A DNA stretch of 64,000 bases from positions 2,770,001 to 2,834,000 of the forward strand of contig NZ_CP042593.1 in assembly GCF_007995155.1 (NCBI RefSeq), read 5' to 3'. Under the pieces are notes generated by a model. It did no database searches, had not been told where the DNA came from, and worked only from the letters and a program-made list of their open reading frames with translations. This DNA comes from Cytobacillus dafuensis (GTDB lineage: Bacteria; Bacillota; Bacilli; Bacillales; Cytobacillaceae). Shown one piece after another: positions 1 to 64,000 of this stretch. A program made the translations under genes and the position numbers. Positions within the stretch are counted from its first letter, which is position 1. Each line of letters begins with the position of its first letter.

Positions 1-7
1 TGGTACT

Positions 8-505
8 TTAGGACCAATCAACGCCACCCCAAGAGGATTGCAACTTTCGCAACAGAACAATTTGGCCGAGATGATACGTATCGTGCATCATGATATTGCT
101 GAGTAAACGCTCAACAGAGTACCTGTTAGCTGCATACGGAGCTTTTAACTTTTCATCGTCAAGGTCCGCAATGACCGTTTTTAATTTATTCATGACTTCA
201 TTAAGGTGCTGCACTGTCTGGGCCCACCCAATTTCGTCTTCTGGATCCCCCGGATTTCCAAAGGTTTCTTCATTTTCTTCAGCCTTATGCGGATTCTCTG
301 TGCCCTTAATTCAATGGATTACGTCTTCATTCCAAAATATCAAGTGGTTGACAATCTGCCAAATCGAATTGCTGGTTCCCGAACTTGTCCAAGCTGCCTC
401 AGCTGCGATGACTCCATGAAGCGCCTGATCCATGGATGCAAACCACTCATTCTCATAGCAATGCATGTCGAGTTGTTCTAAAAACATTTTGGCTACAACT
501 TGCAT
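8..505 (-). pseudogene. DinB-family protein broken by an in-frame TGA
   Basis: Two minus-strand reading frames (505-311 and 214-8) are in the same frame and join through a single TGA stop at 311-313. Translating through the stop gives one continuous DinB/YfiT-like four-helix protein of about 165 residues. The first part ends in FWNEDVIH and the second carries the MMHDTYHLGQIV segment typical of the metal-binding C-terminal helix of the family. The stop lies where related proteins usually have Arg (CGA to TGA is one change). Family members act as metal-dependent thiol transferases or have unknown roles. Either a genuine nonsense mutation or a sequencing error. Confidence 0.7.
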
Positions 506-518
506 AACATCAATCTCC

Positions 519-800
519 TCACTGTTTAGTGTAATCTTTCAAAGTTAAAAGACATGAAAAAATTTGATTATAGTATAAATTAATCGTTCCTAAAAAGGTA
601 AAAACCAAATCCAAGTGGTCCCTTTCATATTGGACATACCTTTCTCTCCAGCTTCTAATTCTCTCCAACATGGCAGGGTAATCTGAAATTTCCGGGTGAC
701 GATAACAATAATCCTCAAACGATTTCAAAAAAGCCATTCATACGCATCAAAATCATCTTCAATTGCTACTGTCGTCCATATAACGAAAAAATGTTCTCAA
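519..800 (-). pseudogene. Unrecognised gene remnant, probably frameshifted
   Basis: A 72-codon frame (737-519) encodes a tryptophan- and arginine-rich helical peptide (DYPAMLERIRSWRERYVQYE). Just upstream, another frame reads EDDFDAYEWLF and would join it if one T were added to the T6 run near 726-731. There is no convincing ribosome binding site before the ATG at 737. I do not recognise the family. It lies among other decayed genes, so a broken fragment is more likely than a small intact gene. Confidence 0.3.
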
Positions 801-992
801 TGAAATCCTCCAATCATTTATTTTGAGAATACAACAAAACCATGATCAATATGACTTATTCGGCTCATACAGCTTTTATTCCTTCATCACGACAAATAAA
901 GTACCCTATAGGGCAGACCTTTTTAAGTGTCTACTCAATAGTTTATTTTTCTGGTTGACCTGTTGGCTAAACGACATACCTGGCCTTTGATT

Positions 993-1270
993 TTATAACT
1001 GGCTTAATTCATATAATGCTTTGGCATAGATGGCTGTCGCTTTGATTAAATCATCGATTTCTATAAATTCATCTATTTGGTGAGAGCTATCTACCTTACC
1101 AGGGAAAAGCGCACCGTAAGCCACTGCATTTTTCATTTACGCTGCATATGATCCCCGCCAGATGTTAAAAGTGTGGGTTCATTCCCTGTAATCGATTGAT
1201 AAGCCGATTGTAGTGTTTTAATCATTGGATGATCGACAGGGAAATTTATAAGGACGTTGTTTAATTATAT
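993..1270 (-). pseudogene. C-terminal remnant of a PepV-like M20 dipeptidase
   Basis: Minus-strand translation gives NEPTLLTSGGDHMQR in one frame, then, after a one-base shift near 1135, AVAYGALFPGKVDSSHQ and EFIEIDDLIKATAIYAKALY, ending at a TAA at 993-995. This is the conserved C-terminus of PepV (Xaa-His dipeptidase, peptidase M20), including the GGDxYxR-like and HQxDE motifs around the metal site. Nothing of the remaining roughly 380 residues is visible upstream, so the gene is both truncated and frameshifted and cannot be active. Confidence 0.7.
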
Positions 1271-1381
1271 GGCCCGATTGTTGAATAGTGGAAAATGAGA
1301 AAAAGCTGCAAAAATATCACCTTATTTATTGTGCTAAAGCACCCCGTTAGTGAAAAATAATTATATTTTCACCATACAAAT

Positions 1382-1712
1382 TTAGATGATATGGCCATTA
1401 ACTTCAGTTGTTCCTGTACAGACACCCTCCCCTTGCTTAAACCATTTTACATGTTTTCCAACCAACTCCACTTCTCCAGCTAACTCCATTCCTAATATCT
1501 CTTTTTTTGGTCGTCTCAAACCAAGTGTTATACGTGCAGGCAGCCAAAAAGCAGGAGGAACTGTAAAACTCCATGACCTAATATCTGCTACTGTTACGGT
1601 TGTGGCTTTTACTTTAACTAAGATTTCATTTTCTTTCGGAACAGGTTTTACTACCTGTTTTAGTTCAAGAACATCGGGGGGGACCGTATCTTGTATACAC
1701 AATGGCTTTCAT
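1382..1712 (-). pseudogene. Truncated, frameshifted medium-chain dehydrogenase fragment
   Basis: An ATG at 1710-1712 preceded by GGAGGAT begins MKAIVYTRYGPP, the usual start of zinc-type or quinone-oxidoreductase-like medium-chain dehydrogenases. The frame then shifts in a C7 tract (G7 on the plus strand, 1676-1682) and continues DVLELKQVVKPVPKENEI to a stop at 1382, after only about 105 residues. The nucleotide-binding domain is missing. It resembles the intact gene just downstream (1916-2884) and may be a decayed relative of it. The homopolymer suggests slippage, or a sequencing error. Confidence 0.6.
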
Positions 1713-1915
1713 TTATCCTCCACCTCAAATTCGTTTTATAATGACCATAATTGTAACACTAACCATAATGAAAATTCTGGTACTTGCTAATGGTGTACGA
1801 TTAGGTATGCTAATGTAGTTTTGATTAAGGAGCTGATAAAGAAAAAAGTAACATTCTACCGTTAATGACAGTTTATTTTACATAAGTAGTTAAGGGGGTT
1901 AATATCAGTTTAAAA

Positions 1916-2884
1916 TTATACAGTAATTACCACTTTCCCTTGAGCGTGACCTTCCTGAAAATACTTGAATGCTTCTGTTATTTCATTTAACTTATAGCGT
2001 TTATCAATTATCGGTTTTACTTTGCCAGTTTCAAGTAATTCTTTTACATGATTTAAATCTTTTTGGTTTGCTCTCTGTAACAGATTACTTATTTTCTTGC
2101 TTCCAGTCATTGAAATAAAAGGTCCAAGAAATAATGTTTGAAAAAATTGGGATTCGGAACCTCCTACGTGAACAAAATGCCCATTTGGTTTTAGTAGACG
2201 TTTATAAGCTGAAATGGAATTAGAACCGTTCACACCAAGAATCAAATCGTAACGCTTTTCATCTTGGGGGAAATGATCTTTTGTATAATCAATGATATGG
2301 TCGGCTCCTATTGAACGCAATATCTCTAAATTTCTTGTACTACATACACCTGTTACTTCAGCACCAAATGATTTGGCAATTTGTACCGCGAAAGTACCGA
2401 CACCACCAGATGCCCCATAAATTAAAACCTTTTGTCCCGATTTAATCTTACCTTTATCACGTAATCCCTGTAAGGCCGTCACACCTGCCATAGGTGCTGC
2501 AGCAGCTTCTTCGAAGGAGATATTGATTGGTTTTAAGGCTATAGCATGTTCGGGGACAGCTACATATTCAGCAAAACCTCCCCAGCCACAACCAGAGAGA
2601 TCGCCAAATACTTCATCAACTACTTGAAATAGCTTAACGTCTTTACCAACAGCTTCAACTACACCAGCTATGTCACCTCCTGGTATGGAATATTTTGGTC
2701 TCGTTAGTCCGAAAGCGAAGCGGGCTAAGAAAGGTTTGCCTTTCAAAAGAACCAAGTTACCAAAGTTCAAGGATGCTGAATGGACTCTTACCAATACTTG
2801 ATTCTCGGTGGGTAAAGGTTTACTTGTCTCTTTCAATTCAAGTACATCAGGTGAACCATATTTATCACAAACTATTGCTTTCAT
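1916..2884 (-). CDS. NAD(P)-dependent medium-chain alcohol dehydrogenase / quinone oxidoreductase-like protein
   Basis: Cytosolic oxidoreductase of the MDR superfamily, 322 residues, the usual length. The N-terminal GroES-like fold carries PGGDIAGVVEAVGKDV. The Rossmann domain carries the nucleotide-binding motif YGASGGVGTFAVQIAKSFGA. The cysteines of the structural zinc site are not obvious, pointing to the quinone-oxidoreductase side of the family. I choose the ATG at 2882-2884 because GGAGGG lies seven bases upstream; an ATG 15 bases earlier overlaps that site. A Crp/Fnr-type regulator gene lies 180 bases upstream on the same strand and may control it. The substrate cannot be told from sequence. 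Confidence 0.88.
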   Translation of the reverse strand: MKAIVCDKYGSPDVLELKETSKPLPTENQVLVRVHSASLNFGNLVLLKGKPFLARFAFGLTRPKYSIPGGDIAGVVEAVGKDVKLFQVVDEVFGDLSGCGWGGFAEYVAVPEHAIALKPINISFEEAAAAPMAGVTALQGLRDKGKIKSGQKVLIYGASGGVGTFAVQIAKSFGAEVTGVCSTRNLEILRSIGADHIIDYTKDHFPQDEKRYDLILGVNGSNSISAYKRLLKPNGHFVHVGGSESQFFQTLFLGPFISMTGSKKISNLLQRANQKDLNHVKELLETGKVKPIIDKRYKLNEITEAFKYFQEGHAQGKVVITV

Positions 2885-3064
2885 AAAAAGTCCCTCCAAT
2901 TAAAATAAAAGAATATTATAAATTTAATTTTATTTAATTGTAACAAGGGGATTAAAACCTTTCATTGACTTAAGTTAATTTCTAGAGACTTTAGAGTTTT
3001 TTTATGGTGGTTATTTGGATGCTTCTATAGGAGGGAGGATTACGGAATGTGTATGACATCTATT

Positions 3065-3649
3065 TTAAAATTTATTTTTTTTTCGCTTTTTTATTCTACT
3101 TAATGACTCAGGAGTGATTCCAAGATAACTAGCCAATTGATGCTGTGGTACACGGTCAACTAACTGAGGTCGTTTCTTTAAAATGGATTCGTAGCGTTCT
3201 TCAGGAGAAAAATTGATAAATTCTCCGAATTGTTCTTGTATATCACCAAGGTTTATCTCCATCATTTTGCGTATCATAGTTTCCAGTTGTGGGTATTTGC
3301 TAAACATCGTTTTTTCAGAATCAACCTCGCCAACAACTAATATACAGTTTTCGACACACAATAATGAATACTTTGATAAATCATTTTGTTTCTGTTCATT
3401 GATAATTGGAATAGCTTGTTCTTCGGTAAAAAAATTTGATGTGACCTCTTTACCTGATTCATCTATAAAAAACTGCCTGACACACCCAGTTAATACGAAA
3501 TAACATTTAATGGCGGAAAGTTCTCCTTGTCTAAGAAGGTATTTTCCTTTTTTATATTCTTCAATTCGTAAACATTCAGAAATTGCCAGCTGTTCCTCTT
3601 CACTGAGTGAAGTAAAATCAGTCATATATTTCAAGAGAATTTTCTTCAT
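3065..3649 (-). CDS. Crp/Fnr-family transcriptional regulator
   Basis: A 194-residue cytosolic DNA-binding protein. Residues about 15-120 form the cyclic-nucleotide-binding-type beta-roll (YKKGKYLLRQGE, then the CYFVLTGCVRQFF strand pair). The C-terminus has a winged helix with VPQHQLASYLGITPESLSRIKKR, the canonical recognition-helix pattern. The Fnr cysteine cluster is absent, so this is not an oxygen-sensing Fnr. Proteins of this type in Bacillus often regulate a neighbouring gene; the dehydrogenase at 1916-2884 is the obvious candidate. The ATG has a GGAAGG ribosome binding site upstream. The effector is unknown. Confidence 0.88.
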   Translation of the reverse strand: MKKILLKYMTDFTSLSEEEQLAISECLRIEEYKKGKYLLRQGELSAIKCYFVLTGCVRQFFIDESGKEVTSNFFTEEQAIPIINEQKQNDLSKYSLLCVENCILVVGEVDSEKTMFSKYPQLETMIRKMMEINLGDIQEQFGEFINFSPEERYESILKKRPQLVDRVPQHQLASYLGITPESLSRIKKRKKNKF

Positions 3650-4121
3650 TTTACCTTCCTTTCAAATTGAGTTAATTTATTTATTCCTAAATCATTTTAT
3701 CATTTTTATCCATAATTTTTTCCTTTTTATATAAAATTTACTTAACCCTCTTTTAATCAATTGGTTGAAACAAGAAGGGTATTTTTATGTTTTTAGATTT
3801 ATCCCCATTACCGATACGGTATTTGTTCCTTTTTGTTATAACCTAAATCGTTTAGTTTTTTTGGTGATATCACCAATATTTGCCCGTAAAAAGTTGAAAG
3901 TTAGAAGTTTTTATTCACTAATGAACCTATATTGAAAATAAGCGCTGTTCCTTTTTACAGAAAGCGCCCGATTGTTGGAGCTCGTTATTTAACTAAAGCT
4001 CTCGTTAGTCTTCATGAATCAGATATTCACTACAGAGAATGAAAGATAATTATGTTCTTTTCTTTCATGGTAGTTTAATAAGGGCAGAGCCCAAGGAAAT
4101 CTTTTGCCTACATATACTTAT
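3650..4121. other. Intergenic region without a recognisable gene
   Basis: AT-rich DNA of about 470 bases. I see no coding frame with a ribosome binding site. A short GCGCCCGATTGTTGG stretch near 3963 resembles one at 1266 (GGCCCGATTGTTGA) and may be a remnant of an interspersed repeat. Confidence 0.5.
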
Positions 4122-4475
4122 CTATCTTACTATAATAAAATCTTCCCTATCCCTACTAATAGGAATGTTTATGACATCACATTTCTTTACAGATGCACGT
4201 TTCAAAGATTTCATGGATTTTATTAGAAAATCTACTTTCGTTTCTTCCCCCTGCAGTTCTGCTACTACACTTCCATCTTCTAAATTTTTCACCCATCCCG
4301 TTAATTTCAATCTTTTAGAAAGGGTAAATAATTCCAAACGGAATCCTACTTTTTGAACTCTCCCAGAAAAGATAACTTTTTTTCTTACCACATTGCTTGA
4401 ATCAAATTCGGGAAAATTAATATTATTGGCATGCCAAATAACGTAATCATCTCTTAATCTTTTTAATGCTTTCAT
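4122..4475 (-). CDS. acyP: Acylphosphatase
   Basis: Small cytosolic enzyme that hydrolyses acyl-phosphates such as acetyl phosphate or carbamoyl phosphate. The family signature GRVQKVGFRLE, with its catalytic Arg, starts near residue 38, and GWVKNLEDGSV, with the catalytic Asn, follows near residue 60. At 117 residues it is longer than the usual 90 because about 30 extra residues precede the core fold. An ATG with AAGGGG upstream supports the long start. No operon partner is evident. Its activity could touch the acyl-phosphate made by the microcompartment pathway, but nothing in the layout links them. Confidence 0.85.
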   Translation of the reverse strand: MKALKRLRDDYVIWHANNINFPEFDSSNVVRKKVIFSGRVQKVGFRLELFTLSKRLKLTGWVKNLEDGSVVAELQGEETKVDFLIKSMKSLKRASVKKCDVINIPISRDREDFIIVR

Positions 4476-5092
4476 TCTTATCCCCTTTTTTATTAGTATT
4501 ATGGTAAATTTTTTTCTTCAACTAGCCTACCCGTTAGTTCAATAACTTCAACAAAAATTAGCGTTAATCCTTCTTGGAATAACGCTGCCTAGTCTTTGAA
4601 TAAGATTTTTGTTCCTCGTTCCACACTGTTTAGGACTTTCCTTTTCAAAATTACCTTAAGGACCATCAAAATCCCGAATCTTCCGTTCCATTTGTCTGAT
4701 CGGCAAATTACAGCCATAAGATAAGGCAGACATAAGAGTTTGTTATTACCTGTTTGATGTTAATCTCTCCCAAAATAAAATACCACTGTCATCAGCAATG
4801 ACAAAATAATTGCCAATATGAAAATCCATTAATAGCAAAATTGCTTCTATCTATGTAAATGACATTCCTTCATGTACCTGCTCAATCGTGGAATATCACT
4901 CTAGGAAGTTAACCACCTCTCATCAGCAGATTTTGTAAACCAGTTATGTATAAGCATTCATTTAGTCCATTATGACAAAAAAAGATTGCAAAAAAGGCAC
5001 TATGTATTTTATATTAGAGTTTATGATTTTTTTAACACTCCTAAAATCATAATCAAAATTTAAGTCATCAGGAATTTTAGGAAGGAAGTAGT
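4476..5092. other. Intergenic region, possible gene remnants
   Basis: About 615 bases with no intact gene. On the minus strand near 4775-4880 the translation DFHIGNYFVIADDSGILFWE appears between stops. It faintly resembles an SMI1/KNR4-type fragment, but is too short to call. Confidence 0.35.
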
Positions 5093-6013
5093 ATGATGAA
5101 GATGTATCTCTATCCCCTGCTAGTAATTATTGCAGCTAGCAGTTTTGGTGTTGTTTCCACCATCATAAAATTGGCCATGCGCAGTGGTTTTTCAGTGTCT
5201 GAGGCGGTTACCAGTCAGTTTTTTATCGGCTTTTGTATCGCTGTATGTATTTTCTTAATTACAAACAGATCAAAATTTAGCTTTAATGGGGTTAAAATAC
5301 TTATTTGTGCAGGTATATTAACTGGGTTAACCAATATTTTATATGGTCATTCTTTGAACTTTTTGCCTGCATCTTTGGCGGTTGTCCTGCTATTTCAATT
5401 CACATGGATTGGCATGCTGATTTCTTGTATCTCTAAACGGCAATTTCCAAGCAGAATTGAAGCCATATCCTTACTCGTATTGATAGCTGGAACGATACCA
5501 GCAGCAGGTTTGTTTGATGTTGATTTATCCCAAATCCCTTTACAGGGGTGGCTATGGGGGCTAGCTGCTGCTGTAAGTTATTCCTTCTTTTTATTTGTGA
5601 ACGGAAAGGCCACTGCAAGTATGACTGCCTCTAACCGTTTAGTATGGGTTTCTTTTTCTGCTTTTATGATTACGGCGGCTTTTCAGTCTCCGGAAATTAT
5701 TTGGAACGGTACCTTGTTTAACGAAGGACTTTGGATGTATGGATTGGCATTAGGGTTATTCGGAATGATTATACCTGTATTCTTATTCACTATGGCCGTT
5801 CCTAAAGTTGGATTAGGGATGTCATCGATATTGAGTGCGATTGAATTGCCTATCGCGGTGATGGTATCCGTTATCTTATTAGACGAAACGGTTACACCTT
5901 TGCAAATAGCAGGGATCGTAACCATCATTATCGGTACGAGTTTACCAACATTGCTAAATAAAAATAGCTTGTTAAGTAAAAATAAAATGTCAAAACAAAC
6001 GATGTTAGGTTAA
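5093..6013 (+). CDS. EamA-family (DMT superfamily) transporter
   Basis: Integral membrane exporter of 306 residues with ten hydrophobic segments in two EamA repeats of about five each (roughly residues 1-140 and 150-290). These proteins move amino acids, metabolites or drugs across the cytoplasmic membrane; the substrate cannot be predicted. The start is supported by GGAAGGAAG just before tandem ATGs at 5093 and 5096. It stands alone, followed directly by a strong terminator, so it is probably monocistronic. Confidence 0.85.
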   Translation: MMKMYLYPLLVIIAASSFGVVSTIIKLAMRSGFSVSEAVTSQFFIGFCIAVCIFLITNRSKFSFNGVKILICAGILTGLTNILYGHSLNFLPASLAVVLLFQFTWIGMLISCISKRQFPSRIEAISLLVLIAGTIPAAGLFDVDLSQIPLQGWLWGLAAAVSYSFFLFVNGKATASMTASNRLVWVSFSAFMITAAFQSPEIIWNGTLFNEGLWMYGLALGLFGMIIPVFLFTMAVPKVGLGMSSILSAIELPIAVMVSVILLDETVTPLQIAGIVTIIIGTSLPTLLNKNSLLSKNKMSKQTMLG

Positions 6014-6016
6014 AAC

Positions 6017-6066
6017 AAAGGGACGGTTCTACTGCTTCAAGGAAGCATGAGAACCGTCCCTTTTCT
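6017..6066 (+). terminator. Rho-independent terminator after the EamA gene
   Basis: Near-perfect long hairpin (AAAGGGACGGTTCT pairing with AGAACCGTCCCTTT) with an inner TGCTTC/GAAGCA stem, followed by TTTTC. It begins four bases after the stop codon of the transporter. Confidence 0.85.
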
Positions 6067-6163
6067 TTCTCCATTATCTTAAATGCTTCCTCTTCCAAAT
6101 CTATATTCATTTTATCCGCTAACTGCAAAATATAAATAAATACGTCCGCCATCTCTTGTTTAT
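6060..6163 (-). pseudogene. Fragment of a MazG-like nucleotide pyrophosphohydrolase
   Basis: Minus-strand translation reads YKQEMADVFIYILQLADKMN followed by FKIMEKEKGRF. This is the EExxD-type helix and C-terminus of MazG-like phosphohydrolases. A stop lies immediately upstream and the frame runs into the transporter terminator downstream. Only about 35 residues survive, so it is non-functional. Confidence 0.5.
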
Positions 6164-6233
6164 ATTAATATTCTGTTTAGAATCAGCAACCGCTTCTAGA
6201 AACATTATAAAAATTAGCTAAATGAGGTAATTT

Positions 6234-6368
6234 ATGGATTTTTTACCACGAGAGCAAATAATGAACGATTTACAAAAACCACTTCAATCTTATATAGTTC
6301 AATTCGGTATAGAAGATATCGGTATTTTTGAGGAAGAAAGTCAGGAGGAACTAAAAAGACCGTCATGA
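6234..6368 (+). CDS. Small acidic hypothetical protein
   Basis: A 44-residue frame starting at an ATG with GAGGTAA seven bases upstream. The product is acidic and not membrane-like (MDFLPREQIMNDLQ near the start, EEESQEEL near the end). Its last bases overlap the terminator hairpin of the converging microcompartment operon. I do not recognise it; it may be a gene fragment. Confidence 0.3.
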   Translation: MDFLPREQIMNDLQKPLQSYIVQFGIEDIGIFEEESQEELKRPS

Positions 6369-6391
6369 ACGATAGAACATGATGATCTTTT
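6354..6391 (-). terminator. Probable terminator of the microcompartment operon
   Basis: Imperfect hairpin (AAAAGACCGTCATG against CATGATGATCTTTT, 12 of 14 positions complementary) followed on the minus strand by a T-rich run. It lies six bases beyond the stop codon of the last operon gene. Confidence 0.6.
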
Positions 6392-6396
6392 CTTAG

Positions 6397-7122
6397 TTAA
6401 AATTCAATTGAACGATAATCATAAGGGTCTATTTTCTTTAACATGACAAGCTCCTGTTCAGTTGGTTCAGGCGTAAATTTAATTTCATCGTACAGTAACT
6501 CAAAGCCAGTGTTATCCCTTACTTCTTCAAAACTCGATGTAGGGTGAATGCTTTCTAGATAGAGTTTCCCTTTTCGAAATTCAAACACGCAAAGAGGGGT
6601 GACAATTTTCCATAAGTTCCCTCTAGTTGTTGTAAAGTCAACCTGTTCAACAAAGGTTCTTTTGTCATGTTTGACTCTCCAAATAATAGCTTTTTTTGCA
6701 GTAGGAATTAGAACAGCACTTCCAGCACCACCTGGCAGTCTAACCTTTGGTTTATGATAATCACCAATAACCGATGCATTTACATTTCCATTTATATCAA
6801 ATTGAATCCCGCCAAGAAAGGCAACATCTAATTTCCCGCGCATAGACAGGTCAAACACCTCTTCTAATGGGAAATAGGCCTCAGCAGTACCCAATAAATC
6901 GGCGCCTGCAGACGAATAGGATGCATTTTTGATCGAGCTAGGATTCACACCGCCAGGAATATTTAAATGTACTAATTCTGGAGCATGCATCGATTTAGCT
7001 AACTTCATAGCAACCATTGGCAGGTGTGAGGAGACGCCATGAAAGACAGTTTCGTTATCTTGAAGCATATTCGAAATACAGCAAGTCATAATATCACTTA
7101 CTCTATACTCTTTATTCCTCAT
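6397..7122 (-). CDS. CoA-transferase, beta subunit (GctB/IpdB-like)
   Basis: Second subunit of a family I CoA-transferase that swaps CoA between an acyl-CoA and a free acid. 241 residues, typical for the family. It carries HLNIPGGVNP, the SSAGAD segment, DVAFLGGIQFDINGN and the LPGGAGSA loop of the glutaconate/3-oxoacid CoA-transferase beta fold. It overlaps its partner alpha subunit by four bases (ATGA), so the two are translationally coupled. As the last gene of the microcompartment operon it probably handles an acyl-CoA made by the aldehyde dehydrogenase, but the acid and acyl group are not deducible. No encapsulation-type tail is seen, so it is probably cytosolic. Confidence 0.85.
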   Translation of the reverse strand: MRNKEYRVSDIMTCCISNMLQDNETVFHGVSSHLPMVAMKLAKSMHAPELVHLNIPGGVNPSSIKNASYSSAGADLLGTAEAYFPLEEVFDLSMRGKLDVAFLGGIQFDINGNVNASVIGDYHKPKVRLPGGAGSAVLIPTAKKAIIWRVKHDKRTFVEQVDFTTTRGNLWKIVTPLCVFEFRKGKLYLESIHPTSSFEEVRDNTGFELLYDEIKFTPEPTEQELVMLKKIDPYDYRSIEF

Positions 7123-7967
7123 AAAGCTCTCCCCATCCTTTCTCCAATATAATCTCTTGACTCATAATCTTTCAGGTACATTTTGATTTCGTCCTTGCTC
7201 TCCATTTTTATAAACGAGGTAATTGACTTATCATCAATCTCATATTTTTTATAACAGGATGCAGGTGCAGCACCTTTTGGTACATGAACAACAGAGTGAA
7301 CTAAGAATCCTGGAATATCGATTCGATCTGCATTTAATTTTGTTTTGCTCTCCGGAACAATCTGTTCGGTTGTAATAATCACTTTGTTTGCTGCTCGGCT
7401 TATAAGGACATCCTCAAATTTAGGACCATAAATAATGGCATTTCCTTTTTCATCACATTCATGTACATGAATAATGGCAACATCAGGTACAAGTGATTTA
7501 ACAAGTGTAATCGGTTCCCCGCTAAACGGATCCTCTACAACGACAAAGTAATCATTCTTCACTAATAAATCACCGGCATTAAGTCCTTTTACAGGCATAA
7601 ATGGCACATTCATTGCCGCGCCTCGTAGTGCGCATATCACCGTATAGCAAGCATGTTCATTTCCTTTTATCTTCCCAGTCTGTACCCCTTTACGATAATG
7701 GTTTGCTAACCCATATTTCGTCTCGTAGCTTACAAATCCTGCATCAACCGATTCTATACAATCCATGGAGCACAGTAAATCAATATCCTGAGCACCTGCT
7801 GTTTTCACTACCTTTAGTGATTTCTTATTTTGCCTGGCTATTTCTCGGACAGCTGCCATTGGTGCCCGATGAAGAACATTTCCCCCAAACGAAATGGTAT
7901 CTCCATCCTTAATGATCTGAATTGCTTCTTTCAAGCTTTTAACCTTTTTGATATTGGCCACCTCCAT
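7119..7967 (-). CDS. CoA-transferase, alpha subunit (GctA/IpdA-like)
   Basis: First subunit of the heteromeric CoA-transferase, 282 residues. The N-terminus has DGDTISFGGNVLHRAP, the glycine-rich family I motif; later come LRGAAMNVPFMPVKGLNAGD and DVAIIHVHECDEKGNA, as in glutaconate CoA-transferase subunit A. The ATG at 7967 has only a weak upstream site. A strong GGAGGTG lies inside the first codons, so the exact start is uncertain. It is separated from the flavoprotein gene upstream by 88 bases and coupled to the beta subunit downstream. CoA-transferases are not standard members of PduL-type microcompartment loci, which makes this pair informative about the product. Confidence 0.83.
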   Translation of the reverse strand: MEVANIKKVKSLKEAIQIIKDGDTISFGGNVLHRAPMAAVREIARQNKKSLKVVKTAGAQDIDLLCSMDCIESVDAGFVSYETKYGLANHYRKGVQTGKIKGNEHACYTVICALRGAAMNVPFMPVKGLNAGDLLVKNDYFVVVEDPFSGEPITLVKSLVPDVAIIHVHECDEKGNAIIYGPKFEDVLISRAANKVIITTEQIVPESKTKLNADRIDIPGFLVHSVVHVPKGAAPASCYKKYEIDDKSITSFIKMESKDEIKMYLKDYESRDYIGERMGRAL

Positions 7968-8055
7968 TTCTTAGGTGTTATCCAAGCCGTTTTCATGTAA
8001 GTTTTTATTATTAAAAAACTTAATTCTTATTACAGCCTTACTATTTTTTGAAGGA

Positions 8056-9387
8056 TTACTTTACAGCATTGCAGGCAATATGAACAGCATCCCATACTCC
8101 AGCAAAAGGGGGTGCATATACTAAATCAGTCATACCTAATTCGTCAGCTGTCATATGATTATGGATGGCAACAGCAAAAATGTCGATTCTTAATACTGCT
8201 CCCTTATTTCCAATCGCTTGTGCTCCAAGAATTCTTCTTGATCTCTTCTCACAAATCAGTTTTATCCAAATCGGGGTTTGATTCGGGTAATAACCTGGGT
8301 GGTCAGCGCTTTTCACAAAAACAGTTGTGTAGTCAATCGCTAAATTTTTTGCTTCTTCCTCTGATAACCCGGTTCGGCCCATTTCTAAGTCACAAACCTT
8401 GATGGCAGCACTGCCAAGAGTGCCAATATATTTTTGATGCTGGCCAGCTATGTTTGCACCAGCGATACGTCCACACTTATTTGCATTTGTTCCAAGTGGA
8501 ATAAAGGTGTTTTCTTCCATTACCTTATGATAAACTTGTGCACAGTCACCAGCGGAGTAAATATCCTCTATATTTGTTCTCATCTCTCTATCAACGATAA
8601 CTGCTCCGTTTTTCGCTAAAGCAATACCGGAGCCCTCTAAAAATTTTGTCGCAGGCTTTACACCAATTGAGAGAAGGACTAGATCAGCCGAGTATGTTCC
8701 CTTGTCTGTTTGAACTGCCTCTACTTTTTCTGAACCGATAAAGGCTTCTACCTTTTCCGAAAGATTTAACATGGCCCCATGCTTAACTAATTCCTTTTCA
8801 GCAAGATCAGTCAGTTCTGGATCAAAGGTTCTTAATATGCGCTCAGAGAGCTCGATTACCCTTACTCTTTTACCTTGTCTGATCATCGCTTCAACGACTT
8901 CAATTCCGATATAGCCGCCGCCGACAATCACAACATCTTGAATTTCAGGCTGCTCTGTTACTTCTTTTAAGCGAATTCCATCTTCCAATGTCTTTAATCC
9001 GTAAATATTCTTCAGCTTGATCCCAGGAAATGGCGGAACAACTGGGATCGTACCCGTCGCAATCATCAGCTTGTCATAGCTATCTATAAAAAGCTTGTTT
9101 TTGACAAGGTCCTTTATCATGACTTGCTTCTTTTCCGGCACGACTTTAACAACCTCGTGCTGAAGAAAAAGTTCCATTCCCATTTCTTCAAATTGTTCCT
9201 TTGTTCTAGCAATCATTTTCGTATAATCATCATTTTCCCCAGATACATAGTATGGAAGCCCGCATGCTCCATATGACAAAAATCTGCCCTTTTCATAGAC
9301 AACAATTTGTGCATCTTTATTTAATCTTTTTAGTTTAGAGGCAGCAGACATACCCGCTGCTACCCCCCCAATCACTATTAACTTCAT
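8056..9387 (-). CDS. CoA-disulfide reductase / NADH oxidase-family flavoprotein
   Basis: FAD- and NAD(P)H-dependent pyridine nucleotide-disulfide oxidoreductase of 443 residues, the normal length. Visible are the FAD motif VIGGVAAGMSAA at the N-terminus, the single redox cysteine in SYGACGLPYYVSG (about residue 42), the NAD-binding VVIVGGGYIGIEVVEAM near 150 and the YSAGDCA FAD motif near 275. Single-cysteine members reduce CoA disulfide or oxidise NADH with oxygen. Its position inside the operon suggests it recycles NADH made by the aldehyde dehydrogenase or protects the CoA pool; no alcohol dehydrogenase is present in the operon to do the former. The start has TAGGAG ten bases upstream. Confidence 0.85.
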   Translation of the reverse strand: MKLIVIGGVAAGMSAASKLKRLNKDAQIVVYEKGRFLSYGACGLPYYVSGENDDYTKMIARTKEQFEEMGMELFLQHEVVKVVPEKKQVMIKDLVKNKLFIDSYDKLMIATGTIPVVPPFPGIKLKNIYGLKTLEDGIRLKEVTEQPEIQDVVIVGGGYIGIEVVEAMIRQGKRVRVIELSERILRTFDPELTDLAEKELVKHGAMLNLSEKVEAFIGSEKVEAVQTDKGTYSADLVLLSIGVKPATKFLEGSGIALAKNGAVIVDREMRTNIEDIYSAGDCAQVYHKVMEENTFIPLGTNANKCGRIAGANIAGQHQKYIGTLGSAAIKVCDLEMGRTGLSEEEAKNLAIDYTTVFVKSADHPGYYPNQTPIWIKLICEKRSRRILGAQAIGNKGAVLRIDIFAVAIHNHMTADELGMTDLVYAPPFAGVWDAVHIACNAVK

Positions 9388-9506
9388 AGCCAGCGTCTCC
9401 TACATTCAATTTGCACGATCTTCGTTTCCAAAAGGATCGATTTTTGAATACTTGGGTCAATGTACGTGATAACTTCAGGATAACTAACAACAAGGACCCA
9501 TTTTTA

Positions 9507-9791
9507 TTATTGTTTCATGCCAGCTGTATTACTCACGTTAATGGACGGTTTTTCATCTATAAGTCCTACTACAAGAGCATCAATAGGAGTATCTTTGATT
9601 AAGGCATGCTGAGCAGCTTCTCCTCTCGAAACTAAAACTAGCTCTCCTTCACCAGCGCCTAGTTCATCTGCTGCTACAAAGTAGTCGTCCTTACTACCAA
9701 AGCAAGGCTTAATAACTAAAAGCTTAAACCCTTGCAAACTATCATATTTTCTTGTGGAAACTACCTTGCTTATTACCTCGCCGATAATCAT
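9507..9791 (-). CDS. EutN/CcmL-type microcompartment vertex protein (BMC-P)
   Basis: Pentamer-forming shell protein that caps the vertices of a polyhedral microcompartment. The start MIIGEVISKVVSTRKYDSLQ matches the conserved first strand of the family, followed by CFGSKDDYFVAADELGAGEG and VLVSRGEAAQHAL. 94 residues. I chose the ATG at 9789-9791 because GGAGG lies eight bases upstream; an ATG 15 bases earlier would place that site inside the gene. The gene follows pduL almost without a gap. Only one BMC-P gene is visible, enough to close a shell. Confidence 0.9.
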   Translation of the reverse strand: MIIGEVISKVVSTRKYDSLQGFKLLVIKPCFGSKDDYFVAADELGAGEGELVLVSRGEAAQHALIKDTPIDALVVGLIDEKPSINVSNTAGMKQ

Positions 9792-9805
9792 CCTACGAAC
9801 CTCCA

Positions 9806-10468
9806 TTAATCAGCTATTATTTTTAGCCATTCATTTCCTTTTAAATCAAAAGCATTCGCATCATCCGTGTCAATATGCATGTCGAGTGCATAACGCTCGT
9901 TCACTCTAATCGTGACCTGTCCCATAATTCCGCCCTTTTCTCCTTCAACAAGGACGGATACCTTTTGTTTATCCTTCACTGCAAACTGGTATGCATCTTT
10001 GGGTGTCATATGTATATGCCGATCAGCAATAATACATCCTTCATTTAGGGTAAGGGAACCTATTGGTCCAATTAGAGTAATTCCTGCAGATCCTTCAATA
10101 TTCCCAGAATTTCTTACAGGAGGAGAGACGCCAATTTTTCTTGCATCAGTCCGAGAAATTTCGACCTGTGTTTGTTTCCTTAAAGGACCTAACACGCGTA
10201 CATTCTCGATGATTCCTTTAGGCCCTTTTAGTGTTACTTTTTCGTTGCACGCATATTGACCTGGCTGTGAAATATCTTTATATTTTGTAAGTTCATACCC
10301 TTTTCCGAAAAGCATCTCCACATGCTCTTGCTTAAGATGCAGATGTCGTGCAGAAATACTTACCGGAACAGAATCTTTTCTTTCTTTTTCGATCAGCTGA
10401 TGACTTTCAAGCTCTCTCACTACTAGTCTTGTAATGTTTTCTATCAGCTCAGAATGATTGTTATTCAA
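9806..10468 (-). CDS. pduL: PduL-type phosphate acyltransferase
   Basis: Microcompartment phosphotransacylase that converts acyl-CoA plus phosphate to acyl-phosphate and regenerates CoA inside the shell. The two zinc-binding motifs, ISARHLHL and IIADRHIHM, sit in the two beta-barrel halves; the linking segment LGPLRKQTQVEISRTDARKI is also typical. 220 residues. The first 25 residues (ELIENITRLVVRELESHQLI) form an amphipathic helix of the encapsulation-peptide kind, then a short linker. It lies between the shell-protein genes and the vertex protein gene, overlapping the latter region at its stop. Identification is firm from the paired His motifs. Confidence 0.93.
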   Translation of the reverse strand: MNNNHSELIENITRLVVRELESHQLIEKERKDSVPVSISARHLHLKQEHVEMLFGKGYELTKYKDISQPGQYACNEKVTLKGPKGIIENVRVLGPLRKQTQVEISRTDARKIGVSPPVRNSGNIEGSAGITLIGPIGSLTLNEGCIIADRHIHMTPKDAYQFAVKDKQKVSVLVEGEKGGIMGQVTIRVNERYALDMHIDTDDANAFDLKGNEWLKIIAD

Positions 10469-10482
10469 CTGTCATCACCAGC

Positions 10483-10758
10483 TTACTTTATGAATGGCAA
10501 TAATTTTTCAACATCAGCATGTGGTCTTGGAATAACATGTACAGCTACCAGCTCGCCTACTCTTTGTGCTGACTCTGCACCTACTTCTGTTGCCGCCTTT
10601 ACAGCACCAACTTCTCCTTGAACGATAACAGACACTAAGCCAGAACCAATTTTTTCACTGCCGACAATCTCTACATTCGCGGCCTTTAGCATGGCATCTG
10701 CTGCCTCAATTGCTGCTGTTAATCCTTTAGTTTCAATGATACCTAATGATTTGCTCAT
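10483..10758 (-). CDS. BMC-H shell protein, PduA-like (copy 1)
   Basis: Hexamer-forming shell protein of 91 residues with a single BMC domain: [20 protein letters not shown] at the start and [20 protein letters not shown] at the end, both hallmark segments. The pore loop reads KIGSGLVSV, as in PduA-type shells that pass small metabolites. It is almost the same as the next gene upstream (10814-11089), differing at only a few residues, so the two arose by recent duplication. GGAGG lies before the ATG. Confidence 0.94.
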
Positions 10759-10813
10759 GTTATTTCCTCCTAAAAATGTATATTTAAAATGGATGTATTT
10801 AAATCGTTAACAA

Positions 10814-11089
10814 TTATTTTAAGCTTGGAAGTAATTTAGAAACATCACCATGAGGTCTAGGGATTACGTGTACCGCAACAAGTTCTCCTACTCTTCCGGC
10901 TGCTTCTGCCCCAACTTCTGTAGCCGCTTTTACAGCACCGACATCACCTTGAATGATGACAGAAACTAGACCTGAGCCAATTTTTTCACTGCCGACAATC
11001 TCAACATTTGCTGCCTTTAACATAGCATCTGCTGCCTCAATTGCTGCTGTTAATCCTCTTGTTTCAATAATTCCTAAAGATCCATTCAT
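10814..11089 (-). CDS. BMC-H shell protein, PduA-like (copy 2)
   Basis: 91-residue hexameric shell protein nearly identical to the gene at 10483-10758, with changes concentrated at the ends (MNGSLG start, [10 protein letters not shown] end). The pore motif KIGSGLVSV is the same. Tandem near-identical BMC-H genes are common where a main facet protein is needed in quantity, and allow mixed hexamers. The 55-base gap to the next copy carries its own ribosome binding site. Confidence 0.94.
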
Positions 11090-11107
11090 GATAAAATCCT
11101 CCTAATA

Positions 11108-11494
11108 TTATTTTTTCTTTTTAGAAACTGTCTTTTTTTTCTTTTCTGTTTCTTCTTTTTCTTGATTCAATACTTCTAATTCTGTTCCCTCGACTTCCGC
11201 ATTTGGCTCTCGGGAAACAATATATTTCATAATCTCTGAATGAGGATTAGAAATAACAAGTGCCATTTTCAAAGGATTATTCGATTTATTTTCAGCTGCT
11301 TGCTTTGCTGCATGAACTGCAACATTCACGTCGGAAACGCTTCCACCAACAATCAAAGTAACTAATCTACCACCTAAATAATTCTCACTTGCAAGCAATT
11401 CTACATCTGAAGACTTGCACATTTGATCTAATAATTCCATTGCGACGGTAAAATACTGTGTCTCTACCACCCCAAGTGCTTCGTATGTTTTCAT
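11108..11494 (-). CDS. BMC-domain shell protein with a lysine-rich C-terminal tail
   Basis: 128 residues: a divergent single BMC domain (ALGVVETQYFTVAMELLDQM, then GGRLVTLIVGGSVSDVNVAV) followed by a roughly 35-residue tail ending in ETEKKKKTVSKKKK. The usual PRPH motif is replaced by ISNPHSEI. The pore segment ENYLGGRLVT differs from the PduA type, so its pore chemistry should differ. The highly basic tail could bind nucleic acid, acidic cargo or the membrane; this is inference. It overlaps the upstream BMC gene by four bases, so the two are co-translated. Confidence 0.87.
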   Translation of the reverse strand: MKTYEALGVVETQYFTVAMELLDQMCKSSDVELLASENYLGGRLVTLIVGGSVSDVNVAVHAAKQAAENKSNNPLKMALVISNPHSEIMKYIVSREPNAEVEGTELEVLNQEKEETEKKKKTVSKKKK

Positions 11495-11781
11495 TCTTTC
11501 CCACCTTTTTCTTCGGGATCGAGTAAACGCTCAAGACCTTCATAAGGTCTTGCAATCGCCTTAATTGCTACTACTTCACCATATCTTAAAGCGACTTCTG
11601 CTCCAATATCTAATGCTTCCTTTACAGAGGCAAGGTCTCCCCTAATGACCACCGTAATCATTCCCGATCCGGTACGTTTAATATCGTGTAGTTCTACAAA
11701 TGCAGATTTAACCATTGCATCTATACAAGCGGCAGCCGTCACATAGCCAATGACTTCAATTAGACCGAATGAACGATACAT
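11491..11781 (-). CDS. BMC-H shell protein
   Basis: 96-residue BMC-domain protein: SFGLIEVIGYVTAAACIDAM at the start, KRTGSGMITVVIRGDLASVK in the middle, VVAIKAIARPYEGLERLLDP at the end. The pore loop KRTGSGM carries an extra positive charge compared with the PduA-like copies, which may favour acidic metabolites. A short charged tail (EEKGGKE) follows. It overlaps the lysine-tailed shell gene downstream by four bases. Confidence 0.9.
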   Translation of the reverse strand: MYRSFGLIEVIGYVTAAACIDAMVKSAFVELHDIKRTGSGMITVVIRGDLASVKEALDIGAEVALRYGEVVAIKAIARPYEGLERLLDPEEKGGKE

Positions 11782-11794
11782 TCCCTACACCCCT

Positions 11795-12115
11795 TTATTT
11801 TCGCTTCACTTTTCCAATCGTAAGCAACTTAGTTATTTCTTCCATTGAAGAAGGGATGACATGAGTGAGAATATCTCCTTCGTCGATATATTTGCGTGCC
11901 TCGTATTCTGCAGCCTCAAGGGCTACTTTCACATCAGAAATTTCACCACTAAATTTCACCTGCACGACAACTGGAATAAATGCTTGATCTCCGTTTTTGG
12001 GATTATTTACATCAATCCCTTCAATCGTGACATTAGCCGCTTTACAGGCCTTGTCCATTGAGGCGAGTGCGATGCTATACCCTTGAACTTCTAAAAATCC
12101 AACTGCCTTCGACAT
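11795..12115 (-). CDS. BMC-domain shell protein with an enlarged pore loop
   Basis: Single BMC domain (AVGFLEVQGYSIALASMDKA; later VALEAAEYEARKYIDEGDIL and HVIPSSMEEITKLL). Between strands it has a longer insert, GIDVNNPKNGDQAFIPVVVQ, where ordinary BMC-H proteins have a short pore loop. This may alter or block the pore. I start it at the ATG at 12113-12115, which has AGGTGA five bases upstream; a GTG nine bases earlier overlaps that site. 106 residues. It follows the aldehyde dehydrogenase stop by nine bases and is the first shell gene of the operon. Confidence 0.87.
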   Translation of the reverse strand: MSKAVGFLEVQGYSIALASMDKACKAANVTIEGIDVNNPKNGDQAFIPVVVQVKFSGEISDVKVALEAAEYEARKYIDEGDILTHVIPSSMEEITKLLTIGKVKRK

Positions 12116-12124
12116 ATTGCTCAC

Positions 12125-13699
12125 CTACCCTATGATTCGGAATCCACCTTCTGCTAGTACACATCTTCTTTGTCGAGTAAATGTCTTTGCGGATGTAATC
12201 CCTTCACCTGTAGGGCCCGCGATTGTCATGGTTGTATGTCCCTCACCACCAAATCCAACACCCGCCAAGGAAGAAGCATTTTTGACAAATATGGTCGTTT
12301 CGATTGCTCTAGCAAATTTTGTTAAATGATCTACATTTTTTGAATGCATGATCGCTGTATGCCTGTTGCCATGCTCAGCTAAGAGAGCCATTTCAATTGC
12401 TTCATCAAGGTTCTTGACCCTAACGATAGGGAAGACCGGCATCATTTGCTCTAATTGGACAAAAGGATGATCAAAATCTACTTCACAAATTAATAGTCTT
12501 ATATTTTCTTCACTTTCAATTCCTAATTGTCGAAGAAAAGAAGCAGCATCCTTGCCTACCCATTGCTTGGTGACATGGTATTCACGTTTATTATTAAGTG
12601 AGCAGCCACGAGCTTCATGATGAACATTTTCTTCAAGCGCAAAGCTCATCAATTGAGAAAGCTGCTGCTGGTCAAGCATGTAAGCGCCTTCATTCAGCAT
12701 ATGAAAGATCAGGTCATCAGCTACAGAGTCAATGACAAACAATTCTTTTTCTGCGATACATAAAAGATTATTATCAAAAGAAGCACCTGTAATAATACTT
12801 TTAGCAGCATTTTTTAGGTCGGCCGTTTCATCAACAATAACTGGAGGGTTTCCTGCACCAGCTCCAATCGCCTTTTTTCCTGATTTCAATAATGTCTTTA
12901 CCATTCCAGGTCCGCCTGTACCAACTAGTAATTTCACTTTAGGGTTTTCTATTAATCTTTCAAGTGTTTGTAAAGTTGGTTCTTTTACCATCGTTACAAG
13001 GTTTGCTGGTCCTCCAACTTCTTGAACTGCCTTATTAATTAAATTCACAACAAATGCACAAGATGCTTTAGATGATGGGTGGACATTAAAAACAACTGCA
13101 TTTCCAGCTGCTAATAAACCGATTGAATTATTAATGATGGTTTCGGTTGGATTCGTTACTGGTGTTACTGCCCCTACTAATCCGAATGGAGCCTGTTCTA
13201 CGATCGTCAGGCCTTCATCTCCTGAAAATGCAGCTGTTGTTATGTCCTCAGTGCCTGGTGTCTTACTTGCAACAAGCTCATGTTTGGCAATCTTATCTTC
13301 ATAACGGCCAAGTTTTGTTTCTTCAAAAACCATTCTTGCTAATTTTTCTTTATTAACAATCACTGTTTCTCGAATAGCAGATATAATTTTCTCTCTATCC
13401 TTAAGCTGAAACTGCTTAACATAATTTACTTGAGCTAAATAGCCTGATTCAATCGCGTCGTCCATTTCATCAAAAACACCCTCAACATGTAAAGTATTTA
13501 GATGAGGTTTTAAATCAGCGTGATTTATTTCCGCTGATGAAGGCAAAACTCTCTTCATCTGAATCGGTTTTGGAGCGCTAGTATGATGATTAAGACGATC
13601 ATTTTGATGGTTTAAGTCCTGACTTTTAACTGCTTCTACATTTTGCAGTACAGACTGGATAATTTTTTGAATATCCTGCTCTGAAATATTGACTGCCAT
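12125..13699 (-). CDS. CoA-acylating aldehyde dehydrogenase, microcompartment type (PduP/EutE-like)
   Basis: Oxidises an aldehyde to acyl-CoA with NAD+ and CoA inside the shell. 524 residues. The N-terminal 20 residues (NISEQDIQKIIQSVLQNVEA) form an amphipathic encapsulation helix, followed by a polar linker to about residue 60. The catalytic domain shows VTPVTNPTETIINNSIGLLA, KAIGAGAGNPPVIVDETADL and the catalytic cysteine at residue 314 in FDNNLLCIAEKELFV. These match the PduP/EutE branch rather than ordinary aldehyde dehydrogenases. The substrate should be the aldehyde released by the adjacent aldolase: acetaldehyde or a substituted acetaldehyde if the sugar is a 5-deoxy or 5-methylthio pentose. 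Confidence 0.92.
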   Translation of the reverse strand: MAVNISEQDIQKIIQSVLQNVEAVKSQDLNHQNDRLNHHTSAPKPIQMKRVLPSSAEINHADLKPHLNTLHVEGVFDEMDDAIESGYLAQVNYVKQFQLKDREKIISAIRETVIVNKEKLARMVFEETKLGRYEDKIAKHELVASKTPGTEDITTAAFSGDEGLTIVEQAPFGLVGAVTPVTNPTETIINNSIGLLAAGNAVVFNVHPSSKASCAFVVNLINKAVQEVGGPANLVTMVKEPTLQTLERLIENPKVKLLVGTGGPGMVKTLLKSGKKAIGAGAGNPPVIVDETADLKNAAKSIITGASFDNNLLCIAEKELFVIDSVADDLIFHMLNEGAYMLDQQQLSQLMSFALEENVHHEARGCSLNNKREYHVTKQWVGKDAASFLRQLGIESEENIRLLICEVDFDHPFVQLEQMMPVFPIVRVKNLDEAIEMALLAEHGNRHTAIMHSKNVDHLTKFARAIETTIFVKNASSLAGVGFGGEGHTTMTIAGPTGEGITSAKTFTRQRRCVLAEGGFRIIG

Positions 13700-13717
13700 A
13701 ATTCCCCTCCTCCTAAT

Positions 13718-13892
13718 CCAGCTTCAGCGCCTAGCCGCTCAGGGCCAAAGGCATCTTACTCCAGTAACAAAAAGGCAAGTCACTTGCGTAAGCTGTCTTA
13801 TGCTTGTCGCGGCTGAGCACAAAGGAAAGCATCTGCTAGTTCTCATCGCAGGAACAATTCTACTTTAATTGTTCCGAAGGCGCTTCCGCTTT
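13718..13892. repeat. Bacillus-type interspersed palindromic repeat
   Basis: The segment opens with CCAGCTTCAGCGCCTAGCCG and closes with AAGGCGCTTCCGCTT, with internal TGTCTTATGCTTGTCGCGGC. This is the pattern of an intergenic repeat I know from many Bacillus genomes, here somewhat degraded. It includes a clean hairpin (GGAACAATT / AATTGTTCC, about 13851-13875). It lies between the aldolase and aldehyde dehydrogenase genes and could influence their relative expression. Confidence 0.6.
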
Positions 13893-13901
13893 ATGTTTTT
13901 T

Positions 13902-14690
13902 CTATTTCATATAATGATTCAATACCTCTTCTGTTACCTTTCGAACAATACTCTCAATTACGGATTCTTTATTATTCGTTTGATTAATATTTACCGTTTC
14001 TTTTTCACAAGGCGGCACTCCGCCAGTTTTAATTCCCATCGATTCGCGGATATTAATTAAGTCTGATATTTGTGAACAACTTAATTCATTCGCTTTATTA
14101 ATGATGTTATTAGAGTACATAAGCATTAGCGCGTAATGTTCAAGTGATTCCATACGATAATAGGCTTGAATTAAATCCGCTCCCCATGTTAGAGCTCCAT
14201 GATTAGCTAATAGTACTGCATTGTAATCTTTGCAATAAGGTGCAATAGAATCTGGAACTTCAAATGTTCCTGGAGTGGCATATGGAGCTACAGGAACTCT
14301 ACCTAATAGGACCACCGCTTCTGGGGATATCGGTTTATCAAGGTCAATTCCAGCAATAGCAAAAGATGTAGCAACAGGTGGATGCGCATGAACAACAGCA
14401 TTTACTTCAGGATTTTCATTGTAAACCCGCAAATGCATTTTCACTTCTGAAGAAGGTTTCATTTTTCCAGAGAGAACCTTCCCTGAAAGATCCATCTTCA
14501 CCATCATATCTGGGGTCATAAAGCCTTTACTAACCCCAGTTGGAGTCGTCCAAATCGTATTAGGTCCAACCTTAACAGAAATATTTCCGTCATTAGCTGC
14601 GACAAAGTTTTTATTATATACCCTTCTGCCAATCTCACAGATTAGATTCTTTGCTTCAAAATCAGAATAGAATTTTTGTTTCTCAGCCAT
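13902..14690 (-). CDS. Class II (FucA-like) sugar-phosphate aldolase with C-terminal encapsulation peptide
   Basis: Zinc-dependent aldolase of the L-fuculose/ribulose-phosphate family, 262 residues against about 215 for FucA. Visible are AANDGNISVK (phosphate-binding loop), catalytic Glu82 in KPSSEVKMHL, zinc ligands His101 and His103 in VVHAHPPVA and His164 in LLANHGALTWG. The extra C-terminus is a linker (about 218-240) and an amphipathic helix, ESVIESIVRKVTEEVLNHYM, of the cargo-targeting type. Together with MtnK- and MtnA-like enzymes, the likely reaction is cleavage of a 5-substituted ribulose-1-phosphate to DHAP and an aldehyde, as in the DHAP shunt. First gene of the shell operon. Confidence 0.87.
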   Translation of the reverse strand: MAEKQKFYSDFEAKNLICEIGRRVYNKNFVAANDGNISVKVGPNTIWTTPTGVSKGFMTPDMMVKMDLSGKVLSGKMKPSSEVKMHLRVYNENPEVNAVVHAHPPVATSFAIAGIDLDKPISPEAVVLLGRVPVAPYATPGTFEVPDSIAPYCKDYNAVLLANHGALTWGADLIQAYYRMESLEHYALMLMYSNNIINKANELSCSQISDLINIRESMGIKTGGVPPCEKETVNINQTNNKESVIESIVRKVTEEVLNHYMK

Positions 14691-14798
14691 TAGTTACAAC
14701 TCCTTAACATGAATGCTTTCTAGTTAATTCCTACATCTATGACTTAACTATTGAGAAGTGAGTGGAATATCAGCATTCAAGTTCTTTTTCTACTTATA

Positions 14799-14827
14799 AT
14801 TTTCTTACTTTCATGTGGTTTTGTCAA
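14799..14827 (-). promoter_or_regulatory. Possible promoter of the microcompartment operon
   Basis: On the minus strand a perfect TTGACA (14822-14827) is followed after 17 bases by GAAAAT (14799-14804), a weak -10 match. A better -10 (TATAAG) lies six bases too far. It sits 109-137 bases upstream of the aldolase start. Treat as a candidate only. Confidence 0.35.
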
Positions 14828-14890
14828 ATGTTATTTTGGATTTATAGTTATTTCTTGTTGTATTTTATTGTAGTTTTACAAGAAACCAAA

Positions 14891-15000
14891 TTTATCGCAG
14901 ATTAACGGGCAGTAAGATCCCCACTTCAAGGATTCGAGTAAAACAATGAAGAGTAAGTGGGGGATCAGGAAACCTCCCCACTGATTGAAGTTTCACTTTA
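14891..15000 (+). repeat. MITE-like palindromic repeat, copy A
   Basis: 110-base element bounded by TTTATCGCAGATTAACGGGC on the left and GAAGTTTCACTTTA on the right, with internal CCCCACTT / AAGTGGGG palindromes. A longer copy lies at 27922-28079 and a shortened inverted copy at 15891-15943. It has no coding capacity, as expected of a non-autonomous mobile element. Confidence 0.75.
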
Positions 15001-15067
15001 AACGTATTTAGCAGCCCTTTTCCTTATTGTTCAGCGAAAATCGACCCATAAATTTTTTGGAGGTCAC

Positions 15068-15096
15068 TTATTAAATACCACACAATATGCTATAAT
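15068..15096 (+). promoter_or_regulatory. Probable sigma-A promoter of the DeoR-family gene
   Basis: TTATTA (15068-15073), a 17-base spacer and a perfect TATAAT (15091-15096), ending 35 bases before the start codon. Confidence 0.55.
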
Positions 15097-15131
15097 ATTT
15101 TTTAAAAACAAATAAAATTAAGGAGAAAATC

Positions 15132-15893
15132 ATGCTTCCAATAGCACGAAAGAAAAAAATAAAAGAAATCATACTAGAAAAAAAGAGTGTTACTGTTGCC
15201 GAACTCACTATTCAATTTAATGTGACAGAGGAGACTATACGGAGGGATTTAAAGCAGCTTGAGGAAGAAGGTGTTTTAACTAGAACTTACGGTGGTGCTT
15301 TTATTTCAGATGGAGTTCAAAACGATGTTAATGTGAATATAAGAGAACATATCCATGTAGAAGGGAAAAGAAAAATTGCAGCAACATGCATTTCCACAAT
15401 TAAAAATGGTGATTCCATTTTCTTAGATGCCTCCACAACTTCTCTTGTTATTGCTAGTATGCTTGAGGATAAAAAATTGACTGTTGTTACGAACTCACTT
15501 AAAGTTATTAATACTCTTGTAGAAAAACCCAATATTAACATTGTTGTAATTGGAGGTACTTTATCTCCAACCTCCCTATCAAACACTGGAAGAAGCTCGG
15601 AGTATACACTAAAGCACTATTTCTTTGACACCGCTTTCATTTCATGCCGTTCAGTCAGTATGCAGCATGGCATTACGGATTCTAACGAACAACAAGCAGG
15701 AATCCGAAAATTAGCCGCAGAGCACGCCAACAATGTTTTCCTTATTGCTGACTATACCAAATTTGACAAAACTTCTTTTGCAAGAATATGTGATTTTGAC
15801 AAAATAAATAATGTCGTAGTAGATAAAACCCTTTCATCAGAATGGAAGCAATTCTTAAAAGAACAAAATGTAACACTCTATGAATGCGAATAA
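15132..15893 (+). CDS. DeoR-family transcriptional regulator
   Basis: 253-residue sugar-phosphate-responsive repressor. The N-terminal winged helix has TVAELTIQFNVTEETIRRDL, the canonical DeoR recognition pattern, then GVLTRTYGGAF. The C-terminal DeoRC sensor domain shows FLDASTTSLVIASML and VVTNSLKVI. It is divergent from the microcompartment operon and converges on the mtnA-like gene, so it probably controls both by sensing a pathway sugar-phosphate. AAGGAG lies seven bases before the ATG. The stop codon TAA at 15891-15893 is the first three bases of an inverted MITE-like repeat, and copy A lies 130 bases upstream, so the gene is bracketed by inverted repeat ends. Confidence 0.9.
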   Translation: MLPIARKKKIKEIILEKKSVTVAELTIQFNVTEETIRRDLKQLEEEGVLTRTYGGAFISDGVQNDVNVNIREHIHVEGKRKIAATCISTIKNGDSIFLDASTTSLVIASMLEDKKLTVVTNSLKVINTLVEKPNINIVVIGGTLSPTSLSNTGRSSEYTLKHYFFDTAFISCRSVSMQHGITDSNEQQAGIRKLAAEHANNVFLIADYTKFDKTSFARICDFDKINNVVVDKTLSSEWKQFLKEQNVTLYECE

Positions 15894-15943
15894 AGTGAAA
15901 CTTCCATCAGTGGGGGTCTCACTGCCCGTTAATCTGCGATAAA
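15891..15943 (-). repeat. MITE-like palindromic repeat, shortened inverted copy B
   Basis: Reads TAAAGTGAAACTTCCATCAG at its left and CTGCCCGTTAATCTGCGATA at its right, the exact ends of copy A in reverse orientation with the middle deleted (53 bases instead of 110). The first three bases form the stop codon of the DeoR-family gene. Confidence 0.75.
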
Positions 15944-16065
15944 TTCATGAGTATTTTCTCTAAATCTAGTATGTAAATGTTGCCGGCATCATTTCGCTGC
16001 GATGGTGATAACTTTGTCCATCAAGGCTTGCCCGTGCAAATCTAACTACAATTTTATTTCATATA

Positions 16066-16101
16066 AAGAGGCTGAGTTGTCATTGAACTCAGCCCTTTCT
16101 T
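16066..16101 (-). terminator. Terminator after the mtnA-like gene
   Basis: Hairpin GGCTGAGTT / AACTCAGCC with a seven-base loop, followed on the minus strand by TCTTTAT. It ends three bases from the stop codon of the isomerase gene. Confidence 0.7.
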
Positions 16102-16103
16102 TC

Positions 16104-17174
16104 TTATTTATTGCTTTGGAACATTTTCGGAAGGGTCTCATTAAATGGCGCATAAGCAATTCCATTTTCGGTAATGATCCCTGTAATCAAAGAATGATCG
16201 GTTACATCAAAGCAAGGATTATACGTCTTTACATCTTTCGGTGCCATCGGTTTTTCATACCATTTGCTAGTAATCTCCTCTGACGGCCTTAATTCGATAT
16301 GAATATCTTCTCCTGTTTTGCATTCTAAATCGACTGTAGAAAGCGGTGCACATACGTAAAATGGAATATTGTAGTGCTTAGCTAAAATCGCTACACCCGA
16401 AGTTCCAATTTTATTAGCGGTATCTCCATTTTCAGCCACTCGATCACAACCTACAAGAACAGCCTGAATTTTTCCTTCCTTCATGACAATTGAAGCCATA
16501 TTATCGCAGATTAATGTAACATCTACTCCCGCCTGCTGAAGCTCCCAGGCTGTTAGACGAGCACCTTGAAGTAAAGGTCTTGTTTCATCGGCATACACTT
16601 TAAAGTCATAACCTTTCTCCTGCCCTAAATAAATAGGTGCTAAAGCAGTACCATACTTAGCCGTTGCGATTGTTCCAGCATTACAATGGGTTAGGATTCC
16701 CCAGCCCGTCTCTAGTAATGACAATGCATACTGCCCGATAGATTCACAGATTTTTTCATCTTCCGCTCGAATCAGTTCGGCTTCTTCTTTTAAAGCAGCC
16801 TTTACTTCAGAAACATTTTTCCCTGCTTCTTTTTTTAATCTATCTTCCATTCGGTTGAGTGCCCAGAAAAGATTAACTGCAGTCGGTCTAGAGGAAGCTA
16901 AGTATTCTTTAACCTTTTTAAAATCTTCGTAAAGTGCTTCATAAGTCTCAGCATTCGACTTCTTTGTTCCTAAGTAAACACCATACGCTGCAGCAATTCC
17001 GATTGCTGGTGCTCCTCTAACTTTTAATTGATAGATAGCATCCCAAACATCTTCCATTTCTTTCAATTCTAAAAATATTGTTTCATTTGGTAATACAGTT
17101 TGGTCCAAAAGTATTAATGTGCTATTTTCATCATCTAATTTAACTGATTGTATAACTTCTACTGGATTTCCCAT
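16104..17174 (-). CDS. mtnA: MtnA-like aldose-1-phosphate isomerase (5-methylthioribose-1-phosphate isomerase family)
   Basis: Converts an aldose-1-phosphate to the matching ketose-1-phosphate in the cytosol. 356 residues with the full motif set: [14 protein letters not shown] near 52, catalytic Cys164 in [25 protein letters not shown] near 224 and catalytic Asp244 in [20 protein letters not shown] use the ATG at 17172-17174, preceded by AAGGAGG; it follows the kinase stop by one base. No other methionine-salvage genes (mtnB, mtnW, mtnX, mtnD) are near, so the ketose-phosphate presumably goes to the aldolase at 13902-14690 instead. 5-deoxyribose-1-phosphate is an equally good substrate candidate. 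Confidence 0.9.
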
Positions 17175-17175
17175 A

Positions 17176-18414
17176 TTATTCTGCCTCCTTAAGAAGCTTA
17201 GTTTCTGCTGATTGAATGACATCAATAAAGTCAGCACCCGTTTTCATATTCTCTCTATTAAGGATAAAAGTTTTTCCGATCGTCAAACAGATTTTCTCAG
17301 CTCGCACACGAGATTCTGGGTTTGAAATGGAAGTAATATCTTTTACATGCGCTAAGCCTATGATTCTTCTAATAAGCTCATGACCAGCAACAGCAGCAGT
17401 ATCTCTAATGACAGTGCCAAGATAATGCTCCTTAAATCCTTTGTATTTCGCAACATGTTCAGTTGCTTGATCATCCCAAACTCTTAAAAATTTCTCAATA
17501 AATAAATCGATAACGTCTTTAATCGTGTTTCCTAAGTAATCGAGATAATCTTTTCTTTTTATTTCATCTTCTATCGTGAATTTAGCGTTTGCATATGCAA
17601 AAATAAGATTTGCGATTACATTTCCAATATCGTATCCTGCCGGTCCGTAGAAAGCAAACTCCGGATCAAATACTTTAGTAGAATCTTCTTTAATAAAAAT
17701 AGAACCTGTATGCAGGTCTCCATGTATAAGGGATTGAGCATTCGTCATAAACTCGAATTTTAGCTTAGCAGTTTCGAGCTGCAATTTCTCATCTTTCCAA
17801 ATGTTTTCCTGAACAAACTCTCTTGTTCCTGGAAAAACATCATTTCGCGGGCAGTCATAAAATGGCTCTGTATACACAAGATCCTCAGAAATTTCACATA
17901 GCTCAGGGTTGATAAAGCTCTTAACTAAGGCTTTCTTTTCCTTATGCCCCATTACAACGTCAGAAGTTAATAATAAAGTATTGACTAGGAATGTAGAAAT
18001 ATGTTCTGAAAAAAGTGGGAATTTCTTATGTTCGATAAGAGCTGCTCTCATCATTTCATGATCTGATAAATCTTCCATCGTACAGCAATTCATAATTGGA
18101 TCATACTTGTATACTTCCGGTACATAGCCTGGAGCCAATTTAAATTGCAATTGTAAGATTTCACTTTCAATTCGATTTCGGTCAGGAGATAATTTAAATT
18201 CATCAGAAATACGAGCTACAGGACCAGCTTGTTTTATGATGACTGATTGCTTACTTTTCGAATCAACGACTTTAAATACATAGTTTAAATTACCGTCTCC
18301 TATTTCCTTGCATTCCAACTGTGCATCTTTTTGAAAGATATCAAGATTTGTTTTGGCGTATTCGATAGCATCTTCCTCAGTCATCGTGAAGTATTCCTTC
18401 GTAAAGTCCTTCAT
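17176..18414 (-). CDS. mtnK: MtnK-like 5-methylthioribose kinase
   Basis: ATP-dependent kinase of the APH/ChoK-like fold that phosphorylates position 1 of 5-methylthioribose or a similar 5-deoxy-sugar. 412 residues, close to the 400 of MtnK. Recognisable parts are [11 protein letters not shown] near 38 (nucleotide loop), VIIKQAGP (Lys), the catalytic loop [13 protein letters not shown] near 233 and [20 protein letters not shown] (metal-binding Asp) near 250. The start has GGAGGG. It lies between the permease and isomerase genes, so uptake, phosphorylation and isomerisation are encoded together. No SAM riboswitch is visible, unlike classic methionine-salvage operons. Confidence 0.9.
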
Positions 18415-18429
18415 AACAATCCCTCCATC

Positions 18430-19431
18430 TTATTTTTGTCTATAATAAGTTAATGCAAGTGCAAGCGCTAAAACAGTTCCTTTTACAATATCCATGGCAT
18501 AATACGGAACAGACATCATAACTAAACCATTGGATAGTATCCCGATTAATACAGCTCCAACAAAGGTACCGAAAGCATTCGGCTTACCAGCCCCTAATAC
18601 AGATAATCCAATAAATGCAGCAGCGACAGCGTCCATTAAGTAAGGTGCACCAGAATTAATCTCTGCTGTCATGACGCGAGATGCTAGAACAATTCCTCCA
18701 ATTGAAGCGAACGTAGCTGAAAGTAAATAAGCGAGAACTTTATATTTATTAACAGGAATACCTGATAATCTAGCTGCTTCCTTATTACCGCCTATTACAT
18801 ACATATAACGGCCATGCTTTGTATAATTCAAGAAAATGTGAACGACAGCAACTACCACAACCATGATGATAATGATCCAAGGCACTTGACCAATTTTTGC
18901 AAAGAAAGGCGGAATCACACCCGTTGAAAAACTTCCATCTGGCATAATCATGTTTTGCGATACTGTTGCACCTTTTGTATATGTAAGGGCAATCCCTTGA
19001 ATGATAAACATCGTAGCAAGGGTCATAAGCATATCTGGAATTTTCACTTTAACAATCATAAAAGCGTTAAAAGCTCCTACAAGCAGTCCAGCTGCTAAAG
19101 CTGCAATAATTGCGATATAAATATTTTGCGAAAACCACACAAACATGGAAACTACTACTGCATTTGATAGAGAAACAGTAGAACCAACTGATAGATCGAA
19201 TCCATCTACCGATAGGGATATCGTGATACCTATAGCAATAATGGTTACAATCGAAATAGACCTCAAAATGTTTACAATATTTGCCCCTTGAATAAAGCTT
19301 GGATTTGCAATTGTAAAGATGGCAATCAAGGCAAAGATCGTAATAATCGTTCCATATTTATATAAGAACTCAAAAAGTTCAAAGCCTTTCTTTGCAGGCT
19401 TTGTTTTCGGAACAGGATTTGCCGTGTTCAT
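18430..19431 (-). CDS. Sugar ABC transporter permease (RbsC-like)
   Basis: 333-residue integral membrane protein of the BPD_transp_2 family with eight to ten hydrophobic segments. It carries the RbsC-type signature ISLSVDGFDLSVGSTVSLSN and later GGNKEAARLSGIPVNKYKVL, the cytoplasmic loop that contacts the ATPase. It probably forms a homodimer with the ATPase encoded one base upstream and imports a ribose-like sugar delivered by the lipoprotein at 21046-22158. Confidence 0.9.
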   Translation of the reverse strand: MNTANPVPKTKPAKKGFELFEFLYKYGTIITIFALIAIFTIANPSFIQGANIVNILRSISIVTIIAIGITISLSVDGFDLSVGSTVSLSNAVVVSMFVWFSQNIYIAIIAALAAGLLVGAFNAFMIVKVKIPDMLMTLATMFIIQGIALTYTKGATVSQNMIMPDGSFSTGVIPPFFAKIGQVPWIIIIMVVVVAVVHIFLNYTKHGRYMYVIGGNKEAARLSGIPVNKYKVLAYLLSATFASIGGIVLASRVMTAEINSGAPYLMDAVAAAFIGLSVLGAGKPNAFGTFVGAVLIGILSNGLVMMSVPYYAMDIVKGTVLALALALTYYRQK

Positions 19432-19432
19432 C

Positions 19433-20941
19433 TTATTTACCTCCTGTTGAATAGAATAATAATTCTTCTTCGTTTGCTGATTTTGTTTCTAATTCTTTTG
19501 CAACTGCACCGTCATAAACAACATACACACGGTCAGTTATCCCAAGAATTTCAGAAAGCTCACTAGATGCGTAAATGACAGATTTCCCTCGTTTTGCTAA
19601 ACCAGAAATAAGTTCAAAAATATCCTTTTTAGCACCTACGTCTACACCCTTTGTAGGTTCATCAAATATGTACACTTCAGCATCTGAAATTAACCATTTA
19701 CCAATTGCTACTTTTTGTTGATTCCCACCAGAAAGATTTTGTACCTTGGTCTCTTCTGACGGTGTCTTTATCCCTAAATCTTTAATCATCTCTATAGAAA
19801 TCTTCTTTTCTCCCTTTGTGTCTACAAAGCTAAGAAACTTAGAAAACTTATTTAAGCTCGCAGATGTAAGATTAGTAGAAACAGATTCTTGAACGAGAAT
19901 CCCTTCTTTTCTTCGTTCCTCTGGTACAAGAGCAATGCCTTTTTTTACCGCATCGCTAGGATCCTTTATTTTCACACTTTTACCACGAATCTGGATCTCG
20001 CCGCTCGTTACCTTAGAAGCACCAAACAAAGCCTTACATATCTCTGTTTTACCAGCACCTACTAAGCCAGCAATCCCAACGATTTCACCCTCATTTACAT
20101 GCATACTGAAATTTTTAACTAAACCTTTATCATGAAGTCCTGTAACCTTTAGGACAGTGTCGCCAATTTCAACGTGGTACTTAGGAAATTGTTCCTCAAG
20201 CTTTTCACCAAGCATGTACTCCACAATTTTGTTTTGAGTTGTGTCAGCAATATTTTCTTTAATGACAAACTTCCCATTTTTCATAACGGTAATTTCTTCA
20301 CATATTTCAAATAACTCTGGTAATCGATGAGAAATAAAAATGATACCAACATCTTCTTTTACTAGTTCCCGAACAATTCTAAATAGTTCTTTTGTTTCAG
20401 AATGACTAAGTGGTGCAGTCGGTTCATCCAATATTAAAAACTTGCATTGCTTAGATATTGACCTTGCAATAAGAACCATTTGTTTTTCCGCTAAAGTTAA
20501 TTCACTTACAAGCTTTTTCGAGGATATATTTACATTCATCCTATTCAGTATGTCTGTTGCTTTCTTGTGAATCTGGTTCCATTTAACAAACTGTTTTTTT
20601 CCCATATCATTAACCGTTTCATTTAACATGATATTTTCTCCAACCGTTAAATATGGGATCAAAGCCGTGTCTACCTCTTGATAAACAATTTGAATACCAT
20701 TGTCCTGGGCATCTTTCGGTGTCCGTATATCGATTTTCTTTCCTTCTATGTATATTTCACCTGTATAGTGACCATAGGCTCCAGAAAGTACTTTCATTAG
20801 TGTAGATTTACCCGCCCCGTTCGCGCCTATTAGGGCATGAGTCATACCCGTTTTAGTAGAAAAAAAGACTTCATCTAACGCTTTCACACCGGGGAACTCA
20901 ATGGAAATGTTTTTCATTTCTAGTAAAATTGACACGCCCAT
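19433..20941 (-). CDS. Sugar ABC transporter ATP-binding protein (RbsA-like, two nucleotide-binding domains)
   Basis: 502-residue fused ATPase typical of ribose-type importers. First domain: Walker A GANGAGKSTLMKVLSGAY, Walker B LILDEPTAPLSHSE. Second domain: GLVGAGKTEICKALFGASK, signature LSGGNQQKVAIGKWL, Walker B YIFDEPTKGVDVGAKK. The degenerate first-domain signature (ELTLAEKQM) is normal in RbsA. The annotated ATG lies only three bases after GGAGG; a GTG two codons later has better spacing and may be the true start. A hairpin separates this gene from the binding-protein gene upstream. Confidence 0.92.
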   Translation of the reverse strand: MGVSILLEMKNISIEFPGVKALDEVFFSTKTGMTHALIGANGAGKSTLMKVLSGAYGHYTGEIYIEGKKIDIRTPKDAQDNGIQIVYQEVDTALIPYLTVGENIMLNETVNDMGKKQFVKWNQIHKKATDILNRMNVNISSKKLVSELTLAEKQMVLIARSISKQCKFLILDEPTAPLSHSETKELFRIVRELVKEDVGIIFISHRLPELFEICEEITVMKNGKFVIKENIADTTQNKIVEYMLGEKLEEQFPKYHVEIGDTVLKVTGLHDKGLVKNFSMHVNEGEIVGIAGLVGAGKTEICKALFGASKVTSGEIQIRGKSVKIKDPSDAVKKGIALVPEERRKEGILVQESVSTNLTSASLNKFSKFLSFVDTKGEKKISIEMIKDLGIKTPSEETKVQNLSGGNQQKVAIGKWLISDAEVYIFDEPTKGVDVGAKKDIFELISGLAKRGKSVIYASSELSEILGITDRVYVVYDGAVAKELETKSANEEELLFYSTGGK

Positions 20942-20997
20942 TAGCCTCCTTCCATAAAAATCAATTGGTTTCCATACTAAAGGCCTAGAATGGTATT

Positions 20998-21038
20998 GAA
21001 ACCTTATATCAGCTTAATTGCTGCTGATATAAGGTTTC
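20998..21038 (-). promoter_or_regulatory. Perfect 16-bp intercistronic hairpin
   Basis: GAAACCTTATATCAGC pairs without mismatch to GCTGATATAAGGTTTC around a nine-base loop, eight bases after the binding-protein stop. There is no T run after it on the minus strand, so an mRNA stabiliser or partial attenuator is more likely than a full terminator. It would raise binding-protein expression relative to the ATPase and permease. Confidence 0.7.
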
Positions 21039-21045
21039 ATAATTA

Positions 21046-22158
21046 TTATTTATAATATTCTTTTAATGTCTTCATCCAATCTTCTTCAAAGGCTGTTGAA
21101 ACTCCCCAGCCTTCTACAACATCAGCAAGGTTAACCATGTTAACAGGAGAGCTTGATGACTGTAATGCTTCTTGAGAAATGAGTGATGCCTCTAAGTCGT
21201 ATGTGCTAGGAGTCTCTTCTCCTGCAATTTTCTTAGCTAGAATTCTCATGTTTACAGAACCAATTAACTTCGGATCAACAGCTGCTGTATATTTCCAAGG
21301 GCTTTTTTCTTCTTGCATAATTTGAAGGTCCGCATTGGAAACATCAATTCCATACAGCGCAATCTCATCTCTTCCAGCCTCTTTTATCGCACGGGCTGCA
21401 CCAATCGCAAACGCATCCCATGTTGCAAAAATCGCATCAATTTCGCCTTTTTTATGCTTATTTAACATCGCAGCTACCGCATTTTGAGTTTGAACAGCTG
21501 TATCTGCAGCAGCTACACCAAATCTTTCTACTTCTTTAATGCCTGGATTACTCTTTAACTTCTCTTGGTATACCGCATTACGTCTTACCATAGGAGGGAA
21601 TCCATCTACCCATAAATAAACAATATTTGCTTCACCATTTGTATCCTTAATTAACTGATCTAACGCCAAGGTAGCTAATGCCTCATCGTCCTGTGAAGTA
21701 AGGGTTACTCCATTAACAGAAGCAATATCACCATTAGAGTCGAAAGTTACGACACTTTTTCCAGCATCTACAATTTTCTTAACATCCTCTACAGTAGCAG
21801 CATCATCGCCATGTGAGATGATAAATCCATCATAATTCTCATGTAATGCTTGTGCGATCGCATCATGGAACTTAGCAGTGTCGCCATTTGCAGTGAACAC
21901 ATCTACCTTAAAACCAAGTGCTTCACCTTCTTCTTTCGCACCTGCCAAAAACTGAGCTGTATGATCATCTCCACCTATTTTCCTAACAACCTTAATTTTT
22001 ACTTCTTTTCCATTTTTAAATCGATCAGGTACATTTTCAAGAGAAACATCCTTATTTCCCTCTTTAGGCTTAGAATTCGCTTCGTTAGAAGAACAGCCTG
22101 TTAATAAAAGTGCAAAAGATAAAAATAGAATTAACGCACTTTTGAAATAGCTTTTCAT
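21046..22158 (-). CDS. Sugar-binding lipoprotein of the ABC importer
   Basis: Extracellular solute receptor, 370 residues, with a lipoprotein signal (LILFLSFALLLTGC; lipobox Cys at 22) and a type I periplasmic-binding-protein fold of the ribose/galactose class: VRKIGGDDHTAQFLAGAKEE, FIISHGDDAATVEDVKKIV, VVTFDSN, YLWVDGFPPMVRRNAVY, IFATWDAFAIGAARAIKEAG. It precedes the ATPase, permease, kinase and isomerase genes and should define the sugar taken up. A close paralogue lies just upstream (22663-23787). Confidence 0.92.
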   Translation of the reverse strand: MKSYFKSALILFLSFALLLTGCSSNEANSKPKEGNKDVSLENVPDRFKNGKEVKIKVVRKIGGDDHTAQFLAGAKEEGEALGFKVDVFTANGDTAKFHDAIAQALHENYDGFIISHGDDAATVEDVKKIVDAGKSVVTFDSNGDIASVNGVTLTSQDDEALATLALDQLIKDTNGEANIVYLWVDGFPPMVRRNAVYQEKLKSNPGIKEVERFGVAAADTAVQTQNAVAAMLNKHKKGEIDAIFATWDAFAIGAARAIKEAGRDEIALYGIDVSNADLQIMQEEKSPWKYTAAVDPKLIGSVNMRILAKKIAGEETPSTYDLEASLISQEALQSSSSPVNMVNLADVVEGWGVSTAFEEDWMKTLKEYYK

Positions 22159-22227
22159 TCTGAAACACTCCTTTTTTTAGTATATCTTTCCTAACTATTA
22201 TCCGATAGAATAATAGAAGGAATAGAA

Positions 22228-22241
22228 TATAGCGCTTTCAT
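22228..22241 (-). promoter_or_regulatory. Possible cre (CcpA) site upstream of the transporter operon
   Basis: Minus strand reads TGAAAGCGCTATA, matching the cre consensus TGWAARCGYTWNCW except at one position. It lies about 70 bases upstream of the binding-protein start, a position suited to catabolite repression. Confidence 0.4.
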
Positions 22242-22480
22242 TCTAAATTAACTAAATTTTAACACGAGTCCCTCTCTTATACAATATTTTTTTTGAGTTA
22301 TTCGTAGGTTTTTTGGTTTTATACATAATTTCTACTCTAACTGACACCCGTATTCCTATCATTATATTTATTTAATCATTATTCTCTATGTTTTCCAATA
22401 AAAAACTTCTTATATATAGGTATAATTGTCATTGATCCAACAAAAGAACATAATAAAAACAAAAATTATATCCATACAAC

Positions 22481-22530
22481 AAAAAAACACCGACATTCTA
22501 CTTTTTTCTTTTGAATGTCGGTGAAAAAAT
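22481..22530 (-). terminator. Terminator after the second binding-protein gene
   Basis: Stem CACCGACATTC / GAATGTCGGTG, with a T7 run after it on the minus strand and an A run on the other side. It would end the chemoreceptor/second binding-protein transcript before the importer operon. Confidence 0.8.
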
Positions 22531-22585
22531 GAAATCTATTTTTTCCTAATTTATATTATTTTATGATAATGATATGTTAATTTCA

Positions 22586-22657
22586 CTGCAGGCACTAAAG
22601 CGTAGCGGGCGGTCCGGAAGCCTCGTCTTCGCTATCACTCCTGCGGGGTCTCCCTTT
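22586..22657. repeat. Bacillus-type interspersed GC-rich repeat
   Basis: GC-rich block (GCAGGCACTAAAGCGTAGCG, GGGCGGTCCGGAAGCCTCG, CTCCTGCGGGGTCTCCC) in AT-rich surroundings. It resembles a repeat common in Bacillus and Geobacillus intergenic regions. It ends just short of the stop codon of the binding-protein gene. Confidence 0.55.
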
Positions 22658-22662
22658 GATAA

Positions 22663-23787
22663 TTATTCGTTCATTATTTTTAGTGTTTTCATCCAGTCCT
22701 CTTCTAATTCTGTTGATAACCCCCAGCCAGGCAGCACTTCACCTAAGTCATTCATTGTCACTTCTTTTTTAGAAACTTGAAGTTCATTTTGCGCAATTAA
22801 ATAAGGTTCCAAATTATATGTCTTAGGCGTTTCCTCACCAGCTATTTTTTTTGCAACAAGCCTCATGTTTAAAGCACCAATTAGTTTAGGATCGACAGCT
22901 GCAGTGTATTTCCACGGGCTGCCTTCTTCCTTCATTAAATTTAAGTCCGTATTTGATACATCAATGCCATATATTTTAATTTCATCTCTTCCAGCCTCTT
23001 TAATCGCTTCCGCTGCACCTATTGCAAAGGCATCCCATGTGGCAAAAATCGCATCAATTTCTCCCTTTGGATGTTTTTTTAGCATTTCAGCGACAGCGGC
23101 TTTTGTTTCTCCCGAAGTATCAGCTGAAGCTACTCCAAATCTTTCAATTTCTTTAATACCAGGATTGTTTTTTAATTTCTCCATATAGACAGCATTTCGT
23201 CTCACCATTGGCGGAAATCCATCTACCCATAAATAAGCAATGTTCGCCTGACCATCAAAATCCTCTATTAATTGCTCCATGGCAAGTGTAGCTAACACTT
23301 CATCGTTTTGAGAAGTTAGAGTTACTCCATCTATTTTTGCCAAATCGGTATTTGAATCAAATGTTACAACACTTTTCCCTTTTTCTACTATCTTTTTTAC
23401 ACTATCTATTGTTTCTGGATCATCTCCATGAGAAATAATAAAACCATCATACCCCTCTTCTAAAGACTTCGTGATCTCATTATGAAAGCTTTTGCTATCT
23501 CCTCCGGCAGAAAAAACATCAACCTTCAATCCCATTGCTTCCCCTTCTTCTTTTGCTCCAGCAAGGAATTGTTCTGTATGGTCATCTCCACCTATTTTAC
23601 GAATCACCTTAATTTTTACTTCTTCTCCACTTTTAAATTTTTCGGGAATATTTCCAAGTGATACTTCACTATCTTGGCCACTCTTTTCTTTAGAATTTTC
23701 TTTTCCATTGCTATTCGAGCATCCCGCTATAAGCAAGATCAAAGCAAAAAAACAAATGGTTATAATACTTATTCGGCCTTTCTTCAT
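22663..23787 (-). CDS. Second sugar-binding lipoprotein, paired with a chemoreceptor gene
   Basis: 374-residue lipoprotein (LILLIAGCSNSNG lipobox) closely related to the importer's binding protein: VRKIGGDDHTEQFLAGAKEE, VDGFPPMVRRNAVYMEKLK and IFATWDAFAIGAAEAIKEAG are shared nearly word for word. It has no permease of its own: a terminator follows it, and 70 bases upstream on the same strand lies a methyl-accepting chemotaxis protein. The likely role is a dedicated sugar receptor for chemotaxis, or an alternative receptor feeding the same permease. The pair of genes arose by duplication. Confidence 0.9.
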   Translation of the reverse strand: MKKGRISIITICFFALILLIAGCSNSNGKENSKEKSGQDSEVSLGNIPEKFKSGEEVKIKVIRKIGGDDHTEQFLAGAKEEGEAMGLKVDVFSAGGDSKSFHNEITKSLEEGYDGFIISHGDDPETIDSVKKIVEKGKSVVTFDSNTDLAKIDGVTLTSQNDEVLATLAMEQLIEDFDGQANIAYLWVDGFPPMVRRNAVYMEKLKNNPGIKEIERFGVASADTSGETKAAVAEMLKKHPKGEIDAIFATWDAFAIGAAEAIKEAGRDEIKIYGIDVSNTDLNLMKEEGSPWKYTAAVDPKLIGALNMRLVAKKIAGEETPKTYNLEPYLIAQNELQVSKKEVTMNDLGEVLPGWGLSTELEEDWMKTLKIMNE

Positions 23788-23857
23788 CTTTATTCATCTC
23801 CCTCTTTAACTAATATTTATCCCTATCATTAGCTCCATGCTTGTTTTACCCATATCC

Positions 23858-25564
23858 TTATTGGATTTTAAAATGCTTAACTAAGCTTTCTAGCTGAGCA
23901 GAAAGCATCTTTAACGATTCAGAACTTTGAGCAATTGTTTCCATAGAAGCAACCTGTTGTTCTGCTGACGCTGAAACTTGCTGAACTCCAGCAGCGGATT
24001 GTTCAGATACTGCTGAGATTTCTTCACTAAAGGCACTTAATTGTTCACTTCCTTGTTGAATTTGATCTAAGTTGTCTGATACTTGATCAATTTTTTCAAC
24101 CATCAGTAATACAAAATCAGAAATCGAGTTAAATGTTTCACCTGTTGTTTTTATTTGTTCATTACCAATCTTTGACTGCAGCACTCCATTTTGGAGCGTT
24201 TCAACAACTAGTTTGGAATCACTTTGGATACCTTGTGTAATATAAGTTATATCTTGAACAGATTTCGAAACCTGCTCTGCTAATTTCCGAACTTCATCCG
24301 CAACAACAGCAAACCCTTTTCCATATTCTCCCGCTCTTGCTGCTTCAATGGCTGCATTCAGAGCTAAAAGGTTTGTTTGAGCTGCAACATCCTGGATAAC
24401 ATGGACCAACTGGTAAATATCTTCATTTTTCGTATCCAAATTCACTACTTTTTCCATTGATTCCGTTACAATCTGACTAATTTTTTCAATTTGATGAACG
24501 GATTGATCCATTAATCTTTTACCTTCTTGCGCTTTTTCTAACACTTCGTTTGAAGCATCCTTCAAATTCTTACCAGCCGAATCAGCTTCTTTAATCTGAA
24601 CATTAACATCCTCAACAGCTTTAGCAGATTCAGAAGCGGAGTTTGCTTGTTCCTCAGCACCGCCAGCCAATTCATGCATCGTTGTAGCAATTTGTTGACT
24701 GCCTAGTTTTACTTGCTGTGATGAAACTGATAGCTCATCACTTTGTTTATTTACTTGACCCGAAACATTAACAACCTCAGTTACAATTTTATGTAAACTA
24801 CTTTTCATCTCATTTACCGATTTTGCAAGAACACCAATCTCATCCTTGTTCTTAATATCAATAGAAGGAAAAGACAAGTTCCCTTTTGAAATCTCATTTA
24901 TTCTAGAAGTAACTAATCTTAGAGGCTGTGCAATCATTCTAGTAATAAATAAAGCAGCTAATATACCTAATATTAAAGCTATTAAAATTGAACCTATAAT
25001 TATGACAACTGTCAGGTCATATACTTTTTCAGAATCTTCTCCAGCTTGATGTGCACCCATTTTATTAATTTGAACTAAATGATCCAAATTTTGTTTCATT
25101 GAATCAAAGGCTTTTGCACTTTTCTTAAAATAAAGGTAGGCAAATTCAGCTTTTCCCTTATCACTGAGCTCAATTGTTTCCTCATTTACATTGAGGAAAA
25201 ATCCCCATTTGTATTTTAAGTCCTCGAAATTTTTTCTAGTTTCGTCTGAGTTTATTAGCTTTTCATAAGAAGCCATTGTTTTTTCTGCTTCATCTATGAA
25301 ACTAGCTCTTTCTTTTTTTAGCATTTCTTTTTCTTGGATATCATCAGACTGAATATATCTTAATGAAAGTGTAATAACATGCTCTGTCTGGTAACCAATA
25401 GAGTTTATCAGTTCCACAGAAGGCATCCATTCATCTACAATAGAAGTTGTCTTACTTTGCATGTGATACATCCGGTTTATCGATATTAATGCAAAGACGA
25501 CGAGTAAAATAAGCACAACCCCAAACCCAGACATTATTTTTTTACCAACACTTAAACTATGCAT
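23858..25564 (-). CDS. Methyl-accepting chemotaxis protein
   Basis: Membrane chemoreceptor of 568 residues. An N-terminal membrane helix ([17 protein letters not shown]), an extracellular four-helix-bundle sensor of about 150 residues, a second membrane helix ([20 protein letters not shown]) and a HAMP domain are followed by the signalling coiled coil with the hallmark [20 protein letters not shown] hairpin and [18 protein letters not shown] use the ATG at 25562-25564, which has GGAGGAG upstream. It probably shares a transcript with the binding-protein gene downstream, suggesting taxis to the sugar used by the microcompartment pathway. Confidence 0.92.
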
Positions 25565-26120
25565 ATTACGTCTCCTCCCACAGAAATCCACAAAAATACT
25601 AATAATATTATTACTTATTCCCTACAAACATAACATAAAATAGTTATAAACACATATTGCATTTTGTTTTTAGTTGTTTTATTCAATAAAGGTCTTATAA
25701 TACTTGATATTGGCAGGATGCGGTCCGTTTAGTTCTTTAAAAAATTAATCTATTATCGGAGATCGCATTACAAGTTCAGGGAAGAGGTTATTGTGGAAGG
25801 TAATAGCTATTAATAACATATAAGATTAGGCTGAAGTAATTCGTTACTATCAATACTAGAAATGTTCAATTTTTTCGTTTGATGAAATGAAAAGGTGGTT
25901 CTAATGGATAAAGTTAAGTCTCTAACCTCCCATTTCTTATAAAGGATCACTAGCACGTACAAGACTACCAGATAATGTGAAGTCATAAAATAGGCTCGTA
26001 TCCGATTTTAGAACAGATGGCAACATCGATTTCTCTCCAAATCGCTACTCTTATTTAAGTAAACATGCGGAAACCGCTCTATGTTAAATTTGTAATTATA
26101 TAACGCAATCAGCTACTACT
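25565..26120. other. Intergenic region without a recognisable gene
   Basis: About 550 bases. Near 25890 AAGGTGG precedes an ATG, but the frame stops after 12 codons. No intact gene or known RNA seen; it should hold the promoter of the chemoreceptor gene. Confidence 0.4.
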
Positions 26121-26167
26121 AAAAAAAGGACAGCCATTCTGCTCATGTAGAATATGCTGTCCTTTTT
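26121..26167 (-). terminator. Terminator of the histidine kinase gene
   Basis: AAAAAGGACAGC pairs with GCTGTCCTTTTT, with an inner ATTCT/AGAAT stem. It lies nine bases beyond the stop codon and could serve both strands. Confidence 0.8.
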
Positions 26168-26175
26168 GTCTGTAT

Positions 26176-27414
26176 TCAGGATGTCGGAATCGTAAAACTA
26201 AAAGTGGTTCCTTTCCCTTTCTCACTTTCCACTTTTATTTTTCCATTTAATTTTCTAATCGTACTATAAACCATCAGCATGCCGAGACCTGTTCCTTCTT
26301 TTTTCGTAGAGTAATACGGTCTTCCTAATTGCGTTATTTCTTCCTTTGTCATGCCGATTCCTGTGTCGGTAATTTTCACGACAACGGCCCTCTTTTCCTC
26401 GCTCACATCGATGGTTAGAGTTCCTCCTGTGTCTCTCATGGCTTCAATGGCGTTCTTAAATAAATTTATGAGACATTGCTGAATTTGATTTTTATCATAC
26501 CTCAGCTTTAAAGTGTTCCGAACACTTGATTGAATTTGTACATCATGCATATTGGCAAAAGGTGTCATAATATTCTTTATATATTCAGTTTCAGCTTCGA
26601 GATTGGAATATACCATGTTTTCGGATTGGGGCCTGGAAAAAGCTAAAAATTCACTTACAATGCCCTCAGCCCGTTTTAATTCAATTAATGAATATTCGAT
26701 ATACATTTTTTCCTCTTCCGTAATCGTCTGCGATTTGCCTAGTAGCTGCAGAAACCCATTCGTGACCGTAAGCGGATTTCTAATTTCATGTGCGACACTA
26801 GCTGCCAAATGACTGACCACATCTATTCTTTCCGACTGAAAAAGAAGATCTCGGGCCATATGATTGGCAATTATTTTTTCAATTAAAATCATAATAACGG
26901 CCATTACCAAAGCGTGTGTAAATAAAGTATGGACAACCAATGTCCAGTATTCCCTATCCAACGCATGAATAAAGGCAATAAGTGTCAAATCATAGAAGAT
27001 TGTCGTTGACATCGAGACAATGATTGCGCACAAGATTCGTTTTTTTGGTGGCTGTTTAATAAACCATTGATGACATAATGGAACGACAAACAAAATAATC
27101 GTTGAAAAAGCAAGGGATTGCAAAAACCCTTCGTTTCCAATGATAAATCGCGTTATATTTAAAACTATATAAAGCAGAAATGTATATCTGTAACCTACAT
27201 AAAGGGCGAAAATCAGGAAAGGAATATAGCGCATATCTACAATATAGCCAATTTCTAATTTGATCGGAAACACCATGCAGAGGACCATTGTAATAGCTGC
27301 AAAAACGAAAATGATGAATTTGTTATATGTAAAGGAACGGTATTCAAAAAATATGAGATAAATTAACACCGGAACAAGAAGGAAAAAGAAATTAATAAGT
27401 AAAGATTCTAACAC
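26176..27414 (-). CDS. Membrane sensor histidine kinase (LytS/KinB-like membrane region)
   Basis: 412 residues. About 190 N-terminal residues form five or six membrane helices with a DMRYIPFLIFALYVGYRYTF segment as in 5TM-Lyt-type sensors. Then come the phospho-acceptor H box SVAHEIRNPLTVTNGFLQLL and an ATPase domain with NLFKNAIEAM, DTGIGMTKEE and STKKEGTGLGMLMV. No response-regulator gene is adjacent, which is usual for sporulation phosphorelay kinases of the KinB kind, so it may feed Spo0F. The signal is unknown. Confidence 0.87.
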   Translation of the reverse strand: MLESLLINFFFLLVPVLIYLIFFEYRSFTYNKFIIFVFAAITMVLCMVFPIKLEIGYIVDMRYIPFLIFALYVGYRYTFLLYIVLNITRFIIGNEGFLQSLAFSTIILFVVPLCHQWFIKQPPKKRILCAIIVSMSTTIFYDLTLIAFIHALDREYWTLVVHTLFTHALVMAVIMILIEKIIANHMARDLLFQSERIDVVSHLAASVAHEIRNPLTVTNGFLQLLGKSQTITEEEKMYIEYSLIELKRAEGIVSEFLAFSRPQSENMVYSNLEAETEYIKNIMTPFANMHDVQIQSSVRNTLKLRYDKNQIQQCLINLFKNAIEAMRDTGGTLTIDVSEEKRAVVVKITDTGIGMTKEEITQLGRPYYSTKKEGTGLGMLMVYSTIRKLNGKIKVESEKGKGTTFSFTIPTS

Positions 27415-27680
27415 AAGATGCTCCTTTCAAAATCGTCGCAAATAGATTTCAATCATGACTATTATAGCAATTTTCGAATGGGAAAGTTACATATAATTTA
27501 CCAGTACTAACATAGTGGTAATGATTTACAAGTTAGCCGATCCAACGCAGGGAAATTTATGTGCAAAAGATTGAAAGCAATTATATAGTAAAGTATTTTT
27601 CTCAATAAGCTTCTAAAGTCATTCCAACAATATATAACGAGAGAGTTTTAAGGATGAATCATTATGAAAAAGGTGGTTAA

Positions 27681-28281
27681 ATGTTGAAAATGATAAATAT
27701 TAGTGAAGACGTAAGGGGAAAGCAATATAAACAATTAATAGATTTACTTTCGAGAGAATGTAATCGTTTTGCTTTTGTAGAAAATAGACAATTGATGGCT
27801 AGTGAAGAAGAACGTCTTGCATACGTTGAAGGTTAAATAGCTGAGATTGTAGAACATCTTATTGAAAGGAAGATTCAAAAGGAATGGGAAACGACAAAAC
27901 TTTGTGAAGATACAGCTTATGTTTATCGCAGATTAACGGGCTGTAAGACCCCCACTTCAAGAAGTTGAATTAAGAAAAATTTCTAAGTGGGGGATCAACA
28001 GCCCGTAAAGGCCCGATTGGTTCAACTAACAATCAGTGGGGGATGAAGGAAAACCCCCACTGATTGAAGTTTCACTTTATTATTTTCGATTAAATAACAT
28101 TACAAGAGAATTTTTAAAAGACCGTAGTAATTCTCTTTTTGGTTGGATAAGTCCCGAATTACCAGAAAGACTTAATGTTTTACAAAAATGATAAGTGCGT
28201 ATTTGCTACGTGTTCACATGAAGGTTTCTTTATGGTCGAGGAATCAATATGGAATCGTTTTTTATTGGAAGGCTATGTTTA
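27681..28281 (+). pseudogene. Unknown gene disrupted by a MITE-like element
   Basis: A good start (AGGTGG, then ATG at 27681) opens NISEDVRGKQYKQLIDLLSR, which hits an in-frame TAA at about 27835, continues as EIVEHLIERKIQKEWE to CEDTAYV at the border of the repeat (27922-28079), then resumes after it as NITREFLKDRSNSLFGWISP and, after a further shift, CVFATCSHEGFFMVEESIWN, ending at 28281. The two sides clearly belong to one former protein of about 150 residues whose family I do not recognise. Inactive through a stop, the insertion and a frameshift. Confidence 0.6.
27922..28079 (+). repeat. MITE-like palindromic repeat, copy C (full length)
   Basis: 158 bases with the same ends as copy A (TTTATCGCAGATTAACGGGC on the left, GAAGTTTCACTTTA on the right). 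It contains two nested palindromes: ACCCCCACTT / AAGTGGGGGATC and ATCAGTGGGGG / CCCCCACTGAT. It interrupts a coding frame, which shows the element is or was mobile. Confidence 0.8.
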
Positions 28282-28345
28282 ATTCACCCGAAAATTACTA
28301 GTGTTAGAGATCTACACTAATAGTATAACAGAGCCAAAAATTTTA

Positions 28346-28372
28346 AAGCCCCTGCTCAAAAAGCAAGGGCTT
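28346..28372. terminator. Hairpin terminator after the HD-GYP gene
   Basis: AAGCCCCTGCT / AGCAAGGGCTT stem with one mismatch and a short AT-rich flank, 34 bases beyond the stop codon. Confidence 0.5.
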
Positions 28373-28405
28373 GATTCATCAATTTAACTATCCTATTTAT
28401 AAGAA

Positions 28406-29512
28406 TTACAACAATGCATCCGCCTCTACAATCTCAACAGTCAAATGCTCATTTGCAGCTAAATCGATTTCATAAGGGCTTACTTCCTGGTTTTCTTCAC
28501 CCTTTATTATCCTAATTTCTGGTCGGCCAACGGCATTAAAATTATATTTCGAGACGATGCCCGTTCTTCCATCATTTAATTTAACTGTCAACCCTGGAGG
28601 ATAGATGGCAATACTGTTTTTAAACATATGAATCTGCTTGCTATCAAATTGTGTTCCATTACCGCTATATAGGATTTCAATCCCCTTATGCGGTAACACC
28701 GGTTTGCGGTATTCACGATGGCTTGTAACATCATCAAATACATCTGCAACACTTATGATCTTTGCGTATTTATGTATTTCATTACTCTTTAACCCTCTTG
28801 GATATCCTGTTCCATCAATTCTTTCATGATGCTGCAGTGCACAATGTGATACTGTGAGTGGAATCTCGTGAATCTTTTTGAGATGGTTGAATCCTAATTC
28901 ACAATGTGATTTGATTTGCTCATATTCTTCATCTGTCAATTTTCCTGGCTTATTTAATATTTCATTTGGGATATATATTTTCCCTATATCATGCAGCATA
29001 GCACCTAAACCGATCTCTTCAATATTCTTAAGAGGCAATCCGTTTTCTATTGCCAGCTGACAAGCATATATGGTTACGTTCAAACTATGAGTATACACAT
29101 GGTTTTCATGCACCTTTGTCGTTGCTAATAAATTGAGTGCCGTTCGATTTTCATTTAAACAGCTTAATATATCTTTAAAAATCTTTTGCATACTGCGAAC
29201 GGCTCTGCTAGACTTCACCATTTTTTCTAATTTTGATTTGTGTGAATTTAGCCCTGCAATATCATCCAATCCTGATGTAATAATACTAGCTGCTTCTACA
29301 CGTAATTCCTCAGGAATAGCATCTACTATTTCGATGCCTTCAGACATGTCATCCTCAATATATATGGTATAGACATTAAATTTCTTTAATTTTTCTATCA
29401 AACTATCTGTTAGATAGGTCCCCTTGGATAGAAGAACTCTTCCATTGTCACGGTAAATCGATTTTCCTATTCTAGTTCCAGTTGTACATCCATCCAATTT
29501 AATTAAACGCAT
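28406..29512 (-). CDS. HD-GYP domain phosphodiesterase
   Basis: 368-residue cytosolic protein expected to hydrolyse cyclic di-GMP. The N-terminal 110 residues form a small regulatory domain. The HD-GYP core shows LGAMLHDIGKIYIPNEILNK near 165 and SHCALQHHERIDGTGYPRGL near 220, the complete metal- and GYP-motif set, then ISVADVFDDVTSHREYRKP. About 80 residues follow as a C-terminal beta-rich extension (PPGLTVKLNDGRTGIVSKYN). It is a single gene with a hairpin downstream. Candidate processes are motility or biofilm control, both represented in this window. Confidence 0.9.
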   Translation of the reverse strand: MRLIKLDGCTTGTRIGKSIYRDNGRVLLSKGTYLTDSLIEKLKKFNVYTIYIEDDMSEGIEIVDAIPEELRVEAASIITSGLDDIAGLNSHKSKLEKMVKSSRAVRSMQKIFKDILSCLNENRTALNLLATTKVHENHVYTHSLNVTIYACQLAIENGLPLKNIEEIGLGAMLHDIGKIYIPNEILNKPGKLTDEEYEQIKSHCELGFNHLKKIHEIPLTVSHCALQHHERIDGTGYPRGLKSNEIHKYAKIISVADVFDDVTSHREYRKPVLPHKGIEILYSGNGTQFDSKQIHMFKNSIAIYPPGLTVKLNDGRTGIVSKYNFNAVGRPEIRIIKGEENQEVSPYEIDLAANEHLTVEIVEADALL

Positions 29513-29790
29513 TTTTCGTTCTTCTCCAGTTTTATGTATACTTATTTAAGTTAAAGAAACTATCTACCTATATCTTTCAAACTACTCTTAGTTAAATGAT
29601 ACTAAAGTTTCCGAAACAATTGTATCGAATTATGATATTTCGTGTAAAAAAATATAACTTTTGCACAATTTATTGTCAAACTTTTTTTATCGAAAAGGCT
29701 CTGTTAAAGAATAATGTTGATTTTTGATACCTTAAGAAACTTGATATAATTATATAAGAACAAACATTGGGATGGTGTAAAGGGATTATG

Positions 29791-30270
29791 ATGAAAAAAT
29801 ATATTCCGCTTGTGTTAATTTGTTTCACTTTAATATTATCAGCTTGTACCCAAAACGAAGAAGATACACAGGAATATTCAGGGATTATTAGTGATGGTAA
29901 AGTTTTGGGATATGAGTACACCATAACAAAAGAGCAAAACACATTTTCTTGGCAGGTTGGTTACAAAGGAGATATAACTATTATCGAAGAAAGTATCGAC
30001 AATGAAGATGAATTACAAAATTTTATGATGGCTGTAAGTAATATTGAAGCGGTATTTACTAAACTAATCCTATCGTTATCATACTTTATAATTGTTGCGG
30101 TAATATCATTTTTCCTATACAAGAGGAACAGAAAAATACTTAAAGATGGTGGAGCAATTGTAGCTGTATTATCAGGTATTATTGCATTATTTATTGCCTT
30201 TGATGCATCATTTGATTTAAATAGTGCACTACAAGATGCAAAATTTCACTACCTAAGGCTAACGAATTGA
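29791..30270 (+). CDS. Small lipoprotein with two membrane segments
   Basis: About 160 residues. Starts MKKYIPLVLICFTLILSAC, a lipoprotein signal with the cysteine at 19, then an acidic extracellular stretch (QNEEDTQEYSG) and two hydrophobic segments (LSYFIIVAVISFFLY and AIVAVLSGIIALFIAF) separated by a basic loop. AAAGGG lies before tandem ATGs at 29788 and 29791. I do not recognise the family and no neighbour gives a clue. A GGGAAACC/GGTTTCCC hairpin follows about 10 bases after the stop. Confidence 0.65.
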   Translation: MKKYIPLVLICFTLILSACTQNEEDTQEYSGIISDGKVLGYEYTITKEQNTFSWQVGYKGDITIIEESIDNEDELQNFMMAVSNIEAVFTKLILSLSYFIIVAVISFFLYKRNRKILKDGGAIVAVLSGIIALFIAFDASFDLNSALQDAKFHYLRLTN

Positions 30271-30344
30271 GAAAATTGGGGAAACCTGTAGAAATTGGGT
30301 TTCCCATAAACCTTGCTTAATATCAACATTTAATTTTAATAGAG

Positions 30345-30376
30345 CCATAAAAAAAAAGCCCTCTTCACGAGGACTT
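30345..30376 (-). terminator. Terminator overlapping the end of helD
   Basis: AGTCCTC / GAGGGCT stem around a GTGA loop followed on the minus strand by T9. The stop codon of the helicase lies inside the stem. Confidence 0.7.
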
Positions 30377-32698
30377 TACCTGCAAATAATCACTGCTATT
30401 CTCTAATAATGGACTGATTTTTCCAGCTGAAAAGATATGAAGCTCATGCATGGCCCGTGTACAAGCTGTATAAAACAGCCTGCGCTCACTCTCTTTGCCG
30501 TAGCTTCTTTCAGATGCATCGTAAATGATGACTGCATCGAATTCGATGCCCTTAGCTAAATAAGAAGGGATCACGAGTACACCTTTTTCAAATGAAACCG
30601 TTCCTTTCTCCATCAAGCGGACAGGTAAATCCGCCTTAATAGTGGAGTACACTTCCGCACTTTCCTTCGATGTCTTGCAAATAATTGCTATTGTTTGATG
30701 CCCGCTTCTCTTTAGGTCTTTTACCTTTTCTATGACGGAAGGAATTAATCTTTCTTTTTTTACTATGGTTAAAGTAGGTCTATTTCCATCTCGGTTAAAT
30801 GGTTCGATCTGTTGACCATTCTTTAATAATGATTTTGTAAACTCTACAATTGGCCGAGTGGAACGATAGCTTCTTGTTAAGACGATTGTTTCCTTTTCAC
30901 ATTCATCTATGTCAACAGCGGCCATGACATCCTCTTCCTGTGAATGGGTATAGATGCCTTGATTGATATCACCAAGCAGCGTCATTTTACTTTTTGGAAA
31001 TAATTGCTGGATATAGGCAAATTGAAAAGGTGTGTAATCTTGGGCTTCGTCTATAAAAACGTGGCGAATGGATGTGTGAGCTTTTTTCCCTTCAATTCGG
31101 TCCTTTAAATACACAAACGGAGTCGCATCTTCGTAGCTCATTTCCATAGAATTCAGCCTGCTTAATGTGTTTGCACATATGTCTTCCCAGCTTATTGCAG
31201 CTCCTAATTCCGCCTTTTCGAGTATGTCACAATTAAATAGCTGTTTATAGATCCCTATAAAATCGATAAACTTTTTGTTTTTTACCTGTTTGATGATCGG
31301 ATTATAATATCTGCTAACCAAAATTTCAGAAAGCAGCTTTTCTTCCTGTTCAAAATCATCAAATGTGTATTTATCTGATCGTTTTTCACTTTGAAGCCTT
31401 TTAAAAACATCCACATAATCCTCTTTATCTAAAAATTGGATTTCTTCCCTCACCCAATCCTGCTTTTTCTCTGCTTTTTTTCGTTTTTTCAATTCTCTTA
31501 ATAACCACTCCTGTAAAAGCTGGATCCGGTCAGGAAGGGATATATTCTGCGCAAAGGAATAAAATTTTTCTCGAATTTGATCTTTGGAAATAAGCAGTTT
31601 CTTCCTTAACTTTATATCCTTAAATTGCATTCCTTCTGTACTTAAGTACTGAATATAGCGATCGATTATTTCTTTAAATTGGAGACTAGATTTTAGACGG
31701 ATATTATGAACCCTTCTATCATATTCCTTTGATTTATCCTCATTAAGGAGATATTCTAATTGCTGAAAGGAGTCTTCTAGCTTTAGAGCCCCTCCCACAC
31801 GGTGATTTAAATACTCAAAATAAGTCGTTTGCTGCATGTTCTCCTCACCTAATTCAGGAAGAACAGTGGCAACATAACTATTAAATAAAGGATTTGGAGA
31901 AAAAAGCATGATATTTTGAGAAGATAAAATTCCTCGATATCGGTATAACAAATAGGCTACCCGCTGTAAGGCGGCTGATGTTTTTCCACTTCCGGCAACC
32001 CCTTGGACAATCAATAGCTTGCTTTTTTCATTTCGAATGATTTGATTTTGTTCTTTTTGAATGGTTGCAACAATGCTTTTCATTTGTGTATTCGCATTGT
32101 TTCCTAATGCTTCCTGAAGAATTTGGTCGCCAATCGTGACACCCGTATCAAACATGCCAACAATTTCGCTATTACGAATAATAAATTGGCGTTTTAGCTT
32201 CATCTCCCCTTCAATCATTCCTTCAGGTGTCTCATATTTTGCAATTCCTGGCGCGTAATCATAATAAAGACTTGATATCGGTGCCCTCCAGTCATAGATT
32301 AGAAAATTTTCATTTTCCTTATCCATAAAAGAGGTGATTCCAATGTAAATGGATTCGTCAGAAGGATCTCCTTCTTCCTCAAAATCCACTCGTCCGAAAT
32401 AAGGAGAGTTCTTTAATCTGGACAATGTTTTAATTTGTCGGTCCAATTGCTTTTCGCTTCTTTCCCGTTCTAAAAGCAGTTCTGTCTGCTGCTTAATACT
32501 AAAAAAAGTTTCATCGATATCATCCGGTCCATCCATATTAACCGTCACGTCATCCCAAAATGTTCTTCGAATTTCAAGAGCATCAGAACTTACTTTTTTA
32601 ACATGTTGAGTTAAGCTGTCTATTTTTTGTTGAATTTCTTCGGCAATGAAATGGACCCTCTTCTGCTCAATTTGGTTATCCTGTTGTTCTCTACTCAT
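30365..32698 (-). CDS. helD: HelD-type RNA polymerase recycling helicase
   Basis: 777-residue superfamily 1 (UvrD/Rep-like) ATPase that, in Bacillus, binds stalled RNA polymerase and releases it from DNA. The N-terminal 150 residues are a coiled-coil arm (KRVHFIAEEIQQKIDSLTQH) followed by the SPYFGRVDFEEEG region specific to HelD. Walker A is VQGVAGSGKTSAALQRVAYL near 235, Walker B HVFIDEAQDYTPFQ near 550, motif III LGDINQGIY, and the C-terminal motif VIIYDASERSYGKESERRLF. Length and arm match HelD rather than UvrD or PcrA. Single gene with its own terminator. Confidence 0.9.
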   Translation of the reverse strand: MSREQQDNQIEQKRVHFIAEEIQQKIDSLTQHVKKVSSDALEIRRTFWDDVTVNMDGPDDIDETFFSIKQQTELLLERERSEKQLDRQIKTLSRLKNSPYFGRVDFEEEGDPSDESIYIGITSFMDKENENFLIYDWRAPISSLYYDYAPGIAKYETPEGMIEGEMKLKRQFIIRNSEIVGMFDTGVTIGDQILQEALGNNANTQMKSIVATIQKEQNQIIRNEKSKLLIVQGVAGSGKTSAALQRVAYLLYRYRGILSSQNIMLFSPNPLFNSYVATVLPELGEENMQQTTYFEYLNHRVGGALKLEDSFQQLEYLLNEDKSKEYDRRVHNIRLKSSLQFKEIIDRYIQYLSTEGMQFKDIKLRKKLLISKDQIREKFYSFAQNISLPDRIQLLQEWLLRELKKRKKAEKKQDWVREEIQFLDKEDYVDVFKRLQSEKRSDKYTFDDFEQEEKLLSEILVSRYYNPIIKQVKNKKFIDFIGIYKQLFNCDILEKAELGAAISWEDICANTLSRLNSMEMSYEDATPFVYLKDRIEGKKAHTSIRHVFIDEAQDYTPFQFAYIQQLFPKSKMTLLGDINQGIYTHSQEEDVMAAVDIDECEKETIVLTRSYRSTRPIVEFTKSLLKNGQQIEPFNRDGNRPTLTIVKKERLIPSVIEKVKDLKRSGHQTIAIICKTSKESAEVYSTIKADLPVRLMEKGTVSFEKGVLVIPSYLAKGIEFDAVIIYDASERSYGKESERRLFYTACTRAMHELHIFSAGKISPLLENSSDYLQVKSS

Positions 32699-32906
32699 GA
32701 AATCACTCCTAATGATTTTTTTAGCCGCTGCTTGACAGTAGATTTTTTTTGTGTTAATGTTAATATAGGATATTTATTTAATAACATAATTGATATACAA
32801 AAAAGGCTACAGCGTTTTTCATTCTAGCATGCAATGGCTGGAAATGCAAGGCTGTTTTTTGTGTTTTATGAAAATCTATGATTGCATTAGAATATATATA
32901 CGTATT

Positions 32907-32953
32907 AAAAAGCCGTAAAGTCTTAATATCACATAGACTTTACGGCTTTTTTT
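32907..32953. terminator. Bidirectional terminator
   Basis: AAAAAGCCGTAAAGTCT pairs with AGACTTTACGGCTTTTT; A and T runs on both sides. It lies just after the end of the broken alcohol dehydrogenase gene. Confidence 0.85.
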
Positions 32954-32960
32954 GATCCCG

Positions 32961-34160
32961 CTACTCTTTAATAACCTCATATAATTTGTTCATATCCTCT
33001 CTCCCCAATATCTTAGGCACAGGATAAAGCGGATTCGCTTCTTTCAATGCACGCTCAATCATTAAGGGAATATCTTTATCTTTTATGCCGCGAACTTTCT
33101 TTGGAATTTCCATGCTTTCATTTAATTTTTTTATTGCTACTATAAAATAAGCTGCTTTTTGTTGCTCACTTTCACCGTGCTTGCCTATCCCGATCAAGTC
33201 AGCTAATTCAGCTAAAGGTTTATGAACGGACTTGCCATAATACTCTAAGACATAAGGCAAGATAATGGCATTGGCAAGCCCATGAGGGACATTATAAAAT
33301 CCTCCAAGTGTATGTGCAATGGCATGAACATTTCCAACATAGGCACGCGTAAATGCCAATCCTGCTAAATAGGCAGCTTTTTGCATATTCGTTCGCGCCA
33401 TTAAATTTGACCCGTTTGAATAGGCTTCATAAATATTTTCAAAAATAAGCTGTATCGCTTCTCTGCTAAATTCTTTTGTTTCTTACGTATTACTGCGGCC
33501 GATATACGCCTCTATCGCATGAGTCAGCGCATCAATCCCTGTTGTGGAAGTAATATGTGGAGGCAGATTAATCGTTAGGATAGGGTCAAGTACAGCAAAA
33601 TGCGGGATGAGTGCCATATCATTGATAGCATATTTTTCGTGCGTCTCGCTGTTGGTAATGACTGCTGCAACCATCGCTTCACTGCCTGTACCTGCCGTTG
33701 TTGGCACAGCACACAGGAAAGGGATTTGCTTTCTTATCTTTAATACTCCCCTCATTTGAGGTATACTCAAATGTGGTTTTGCCACACGCGCCCCTACTCC
33801 TTTTGCACAATCCATTGGGGAACCGCCTCCGAAAGCGATAATTCCTTCACAATGATTGGCGTTATACATTTCCAATGCCTCTTCAATATGGGTAATCGTT
33901 GGATTTGGAGCTGTGTTATCGTATAGGGCAAATGATATCCCTTCACTCTCAAGATAGATTAGAAGATTTTCCATTAATCCAGGTGATGTAATCCCTTTGT
34001 CCGAAACAATTAATACTCTATTAACTCCTCTGTTTTTTATAAGCTTCGGAAGCTGACTCAAGCAATTTTCTCCTTCTATCAACTCTGGTTTACGCCATGG
34101 CAGAAAGTGAGAAGTGACTCTGAACATGGCTTGATATGTTCTACAATACAATTTGTACAT
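32961..34160 (-). pseudogene. Iron-containing alcohol dehydrogenase with an in-frame stop
   Basis: Two frames (34160-33483 and 33401-32961) are in the same phase, separated only by a TAA at 33483-33485. Read through, they give a 399-residue group III alcohol dehydrogenase of normal length: GGGSPMDCAKGVGARVA (NAD and metal region), VPTTAGTGSEAMVAAVI, DALTHAIEAYI and the metal ligands in VHAIAHTLGGFYNVPHG. All catalytic motifs are intact except for the stop after YIGRSNT. The enzyme would reduce aldehydes to alcohols with NADH, a function missing from the microcompartment operon. Probably a recent nonsense mutation, or an error. Confidence 0.8.
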
Positions 34161-34318
34161 ATCTTTGCCCCGCTTTTGAAAAAATGTTTTACATTAATAA
34201 TACTATATTCACAGATTTCTATCTATTCAGAACATTAAGGGTGCATGCCATTATTCTCGTTCTCACCTTCATCCATCCTCTGAATACAATAGGTAAAAAC
34301 CTAAAAGGATGGAGAAGT

Positions 34319-34939
34319 ATGCCTGTTTCATTTCCTGTGAAAATTGATACAGTAACATTTAGGATCGGTCCAAAAAAGATCATTTATTATCCTGAGGTTA
34401 AAGGAATGAAAAATATAACATTTGAAAGAATCATAAATCAGACAATCTCCTCTGTCACTCAGCAGCTTATCAATCAGCAAGTTGGAAATATGCCGACAAC
34501 CGTTGAGGAAATGATTGGGTATTATGAAATTAAAAATAACCAGCGCGAGGTTCTTAGCCTATCCCTCTCCAATTATACTTACCACTATCATGCTGCCCAT
34601 GGGATGACGTATATCAAGTCATTAACATTTGACCTGCAAAAGGAAAAGCTTTATGAACTTAAAGACTTATTTAAACCTAGAAGTGATTATGTTAACAGGC
34701 TTTCAAGCTTAATTAGTGAACAAATTAATCAACGCAATATTCAGCTTCTTAACAGCTTTACAAAAATTAAGCCCAACCAAGACTTTTATATTGCAGATAA
34801 AACCCTAGTGATCTATTTTCAGCTTTACGAAATCACTCCATATGCTTATGGTTTTCCGATGTTTCCGATTTCAGTTTATGATATACAAAATATCATTGAC
34901 GAAAACGGCCCTCTTGGACGCATGGCTGTTAACAATTAA
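34319..34939 (+). CDS. DUF3298-type (RsiV-like extracellular fold) protein
   Basis: 206 residues from the ATG at 34319, which has AAAGGATGGAGAAG upstream. It contains ERIINQTISSVTQQLINQQV, the HYHAAHGMTYIKSLTFDLQK segment and the ELKDLFKPRSDYVNRLSSLI segment shared with DUF3298 domains, the fold of the lysozyme-sensing part of RsiV. No signal peptide or membrane helix is evident from this start, so it may be cytosolic, or the true start may differ. Function unknown. A terminator follows at 35036. Confidence 0.75.
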   Translation: MPVSFPVKIDTVTFRIGPKKIIYYPEVKGMKNITFERIINQTISSVTQQLINQQVGNMPTTVEEMIGYYEIKNNQREVLSLSLSNYTYHYHAAHGMTYIKSLTFDLQKEKLYELKDLFKPRSDYVNRLSSLISEQINQRNIQLLNSFTKIKPNQDFYIADKTLVIYFQLYEITPYAYGFPMFPISVYDIQNIIDENGPLGRMAVNN

Positions 34940-35035
34940 TGACTATATTCTTACCTATTTAAACTAATTGGAGCAATAGTCCGTACTAAAAAGTAAAGAA
35001 ATTTAATAAAAAATAGAATATAAGACATAGTTTAT

Positions 35036-35058
35036 ACCTCTTAATTTGAGGTTTTTTA
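35036..35058 (+). terminator. Terminator after the DUF3298 gene
   Basis: Short stem ACCTC / GAGGT with a seven-base loop and T6 run on the plus strand. Confidence 0.6.
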
Positions 35059-35558
35059 TGTAGTTCTCAATATTTCAACTGTTGTCTTTTGAAAAAAAGT
35101 TCTTACTAAGACTCCTGTCCCCCCCTCTCGATCGACCTTCTAAATTTCAACAATCAGATGTAAGTTCTTTACCGATTGTAATAGAGCAATTGTACGCCAT
35201 AATAAAAAAGTCATTTACTATGTTTCCAAATTAATCCTTTTCCAAAAGATATGTCCCCTCATGAGCAGACGAATCTTAAACTTAAGTATCTGTTCGTTCA
35301 AAATAGCTGGTGCACCACTGGCAAATGGACCTACAAATTCACCGAATAAACCATCGATAGCAAAGGTTTTCTATTTACGAGTCAAGATAACCGCATTTTC
35401 CTACGGTACCCCAATAAGAAATTACGAGAGTTACGTTAGGAATATCGTTTGTATTTTTAGGAACAGAATTCAGTAACTTCTACAAATATTAACAACTTAT
35501 CTCTAAAATGCTTAACATTTAAGAGATTAGTTGTATTCGAGGCTTGACTAGCATCTGT
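35059..35558. other. Intergenic region with an eroded minus-strand frame
   Basis: About 500 bases without an intact gene. On the minus strand (about 35260-35350) FAIDGLFGEFVGPFASGAPA reads like part of a real protein but is hemmed in by stops; I cannot identify it. Confidence 0.35.
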
Positions 35559-36422
35559 CTATTCACTTTTGAAAGCCTGTTTATTCGACAACAAAAGCGC
35601 ACAAAGAATTATACAAATTCCTATTAAATGTTGAAATGATAATGGTTCGTTTAAAATAAAATAACCTAGCAAAACACCTACTACAGGAACAATATAATTA
35701 CTAAATGATGCAAATATAGCACCCTCTTCTTTAATTAAAAGATTATATAGCATATAAACAATTCCTGCGTGGAAAATACCTAATATAATAATCGAAGTTA
35801 TTTGTAGACTGCTCACATCTACTTGTAAAGGGCGTTCAAAGATAAAGGCTAATGGTAGTAATAGAATGGTAGCGATCCATAAAACGTTTCGCATATGAAT
35901 TACTGGTGAACCATCACCTAATTTTTCCATTAAAATTAATGATAGTGCAAAGCTAATGGCAGCCAATAGAATAAGCACATTCCCTAATACTGTTCCTGAA
36001 CCATTCATTGCTTGTGTCGGCCATGATAGAATGACCATACCTAAAAAGCCCAATAAAATGCCAACAAATTGAAACTGACTTACTTTCTTTTTAAAGAAAA
36101 TAACGAAAAGAGCTAAAGTGATGATTGGTACCGTAGCGATGAGCATGGATGCAATACTGCTTGATACATACTTTTGACCTTGAGCAATAAGGATAAAGGG
36201 TAACACTACTTCAAAAAAAGCAATTGTAACATACAATTTTATATGGGTTTGGCCAGTCTCCTTTTTTAAAAATAAGCTAATGAAGGATAAACAAATGGCA
36301 CCGATAAGAGCTTTTAACAATGATAAGGTAATTGCTCCAACATCATCCGTTACTAAGGCTACGAAGAAAAATTGGGAGCCCCAAATAAAACTGATTAAAA
36401 GCAAGAGGCTATACTTTTTCAT
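35559..36422 (-). CDS. EamA-family transporter (second of a pair)
   Basis: 287-residue membrane protein with ten hydrophobic segments in two EamA repeats (SLLLLISFIWGSQFFFVALV at the start; the second repeat has AAISFALSLILMEKL). Its start overlaps the stop of the EamA gene upstream (TAATG), so they are translationally coupled and may form a heteromeric exporter. A MocR-type regulator is divergent, which suggests a link to amino acids or vitamin B6-related compounds. The substrate is unknown. Confidence 0.87.
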   Translation of the reverse strand: MKKYSLLLLISFIWGSQFFFVALVTDDVGAITLSLLKALIGAICLSFISLFLKKETGQTHIKLYVTIAFFEVVLPFILIAQGQKYVSSSIASMLIATVPIITLALFVIFFKKKVSQFQFVGILLGFLGMVILSWPTQAMNGSGTVLGNVLILLAAISFALSLILMEKLGDGSPVIHMRNVLWIATILLLPLAFIFERPLQVDVSSLQITSIIILGIFHAGIVYMLYNLLIKEEGAIFASFSNYIVPVVGVLLGYFILNEPLSFQHLIGICIILCALLLSNKQAFKSE

Positions 36423-37330
36423 TATGATTCCCTCCGATATCCGAAATAGTTTGTCCCTATGACACCGATAATTATGATTATTCCTCCAATAAAGTGGTAA
36501 AAGTGAAAGACTTCCTGTAAAAAAATTATGCCTGCAAGTATTGTGATGAGCGTGGAAAAGTTACTAAAAACACTCATTTTGGAAGCTTCTATTTTAGATA
36601 AAGCATAATTTGACAAGTAAGACGTACCGAGTGATGATAATATACCTAAATATAAAATTGATATGACAAAATCAACATTCATAAATGGCTTGAAAAATTG
36701 ATTTAATGTGCCATTTATTACGTGGTTTCCAATAGCTATTCCATTAAAAATTAAAAATCCACATACTGTCATAGCACATGTTATTGTCATTAATGGATAT
36801 TGTTTGGTAAGCTTTCTTGCAAAAACATTATATAGTGATGCAGCAAGTGCTGAGAGTACAATAAACCCACAACCAATTAGATTTCCTGTATTGGCATTTT
36901 CCCCATTCCTAAATAGCATATATATGACCCCAATTACCGATAAACTAATAAAAACAAGTTGTCCACGTGACACTTTTTCCTTTAAAAACATAATCGCAAG
37001 AATTAATGTAAAAATAGGGATTGTTGCTTGAATAATCCCTGCTTCTGACGAGGAAATTTTAGCAAGCCCAAGCACCTGAAAAGTAAAAAAAGCTACTGGG
37101 TATAATAATGCTAACGGTAAAATTTTCCGTACATCATGTTTTTTTATTATTACCTTTTTTTTCGTAACAACTAGTAAAATGATGATCCCCATAAATGCAA
37201 CGGTAAATCGATGCGCAAGTGTATCTATAGGACTTGTCACAGTCAATGTAACTTTGACAAACATAAATGAAAGTCCAATAATGAAAGCATAAATAATCGC
37301 GGCCAAGTATGCTTTTCTTTTTGCAGTCAT
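36422..37330 (-). CDS. EamA-family transporter (first of a pair)
   Basis: 302-residue ten-helix membrane protein, starting at the ATG at 37328-37330 (AAGGAG eight to nine bases upstream); a longer frame exists but has no ribosome binding site. It has AAIIYAFIIGLSFMFVKVTL at the start and PLALLYPVAFFTFQVLGLAK further on, both typical EamA features. It leads a two-gene operon transcribed away from the MocR-type regulator across the palindrome at 37409-37434. Confidence 0.87.
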   Translation of the reverse strand: MTAKRKAYLAAIIYAFIIGLSFMFVKVTLTVTSPIDTLAHRFTVAFMGIIILLVVTKKKVIIKKHDVRKILPLALLYPVAFFTFQVLGLAKISSSEAGIIQATIPIFTLILAIMFLKEKVSRGQLVFISLSVIGVIYMLFRNGENANTGNLIGCGFIVLSALAASLYNVFARKLTKQYPLMTITCAMTVCGFLIFNGIAIGNHVINGTLNQFFKPFMNVDFVISILYLGILSSLGTSYLSNYALSKIEASKMSVFSNFSTLITILAGIIFLQEVFHFYHFIGGIIIIIGVIGTNYFGYRRES

Positions 37331-37408
37331 ATGGTTAAACTCCTTCTCTTTATTCCAGCTGGTAAAGTTATCATAGTAAAAATTATAGATTTGTACGATA
37401 TAAAAAAT

Positions 37409-37434
37409 GCACATCTGTACCGGTATAGATGTGC
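37409..37434. promoter_or_regulatory. Palindromic operator between the exporters and the MocR regulator
   Basis: A 26-base inverted repeat, GCACATCTGTACC / GGTATAGATGTGC, with 12 of 13 pairs matching. A half-site-like TGTACGATATA lies just to its left (37393-37403). It ends 12 bases before the regulator's start codon and about 80 bases upstream of the exporter genes, an ideal place for autoregulation and divergent control. Confidence 0.65.
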
Positions 37435-37446
37435 GAGAGGATGTAT

Positions 37447-38784
37447 ATGCTAAAATACGAGTTTATCTATTCAAAATTAATGAACAAAATACAAACTGGT
37501 GCTCTACAGGCTGGTGCAAAGCTCCCTTCTATCCGTAATTTATCTCAAGCATTTTCATGTAATAAAAGCACCGTTATGACAGCTTTAAAAAAATTGGAAG
37601 ATCAGCATCTTATATATGCCCTACCCAAAAGTGGTTATTACGTGGTTGACCATCAGCTTTCCTATAAACCACTTGTAAACAATTGTATAGATTTTGCGAC
37701 ATCATCACCTAGTTGGCACGCATTTCCATATAAAGATTTTCAGCATTGTATCAATAAAGCTATTGACACATATCAAGCGGACTTATTTCGATACGGTACA
37801 GCAAGAGGTTTACCTTCGTTAATTACAGAGGTAAAAAAATTGTTAGAAACGTATCAAATATTTATTAAAGAAGGTAATATTTTTATTACTTCTGGCGTTC
37901 AGCAGTCATTGTTTTTGCTAAGTGTTATGCCCTTTCCAAATAATCGGACAACCATTCTAGTAGAACAACCTAGCTACCATCTATACATGGATTATTTAAA
38001 AACATACCAACTACCAGTAAAGGGCATCAAAAGAACTGCGGAGGGAATTGATCTGGCGGAATTAGAAAGTATTTTTAAAAAAGATGACATTAAGTTTTTT
38101 TATACAATGCCACGCCTCCAGAATCCTTTGGGCACTTCCTTTAGTAAAAAAGAGAAGGATGACATCCGTAAGCTTGCCTATAAATATGATGTTTATATCG
38201 TTGAAGATGATTATTTGGCGGATTTTGATCAAAATACAAAGACTGATCCATTATTCACAGATGATACAGAGGAGCATGTGATCTATTTGAAAAGCTTCTC
38301 TAAAATTATGTTTCCTGGCTTACGTATTGGACTAGCTATTTTACCAAATGCATTTATTGATACTTTTCAGCAATATAAAAACACTACTGATATTGATAGC
38401 GCTATGATTTCACAGGCTGCGCTGGAACTATATTTGAAAAGTGGTATGTTTGAGCGTTACAAAAAGAAAGTTAGTGAAATATATACAATGCGTGCCAATA
38501 CGCTTCAGCAATCGATCAAAACATATTTGTCAAAATATAAAGCAACTACAGAAATATGTATGCATAGTCATATCGTATTGCCAAGGGAAGTTAATGTTAA
38601 TAGGCTAATACAGCATTTGGCACAGCAACATATTTATTTGGCTACAGCTGATCACAACTTCTTGAATGGATTTTACCGTGAACGAATTTTAAAACTAAAT
38701 GTTTCAAATGTTGATGACCCAAAAATTGAAACGGGGATAAAAGAAATTGCCCATGCTCTCAATCAACCTAATCATTACTTTTAA
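37447..38784 (+). CDS. MocR/PdxR-type regulator (GntR helix-turn-helix fused to an aminotransferase-like domain)
   Basis: 445 residues. The N-terminal GntR winged helix shows GAKLPSIRNLSQAFSCNKST followed by ALKKLEDQHLIYALPKSGYY. The rest is a fold-type I aminotransferase domain with the PLP lysine in YLKSFSKIMFPGLRIGLAIL and the VEDDYLADFD aspartate. Such proteins bind PLP or its amino-acid adducts to control neighbouring genes. The best start is 37447 (GAGAGG six bases upstream). Divergent from two EamA exporters, it probably regulates them, perhaps in response to an amino acid. Confidence 0.9.
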   Translation: MLKYEFIYSKLMNKIQTGALQAGAKLPSIRNLSQAFSCNKSTVMTALKKLEDQHLIYALPKSGYYVVDHQLSYKPLVNNCIDFATSSPSWHAFPYKDFQHCINKAIDTYQADLFRYGTARGLPSLITEVKKLLETYQIFIKEGNIFITSGVQQSLFLLSVMPFPNNRTTILVEQPSYHLYMDYLKTYQLPVKGIKRTAEGIDLAELESIFKKDDIKFFYTMPRLQNPLGTSFSKKEKDDIRKLAYKYDVYIVEDDYLADFDQNTKTDPLFTDDTEEHVIYLKSFSKIMFPGLRIGLAILPNAFIDTFQQYKNTTDIDSAMISQAALELYLKSGMFERYKKKVSEIYTMRANTLQQSIKTYLSKYKATTEICMHSHIVLPREVNVNRLIQHLAQQHIYLATADHNFLNGFYRERILKLNVSNVDDPKIETGIKEIAHALNQPNHYF

Positions 38785-38807
38785 GCGTACCGCCCCAAAT
38801 ACCCCAA

Positions 38808-38856
38808 TAAAGGGTTAGGGATACTATACATGACTAATATCCCTAACCCTTTTACT
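38808..38856 (+). terminator. Terminator of the MocR-type gene
   Basis: AAGGGTTAGGGATA... pairs with TATCCCTAACCCTT followed by TTACTCTT. Confidence 0.8.
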
Positions 38857-39004
38857 CTTGTCTAAAATACATTCATATTTTATTTTTTGTCTGACGGATC
38901 TTCTAGTATTCCTTCTTCGAAATTAGGTTTACTTTATCATCGTATGATAGATTTTCACATTACGAATGATAGGCAATAATTGAGAAGTGGCATTTACATA
39001 ATAT

Positions 39005-39038
39005 TGAAAAACAGACGACCAGTAGTCGTCTGTTTTAC
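39005..39038 (-). terminator. Terminator of the sipW-tasA-like unit
   Basis: AAAACAGACGAC / GTCGTCTGTTTT stem with a six-base loop and flanking T/A runs, 10 bases past the stop codon. Confidence 0.8.
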
Positions 39039-39047
39039 CCATTACCA

Positions 39048-39767
39048 TTATTCGTATAAAGCACCATCATCTTTTTGTTTTGCTTTAACTGATAGATTCG
39101 CAGAGTATGTCACACCTTGATAGTCATTCGTTGCTGCCTCATCTAGTTTTACACCAAATGAAAGATCAATGTATTCATTTGTCTTTAAATTCCAAAACTT
39201 ATTGCCCTTACCTGATTCTGCACCATCACCCAAAAGAAATTCTTTTTCGCCAGTAGCAGCAGAACGCAGCTCAGAAGAATTTAGGTAGCCTGTAATAATT
39301 TCTACCCCCTCTGCAATTTCAACTGGTTCGTCCGAAACCGAACGAGTAACTTCATTTGTTGTTCCTTCGAATAATTCCTTAAGTTTAATTTGTGATGCTT
39401 TTAACACCTCTTCCGTTGGTTTTACTTTGTACTTCAGTGCAACATAGCCAACTTTGTACGTATCTAATGAAAGAGGTTTATCTAATGATTGGTGCAATTT
39501 TGCTTGTAAGAATGTATCGACAGTCCCAGTGTTATCAATCGTGAGCCAATCTCCAAACACTAGTTGTGATGGAGCAAAATTCTCAACTGCTACAATACTC
39601 TCGTTAATATCTTCACCGTTATTAAGCTGCAAAAGTGTATTTGTTATTTCACCTTTAGCAGTTGTTTCAGAAGTAAACCAAGAGTATGTTCCATAGCTTA
39701 CTGAAACTGCAATTACACCCGCAAGTGTTGTACCTAATAATACTTTTTTTGCTTTAGCGATCTTCAT
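39048..39767 (-). CDS. TasA/CalY-like secreted protein with a SipW-type signal peptide
   Basis: 239 residues. The N-terminus KKVLLGTTLAGVIAVSVSYG followed by TYSWFTSE is the signature of SipW-processed exported proteins (TasA, TapA, camelysin). The mature part is beta-rich and includes LVFGDWLTIDNTGTVDTFLQ, the conserved TasA-family strand pair. TasA-type proteins polymerise as biofilm matrix fibres on the cell surface. The signal peptidase SipW is encoded 29 bases upstream, as in the classical arrangement. Confidence 0.88.
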   Translation of the reverse strand: MKIAKAKKVLLGTTLAGVIAVSVSYGTYSWFTSETTAKGEITNTLLQLNNGEDINESIVAVENFAPSQLVFGDWLTIDNTGTVDTFLQAKLHQSLDKPLSLDTYKVGYVALKYKVKPTEEVLKASQIKLKELFEGTTNEVTRSVSDEPVEIAEGVEIITGYLNSSELRSAATGEKEFLLGDGAESGKGNKFWNLKTNEYIDLSFGVKLDEAATNDYQGVTYSANLSVKAKQKDDGALYE

Positions 39768-39796
39768 AAAATAATTCCCCCAACTAAAAATAGTTT

Positions 39797-40354
39797 TTAT
39801 TTAGATACAATTTCTTCATTTGTATGCTGTTTTTCTTTGCGGGAAAGACGTTCAAAAACTGTTAGACAAATGTAGCCCGTGAGAGGAATGGTGATTAACA
39901 GCAAAAACCCAATCGGACCGCTTGCAAAATCTGATACATATCCAAGTTTAGGTATTGCAGCTACTTGTTTTCCAACGAAATGATCCTTCGTTACAATCAT
40001 TGAATCCTCAACATTGTTGTTGTCACCTTTTGTCACCAAACCAGCTTGTCCAGCTTGCTCTTTAACATCTATTACTCTATGTGTAATGAATTTTGTATCC
40101 GATTCTTTAAAGGTAATAACATCATTCACTTTTATATCTTCGAATTCTGCTTTTTTAATAAATACAAGATCTCCCGATTGCAGGTGTGGCTGCATACTAT
40201 TCGAAAGTACAGTTAATGGTGTAAATCCAAAGAAACTTGGCAAACTGCCGGGATTTTTACTAGTTTGGAATACAGTTACACCGATATAGACGATTAGTAG
40301 AAAGAAAATTGAAAAAATAATATTTGAAAGCCATTTTATCGATCTTTTTTTCAT
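39797..40354 (-). CDS. sipW: SipW, ER-type signal peptidase I
   Basis: 185-residue membrane peptidase with an N-terminal anchor (IIFSIFFLLIVYIGVTVF) and a second hydrophobic segment near the end. The catalytic Ser is in LTVLSNSMQPHL; the general base is His, in FITHRVIDV, rather than Lys, which defines the ER/SipW branch; VTKGDNNNVED follows. It cleaves the signal peptide of TasA-like proteins such as the one encoded just downstream. Confidence 0.92.
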   Translation of the reverse strand: MKKRSIKWLSNIIFSIFFLLIVYIGVTVFQTSKNPGSLPSFFGFTPLTVLSNSMQPHLQSGDLVFIKKAEFEDIKVNDVITFKESDTKFITHRVIDVKEQAGQAGLVTKGDNNNVEDSMIVTKDHFVGKQVAAIPKLGYVSDFASGPIGFLLLITIPLTGYICLTVFERLSRKEKQHTNEEIVSK

Positions 40355-40442
40355 AGGTTTGCTCCCAACATCATTATTTTTGTGTTTTTTTCTAATTGAT
40401 ATTGATGTCAGTAAATTTATTCAATGTGAAATATTTATCTCT

Positions 40443-40499
40443 TGTTGTTCCCCTGCCGCTTTCTATCAAGAAAAGAATTTTAATGACAGCTGCAGGGGA
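40443..40499. terminator. Possible terminator between the subtilase and sipW
   Basis: TGTTCCCCTGC can pair with GCAGGGGAAACA across a long loop. No strong T run, so it is a weak candidate. Confidence 0.35.
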
Positions 40500-40560
40500 A
40501 ACAATAGGTTTCTGTACGTTTTCTATATTTGTTAATTTTTATTCAGTTTTCTTCTTTTGT

Positions 40561-43500
40561 TTACTGAATCCCTAACTCTTTCAAAATACTTTCTAATGTC
40601 TTGCCTTCATGATTTTCTTTTGGAGCTGGAGGATTATCAACATATTTGTTTTGCAGTAGATAATTGTCTTTGACAAAGCCAATGTCTTTTGCATCCACCA
40701 TGCCATCAAAATTAATATCAGCTGCACGGTTATCCGTCTTCCAAGCTTTTTGGATGTCTATAGCATCCAAGACGTCAATAACGTTGTCCTGGTTGACATC
40801 ACCTGCCTTAATTTTGATTGGGCTGACATAATGACTTCTACCAAATAGTTCTCCCTTATACTCAAACGAAAGATTTTGCTTGCTTTGCACTTCAAAATGA
40901 CCAGGAATCTTAATTTCTAAAATGTATGGATCTTTGCTTAACGGAAGCTTTTCTACCCTGTAGTCTGCTCCTACTTTTATCAGAGAAGTAGCATCAAAAA
41001 CATACCCGCTTGATTCTTTAAACTTTAACGATGCGCCAACCTTTGTCCAGTCCTTTCTATCATAAAGACCGTTCGCAGGATTACGGAATCCGTCCGGCAG
41101 CACGTAGCCGAATGCAGCGTTGAATTGCGGCGAAATCTCAAAAGCATAACCGGCATTAAGCAGATTGCTTGATTGACTTTGGCTATTTTTCACTGTTGCT
41201 GTTGGAGTTATGCTGGCCTTTGTAGTGAAGGTTTCATCATTTATCTTTAACGTAACATCTACTACTGCCGCTTGATCAAATGTCACATTCGCATCGTTGA
41301 AGACCACCTTCACTTCGTCACCATTTACCAATATAGTTCCTTTATCGGAAAATTCTTCAGCCAGTTTGGCATCAATTAAGTCCATGTCATTTTTATACTG
41401 TTCTTTCAAGTTCCAAATGACTTCTTTTGCATCACTTACATTGTCCAAAAATAATTGGGCTTTAATCGTTTCGCCTGTTTTTACTTTTTTGATATCGCTT
41501 TTTGCGTAGGTAACTGGTGTCCCTTCTTTAACAAAGAAATATTCTTTTGTTAGCGGTGTATTAGCGGCTGCATCATAACCAGACAATGTAAATCTCAAGG
41601 CAGGGATGGATTCTTCCATTGCTACTTCCTCTGCCCATTTGCCATCTTTATCCATTCGAATAGGACTGGATGGGAATGGGATATTTCCCCACGTATAAAT
41701 GACTGTATTCGCAGATTGATCAAGTTTTACTCCATTATTTTGCATCTCTTCCATGAGCGGATCCAATAATTGAACTTCAAATGGATAGGTTGCTTGACCT
41801 TGCTTATATTCAACAAACGGAGATGGTCCATCTAAAGAGCTTGTAAATGTTGGATCGTCAATTTTGATGTAAATATCACGTGTTTCTTTTGTCACTTTTC
41901 CAGTCTGGCTTGTTGTCACAAAATTCAGCTTATAGTGCCCTGGCTTTGCATAACTTACTTCTTCTGCTATAGGCTGCTTGGAGTCTCCTGTAAATGAATA
42001 GTATCTTCCATTAAACGCAAGTATTAAAAGGTTTTTATCCAGTGGCGCGCCAGTTAAATCCAGCGTTCCGATCAGACCTAAGTCTTTCCCGGTTTCTCCA
42101 TCCTGCAGAGTGACATCCATGGTTTTTCCTGGTGAACCTAAATTAATAACGGTCGCAACATTTTGAAGTAAATCAAGCCTCAACGGTGCCTGATTTAAAT
42201 ATTCCGGTGAAATGATCGGTCTAAGGAGGTCTAAAGAGCTTATTCCATCCTTTGTAATTCTGAAGTTAAATGGAATCCGATATTGATCGGATGAATCTGC
42301 TTTGTTCGTCAATACAACAAACCCTTCGTATCGCCCCGCTTTAGCCGTTTTTGGTGCTGTCAAGAACACATTTTGTTTTACTTCTTGATTTGCTTTCACT
42401 TTAATGTTTTTACTGGTGCTGACGGCGATGCCATTTTTACTTAGACTGTTCGTACCTTCCGCTGCATTTTCTTCGATAGAAACGGAGAAATTTTTGGTAC
42501 TATTACTGTTGTTTGTAAAACTTATGTTTTCATTCGCTCTGACATTGCTTCCTTCCGCCCCAAAATGAATGCCGAAGTTAATATCTCCGGATGGATTTTT
42601 AAATTTTTCTAAATATTCCCCATCTGGAATATCGGTTTCATCAGTCACTTGCATTTTCATTTGTCCATGGATGGCTTGATAAGGGTCTACTCGGCCAGCA
42701 CCTGCTTCATACAAACTATAACTGCCATTTAAAGGATCTGCCGTATTCATCAGAACTGTTTTAATATCATCTGGATCAAGCTTCGGATTCGCCTCTAATA
42801 ATAATGCAGCAATTCCAGCTGTGTGCGGTGCTGCCATAGATGTTCCTGAAAGACGTGCATAGGCATATTTGTAATCTTCCTGATTTTCATGATCAATCAT
42901 ATAGGAAGGGAATGTAGATAGCACGCTCACCCCCGGAGCAACAACTTCTGGTTTCATATCATAATTAAGATTAACCGGTCCTCTTGAACTGAAGTCAGCT
43001 AATTTATCTCCTTCGGAAACGATATCTTTCATATTAGAGAAAGTGAATGCAGTGTTTCCTTGCGCAATATTCGCCTTAAATTTCTCGCCTGCTTCTTTTG
43101 TTATGGAGAAAGCTGGAACATATACATGTGATTCCCCTAAATTAACGCCGATCTGTCCGTCAACATTGTTATACATAATAACCGCTTTCGCACCGTGTTC
43201 TTTGGCAAATTTGATTTTGTCATTAAGGGCAAGATTCCCGCGCTGGACGAAAGCAATTTTCCCTTTCACATCTTTTTCAGTATATTCTTCTTGTGAACCA
43301 AAACCTACATCGACAAGTTCAAGTGATTGCCCATTTAATGCAGAGAAATCATCTGCAAAGCTTCTTCCCATGCTGATGAGCTCAGTGGACCAGTTTCCTG
43401 AAATGCTCCCTGTAAACGAAGTGATCGCAACAGGGACATCACTTGCTCCGATTGTAAGCGCCAGAGCCGCTGTACCTGGAGAGCCTACTGTGTTGGAATT

Positions 43501-44640
43501 CGGACCGGAATTACCAGCAGAAACGACAGCTGTTACACCATTTAATACGGCATAATTAATCGCGGTACTCGTTGGAAAATACGGATTGTTTATCGATGCA
43601 CCTAATGAAAGGTTCATAACATCCATTCCGTCTTCCACTGCTTTTTCAATCCCAGCAATAACAGCTTCAGATGTTCCGCTTCCATATGGTCCTAAAACGC
43701 GGTATACATAAAGGTCGGCGTCTGGCGCGACACCCACAACAGACACTTCACTGTCATTTTTGTTCTGTCCGGCAATCGTTCCAGAAACATGAGTACCATG
43801 TGACGTGTAATAGGCAGTTCCATAAGCATACTCAGGCTGATTCGATTTCTCCCAATCTGCATAGGTTGTTTCCATTGGGTCATTATCATTATCCACAAAA
43901 TCATATCCGCCTTTGTAAGCATCCTTTAAATCGGGGTGATTATAGTCAATTCCCGTATCAAGAACAGCTACCTTTACTCCGTCCCCCGTAATGCCTTCCT
44001 CATGTAGCTTATCAATCTTTAAATAAGGAATACTTTCAACAGAAGTGGTGATTTCTCTATCAACATCTTTGGGAAGATCCTGCTTAATAGGATCAACCGT
44101 AAAGGTCTCGTCTTTGTAAACGGCTTGGACGACATCTGATTCCAAAAGGAGCTTGACTTTATCGCCCGGCAATTTCATGGCTACGCCGTTATAAGCTTTT
44201 TTGAATGTCTGGGTGATGGAATTTGAATTGCTCTTCGCTTTGGAGTTTTCTTGAGGCAAGTACTTTTTGATGTCTTCCTTAAAGATTTTATGCTCTTTTT
44301 CGACCTGTGCTTCGGCATCTTCATTTTTCAATGTTTTGCCTTTAAATTCAGCTTCCAAGACAGCCACTTTGCCCGGTTTTGATTTGAATTCGACAATGAC
44401 GGATACTTCTTCTGCCGTTTCTAGGTCTGCCTCACTAAATCCTTGCAGTCCTGTATGATCGTTCAATTGCAATTGATGTAATGCTTCACGTTGTTCCTTT
44501 GTCAAGGATAAAAGAATGTCCTCTGCCTTAAGTTCTTGTGCTACTGCTTCAGTAGAAAGTACCGAATGAATAGGTGAGATTATTAAGCCTGCTGAAAATG
44601 CCACAGCAGCTGCTTTCTTGATTAATGAATTAATTTCCAT
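40561..44640 (-). CDS. Very large secreted S8 subtilase (Vpr-like) with a C-terminal dockerin
   Basis: 1359 residues. Signal peptide at 1-36, an I9 propeptide (about 60-180), then the subtilisin domain with Asp in VKVAVLDTGIDYNHPDLKDA, His in SHGTHVSGTIAGQN, a PA insert (KGKIAFVQRGNLALNDKIKF) and Ser in LSGTSMAAPHTAGIAALLLE. The middle is several hundred residues of Fn3-like beta domains. The C-terminus (about 1285-1340) is a type I dockerin with two calcium loops, DVNQDNVIDVLDAIDIQKAW and DINFDGMVDAKDIGFVKDNY. It is about 550 residues longer than Vpr. A dockerin implies docking to a cohesin partner or simple calcium-stabilised capping; no cohesin is visible here. Extracellular. Confidence 0.92.
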   Translation of the reverse strand: MEINSLIKKAAAVAFSAGLIISPIHSVLSTEAVAQELKAEDILLSLTKEQREALHQLQLNDHTGLQGFSEADLETAEEVSVIVEFKSKPGKVAVLEAEFKGKTLKNEDAEAQVEKEHKIFKEDIKKYLPQENSKAKSNSNSITQTFKKAYNGVAMKLPGDKVKLLLESDVVQAVYKDETFTVDPIKQDLPKDVDREITTSVESIPYLKIDKLHEEGITGDGVKVAVLDTGIDYNHPDLKDAYKGGYDFVDNDNDPMETTYADWEKSNQPEYAYGTAYYTSHGTHVSGTIAGQNKNDSEVSVVGVAPDADLYVYRVLGPYGSGTSEAVIAGIEKAVEDGMDVMNLSLGASINNPYFPTSTAINYAVLNGVTAVVSAGNSGPNSNTVGSPGTAALALTIGASDVPVAITSFTGSISGNWSTELISMGRSFADDFSALNGQSLELVDVGFGSQEEYTEKDVKGKIAFVQRGNLALNDKIKFAKEHGAKAVIMYNNVDGQIGVNLGESHVYVPAFSITKEAGEKFKANIAQGNTAFTFSNMKDIVSEGDKLADFSSRGPVNLNYDMKPEVVAPGVSVLSTFPSYMIDHENQEDYKYAYARLSGTSMAAPHTAGIAALLLEANPKLDPDDIKTVLMNTADPLNGSYSLYEAGAGRVDPYQAIHGQMKMQVTDETDIPDGEYLEKFKNPSGDINFGIHFGAEGSNVRANENISFTNNSNSTKNFSVSIEENAAEGTNSLSKNGIAVSTSKNIKVKANQEVKQNVFLTAPKTAKAGRYEGFVVLTNKADSSDQYRIPFNFRITKDGISSLDLLRPIISPEYLNQAPLRLDLLQNVATVINLGSPGKTMDVTLQDGETGKDLGLIGTLDLTGAPLDKNLLILAFNGRYYSFTGDSKQPIAEEVSYAKPGHYKLNFVTTSQTGKVTKETRDIYIKIDDPTFTSSLDGPSPFVEYKQGQATYPFEVQLLDPLMEEMQNNGVKLDQSANTVIYTWGNIPFPSSPIRMDKDGKWAEEVAMEESIPALRFTLSGYDAAANTPLTKEYFFVKEGTPVTYAKSDIKKVKTGETIKAQLFLDNVSDAKEVIWNLKEQYKNDMDLIDAKLAEEFSDKGTILVNGDEVKVVFNDANVTFDQAAVVDVTLKINDETFTTKASITPTATVKNSQSQSSNLLNAGYAFEISPQFNAAFGYVLPDGFRNPANGLYDRKDWTKVGASLKFKESSGYVFDATSLIKVGADYRVEKLPLSKDPYILEIKIPGHFEVQSKQNLSFEYKGELFGRSHYVSPIKIKAGDVNQDNVIDVLDAIDIQKAWKTDNRAADINFDGMVDAKDIGFVKDNYLLQNKYVDNPPAPKENHEGKTLESILKELGIQ

Positions 44641-45097
44641 ATGACCCCTGCTTTCTAATTTTGATAAACTTTTCAGAATACTAGCAAATAACAGATCCTT
44701 TCTAAATATTTTGAATATTTCATTTAATATAGTAATCTCTTTTTTACTTTGTGGCTATTGGGGTTTTTAGCCGTGACTTTTTGTGTATATAACTTAATTA
44801 ATTTAGTAAAAAAGCGTGTTTTTCACACAACTTTTAGTCATTAAGTATGAAATCTCTATCATTTTATTGGGGTTATTTAACACTTTCCAACAAATTTTTC
44901 CATCATCCCACAGTTCCAATTATATATTTTCTTTACTGACTATATCTGCCGTTTGGCCCTGTATTCTGATTAATCACTCAATTTTCAGAATATAGCGCTT
45001 TTTCAACTTCTCATAGTAGTTAAATCGCCCTATATTACTAAACCAATAATACTAATATAATTATTTCATAGAAGGGTATTAATAAAAGGAGGATACT
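44641..45097. other. Divergent promoter region, no gene
   Basis: AT-rich 457 bases between the subtilase and the divergent regulator. A perfect TATAAT at 45056-45061 could be the -10 of the regulator. AAAGGAGG precedes its ATG. Both promoters should lie here, allowing the regulator to control the protease. Confidence 0.45.
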
Positions 45098-46348
45098 ATG
45101 AGGGAAGGGAAAATTATCAAACTATATAGAGAAAAGCTTGGTATGACCCAAGAGCAGCTTGGAAACGGTATTTGCTCCGTAACACATATCAGTAAAATTG
45201 AAAGAGGGATTACAGAGTACTCTTCTGAAATTATCATGCTTTTATCAAAACGGCTTAACATAAATCTAGATGAAGAGATCATTCGATTCAATGGTGTTAA
45301 TAATATATTGCACAGATGGCTAGATAGCATGGTTCGTGAGGAAAAAGATAGGATCGAAGAATATGCGGAACTATTAGAAAAAGAACCGCTCGTTTTATTA
45401 TCTGATTATAAGAACTGCTATCAGCTCATCAAAGCATGGTATTTTCTAACAAAAGGTTCCTTGGACGATGCCAATAAGATAATTAAGTCTATGAAAAAGG
45501 AAAAACTCCCCAAATTTGAGGAAAACCTATTTAAACACATTTCGGGATTATATTTATTGTTGATTGGTGAAGTTAATGAATCAATTAGGACTTTAAAAAC
45601 CATAGACCCGAACATATATCATAATCCGGAGTATTTCTACCATCTCGGCATTGCCTACCATTATAAAAATTCAAATGTTTTGGCCTATTACTATGCAGAT
45701 AAAGCAATTCAGCATTTTCAAAAAACAAAGAATATTATTAAAATCATCGACTGTGAACTGCTCATGTTAAGTCAAATCCCAATAGGCGAACTAAATGGGG
45801 ACTTCGATGAATTTTATGAATTTTATGAACGCTATGAACATATCATCAAAAATTGCAACATGATTCAAAATAAGATAAAAAAATCCAAAGCACTTAATAA
45901 TCTTGCTTACGTTTGCTATCGAATGAACCTTTTTGAGAAAGCAGTCAATTTATATAATGAATCTATGGAACTAAAAGAAGCCAATTCCCAAATATATCTT
46001 ATTTCGCTTTATGGATATGTTAACAGCTGTTTAAAAGGAAACTTAATTGACCGATTCTCACTATTAGAAGCTGCCCATCGTGGGCTTCAGATCGCAAAAA
46101 CTATCAAAGACGAAAGCTATCAAATCCTTTTTAAACTATTCATCTATAAAGTTAATAACAAAACAGAACAATATTTTCATTATTTAAGAACTAAAGCACT
46201 TCCATATTATAGTACTTATCCCTATGTAAAACTAGAAATGGCTTATATTAAGGAGCTATTTGAGCATTTTATTACTACTTCCAAAAATGATGATGCACTA
46301 TTGCTCGCAAAGGAATTTATTAGAAAAGCACCTGTAGAAATATTCTAA
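45098..46348 (+). CDS. RRNPP-like regulator (helix-turn-helix plus tetratricopeptide repeats)
   Basis: 416 residues. Residues 1-65 are an XRE helix-turn-helix (REKLGMTQEQLGNGICSVTH, ISKIERG). The remaining 340 are helical TPR-like repeats (EYFYHLGIAYHYKNSNVLAY, SKALNNLAYVCYRMNLFEKA) of the kind that bind small peptide signals in PlcR, NprR, AimR and Rgg-type proteins. It is divergent from the giant subtilase, a layout like protease regulators of the NprR kind. I see no clear pheromone-precursor gene directly downstream, so the ligand is unknown. Confidence 0.82.
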   Translation: MREGKIIKLYREKLGMTQEQLGNGICSVTHISKIERGITEYSSEIIMLLSKRLNINLDEEIIRFNGVNNILHRWLDSMVREEKDRIEEYAELLEKEPLVLLSDYKNCYQLIKAWYFLTKGSLDDANKIIKSMKKEKLPKFEENLFKHISGLYLLLIGEVNESIRTLKTIDPNIYHNPEYFYHLGIAYHYKNSNVLAYYYADKAIQHFQKTKNIIKIIDCELLMLSQIPIGELNGDFDEFYEFYERYEHIIKNCNMIQNKIKKSKALNNLAYVCYRMNLFEKAVNLYNESMELKEANSQIYLISLYGYVNSCLKGNLIDRFSLLEAAHRGLQIAKTIKDESYQILFKLFIYKVNNKTEQYFHYLRTKALPYYSTYPYVKLEMAYIKELFEHFITTSKNDDALLLAKEFIRKAPVEIF

Positions 46349-46437
46349 TGAAGGATTTATTTAGGATAAATTTCCTTTGCTATTTTATCTAGAAAGCAAC
46401 TGTGTGATTTTCACGTTACAGAATAAGTTCTTGAAAG

Positions 46438-46510
46438 TAAAGTGTCACTCCACATGCTAAGTCATTTCATATTACTGAAGTGGGGCTTACTGCACGTTAA
46501 TGCAGGATAA
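46438..46510 (-). repeat. Decayed copy D of the MITE-like repeat
   Basis: TAAAGTGTCACT on the left and TGAAGTGGGGCTTACTGC, then ACGTTAATGCAGGATAA, on the right match the reversed ends of copies A and C with several changes. The rest of this 416-base intergenic region holds no recognisable gene. Confidence 0.55.
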
Positions 46511-46764
46511 GAAGAATATTTTTATCTAGTAAAGAACTTAATCGTCACAAAACAACTGTTGTTTAATTATCACAATGAAAAAAGCAGTTGTTCTACACGT
46601 TTTTTAAATGATACATTTTTCAAGAATTCACCTTCCGTGAAGAAATACTCTCCTCCTACCATGGTAATATTAACACTCCAATAGTATAGTTGGTTATATC
46701 ACTCACCTACTTTCTTAGCTATTAGAATGACTAAGGAAAATACATATTTGGGGGGATATCTCAT

Positions 46765-47535
46765 ATGGATCCTCATGAAAAAAAGGAAAATGAAGGTCAT
46801 TTCGATGAACCATCTTTGGAAGATTTTTTACCAAATGAAGAAGATGAGTTGTTAAAAGAACAGCAGAAAAAACGAAATTCCTTTGTGAAAAAAGTGGTTA
46901 TTATCGGTCTAGCCTTTTCTTTGGTTATCAGTATGATTCAAATATGGCCACAAATCTTCAATATTTCCTCTATCCATTTTTTACAAAAGTCTGCTGAGCT
47001 TTCAAAACAAGAAGACATTCAAAAATATAAAGAAGCGGTTGTTACGATACAAGATACATATTCAAAAGGAACTGGCTTTAACATCTCTGAAAGCGGATTA
47101 ATCATAACAAATCATCATGTTGTTGAGGACATGCATCCAATTAATGTTGTATTTCCAAACGGTGAATTATTTAATGCGGGTATTATTCATTCAGAACCTG
47201 AATTAGACCTTGCCTTCTTGCAGATTAAGGGAGAAAATTTGCCGTTTCTTTCCTTAAGCAAACCTGATTTATGGCAAGTTAACGATCAAATATATGTGAT
47301 AGGAAATCCACTTTTTCACAATCAAATTGCCAATGAAGGAAAAATATTAGATGATTCAGAGAAAAACGGTGTGCTAAAGCTGAGTGCTCCAATTTATAAA
47401 GGCAACAGCGGAAGTCCTGTTATCAGTGTAAATGGGGATGTCATTGGAGTTGTCTATGCAAAATCAACGACAGATCAATCCGGATTTGCGATTCCTATTG
47501 AAAAAATATTAGAAAAATTACCAAATGGTTATTAA
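46765..47535 (+). CDS. Membrane-anchored HtrA-like serine protease without PDZ domain
   Basis: 256 residues. An acidic cytosolic N-terminus of about 45 residues, one membrane helix (VVIIGLAFSLVISMIQIW), then an S1C trypsin-like domain with His in LIITNHHVVED, Asp in EPELDLAFLQIKG and Ser in YKGNSGSPVISVNG, and the ending QSGFAIPIEKILEKL. The PDZ domain of HtrA/HtrB is absent, so substrate choice must differ. GGGGGG precedes the ATG. Acts outside the membrane, probably in protein quality control. Confidence 0.87.
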   Translation: MDPHEKKENEGHFDEPSLEDFLPNEEDELLKEQQKKRNSFVKKVVIIGLAFSLVISMIQIWPQIFNISSIHFLQKSAELSKQEDIQKYKEAVVTIQDTYSKGTGFNISESGLIITNHHVVEDMHPINVVFPNGELFNAGIIHSEPELDLAFLQIKGENLPFLSLSKPDLWQVNDQIYVIGNPLFHNQIANEGKILDDSEKNGVLKLSAPIYKGNSGSPVISVNGDVIGVVYAKSTTDQSGFAIPIEKILEKLPNGY

Positions 47536-47731
47536 ATTGGTTTATCGGAAAATAGTGCGGAATGATGGTTAAATACCCCATCAGCATTGCTTCAAAAAGG
47601 GACGGGCACGATTTTCACTAATTCGTTACCGCTAATCGGTTAATTGAACCACTTCTCCTCTCCCAACAAGGTTAATTGGGTTTGTTATAGATATCAACTT
47701 AATATGTCAACATAATCAGTGAAGGTTTATC

Positions 47732-47779
47732 AAAAAAATACCTACCCACCGAAGCTTCGTGGAACAGGTATTTTTTTTA
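47732..47779. terminator. Bidirectional terminator
   Basis: AAAAAATACCT / AGGTATTTTTT outer stem and an inner CGAAGCTTCG palindrome, between converging genes. The rest of 47536-47830 shows no gene. Confidence 0.8.
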
Positions 47780-47830
47780 TTAACGCCATTTTCGCACTTA
47801 TTACAGGTCTCTACAGCATTTCAATATCTC

Positions 47831-48457
47831 TTATAACTCCTTCTTCGAAAAAGGCAAAAACAATTTTACCCCCTTCTTGTTAAATGGCAGGAGCTTCATG
47901 TCTGCAATCAAGTGACTGGCATATCCTAGAAGACAAGTAATAAATACCCCATCGAGCTGAACTGATTTTTCGAACTGAAACGCTATGTATCCAAAGAAAA
48001 TAATTCCAATTAATGAATGAGTATAACTTCTATGGGAGACAAAGGAAGCAATAATTATGTAAACACCTAGCAGCCATATCCAATTTTCATGAAATGACAG
48101 ACCTCCAACAATCACTCCAATCCCTGTAATTGTTAGCATTCTCCTTTGTGTTAAGAATGTAGAAATAATGATAATACCAAGACCCAGTCCGATTCCTAAC
48201 CATTTATCCATTCCAACCCTTGTAAAATAGCTATACAAGATCATAAGAACTGCAATAAACTGAACGATGGATCGAATTAACTTGTGAGATACCGTTACTT
48301 TGTTACTTAGCTTTCCATTGATGTCCAGATCCGGAATCAAACCTGATATAGCACCTAAACCTACAAGAATCATGGTTTCGGTTGGATTTGTTTGTAACAG
48401 GTTTGCTGTAAATAAGCCTGATGCCGCTCCGATGACTGTATGTGATGTGCCGTTCAA
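47831..48457 (-). CDS. YdjM-type membrane-bound metal-dependent hydrolase family protein
   Basis: 208 residues with about six membrane helices. The family's metal-binding pattern is present: GTSHTVIGAASG at the N-terminus, GLIPDLDINGKLS, SHRSYTHSLIGI near 148 and GYASHLIADM near 180. Members have been linked to phospholipase-like or LexA-regulated membrane proteins, but the reaction is not established. Single gene with a terminator downstream. The start follows AGGTGAA. Confidence 0.8.
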   Translation of the reverse strand: MNGTSHTVIGAASGLFTANLLQTNPTETMILVGLGAISGLIPDLDINGKLSNKVTVSHKLIRSIVQFIAVLMILYSYFTRVGMDKWLGIGLGLGIIIISTFLTQRRMLTITGIGVIVGGLSFHENWIWLLGVYIIIASFVSHRSYTHSLIGIIFFGYIAFQFEKSVQLDGVFITCLLGYASHLIADMKLLPFNKKGVKLFLPFSKKEL

Positions 48458-48642
48458 TGAATTTCACCTGTTTCTATTAATATGTATATACTTATTTTTG
48501 GTTCAAAGTAATATTTATTACGAAAGCTCATCTTTATGAGTCAAAAAAGTTGGATTATTTCTGTCACGTCATCCAATAATTGGTTGGCAAATAAAAATAC
48601 GGGGATACTACTAGTAAACAGTTTACATAATAGGGGGTGTTT

Positions 48643-48867
48643 ATGATTAAGTCCTACATCAACATGGAGTTTGAAATGAAAAGCTGCTTTATGCCCAACA
48701 TAAGCAATTCAGAATCACTAAAAGTTTTAGATGTTACAGATTCTAGTGTTGTCATCCAGATGAATAACCCGGATTGCAGGGGAGTTTTTCCTTCAGACAC
48801 CTTTCAATATTGGATCAGAAAAGGATCGCTTATTCCAATGAATGATAATCAAAAGAAAACATCATAA
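48643..48867 (+). CDS. Small hypothetical protein
   Basis: 74 residues from an ATG with AGGGGGTG upstream; a GTG six bases earlier overlaps that site. No signal peptide or membrane helix. The sequence KVLDVTDSSVVIQMNNPDCR and PSDTFQYWIRKGSLIP looks like a compact beta domain. I do not recognise the family. A strong terminator follows at 48892. Confidence 0.65.
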   Translation: MIKSYINMEFEMKSCFMPNISNSESLKVLDVTDSSVVIQMNNPDCRGVFPSDTFQYWIRKGSLIPMNDNQKKTS

Positions 48868-48891
48868 GATCAAAACGCCATAACACGATAA

Positions 48892-48941
48892 AAATAGTGC
48901 CTGATCTCCATTAATTTTTCAGTGGAGATCAGGCACAAAAA
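48892..48941. terminator. Bidirectional terminator
   Basis: Perfect 14-bp stem GTGCCTGATCTCCA / TGGAGATCAGGCAC with A and T runs on both sides, between converging genes. Confidence 0.88.
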
Positions 48942-48946
48942 GATAG

Positions 48947-49447
48947 TTATTTTTTGAAGATGGTAGCGATTATTTCGTCCATCGACTTTCCGCTTTCTAC
49001 TTCAAAAGTACCTGGACGCAGATCATTGGACAATCCTCTCTTTTCAACTTCATTAAAAAAGTCTTTAGCACTATTAATGATATGTGCCTGTTCAAGAGCT
49101 CTCCCGACATCTATGCTAGTCATACCTGATGTCACTGTCAGCATCGTCCGGTATACTATTTTTTCGTTTGGTTTTTCGTTTGGTTTTTCATTTTTATTCT
49201 CATTTGATTTTTCTTTTACATCATTTTTTTCTTTTTTTGCAGCTGCAAGTTGTTTATTCCACTCTTCATTGGTCTGGATGACATAGCCCTCTGACGTTAG
49301 CATGGTTTTCATCTCGTCAACTGTAGGTTTTTCAACTGTTTTTTGAGTGCTTGCTGCTTTATTTGGGCCAGCGAAATAGACTGCACCACATACACTTGCT
49401 GAAACAATGAGTCCTGCGGCAAAGCTGCGCATCGAATTAGCTTTCAT
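48947..49447 (-). CDS. Membrane-anchored protein with an MltG-like LysM-type domain
   Basis: 166 residues. An N-terminal membrane segment (SFAAGLIVSASVCGAVYFAG), a lysine/asparagine-rich linker with NEKPNEKPNEK repeats, then about 60 residues (SGMTSIDVGRALEQAHIINS, LRPGTFEVESGKSMDEIIAT) that match the small domain preceding the catalytic part of the lytic transglycosylase MltG. The catalytic domain itself is absent. It may bind peptidoglycan. The start overlaps the previous gene by 11 bases; ATG at 49447 or TTG at 49453 are both possible with the AAAGGAG site. Confidence 0.7.
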   Translation of the reverse strand: MKANSMRSFAAGLIVSASVCGAVYFAGPNKAASTQKTVEKPTVDEMKTMLTSEGYVIQTNEEWNKQLAAAKKEKNDVKEKSNENKNEKPNEKPNEKIVYRTMLTVTSGMTSIDVGRALEQAHIINSAKDFFNEVEKRGLSNDLRPGTFEVESGKSMDEIIATIFKK

Positions 49448-49823
49448 TGGCAACTTTGCTCCTTTCATCCTTCGTTTTTATGTAAGGAGCCAGTAATTGC
49501 TCAACTTCTTCCTTCGTCAGCTGGTTTTTAGTAGAAATACTTTCAAATGAGTATCCGCGTCTATGCATATCAAGCATCTCTCGCAATAAGACCCTTTGCT
49601 CTTGGGTATCAGCTTGAACACCTGCTTCTTGTGCTGCAATTTCGGCATCTAGCTCGAAGTTCCGAATCTGCTGTTGTAGCTGATCTATATCATCTTTAAA
49701 AGAAAAGGTAAGCTGATCGATCTGTTGCTCTAATCTCGTTGATGATTGCCCCGTTTTATAAAACGACAAAATGAGCAGTGAAACTGCTGCAATGAATAAA
49801 ATGGCTAACGCCCATCCCATCAT
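49437..49823 (-). CDS. Single-pass membrane protein with coiled coil and helix-turn-helix-like C-terminus
   Basis: 128 residues from tandem ATGs at 49823 with GGGAGG upstream. A membrane helix (ALAILFIAAVSLLILSFY), a coiled coil (STRLEQQIDQLTFSFKDDID) and a C-terminal segment MHRRGYSFESISTKNQLTKE that looks like a small helix-turn-helix. The layout resembles DUF6115/SwrB-type proteins, but the similarity is too weak to name it. It is translationally coupled to the MltG-like gene downstream. Confidence 0.68.
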   Translation of the reverse strand: MMGWALAILFIAAVSLLILSFYKTGQSSTRLEQQIDQLTFSFKDDIDQLQQQIRNFELDAEIAAQEAGVQADTQEQRVLLREMLDMHRRGYSFESISTKNQLTKEEVEQLLAPYIKTKDERSKVANES

Positions 49824-50248
49824 TCTTTGCCTCCCTTTACTAAATCTATTAACATACATTTTATTATTATACAGCAAGTATACGAGAATTCTATTTAAAA
49901 CAAAAAAACACATCATTAGTCTTATCTGTATGGAAAAAATAAATGTCTAATGGAGGTGCCGAAATAGAACTCTACTTATTTTTAAAGGGTATAATAACCC
50001 AATCTCTTTAGGTATATTTTTCCTGCGAACTGAGATAATCCTCTAATTCCCTAATGTTTTTAGATGGCTGAAACGAGTTTTCTTGCAAAAAAACAATAAT
50101 GCTCCAGAAACATATTTGAGTGGAGCTAAAGGAATGACACGCTCATAAAAGATGTCAAAAATCTATAATAGCGTGTCATTTTCATAATATATTTTAATTG
50201 ATTATGCTTTATGTACGCAGGTCCTGTGCATATCAAAAAAATGAAATG
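49824..50248. other. Intergenic region left of the CRISPR array
   Basis: No gene seen. Two hairpins stand out: GCTCCA / TGGAGC (50101-50126) and the 11-bp AATGACACGCT / AGCGTGTCATT (50133-50180), the latter followed by TTTTC on the plus strand, so it could insulate the array from upstream transcription. Confidence 0.5.
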
Positions 50249-50277
50249 ATTTTCAAACCAGCCGTAGTTTGTATAAT
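50249..50277 (+). promoter_or_regulatory. Possible promoter/leader of the CRISPR array
   Basis: A perfect TATAAT (50272-50277) with a weak -35 about 17 bases upstream, pointing toward the array and ending about 85 bases before the first repeat. AT-rich sequence follows, as in CRISPR leaders. Confidence 0.4.
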
Positions 50278-50361
50278 ATTTTTTGCCCTGATACAAAAAA
50301 ATGTAGGGTGTAAAAATTGGCTCTTGAAACCCTTGGGAGAGTAAGGTAAAATGGAGGTACA

Positions 50362-50612
50362 TTAGAAATAATAGAAGCTCGTTTAGAGGATTAACACATC
50401 AGCAAAGGTCTCTTCATAAAATTTCTACCTAGAAAGTAAAAATGAAAAACCTTGTTTAGAGGATTAAAATTTCAATGTTCCTGTTCCAATGCCGTCCCAG
50501 ACGGTAAAAATATAAGAGCCTCGTTAAGAGGATTAACACATCCGTGATAGGACTGCTCCGATAGGATCGTATTTCTCGTAGAAATAAAAATACCTCGTTT
50601 AGAGGATTAAAA
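50362..50612 (+). CRISPR. Short, diverged CRISPR array of four repeats and three spacers
   Basis: The core GTTTAGAGGATTAA recurs at 50381, 50454, 50523 (one base changed) and 50597, at spacings of 73, 69 and 74 bases. Each repeat is about 36-40 bases: a variable A-rich 5' part (like TAGAAATAAAAAT), then a stem CCTC-GTTTA-GAGG, then an eight-base handle ATTAAAAT or ATTAACAC. The stem is kept as CTC/GAG, CCTT/GAGG, CCTC/GAGG and CCTC/GAGG. The handle recalls the ATTGAAAC-type crRNA 5' tag, so transcription should run on the plus strand, opposite to the cas genes. Spacers are about 50398-50429, 50471-50500 and 50540-50577. Orientation agrees with the terminator at 50645. Confidence 0.7.
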
Positions 50613-50644
50613 TATTAGTAGAACATGTCAATAAATAGAAAATA

Positions 50645-50692
50645 AAAAGAAGCTGATCATCTACATATAGTAGGTAATCAGCTTCTTTTTAT
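50645..50692 (+). terminator. Terminator after the CRISPR array
   Basis: AAAAAGAAGCTGAT / ATCAGCTTCTTTTT stem with an 18-base loop and T5 run, 33 bases beyond the last repeat on the plus strand. Confidence 0.8.
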
Positions 50693-50802
50693 TGTGAAAT
50701 AACCTTTTTCAGTGCCCTCAGTAAAATGAATAAATAGTGTATAGAATGTTTAACTGATAGTCTGTAGCTCACTGCCAAACTTCGCTATTGAATGATATAG
50801 GT

Positions 50803-50837
50803 CAAAAAAAGCTGCCAGAGTCATCACGTTCGGCAGC
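50803..50837 (-). terminator. Terminator of the cas-linked unknown operon
   Basis: GCTGCC / GGCAGC stem followed on the minus strand by T7. It lies about 160 bases beyond the 1041-residue gene and closes the minus-strand transcript before the array. No gene is seen between 50838 and 50997. Confidence 0.65.
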
Positions 50838-50997
50838 ATTTGTCATCTTATCACATACTGCATATCCACAGAAATGGTGAGCGCTTTGATTTTCTTTTGA
50901 CCGTTGCTAATGAATAAGCTGTACTGTAACTCCTTGAACAGATACACTAAAGCTGGAAAACATAGACTGTCAAACTCTCTCACTAATTGATGTGTGT

Positions 50998-53900
50998 CTA
51001 TCGGCGTTTTCTTCCGGAACTGCTGCCTCCACTTCTCCCTGATTTACCTTTGTAGGAGACAGTAGTTCTGTTTCCTGGTTTGAGTGTATAGGAGCCCTTA
51101 GAGCTACTTCCACCAGTGCCAGTCGAGTGTCCTTGATGATTTTTCCGAGGAGTTTGACTATTATTAGGCTTTTGATTAGAAATAATTGAGCGTCCTGATC
51201 CTTGATGGTTTTCTTTCTTAGGTGTTTCATGTTTCTTTTGATGTGTTTCGTGTTTATTTAATCCTTCTACAATTTTATTTAATTTTCCAAAGAATGAACT
51301 GTCAGATTTGTGTTGCTGATTTGTTTTCTTTGAATTAGGTTCAGAATTTTTATTTAAGACATGTGTTGATTCTTGTACCCTGTTAGTTTTATTCGTAATG
51401 TTGGTTGACGATTTTAATTCTGAATGGTTTGCTCTGGTAGAGTCAGTATTTAGCTTATTATTCTTTGAGTTGGGGGTATGTTTATGGACTTTAGAATCTG
51501 TAAAGTCTTTGTTTAAAAATCCTTTAATTTTTGCTGCGGTGGCATTTTCAATTCTTCTCTCACCCGGTATAGCATGCTTATTTGTTGCTGTGACACTGTC
51601 TTTGCCTACTGCATGTTCAGCCTGTGATGTCGATTTCCTCAATATTTGTGGATTTGTAATTTCTCCTTTCATGTCTTCTTTTGAAATGGAGTTATGTTCA
51701 TGAACTCCAGAACCTGAATGGTTTTTGTTTAAGATTCCTCTTATTTTTGCTGTACCAGCATGTTCACCCCTTTTCACATTAACACGCTGTTTTTTGGCTA
51801 TAACACTGTCTTTTTTTGTTGAGTCTGAGGTATGATCATGGACTTTAGAATCAGAATCTGAACGGGGTTTGTTTAATGGGTTTTTTACTTTATTAATCTG
51901 TGCTATTTTTTCCTGCAAAGCAACTTCCTGTTGTTTGTTCTTTTTATGCATAGACTTATCTGATCTATTTGACTCTCTTTCAATTTCCTCCAAAATTCCA
52001 GTTATTTTGTCATCATGACTATCGGGATTCACTACCTGTTTCAGTGATGTTATAGCTTTTTTCCAGAACCCCTTAATCCCAGATGGTTTTCCAGAATCTG
52101 TAGGCTTCGATTTATCCGGTGTGTGCCCCCAGTCTGTTGAATGTTTAGCTTTGGATTCCTTTTTTTGCTCTTCCGGACGTGCAGTAGTTGATTTGTTCAT
52201 CGAGTCTGTTGACTCTGTATCAGTTGATTCACTTATCCGGCCTGAAGACTGTTTAACAGTTGGTTCATCTATCTGACCTGTCTGCTCCTCAATGACTGGT
52301 TCACTTCTCCTGCTAGATAACTGTGATGGTGTCTGCGCAATTTCTTGTTTTTTTGGCCGCAGTACTTCGGTTTTTTCTGCTGGGTTCGACTGTCCCCTTT
52401 TCAGGCTGCTCCCATCAGGTGATAGTGAAGATTTGGGGTTTTGCGGATTTACTCCTCCGGATTCACTAGGATTCCCACCTTGCTCTATGTTCTCTGCTAG
52501 CGATTTTGCAGATATAGGATTTTGTGGAATTGTATCCGCTCCGGCTCCACTATAATTCCTACCTTTCTGGCTGTTCCCTGCAGGCGATTGTGCAGATTTT
52601 GGTTTTTGTGGATTTTTACCTGCTCCGCCTCCACTGCTATTCCCAACTTTCTGGGTGTTATTCCCCCCATGATTGCTCCCTTCTGGAAGGCCTATTCCTT
52701 TATTGCCTCCATATTCCGGATCATTCGTTCCTTCATCACCGTTAAATTCTGGATCATTTATATCTTCATAGTCCCCATATTCCGCTTCATCTATCTCTAC
52801 ATAGTCCTCATATTCCGACAAAAGCGTTTCTTCATCGTCTCCATATGCAAATTTATCCATTCCTGCCTCATCCATTAAATCTCGAGTTAAATTTGCCTCT
52901 AATATTTCTTCTCCTAAATTTTCTCCTCTTGAACGTAATACCTCTACTTCTCTACTTAATTGAATCGCAACAGAGGTAATTTCCTTTGCTTTATTCTTTA
53001 AATCTCTTATATGTTTTGACTGTTGTACAGCGTCTACTAGTGCTTTCTGTGATTTTTTCTCGCTGATACCGAATTTCGAAACCCACTTTTCGTCTACTGC
53101 TATTTCTTCTGCTTCTAATTTAGCATATTTTGCTTTAACTCTAAGATTGTGTGCCGACTTTTGGGCCTGATCTTCATCATAAATATAAGAGATGTCACCT
53201 TTCTCAACTTTTTCTTTAGCCTTCTTTACTTCACTTTCAGCTGCTTCTGCCTTCTTCTCAAATTCTTTTGCTTCCCGTTCAAGACTCCGTTTCTTCTCTA
53301 ATAACTCCGGTACTCCGTTTTTACGTGCTAATTCAGCATTTTTTTCTACACTCTCAATATATTTATTTGCATTTTCTGCCTCTTTATCTACATTTTTTGC
53401 ATATACAATAGCTTCTTTGATTTTTTCTTTTGTTTTCCGGAATGCCTCTTTAGCTTTTTCCGGATCCCCTGTAAATCGTCCTTCTCGTATAGAAAATTTT
53501 GCAGCAGCAATTGCATCTTCTGCTTTAAGCTTTTCGATGTTAGCCTTAGCTGTGCTTTCCGTTACTTTCATTTCGTACTCTTCTGCCTTAGTAATTGCTT
53601 TACGCGGCACCTCAACTTTTTCATATTCCCATACAGCCGCCAGGAATTTAAATAATTCTCCGAGTACCATTGCTGAAAGCCCAGTAGTTCCCATGGAAGC
53701 TACTGTCGCAGTTGCTATGCCTTCCAATATCTTATCCATAAGCTGAGACTCCTCGTAAATCGCAAGGGCTTCTCCTGATGTTACGTAATTACGACCGTTT
53801 GCTTTTAGTTTCAGCTTTAACATTTCAGGATCTTGGGAATTGCTATTCATCACATAATATCTAACTATATCTTGGATCAGGACTTTAAAAAGTTGAATTG

Positions 53901-54123
53901 ACCTAAAACCCCAAACATTTCCACTCGCAATATTTGCAATACCTTCAAAAGTGCTGCCCCCAAAGGTATAGTTTGAATCATAAGGGTTAAGCGTTAATAT
54001 CGTATCAATTACTGCAAAGAATCGACTCCTAACTTCTTCATTTGCATCTTTTAGAGTATTCTCTAAGATTCCAGTAACTTCAATATGCTTATTTACATCT
54101 TTTTTTTCTTTATCATCTGCCAT
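50998..54123 (-). CDS. Unknown 1041-residue coiled-coil and disordered protein, downstream of cas6
   Basis: Not recognised. Residues 1-180 look globular and helical, with a long uncharged helix at about 131-165 (GIATATVASMGTTGLSAMVL) that could insert in a membrane. Residues 185-425 are strongly charged coiled coil. Residues 430-475 are acidic repeats (EYEDYVEIDE, EYGDYEDINDPE). Residues 498-581 hold three 28-residue repeats (NPQKPKSAQSP / IPQNPISAKSL / NPQNPKSSLSP). Residues 748-883 hold three copies of an LNK...VHxH unit (KVHDHT, GVHEHN, KVHKHT). The last 100 residues are very basic, ending GGSSSGRKRR. It starts four bases after the partner gene's stop. The basic tail suggests nucleic acid or polyanion binding; this is inference. 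Confidence 0.75.
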   Translation of the reverse strand: MADDKEKKDVNKHIEVTGILENTLKDANEEVRSRFFAVIDTILTLNPYDSNYTFGGSTFEGIANIASGNVWGFRSIQLFKVLIQDIVRYYVMNSNSQDPEMLKLKLKANGRNYVTSGEALAIYEESQLMDKILEGIATATVASMGTTGLSAMVLGELFKFLAAVWEYEKVEVPRKAITKAEEYEMKVTESTAKANIEKLKAEDAIAAAKFSIREGRFTGDPEKAKEAFRKTKEKIKEAIVYAKNVDKEAENANKYIESVEKNAELARKNGVPELLEKKRSLEREAKEFEKKAEAAESEVKKAKEKVEKGDISYIYDEDQAQKSAHNLRVKAKYAKLEAEEIAVDEKWVSKFGISEKKSQKALVDAVQQSKHIRDLKNKAKEITSVAIQLSREVEVLRSRGENLGEEILEANLTRDLMDEAGMDKFAYGDDEETLLSEYEDYVEIDEAEYGDYEDINDPEFNGDEGTNDPEYGGNKGIGLPEGSNHGGNNTQKVGNSSGGGAGKNPQKPKSAQSPAGNSQKGRNYSGAGADTIPQNPISAKSLAENIEQGGNPSESGGVNPQNPKSSLSPDGSSLKRGQSNPAEKTEVLRPKKQEIAQTPSQLSSRRSEPVIEEQTGQIDEPTVKQSSGRISESTDTESTDSMNKSTTARPEEQKKESKAKHSTDWGHTPDKSKPTDSGKPSGIKGFWKKAITSLKQVVNPDSHDDKITGILEEIERESNRSDKSMHKKNKQQEVALQEKIAQINKVKNPLNKPRSDSDSKVHDHTSDSTKKDSVIAKKQRVNVKRGEHAGTAKIRGILNKNHSGSGVHEHNSISKEDMKGEITNPQILRKSTSQAEHAVGKDSVTATNKHAIPGERRIENATAAKIKGFLNKDFTDSKVHKHTPNSKNNKLNTDSTRANHSELKSSTNITNKTNRVQESTHVLNKNSEPNSKKTNQQHKSDSSFFGKLNKIVEGLNKHETHQKKHETPKKENHQGSGRSIISNQKPNNSQTPRKNHQGHSTGTGGSSSKGSYTLKPGNRTTVSYKGKSGRSGGSSSGRKRR

Positions 54124-54127
54124 ATTT

Positions 54128-55363
54128 TTACTCCTCGATATTATCCTTTTCGAATATTTGCAGGCTGATCAAACCTTTTTCCAAAAGCTGTGGTATACCA
54201 TCTCTTATTAGTAATTCTGCTTCTTCCTGTGAAATTTCCATAACTTCACTGAGTGCTTGCAGAGTCATAGAAAGTGAGACATATTTTTGTGCAAATACCC
54301 AGATAAAATATAATGCTTTCGAAATAGGCTGTGCTTCCCCAGTGATTATATCTTTTGCTGTATAAGTATCGTTGGTTATGAAACCGACTGAGTTTCCATG
54401 GGGAACAATTGAAATAGGACATTCACTCGACAGGCTCCAATTGCCTGACCACAAAAGGATTAATCGTTTTTTCATTAGACTCGTAATGACTGATTTCAAG
54501 ACATTAATATCCATTTTGAATGCTTTATGAATGTTTGAAATGGATGCATTACGAATCCTACATAAAGTCCAAATAAAATATTCATAAGCGTGAAGCGGAA
54601 CTTTTTTATCACCTATGATGATCATGATTTCGTCACCTGATTCGCCAAATACTTCTCCTACCGATAGTATTAGCGAGTTAACGTTGAGTTCTGATACATT
54701 AAAGAACTTGTCATTCCCAGTTTGTTCTGTTCGGTTTCGATGGAGATCTCCGCAATATTCAATCGTCCACAATCCCGCTTTATGAAAGAATGGCAAATAG
54801 GCCGTGAAAACAGAAAACGCCTCTTCCATTGAACATTCTTTCATTGCTGAGATTTGATGGATGAATTCACGGATCGTATACAGACCGGAAGCAGACCGCC
54901 AAATATCATATTCTTCTTTTTCCATTTCAAAACCATTTTCATTAGGAAAAATACTATTAATTATCCACTTCTGTTTTTCTTCTATCAAGCCATAAGATTG
55001 CCCGTTCTTTGTGATGGAATATTCACTTAAAATGGGATCATTAATATGATCAAATTGGTAATGAATAAGAATATGCTCATTTCTAAACTTATCCTCGTAA
55101 TACTCCAGTTCCTCTAAATCTTCAATTAATCCCCTATTAATACAGATATCTCCCCATTCTCCCATTGTACTGGCATGGATGGTTTGCATATAAACAGCAA
55201 AATCCTTTGAAGAGAGTGTCGCTAAATTTGAATAACTCCCTACAAGGAACATATTATCTTCTTCAGATTCTTCCTCTGTTAATTGTCCCATCATTCGGCC
55301 GCATCCTAAGAAAAGGGTATAATTCAGTTTTTCACTTGTTTCGGAATGAATCAATTCACTCAT
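54128..55363 (-). CDS. Unknown protein of tandem winged-helix-like modules, downstream of cas6
   Basis: 411 residues from the ATG at 55361-55363 (GAGAGG eight bases upstream). Not recognised. The sequence divides into three or four modules of about 90 residues, each with short strands followed by a tryptophan-bearing helix and a helix-turn-helix-like end: EEYDIWRSASGLYTIREFIH, then YEYFIWTLCRIRNASISNIH, then LYFIWVFAQKYVSLSMTLQA, each ending like LxxLxxKGLISL. The pattern recalls PqqD-type or other winged-helix adaptor domains that bind peptides or nucleic acid. It is 153 bases downstream of cas6 and coupled to the 1041-residue gene, so the pair may be a CRISPR ancillary module. Confidence 0.72.
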   Translation of the reverse strand: MSELIHSETSEKLNYTLFLGCGRMMGQLTEEESEEDNMFLVGSYSNLATLSSKDFAVYMQTIHASTMGEWGDICINRGLIEDLEELEYYEDKFRNEHILIHYQFDHINDPILSEYSITKNGQSYGLIEEKQKWIINSIFPNENGFEMEKEEYDIWRSASGLYTIREFIHQISAMKECSMEEAFSVFTAYLPFFHKAGLWTIEYCGDLHRNRTEQTGNDKFFNVSELNVNSLILSVGEVFGESGDEIMIIIGDKKVPLHAYEYFIWTLCRIRNASISNIHKAFKMDINVLKSVITSLMKKRLILLWSGNWSLSSECPISIVPHGNSVGFITNDTYTAKDIITGEAQPISKALYFIWVFAQKYVSLSMTLQALSEVMEISQEEAELLIRDGIPQLLEKGLISLQIFEKDNIEE

Positions 55364-55516
55364 TTCACTTTTCCTCTCATAAATTGTAAATATCCTATAT
55401 TTTCGGCAATCTTTTAATCTTGCAAAAATCAGCATTCTTTAAAAACATGCTTTACTATTTGCATAAACGACATCCTAAAAAATGGATCCCACTTACCATA
55501 AATAAGGCTTCCGAAT

Positions 55517-56536
55517 CTATTCCCCAATTGACTGGTAGAGTGAAAACTTCCCAAGTCCGAAGACGGTTTGCTTACCAACGTGGGCAAAAGAGGCAAGCTT
55601 CAGCATTGGCAGGATAGGAGTCAGATTACCTTGTAAATGAAAGGCCCCTGTAAGCCCCCCTAAATTCATGGCTTTCTTTTGCTTGGAAGAAAATCGTTCC
55701 CAGTCTCGCCAAACGACAAAATCCTTTAAAACTGTGCATGCGGATGATAATTGTAATAAGCAATCCTTTGAAATCGTGACGTTGTTTCCGTATAAACTAG
55801 TCAAGTATTCCATTCGTCTTTGACAGTTTAATAGAAATTCCTGAATATCAAGACTGTCTAAAATGGTTCCTTTTTTTTGCATCCTGATCGGAGTGTCGAA
55901 GGATATGAACAAAGAGGAGACAGAATGTTCCTCCTCTCTCCAGACATAGTCTTCGAAAAAGACGCCTAAATCTCGGATTTGTCGATGGTTTAACAAATAT
56001 TTTGTTCCGTTTTTTAAAATCTGCTCAATCTTTTTAATATGGAACCTGATGCGGTTCGGACCCGCTCCATACTTGACTCCGATTTCGAATAAAGAATCTA
56101 CAAAATAATATAAAAAATGAATCACATCTCCAAAAAAAGTAATTGTTAATTCTGCTGTTTCCCCCTCATTCCAGATCTCGTTAACGAAGTGAGGGGCCTC
56201 AATGACGACTGGTGGAGAAATAAATTGCCTAGTTTCTTTTAAAGACCCTGCGAAAACCTCACTTGTTGGCTCAAAAACAGAGCCGTATGCGCAATTAGGC
56301 ATATGTGAACAATATTTACAATCGAGTTCGGTATACAAACATGTTTTTCTCTTTATTTCCCTGCCCCACATCCCGCGCCAAATAGAGGATGAATAATAAG
56401 GCATTTTCCCTGTTGATGAAGCAACTAGAGTAAACGTAATTTTCGTTGCCCGAATTCTAATTTCGTCAATCTGAATGCCTGGCGACTCACTTACCAAATC
56501 AGCCCCATTCATTTCCAAACATCCTTTATCCATCAT
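55517..56536 (-). CDS. cas6: Cas6-family pre-crRNA processing endoribonuclease
   Basis: 339-residue RAMP protein that should cut the CRISPR transcript within repeats. An N-terminal ferredoxin-like domain carries a cysteine cluster (Cys66, 73, 76, 82 in CLYTELDCKYCSHMPNCAYG) as in many PF10040-type Cas6 proteins. The C-terminus has the glycine-rich loop LASFAHVGKQTVFGLGKFSL that contacts the repeat stem. A catalytic His may lie in the SFAHVGK region. The start overlaps the CorA-like gene; a second ATG 24 bases on also has an AAAGGA site. Confident as Cas6 from the C-terminal motif and context; Csm5 was considered and does not fit. Confidence 0.85.
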   Translation of the reverse strand: MMDKGCLEMNGADLVSESPGIQIDEIRIRATKITFTLVASSTGKMPYYSSSIWRGMWGREIKRKTCLYTELDCKYCSHMPNCAYGSVFEPTSEVFAGSLKETRQFISPPVVIEAPHFVNEIWNEGETAELTITFFGDVIHFLYYFVDSLFEIGVKYGAGPNRIRFHIKKIEQILKNGTKYLLNHRQIRDLGVFFEDYVWREEEHSVSSLFISFDTPIRMQKKGTILDSLDIQEFLLNCQRRMEYLTSLYGNNVTISKDCLLQLSSACTVLKDFVVWRDWERFSSKQKKAMNLGGLTGAFHLQGNLTPILPMLKLASFAHVGKQTVFGLGKFSLYQSIGE

Positions 56537-57941
56537 TTTTTAACCTTACCCAAATATATTTCTTCAACAGATAGAATGTAGGGACGAAAGATAGTAGTGT
56601 AATTAAAACAGCCAAAATCCAATTTAAGGTGTTTTCTGTTATAAAGGGAAGTATCATTGTATATAAGCCTGGAATAATGGTTAATGGAAGATAAACAAAT
56701 GATAACAAACCAATTCCCTTCGTCATTTTGTCGGATTTTTCCCGTTTTTTCTCTTCCAATAGCTGAAGCTTCTTCTGCTCAATAATCTCCATTAAAGAAG
56801 ACAGTGAATAGAGTTCATCGTTAATTTCAGTAAATAAATACTCAATCTTTAAATTGGTCCGAATCATTTCATACAACTCACTTTGATGCGTCACATTCGA
56901 AACTTGATTATAGGAGCACTTCAGCATGAAATTGACTATATTTTTACGAAACTTAGTAATAAGCTCATTCTGCTTTTCAAGCTGATCTTCAATTTGATTT
57001 AATTGATATGGCAGCAGGGATATTTGTTTAGAAAAATAAAGCAGTGCATACCTTTGATGAAGAGCCAATATATACATAAATAAGTACGTATTCTCTAGGC
57101 GATAAAAATAATCCGTACCAAAAAATTGATCGGCTGTAGTATCATTCGTTTTCGTAACAATATTGGCCATTCCTTCAAGGGAAACACCCCAGTAGCTGTT
57201 ATCGAACGGGATAAATAAATCCCTTCTGTTTTCCATCTCTTTTACCGGCTTATAGGAATCTTTAAATGCTCTTTGCATTCTAAATAACCAAGCAGTCACA
57301 CTGGATTCCTCTAGACCTGGCTGATTGAGAAATGCAGCCGAAAAAACCAGACTTTGCTTCACATGTGTATCATCCCCTTCAAAATATGTATCAACCTCGA
57401 GATTAGACAGAAAGGAATCGATCAGATCGTTCAGGTGAATTTCCTGTTCTAACAAAGTATCTTTCCCCGTTTTTTTATCATAAAAAACTTTTGTATTTCT
57501 TAGCTTTCCTAATCTTTTAATATGGTAATTTGTTTCAATCATCTGCTCAATACTGCTAAATTTTGGGTGACCTATTTTAAATAAGACAAATCCTACCTGT
57601 GTTTCAAATACATACAGTTCGATCGATTCTATCGAAAAAGAAAAGGACTGTTTTGAATACTGATAAGTTAGAAAAGTATCCTTCCTATTGGGCAAATTCC
57701 ATTTCGTACGCACTTCATCCTTTAGAACAAACCGTCTGCCAATAGCCTCATATTTCCTTCCCTGCGGACTGATTAAATTTTGCACATGATCATACAGTCT
57801 CTCAGAAACTGGCGTTTTTTCTTCAAAGTTGCTGTGATCGATGAGACGATCAGTATTTTCATATTCCGCTCTGAAAGCAAATGGTACGATTAAAAAAGTA
57901 ACCTGCTTTTCAACTTTTGGTATATTCTCTTTATTGACCAT
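56526..57941 (-). CDS. CorA-like membrane protein associated with type III CRISPR
   Basis: 471 residues: a long soluble alpha/beta N-terminal domain (about 1-260), a helical stalk (about 280-405, ending EIIEQKKLQLLEEKKREKSD) and two C-terminal membrane helices (LLSFVYLPLTIIPGLYTMIL and LNWILAVLITLLSFVPTFYL). This is the CorA/MIT topology, but the Gly-Met-Asn pore motif is replaced by Gly-Leu-Tyr. CorA-like proteins are known type III effectors, in some systems opened by a SAM-AMP messenger made by Cas10. The partner SAM-AMP-degrading enzymes known elsewhere (NrN phosphodiesterase, SAM-AMP lyase) are not seen here. AGGGGA precedes the ATG. It lies nine bases after the CARF-HEPN gene. Confidence 0.82.
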   Translation of the reverse strand: MVNKENIPKVEKQVTFLIVPFAFRAEYENTDRLIDHSNFEEKTPVSERLYDHVQNLISPQGRKYEAIGRRFVLKDEVRTKWNLPNRKDTFLTYQYSKQSFSFSIESIELYVFETQVGFVLFKIGHPKFSSIEQMIETNYHIKRLGKLRNTKVFYDKKTGKDTLLEQEIHLNDLIDSFLSNLEVDTYFEGDDTHVKQSLVFSAAFLNQPGLEESSVTAWLFRMQRAFKDSYKPVKEMENRRDLFIPFDNSYWGVSLEGMANIVTKTNDTTADQFFGTDYFYRLENTYLFMYILALHQRYALLYFSKQISLLPYQLNQIEDQLEKQNELITKFRKNIVNFMLKCSYNQVSNVTHQSELYEMIRTNLKIEYLFTEINDELYSLSSLMEIIEQKKLQLLEEKKREKSDKMTKGIGLLSFVYLPLTIIPGLYTMILPFITENTLNWILAVLITLLSFVPTFYLLKKYIWVRLKNDG

Positions 57942-57950
57942 GTTTATCCC

Positions 57951-59456
57951 CTATTCAACTTCAACTTTACTCATTTTATCTAACTGCTTAAATATCACCT
58001 GATTCATTTGTTCATACTGATTCTCCGTAAGTAATTCATCATTTTCAAAAATAGCCGTATATATTTCTTTCATAGTAGAGAACAATGCTTCTTTAAAATC
58101 TTCAATGGCATCGAGCTTAAATTTATTTTGCATCAACTCATACATTTTCTCTTCGGTAATGCCTGAAAAACCATGTGCACCTATACAGTTGTTTCTTAAG
58201 GTGGATAGCTCATCAAACAAATTAATCTTGGATAAGATAGGGTTCAAGGCACTTTCTTGATTTTGGATATAATAATTGGCCGTCTCCTGTAGGGTTGCCC
58301 GAGTGATCGTACCCTGATAGCGGATTTTGCTTTTTTCCAAATATGCTCGAAGTCCAGTATTATTTTTGAGCCACTCCTGGTTAATTACTTTCTCATCGAG
58401 AACGACACCAAGCTTTCGTTTAACAAACTCTCTTAAAGATTGTTCCTGAAAGCGGAATAATCGTAAACAAACATCAATAAATTGACCTTTGCTGTACAGC
58501 ATATTGATATTCCAATATAATTCCGCCATATATTTATCCACATGATCATCGACATTATGTTCTGTCAAATCGCGAATATAATCATATAAATTCTCTAGCG
58601 AAGCATCATCCCTACTCTCCGAAAAATGGCCGATGAACTCCAATGCTTCACCGAATTGAAAAGAAATCCGCAGAAAAGCATACTTAAAAATACATATTAA
58701 GTTCTGCAGCATTTTGATCGGAAATCTGGAAGCAAAAAATTCCTGGTTATTTTCTAAGTATTGTATAGCGGAATGATATTCAAAATGCTGTATATTTTGT
58801 CTTATGGTTAATAAATGGTTTTCCAGCAGCATACGCCCTGTAATATTCAAGTTACGTGATCTGCCGCTTTTATTGGGAACATAGACAATTTGGGCCTTAT
58901 CCTTCCCGACATTTATCCCGTGAATCATCAGCATCGTATTCATGGCGGGTGTGCCGCCTGTTATCGAAAAAAAGATGTTTTGATACTGGTCCAAATCTCC
59001 TAATATCTGTGGGAGCTGCTCGCTATAAAACTTATACATATCATCCATATTAGAAGGATTATTTTGCATTGCGATAATTTTTGGCTTTTTTAACTGATTC
59101 AAATAGCCTCCCCATATCTTCCGATCGTCTTTTGTATCAAGCAAATATTTACGGATCAGCTGTGCAGAATAAAGCGTATCCGAAAAGTGAGGAGGGTTCT
59201 GATCGGTCGCAATTAGCAGAATCTCATGGATATTTAATTTCTTTATTCTTTTGGTCAGATCCAATAATATTGTTGTAATAATAGGAAAATGCAGATTTTC
59301 TTTTTTTTCTTCATATTGTCCATATATTTTCTTACTTACCTCACGAAAGTTGTTTTTAGGAAATTCATTTTCACCTTGAGCAAACTGTACATCCCTGTTG
59401 CCCACATTACAGATTAATATATTCTTTTTCACAACATCACTCGCTTCACATTCCAA
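57951..59456 (-). CDS. Csm6/Csx1-like CARF-HEPN ribonuclease
   Basis: 501 residues. The N-terminal CARF (Rossmann-like) sensor shows ILICNVGNRDVQ at the first strand and FFSITGGTPAMNTMLMIHG with the TGGT ligand motif at 166-169. The C-terminal helical HEPN domain carries the catalytic R-X6-H motif, Arg421 to His428 in LRNNCIGAHG. Such proteins degrade RNA when activated by cyclic oligoadenylate from Cas10. The first ATG lacks a strong ribosome binding site; an in-frame GTG eight codons later, just before KKNILICNVG, may be the true start. It sits 34 bases after csm4, where csm5 usually is. Confidence 0.87.
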   Translation of the reverse strand: MECEASDVVKKNILICNVGNRDVQFAQGENEFPKNNFREVSKKIYGQYEEKKENLHFPIITTILLDLTKRIKKLNIHEILLIATDQNPPHFSDTLYSAQLIRKYLLDTKDDRKIWGGYLNQLKKPKIIAMQNNPSNMDDMYKFYSEQLPQILGDLDQYQNIFFSITGGTPAMNTMLMIHGINVGKDKAQIVYVPNKSGRSRNLNITGRMLLENHLLTIRQNIQHFEYHSAIQYLENNQEFFASRFPIKMLQNLICIFKYAFLRISFQFGEALEFIGHFSESRDDASLENLYDYIRDLTEHNVDDHVDKYMAELYWNINMLYSKGQFIDVCLRLFRFQEQSLREFVKRKLGVVLDEKVINQEWLKNNTGLRAYLEKSKIRYQGTITRATLQETANYYIQNQESALNPILSKINLFDELSTLRNNCIGAHGFSGITEEKMYELMQNKFKLDAIEDFKEALFSTMKEIYTAIFENDELLTENQYEQMNQVIFKQLDKMSKVEVE

Positions 59457-59490
59457 ATAAAAAACCTAAATTATAGAAATATTCACTTTT

Positions 59491-60429
59491 TTAACACGCT
59501 AAATAATCTGGTAACTTTATCGTTAGTCCTAATGCAAATCCATATTGAACGACCTGGTCATAAAATGGCGAAATGTGAGTAACCATTCTTCCATAATACG
59601 GCTTAGGCTCATCCGTGCGAAAAAGTGCGCCAGGAATAATACGGGTTAAAGGTCTTTTAAACATGGTACCTTCTTTTTCAAAAATTCTGCCTAATTTACC
59701 ATATTTAGTTTCCAGCTTATACCATCCATCTGTTGGATCCTGATGGGCAGGAACACCATGACTCAGCCATACAACAGCATTGCCAGTATCTTTTTGGCAA
59801 TCGATATCATCGCGTTTCAATTTATTTACGATTTCAAATTGGCCGAATCCAACAGACTTTTTATTGCCGAATCCTAATAAAGATGTAATGTGTAATAATT
59901 TTTCAAGCAGGGAAAAGGCAGTCTGATCTTTGACTCTGAAAAAAACCGATATTGTTTGCTCCCGATTCGTTAAAACCGTTGATTCCATTTCATAAAGTCC
60001 ATTTTGCTCCAAACTTCTTCCAGTTTGGCGATCAATGGTATTATAAGTTTGAACGGTTTGCTTCAGACCGCCTTCTATTTCCTGATCAAACAGCAGACGC
60101 TCACCACGTATCAAACGCAAAAAATCATCTTGATGTAAATATTTCAAGCTTTTAAGTCTTTTTCCTTGATGAATATGTTCGATAATTTCCGTCTTTTTGA
60201 CGGCTGTTTTCTTCGGTGGAGGGATTAAAGGCCTAGGAAAAGTTCCAGTGATAAAACCGTTTGAAATGACAAATGGTGGATCGTACTGAAAGTCCTGCAG
60301 CCATTTTTCCAACTCATCTGCCCCATACATATCCCGGTATGCCCAAGCCAAATGGCCAAACAACGTATCATTTTGCCAAGGAGTAACAAAAGGGCTTTTC
60401 AATTGAAATTGAAATTCCCAAAGATCCAT
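59491..60429 (-). CDS. csm4: Csm4 (Cas5-like subunit of the type III-A effector)
   Basis: RAMP subunit that holds the crRNA 5' tag next to Cas10. 312 residues from the ATG at 60427-60429 (AAGGAG eight bases upstream). Diagnostic parts are TLFGHLAWAYRDMYG near 24, FPRPLIPPPK near 64, the LLGFGNKKSVGFGQFEIVNK glycine-rich segment near 190 and PGALFRTDEPKPYYGRMVTH near the C-terminus. The GTG ORF start three codons earlier overlaps the csm3 stop region. Position and length fit Csm4. Confidence 0.9.
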   Translation of the reverse strand: MDLWEFQFQLKSPFVTPWQNDTLFGHLAWAYRDMYGADELEKWLQDFQYDPPFVISNGFITGTFPRPLIPPPKKTAVKKTEIIEHIHQGKRLKSLKYLHQDDFLRLIRGERLLFDQEIEGGLKQTVQTYNTIDRQTGRSLEQNGLYEMESTVLTNREQTISVFFRVKDQTAFSLLEKLLHITSLLGFGNKKSVGFGQFEIVNKLKRDDIDCQKDTGNAVVWLSHGVPAHQDPTDGWYKLETKYGKLGRIFEKEGTMFKRPLTRIIPGALFRTDEPKPYYGRMVTHISPFYDQVVQYGFALGLTIKLPDYLAC

Positions 60430-60434
60430 ATTCC

Positions 60435-61115
60435 TCACTCCTTAATCGAATTTTTCAAGAATACTTCCTGTTGTTCAACTGTTTCAATTCTTACTTTTCC
60501 ATATCCACGGCTACCCGAGCTTCCGAGGTAATCATGCTCCATTAATTCCAGTCCTTCTTTGATGAAATGAAGAATCTCTGACTCATTATCAACATCATAG
60601 ATTTTAATCATCATTTCTAATTCAAACGCTGTTCCCTCCGGAACACGTTCATAAGGTCGGGGATTGATGGCCATCCCCTTATCGCGATTAATTGTATTTT
60701 CCGTCTTTATTTCAGAAAAAAAGATCCCCTTGGTCAATTGTGCTTCCTTTAATTCAGCTTCTGATTCAGCTGTTAAGCGCGCATCCCGGACTATAAGTCG
60801 GGTTGGGCCAAGTTCATGTTTTGTATTTTTATGAGGACCAAATACACGGCAAACATAACATTTTCCGCATCCGCACGGTTCACCTTTTTTTGGCGCCTCA
60901 TCGAAAGCATTTTTTCTTCCGTAAACACTTTCCAAAAGAGACCTCAGCTTCCCTTTAAACGAGGAACCAGGAATATATGGCAAATCTGTAATGGGATGAC
61001 GAATGATTGGATTGTCCAGGCCGCCGATTTCAATGGAGTCTTTGGAACCGCCGATGCGGAGTCCTGTCTCACAGTGAATAATCCCCTTTTTGCGAATGAT
61101 TTTAACCAATTGCAT
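60435..61115 (-). CDS. csm3: Csm3 (Cas7-like backbone ribonuclease of the type III-A effector)
   Basis: 226-residue backbone subunit that forms the filament along crRNA and cuts target RNA every six bases. IGGSKDSIEIGGLDNPIIRH carries the catalytic Asp (Asp34 in LDNP); PGSSFKGKLRSLLE and a cysteine knuckle, CGCGKCYVC, follow, then LGSSGSRGYGKVRIE near the end. The catalytic Asp is intact, so RNA cleavage should be possible. Start at the ATG 61113-61115 with AGGAG eight bases upstream. Confidence 0.93.
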   Translation of the reverse strand: MQLVKIIRKKGIIHCETGLRIGGSKDSIEIGGLDNPIIRHPITDLPYIPGSSFKGKLRSLLESVYGRKNAFDEAPKKGEPCGCGKCYVCRVFGPHKNTKHELGPTRLIVRDARLTAESEAELKEAQLTKGIFFSEIKTENTINRDKGMAINPRPYERVPEGTAFELEMMIKIYDVDNESEILHFIKEGLELMEHDYLGSSGSRGYGKVRIETVEQQEVFLKNSIKE

Positions 61116-61126
61116 TTGATTCACTC

Positions 61127-61576
61127 CTATCTTTTTTGCTTATTGTGTTGAAATGTTTTAGATGGAGGGGTTGAGCGTCCTCTTTGCGTGTTGGACGGTT
61201 CTTTGAAGTAAGCGACGATGCTTTGAAAATGATCAATAAATGCTAAAAAATTGGCCCTGTTTTGCAGGGAAAGCTCCATGTTTTTCTCGATAAAATCTCG
61301 AAAAGCTTCAGGTACCTTTCCTTCTTCTTTATTGGCTGCATAGTTTGCCAGCGGAATAATCGGGTATATTTTCTCTTTATGTACTTCAAAAGCCTCATCA
61401 TCTACCATTAAAGGTTGAATTGCTTTAATTTGACCATAGAATCGGCGGAGTGCGGCCATTGTCATCCCACCTTGCGATAATTTAACAGCCATATCTTTTG
61501 CCCATTCAATATAAATTTCCCTTCTCTTTTTTCCATCCTGATAATAGCCGCCTTGTAAATACGGTCGTTTATTCAA
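61127..61576 (-). CDS. csm2: Csm2 (small subunit of the type III-A effector)
   Basis: 149-residue helical small subunit. RRFYGQIKAIQPLMVDDEAF, PIIPLANYAANKEEGKVPEA and FIEKNMELSLQNRANFLAFI are the conserved Csm2 helices; the last 25 residues are a basic disordered tail. Translation probably begins at TTG (61574-61576), which overlaps the cas10 stop as TTGA and has GGGAGG seven bases upstream. Csm2 marks the system as III-A rather than III-B. Confidence 0.9.
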   Translation of the reverse strand: MNKRPYLQGGYYQDGKKRREIYIEWAKDMAVKLSQGGMTMAALRRFYGQIKAIQPLMVDDEAFEVHKEKIYPIIPLANYAANKEEGKVPEAFRDFIEKNMELSLQNRANFLAFIDHFQSIVAYFKEPSNTQRGRSTPPSKTFQHNKQKR

Positions 61577-63849
61577 TGCATTTCCTCCCTTCTCCGATAC
61601 AAAGCACTTAATTGAATAATTGGCTTAATATACCCCCAAAGCCAATCGGTTTTGTCATCATCTATTTGCAGAAGAGCATTTGCCCAATTCAGAACACGCT
61701 GATCCGTTTTGATATCGCCGGCTTCTTCCATATTGCGGCGAATCGAATAAGCCAGCATTGGAATAAATTTCAAGCTTTCTGTATCCCCTTTTTCTTTATA
61801 AAGCTGGTACATCCTGCTAAAATGAACGAGTTGATAGAGAAAAGCTGAACTGATCTTCCCTTCATTCCACCAGTTGGCAATCATTATCGCTTCTCCATTA
61901 AGCAGATTGAAATCCTCCCAGGTCATCACTGTATCAAAAAGAGCGATTTGATCACGTCCGCTTTGCTCCTCATTCATACGGCGGAACCGATTTGGAACTT
62001 CTTTTGCTTTTTCCAACTCCTTCTCAACTTCTTTAGCTACATGGGGAAGCGGCATATTAGGCTTAACAATCGATATACCGGCAGAAATAGAAACTTCTTT
62101 ATTCAGCCCTGCAAAACTATAAAACTTTTGTCTAACTTCTTTCGCGGCTTCCATAATTTCACTCCATGGACCGATAAAAAATAAATCATCTCCCCCGGAA
62201 AAGACAGTATAAATTCTTTTATATTTTGTGCATAATAGATCGTTAATTCCGCCTGAAAAGAATCGTTCAAGCTGCTTGCTTAACATAACGATATGCATGA
62301 GGGAAAAGGATTGCTGCTTTCTTTCATTGATTAAACCAACTGAAAACAGCATCCCTAAACGATCTACATCTGCCTTGAAATATCCAATTAAATGCTTTCC
62401 TTTACTGAATGCTGACAGCTGACTGAAGGTTAGTGGACTGTTGAGTTTACATTCCTCATTTAAATCTTTTAAATTAAGATTTTCACAATCTTCTTTCGAA
62501 GCCAGTGGAATAAAGTTTGCCATCCATTTCCCCTGGATTGGCGTATCGATTTTCAATAAAGGAGATTGATTCCACGATTGGATCAAATAAGTATTCTCAT
62601 CAGCATCGGATCCACTTTCTGCTAATTCTACACAAATATCATTTCCCAAATCGACGGACCGTTTATTTCTCAGCTTGGAATAAGGCCCTTTTTTAAACAG
62701 TAAATAATTAGTCTTTGGCAGGATTTGACCGATTTTTTCATCTAAGCTGCAGTATTCACAAATGTCTTCACCGCTTTGTTTCGGAAACTTATAGCAGCTT
62801 TCACAAGGAACATGTTTCTTAAAACTGTTATGAATAAAACATGATTCTATCCATCCTTCCTCATCCATTATTTGCACATTGAACGGCTGTCCCTTAACAA
62901 TTTGCAACATCTCATGCAAATTCGATAAAACATCTGGAAAATTACTCCACAATTCAAAAGGAGATACTTCCATCTCTGCTGTATTTAAGCTAATGGATCC
63001 ATGAAAACGTTGGTAAAAATAGTTATTGGTGCTATTTTTCCAACACTCTAGTGACTCATTCCCAGGGATGAGTGCATAGAATATACCACCTGCTGACAGT
63101 ACTAGATTGTGAATCGGCATCTTCGTATCCAATAAAAGACGGTGGGCCGATGATTCTGCAAGCAATCCCAGCGCAAAGCTTCTAGCCCTGAGCCTTTTTG
63201 CTACATTTCCAGTACCGATACGGGCAATATCAAATAAATAGGATTGGATTCCCGATACATCGCCGAGTACAATTTTTAATGTATGATGATCTCTTAATGC
63301 AATGATGATCGCACTTAGTGTTTTTAAGTATTCTGCAAGAGAAATAAAAGGATATTTAGCACCCGCGGCAATAGATGTCAGCCAGAGCTCAGCCCAGGCA
63401 AAAAATTGGGATATTCTTACTTCGCTGTCTGCCTGTAATGCATCGGACAAAAATCGGTGAAAAGAATCACCAATCTTCTCCCAATATTTATATAAATCCT
63501 TATGATTTGGTCTGGATACAGAAGGATAATAGACAGGTTTATCCCATTGCTCAGGTTCATAATAGGTCATACGGCGGCCCGCTTCTTCCTGAAATAAATG
63601 AAGATGACTAAAAATTGATTCAAGAGCCGTTGGATGTTCATCAATTATGTCTTCAATTTGTTGATAGAAGCTGATCTGTGAATCTGGATGATCCCAGCTG
63701 CAAATCCACTCTTCCCCCCATGGGATTTCGGCTATTTTGTTTTTACATGCCATTGCCTGTATAGGAGCGTAGATCTTCAACCTGGCATAAAGGGCATAAA
63801 GAACAGTGTATTCTGCCCTTTTGATAAAAACATCCTTATCAAAGCTCAT
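61573..63849 (-). CDS. cas10: Cas10 (Csm1), cyclase-competent but without a visible HD nuclease motif
   Basis: 758-residue signature subunit of type III systems. Palm1 has LGDVSGIQSYLF near 195; a zinc knuckle uses Cys349, 352, 364 and 367; palm2 has IGYFKADVDRLGMLFS near 490 and the cyclase motif TVFSGGDDLFF with GGDD at 552-555. The N-terminal 170 residues show no His-Asp motif of the HD nuclease; the nearest text is WDHPDS at 52-57. So messenger synthesis is expected, but single-strand DNA cleavage is doubtful. Messenger could be cyclic oligoadenylate, SAM-AMP or both, given the two effectors encoded downstream. First gene of the visible operon. Confidence 0.93.
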   Translation of the reverse strand: MSFDKDVFIKRAEYTVLYALYARLKIYAPIQAMACKNKIAEIPWGEEWICSWDHPDSQISFYQQIEDIIDEHPTALESIFSHLHLFQEEAGRRMTYYEPEQWDKPVYYPSVSRPNHKDLYKYWEKIGDSFHRFLSDALQADSEVRISQFFAWAELWLTSIAAGAKYPFISLAEYLKTLSAIIIALRDHHTLKIVLGDVSGIQSYLFDIARIGTGNVAKRLRARSFALGLLAESSAHRLLLDTKMPIHNLVLSAGGIFYALIPGNESLECWKNSTNNYFYQRFHGSISLNTAEMEVSPFELWSNFPDVLSNLHEMLQIVKGQPFNVQIMDEEGWIESCFIHNSFKKHVPCESCYKFPKQSGEDICEYCSLDEKIGQILPKTNYLLFKKGPYSKLRNKRSVDLGNDICVELAESGSDADENTYLIQSWNQSPLLKIDTPIQGKWMANFIPLASKEDCENLNLKDLNEECKLNSPLTFSQLSAFSKGKHLIGYFKADVDRLGMLFSVGLINERKQQSFSLMHIVMLSKQLERFFSGGINDLLCTKYKRIYTVFSGGDDLFFIGPWSEIMEAAKEVRQKFYSFAGLNKEVSISAGISIVKPNMPLPHVAKEVEKELEKAKEVPNRFRRMNEEQSGRDQIALFDTVMTWEDFNLLNGEAIMIANWWNEGKISSAFLYQLVHFSRMYQLYKEKGDTESLKFIPMLAYSIRRNMEEAGDIKTDQRVLNWANALLQIDDDKTDWLWGYIKPIIQLSALYRRREEMH

Positions 63850-64000
63850 TTATGATCCCTTCTTTCAAAACAGAAAAATTCATCTTCTGCGAGAAATCTG
63901 TTCAGTGATGTTATTCATACTGGACATAACCGTGCATGCATATCGCACAGCCTTTTCCGACATCAACAATTATTTTGAAATATCATTCAATTTAAAGAGA
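63850..64000. other. Region upstream of cas10 at the window edge
   Basis: 150 bases with GAAGGGAT before the cas10 ATG. No complete gene; a short minus-strand frame reading VDVGKGCAICMHGYVQYE is preceded by stops. Promoter not resolved, and further cas genes could lie beyond the edge. Confidence 0.35.

Follow-up and report, generated by a model that had tools for sequence, protein, structure and literature searches.

A putative metabolosome locus for 5-deoxypentose catabolism in Cytobacillus dafuensis

Organization of the locus

The window analysed here is a stretch of 64,000 nt from Cytobacillus dafuensis (GCF_007995155.1, NZ_CP042593.1, positions 2,770,001-2,834,000, forward strand). Gene families were assigned with Pfam and NCBIfam profiles, and the Pfam scan covered 20 proteins, 19 from the locus and one neighbour. 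An Rfam scan over the window gave no matches.

A single minus-strand operon combines five BMC-domain genes and one BMC-P gene with genes for PduL, a CoA-acylating aldehyde dehydrogenase (AldDH) and a class II aldolase; it thereby contains the core set of a metabolosome, namely both kinds of shell gene, AldDH and PduL. A DeoR-family gene stands between this operon and a second one, which encodes an importer, MtnK and MtnA.

6397..7122, minus strand: CoA-transferase subunit (B-like); PF01144, 76.7 bits; in relatives likewise encoded downstream of the shell genes
7119..7967, minus strand: CoA-transferase subunit (A-like); PF01144, 77.1 bits; kept in relatives
8056..9387, minus strand: CoA-disulfide-reductase-like flavoprotein; PRK09564, 593.9 bits (cut-off 458)
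9507..9806, minus strand: BMC-P shell vertex protein (EutN_CcmL); PF03319, 88.1 bits
9806..10468, minus strand: PduL phosphotransacylase (PTAC); PF06130, 267.7 bits
10483..10758, minus strand: BMC-H shell protein; PF00936, 101.1 bits
10814..11089, minus strand: BMC-H shell protein; PF00936, 104.4 bits
11108..11494, minus strand: BMC-domain shell protein with a lysine-rich tail; PF00936, 67.4 bits
11491..11781, minus strand: BMC-domain shell protein; PF00936, 72.4 bits
11795..12124, minus strand: BMC-domain shell protein (divergent); PF00936, 51.6 bits
12125..13699, minus strand: CoA-acylating aldehyde dehydrogenase (AldDH); PRK15398 subfamily, 673 bits (cut-off 403)
13902..14690, minus strand: class II aldolase, proposed signature enzyme; PF00596 (Aldolase_II), 183.5 bits
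15132..15893, plus strand: DeoR-family regulator; PF00455, 162.6 bits, and PF08220, 60.2 bits
16104..17237, minus strand: MtnA-type 5-substituted-ribose-1-phosphate isomerase; TIGR00512, 431.4 bits (cut-off 279)
17176..18414, minus strand: MtnK/DrdK-type kinase; TIGR01767, 460.8 bits (cut-off 275)
18430..19431, minus strand: ABC importer permease, ribose-type; PF02653, 146.5 bits
19433..20941, minus strand: ABC importer ATPase with two domains; PF00005, 2 stretches
21046..22158, minus strand: importer substrate-binding lipoprotein; PF13407, 122.3 bits
22663..23787, minus strand: second substrate-binding lipoprotein, importer-type; 69% identical to the first

The profiles bear out the gene content given in the original prediction, from the five BMC-domain genes and BMC-P to PduL, AldDH, aldolase, MtnK, MtnA and the importer. 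Its locus edge has to be moved from 6354 to 6397, where the last gene ends. The CoA-transferase subunits (6397-7967), the flavoprotein, the DeoR regulator and the second binding protein had been missing from it. In eight loci that themselves lack a shell, the flavoprotein gene is likewise found beside the aldolase gene.

The BMC-H protein encoded at 10483..10758 shares 80 of its 91 residues with the neighbouring BMC-H. Both AldDH and PduL carry N-terminal amphipathic extensions; that of PduL is encapsulation-peptide-like, and residues 3-20 have the highest hydrophobic moment of the protein. In AldDH, whose best solved relatives are 5jfl and 4c3s, Cys314 lies within the sequence NNLLCIAE. No obvious targeting extension was seen by eye in MtnK or MtnA. 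The true start of MtnA is probably downstream of the listed GTG. MtnK is the single match of its kind in the genome. The relatives of the first binding lipoprotein include 5ulb (353 bits) and 4ry8 (177 bits), the latter presumably a methylthioribose-bound protein.

Association of the two operons

MtnK and MtnA are encoded near 14 of the 17 aldolase loci with shell genes in the sampled flanks. Two of the three remaining loci (L015 and L050) lie at contig ends; in the third (L007, genome G058) the contig does carry MtnK, but at a distance of about 50 kb. In three Clostridia loci (L037-L039) the shell genes are found just beyond the first flank, which brings the total to 17 of 20; here all parts form one collinear array whose gene order differs from that of C. 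dafuensis. The shell loci which retain MtnK and MtnA span Bacillaceae, Paenibacillaceae and Clostridia. The arrangement goes beyond chance, being found again in other genera and also with the genes in a second order. One further candidate, L084, was removed from the sample as a different BMC locus on another contig than L035.

At the level of whole genomes, AldDH of at least 57% identity occurs in 9 of 249 genomes of the order, and all nine are among the 19 genomes with an MtnK of at least 63% (hypergeometric P 1e-11, uncorrected for kinship and with the C. dafuensis genome counted). Both thresholds were placed at gaps after the lists had been inspected. MtnK of any kind is present in 134 of the 249 genomes, and scored against any MtnK rather than the 63% group, the 9/9 co-occurrence is far weaker evidence. 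In a sample of Clostridia, a shell is present at the locus in only 1 of 15 MtnK genomes. Many relatives possess the kinase, isomerase and aldolase without a shell, so the shell is not needed for the DHAP shunt itself.

The two operons also have a short promoter word in common:

14883..14890, plus strand: operator-like word AAACCAAA between the aldolase and DeoR genes
22312..22319, minus strand: operator-like word AAACCAAA in the promoter region of the importer operon

Counted per locus (the k-mer table counts both strands and is therefore doubled), AAACCAAA is found in 13/20 aldolase promoters, in 13/20 importer promoters and in both promoters of 10/20 loci, against a background of 0.06 per 450 bp. 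It occurs in 0/12 importer promoters of methionine-salvage loci. Best local alignments of the two promoters were at or near the shuffled background in most loci; word counting was picked after this alignment, hence the significance of AAACCAAA is exploratory. The original prediction had named different inducers for the two operons as evidence against it; the common word bears on this condition, though at the motif level only.

Conserved linkage, the single array in Clostridia, co-occurrence and the common promoter word together support the view, already put forward in the original prediction, that the two operons would serve one pathway.

The aldolase and its C-terminal helix

The aldolase retains E82, H101, H103 and H164, all in invariant alignment columns. 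Its predicted structure (mean pLDDT 90.6) comprises a core, a linker (residues 232-239, pLDDT <50) and a C-terminal helix (238-261). In this model, the helix behind a disordered linker appears encapsulation-peptide-like: a layout of core, disordered linker and helix is described in PMC12339742, and in ACI loci a C-terminal encapsulation peptide is carried by a pfam00596 aldolase (PMC8217296).

Judged by eye and without the truncated aldolases of L031 and L042, the tail is present in 20/20 shell loci and in 16/27 others (Fisher p 0.001). A phylogenetic pair test gave five supported pairs with p 0.5-1 and did not uphold the association. Furthermore, tails of the same kind occur without any PF00936 match in 7 of the 9 genomes searched (G621, G474, G413, G510, G055, G258 and G106), and in G003 and G029 too; G010 is the same species as G258. 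Because shell-less genomes have tails, the tail alone is no proof of encapsulation. It is conceivable, if unlikely, that the aldolase works outside the shell, with a tail serving assembly or condensation, and that the shell handles only the aldehyde diffusing in. That tails persist where shell genes are missing, in at least seven genomes, fits such an arrangement, as does the outcome of the pair test; the described peptide layout, the tail in every shell locus and the similar N-terminal helices of AldDH and PduL argue against it.

The aldolase is not orthologous to DrdA, as it scores 82 bits to 6btd and is about 30% identical to DrdA-type rows (the aldolase tree leaves out L031, L042 and L050).

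Proposed mechanism

Genes and their families, conserved linkage, co-occurrence, the common promoter word and the predicted tail architecture are what the analysis shows. From them we infer all activities, encapsulation, the substrate and regulation. The locus probably specifies a metabolosome that employs the DHAP shunt for a 5-deoxypentose, which may be 5-methylthioribose, 5-deoxyribose or both.

The sugar would enter via the ABC importer, and MtnN, which is present in the genome, may add to the supply by cleaving internal MTA or 5'-deoxyadenosine. In the cytosol, phosphorylation at C1 by MtnK and isomerization by MtnA would yield a 5-substituted ribulose-1-phosphate able to cross the shell. 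The class II aldolase, anchored inside by its C-terminal helix, would generate DHAP and, as C2 aldehyde, either acetaldehyde or 2-methylthioacetaldehyde. DHAP would exit while the shell retains the aldehyde, which AldDH would convert to acyl-CoA and PduL to acyl-phosphate, with recycling of CoA. Such aldol cleavages typically have equilibrium constants of about 1e-4 (PMC6079011). On-site removal of the aldehyde would draw the aldol reaction forward, whose equilibrium by itself lies on the side of the ketose phosphate, and would also limit aldehyde toxicity. The DeoR protein may repress both operons until a phosphorylated intermediate builds up, like E. coli MtnR, a DeoR-family repressor of DHAP-shunt genes (PMC12632272). 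A point against this scheme is that it gives no role to the CoA-transferase and the CoA-disulfide-reductase-like protein.

Which sugar is used

In the kinase tree (without L081-L083, which are extensions of L037-L039), the C. dafuensis MtnK falls among kinases adjoining DrdA-type aldolases and away from canonical MtnK. The split separates a group of 66 rows from 10 rows with SH-aLRT 100 in a quick, midpoint-rooted tree. The only DrdA-linked row whose DrdA identity is demonstrated is L112, whose aldolase matches 6btd with 374 bits. The DrdK of B. thuringiensis has similar specificity constants for 5-deoxyribose and methylthioribose (PMC6079011).

The original prediction described the compartment as apparently dedicated to 5-deoxypentose salvage. 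This suits the locus, but close relatives of the kinase and isomerase, and usually of the importer, adjoin methionine-salvage genes. In the kinase tree, modules next to mtnW are spread over two groups, and SAM riboswitches are present at 7/7 such loci examined; among seven shell loci, one (L090) has a SAM riboswitch upstream of the importer. By context rather than direct comparison, the C. dafuensis importer resembles probable methylthioribose (MTR) importers such as mtrACB (PMC3228920). Given the module relatives beside methionine-salvage genes, methylthioribose is likely an imported substrate.

MtnW had no match in the C. dafuensis genome (a B. subtilis control was positive). It is encoded in 3/9 shell genomes of the order sample, in 4/14 named shell genomes and in 10/10 genomes that share the kinase group but have no shell. 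Since some shell genomes have MtnW, the shell route is not a simple replacement of methionine salvage.

Alternative explanations

Within the 5-deoxypentose scheme, one far-reaching form, which we rate somewhat below an even chance, is an organelle for a sulfur sugar: imported 5-methylthioribose would feed an encapsulated DHAP shunt, 2-methylthioacetaldehyde would be sequestered and methylthioacetyl-CoA or -phosphate produced. The importer-kinase-isomerase module would be exchanged with methionine salvage, swapping between SAM-riboswitch control there and DeoR control in shell catabolism. Disposal of 5-deoxyribose rather than methylthioribose seems rather improbable, even though it would release acetaldehyde, a classic metabolosome intermediate, AldDH, PduL and the CoA-transferase would suit acetyl units, and the DrdK type belongs to the same kinase group. 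Against it stand the importer context, the mtnW-adjoining modules in two kinase-tree groups, and the SAM riboswitches at those loci and at L090.

Two further readings dispense with a 5-deoxypentose compartment altogether, and we give little credence to either. The shell operon and a methylthioribose import and salvage operon could be unrelated neighbours, the former acting on another substrate. The two are transcribed separately, with DeoR in between, they lie about 50 kb apart in G058, and related MtnK-MtnA modules, mostly with the importer, adjoin methionine-salvage genes in shell-less genomes. However, the Clostridia array, the 9/9 co-occurrence and the common promoter word speak for a joint function, as does the lack of MtnW in 6/9 shell genomes when all ten shell-less genomes of the kinase group have it. 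Alternatively, an ordinary PVM-like compartment might split fuculose- or rhamnulose-1-phosphate into DHAP and lactaldehyde, with MtnK and MtnA as chance neighbours. Promiscuity has been described for class II aldolases, yet no fucose or rhamnose isomerase or FGGY kinase was found among the 20 scanned proteins, and the 17/20 shell loci with MtnK and MtnA, in three groups and two gene orders, argue against chance.

Comparison with known systems

The locus resembles PVM-like metabolosomes (Axen 2014; Sutter 2021) in its class II aldolase (PF00596) and in its DeoR-family regulator, which is found in most PVM-like loci. The published substrate guess for these is fucose- or rhamnose-like sugars, similar to PVM, whereas the conserved MtnK-MtnA-importer operon points to 5-deoxypentoses. 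Of the published PVM-like loci just one has a core alcohol dehydrogenase; among the 20 proteins scanned here, none of this NAD+-recycling kind was found, which counts against the proposed scheme. In the PVM fucose/rhamnose compartment, too, a class II aldolase yields DHAP and an aldehyde for AldDH. Unlike PVM, the proposed route starts from a pentose, not a hexose, and yields a C2, not a C3, aldehyde. The locus has one BMC-P to five BMC-domain genes, PVM having more BMC-P, and no acetate kinase or lactate/malate-dehydrogenase-like gene was found among the scanned proteins. A fucose/rhamnose compartment proper was rejected, as the locus has no matching kinase or isomerase.

With the DHAP shunt (B. 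thuringiensis drdKIA, E. coli mtnK-mtnA-ald2) the locus shares kinase, isomerase and class II aldolase, which are genetically linked here, as well as DeoR control in E. coli and the grouping of its kinase with DrdA-linked kinases. It differs by the added shell, AldDH and PduL, and by an aldolase of another subfamily with a C-terminal helix. Canonical methionine salvage likewise uses MtnK and MtnA, in many cases together with a related importer, but the aldolase route would lead to carbon catabolism, not methionine; a plain methionine-salvage operon was rejected because the genome is without MtnW.

In SPU loci an aldolase also splits a sugar phosphate to an aldehyde. Their DeoC (pfam01791) and RpiB (pfam02502), listed in PMC8217296, were not found among the scanned proteins, and DNA-derived 2-deoxyribose was rejected as substrate. 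ACI loci, alike in the tailed pfam00596 aldolase, differ in being confined to Acidobacteria, in a BMC-P triplet and in an AldDH encoded elsewhere. As originally predicted, no signature enzyme of propanediol, ethanolamine, choline or glycerol compartments was found among the 20 scanned proteins: diol dehydratase, ethanolamine ammonia-lyase and glycyl-radical enzyme are all missing, in contrast to EUT, PDU and GRM systems.

Significance

Among the papers searched, a 5-deoxypentose substrate for a metabolosome is new, and a link of microcompartments to the disposal of S-adenosylmethionine or radical-SAM by-products was not found in that literature. Methylthioribose and 5-deoxyribose are sugars left over from S-adenosylmethionine use. 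If true, our proposal would provide a concrete substrate for a metabolosome type with only a guessed one in print, and would tie microcompartments to the disposal of these by-products. Close relatives offer a natural comparison, because this kinase-isomerase-aldolase set occurs among them both in the presence and in the absence of a shell. A second, different BMC locus is located elsewhere in the C. dafuensis genome (G000:C1, ~2.32 Mb).

Locus organization

The genome around the window is a single contig of 4.9 Mb. Family assignments with Pfam and NCBIfam bear out the gene content given in the original prediction, as shell, PduL, CoA-acylating aldehyde dehydrogenase (AldDH), aldolase, MtnK, MtnA and ABC importer genes are all assigned to families. 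The components are arranged as follows.

Shell operon, minus strand: class II aldolase, AldDH, five BMC-domain genes, PduL, BMC-P, CoADR-like flavoprotein and two CoA-transferase subunits, in this order
Between the two operons, plus strand: DeoR gene
Importer operon, minus strand, upstream of the shell operon: substrate-binding protein, ABC ATPase, permease, MtnK and MtnA
Farther upstream: second substrate-binding protein, 69% identical to the first
Window 22663-25591: the second binding protein gene and, directly upstream of it, a methyl-accepting chemotaxis protein gene

Among named relatives that have a full-length aldolase, Cytobacillus praedii is the nearest (90% identity). Aldolase residues E82, H101, H103 and H164, the metal ligands of this family, are intact and invariant across 30 aligned sequences; Cys314 of AldDH, the catalytic cysteine, is likewise intact. 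Since the chemotaxis gene adjoins a second importer-type binding protein, its position suggests chemotaxis towards the sugar taken up by the importer.

The two operons as one probable system

Shell genes lie within the examined flanks of 17 of the 49 aldolase loci compared, and extension of the same contigs added three Clostridia loci, giving 20. MtnK and MtnA are present in the examined DNA of 17 of these 20; among the remaining three, two are contig ends, and in one the module is on the same contig at a distance of about 50 kb. In the Clostridia shell loci all parts are encoded on one strand, in a gene order differing from that of the window: aldolase, CoADR, CoA-transferase subunits, binding protein, ATPase, permease, MtnK and MtnA, followed by PduL, BMC-P (seen in locus L082), AldDH, a PduS/RnfC-like protein (named by eye) and BMC-domain genes.

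MtnK reaches at least 63% identity in 19 of 249 genomes of the order and this AldDH at least 57% in nine, and all nine are among those 19 (P 1e-11, ignoring kinship, with identity thresholds placed at gaps in the lists and the prompting genome counted in). Any MtnK is found in 134 of the 249 genomes, and measured against those the co-occurrence of AldDH would be far weaker evidence. The linkage, the one-strand arrays and the co-occurrence support the proposed pathway reading, in which both operons serve one system; by comparison it is well supported.

Furthermore, of 20 loci, 13 carry the word AAACCAAA ahead of the aldolase, 13 ahead of the importer and 10 in both places, the background expectation from the loci as a whole being 0.06 per 450 bases. 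These 20 loci are the window and 19 others, two of which lack a shell (L003, L018). The word also occurs in one of two DrdA-linked importer promoters (DrdK and DrdA being the 5-deoxyribose shunt enzymes of B. thuringiensis) and in none of 12 importer promoters of methionine-salvage loci. As this test was picked after a simpler promoter comparison had stayed close to the shuffled background at most loci, the common word is suggestive of joint regulation. The repressor of the E. coli DHAP shunt is reported to be a DeoR-family protein, MtnR (PMC12632272).

Substrate range

B. thuringiensis DrdK is reported to have similar specificity constants for 5-deoxyribose and 5-methylthioribose (PMC6079011), and a transporter, mtrACB, is described as probably importing methylthioribose in enterobacteria and in B. 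cereus (PMC3228920). In a quick tree with midpoint root, the window kinase falls inside a group of 66 rows that also contains the DrdA-linked kinases; outside it stand 10 rows, eight of them linked to mtnW, a methionine-salvage gene. Two sets within the larger group (six and four rows) also adjoin mtnW. Among the nine mtnW-adjoining loci with MtnK of at least 63% identity, seven have MtnK preceded by the same three importer genes, for binding protein, ATPase and permease, with binding-protein identities of 67-72%. Because methionine salvage can use methylthioribose only, we infer that importer and kinase must accept this sugar at those loci. Among solved proteins, the best relatives of the window binding protein are 5ulb, at 353 bits, and 4ry8, at 177 bits; the latter is probably a methylthioribose complex.

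A SAM riboswitch was detected in all seven scanned of these nine loci and in one of seven scanned shell-linked loci (L090, upstream of the importer); an Rfam scan of the window found none. MtnW is missing from six of nine shell genomes in the order sample, including that of the window, whereas each of the 10 genomes that have this kinase group but no shell carries it (Fisher p 0.003). It is also missing from 10 of 14 named shell genomes searched, some of them drafts. Taken together, the kinase, importer, riboswitch and MtnW evidence favours a dual or methylthioribose-leaning range; 5-deoxyribose alone is a possible substrate. The aldolase family by itself does not appear to fix the substrate, because relatives in loci L044 and L048 (63% and 47% identical to the window aldolase) neighbour FGGY-like sugar kinases and sugar ABC importers (by eye) and not MtnK and MtnA.

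As a kind of system, the window locus is a variant of the aldolase-based metabolosomes already known. For the published PVM-like type, a fucose/rhamnose-like substrate is described as likely in later work (PMC8156839, PMC8217296), and in Acetobacterium woodii a methylthioribose kinase gene neighbouring a microcompartment was called unrelated to its function (PMC7593272). The open-access papers searched yielded no link between microcompartments and 5-deoxyribose or the DHAP shunt; among the matches listed by broader searches, as judged by titles and abstract openings, none linked them with a 5-deoxypentose route. The assignment of a 5-deoxypentose to such a metabolosome appears new in the papers searched.

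Probable encapsulation and proposed working

In the predicted aldolase structure the core is confident up to residue 217; a linker whose pLDDT drops below 50 at 232-239 then leads to a helix at 238-261. Of all 18-residue stretches in the protein, the one starting at residue 245 ranks highest in hydrophobic moment. Comparable N-terminal stretches rank first in PduL and second in AldDH. Judged by eye, all 20 shell loci have this encapsulation-peptide-like tail; among 27 others whose aldolase could be evaluated, it is present in 16 and missing in 11. Seven tailed aldolases and two more come from genomes in which the search gave no PF00936 gene, and the association of tail and shell is not significant on independent tree pairs; for these reasons encapsulation of the aldolase is rated as likely and not more.

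Such aldol cleavages are reported to have equilibrium constants of typically about 1e-4, strongly favouring the ketose phosphate (PMC6079011). If the aldolase works together with AldDH and PduL inside a confined space, their coupling would draw cleavage forward, hold back the volatile aldehyde and keep CoA in circulation. A Pfam scan of the proteins at the locus found no alcohol dehydrogenase for NAD+ recycling. The Clostridia version encodes the PduS-like protein (by eye). In Bacillales, a candidate recycling agent is the CoADR-like flavoprotein, whose matches include NADH oxidase models. This flavoprotein adjoins a tailed aldolase in eight loci with no shell, AldDH or PduL in the examined DNA (L014, L016, L017, L020, L021, L023, L024 and L025), and its role may therefore belong with the aldolase and not with the shell.

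Distribution and other loci

MtnK at the threshold used occurs in 15 of 342 sampled Clostridia genomes. One of these (G021) has a shell at the locus, four have a cluster of MtnK, MtnA and tailed aldolase with no shell gene found genome-wide, and in eight a DrdA-like aldolase lies nearby. The shell version is found in nine of the 134 genomes with MtnK in the Bacillales-type order sample. Since few MtnK genomes carry it in either sample, the shell version is a minority form of a wider shunt.

The four shell-less Clostridia clusters are L128-L131. That of L128, the one whose neighbours were examined, lies directly downstream of cobalamin-biosynthesis-like genes (by eye), which suggests that these clusters clean up 5'-deoxyadenosine from adenosylcobalamin. 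Locus L142 (5083-10593), from a genome with no MtnK match, combines MtnA and a tailed aldolase with a nucleoside-phosphorylase-like gene and a GntR-like regulator (by eye), and is possibly a phosphorylase version of the shunt.

A second microcompartment locus of the same genome (L085:3076-15917; G000:C1, about 2.314-2.327 Mb) contains BMC-domain genes, BMC-P, a 329-aa protein with an encapsulation-peptide-like start and genes resembling amidohydrolases, isochorismatase and UbiX/UbiD decarboxylases (named by eye), a content similar to that of the published BUF type, which is without aldehyde dehydrogenase. Within the window, a type III CRISPR-Cas region at 50998-63849 encodes Cas10/Csm1, a RAMP protein and a Csm6-like HEPN protein, beside a 1041-aa neighbour with no Pfam match at 1e-5. 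Lastly, an iron-containing alcohol dehydrogenase at 32961-34160 is split into two open frames (PF00465, PF25137), probably through a broken gene or a sequencing error.
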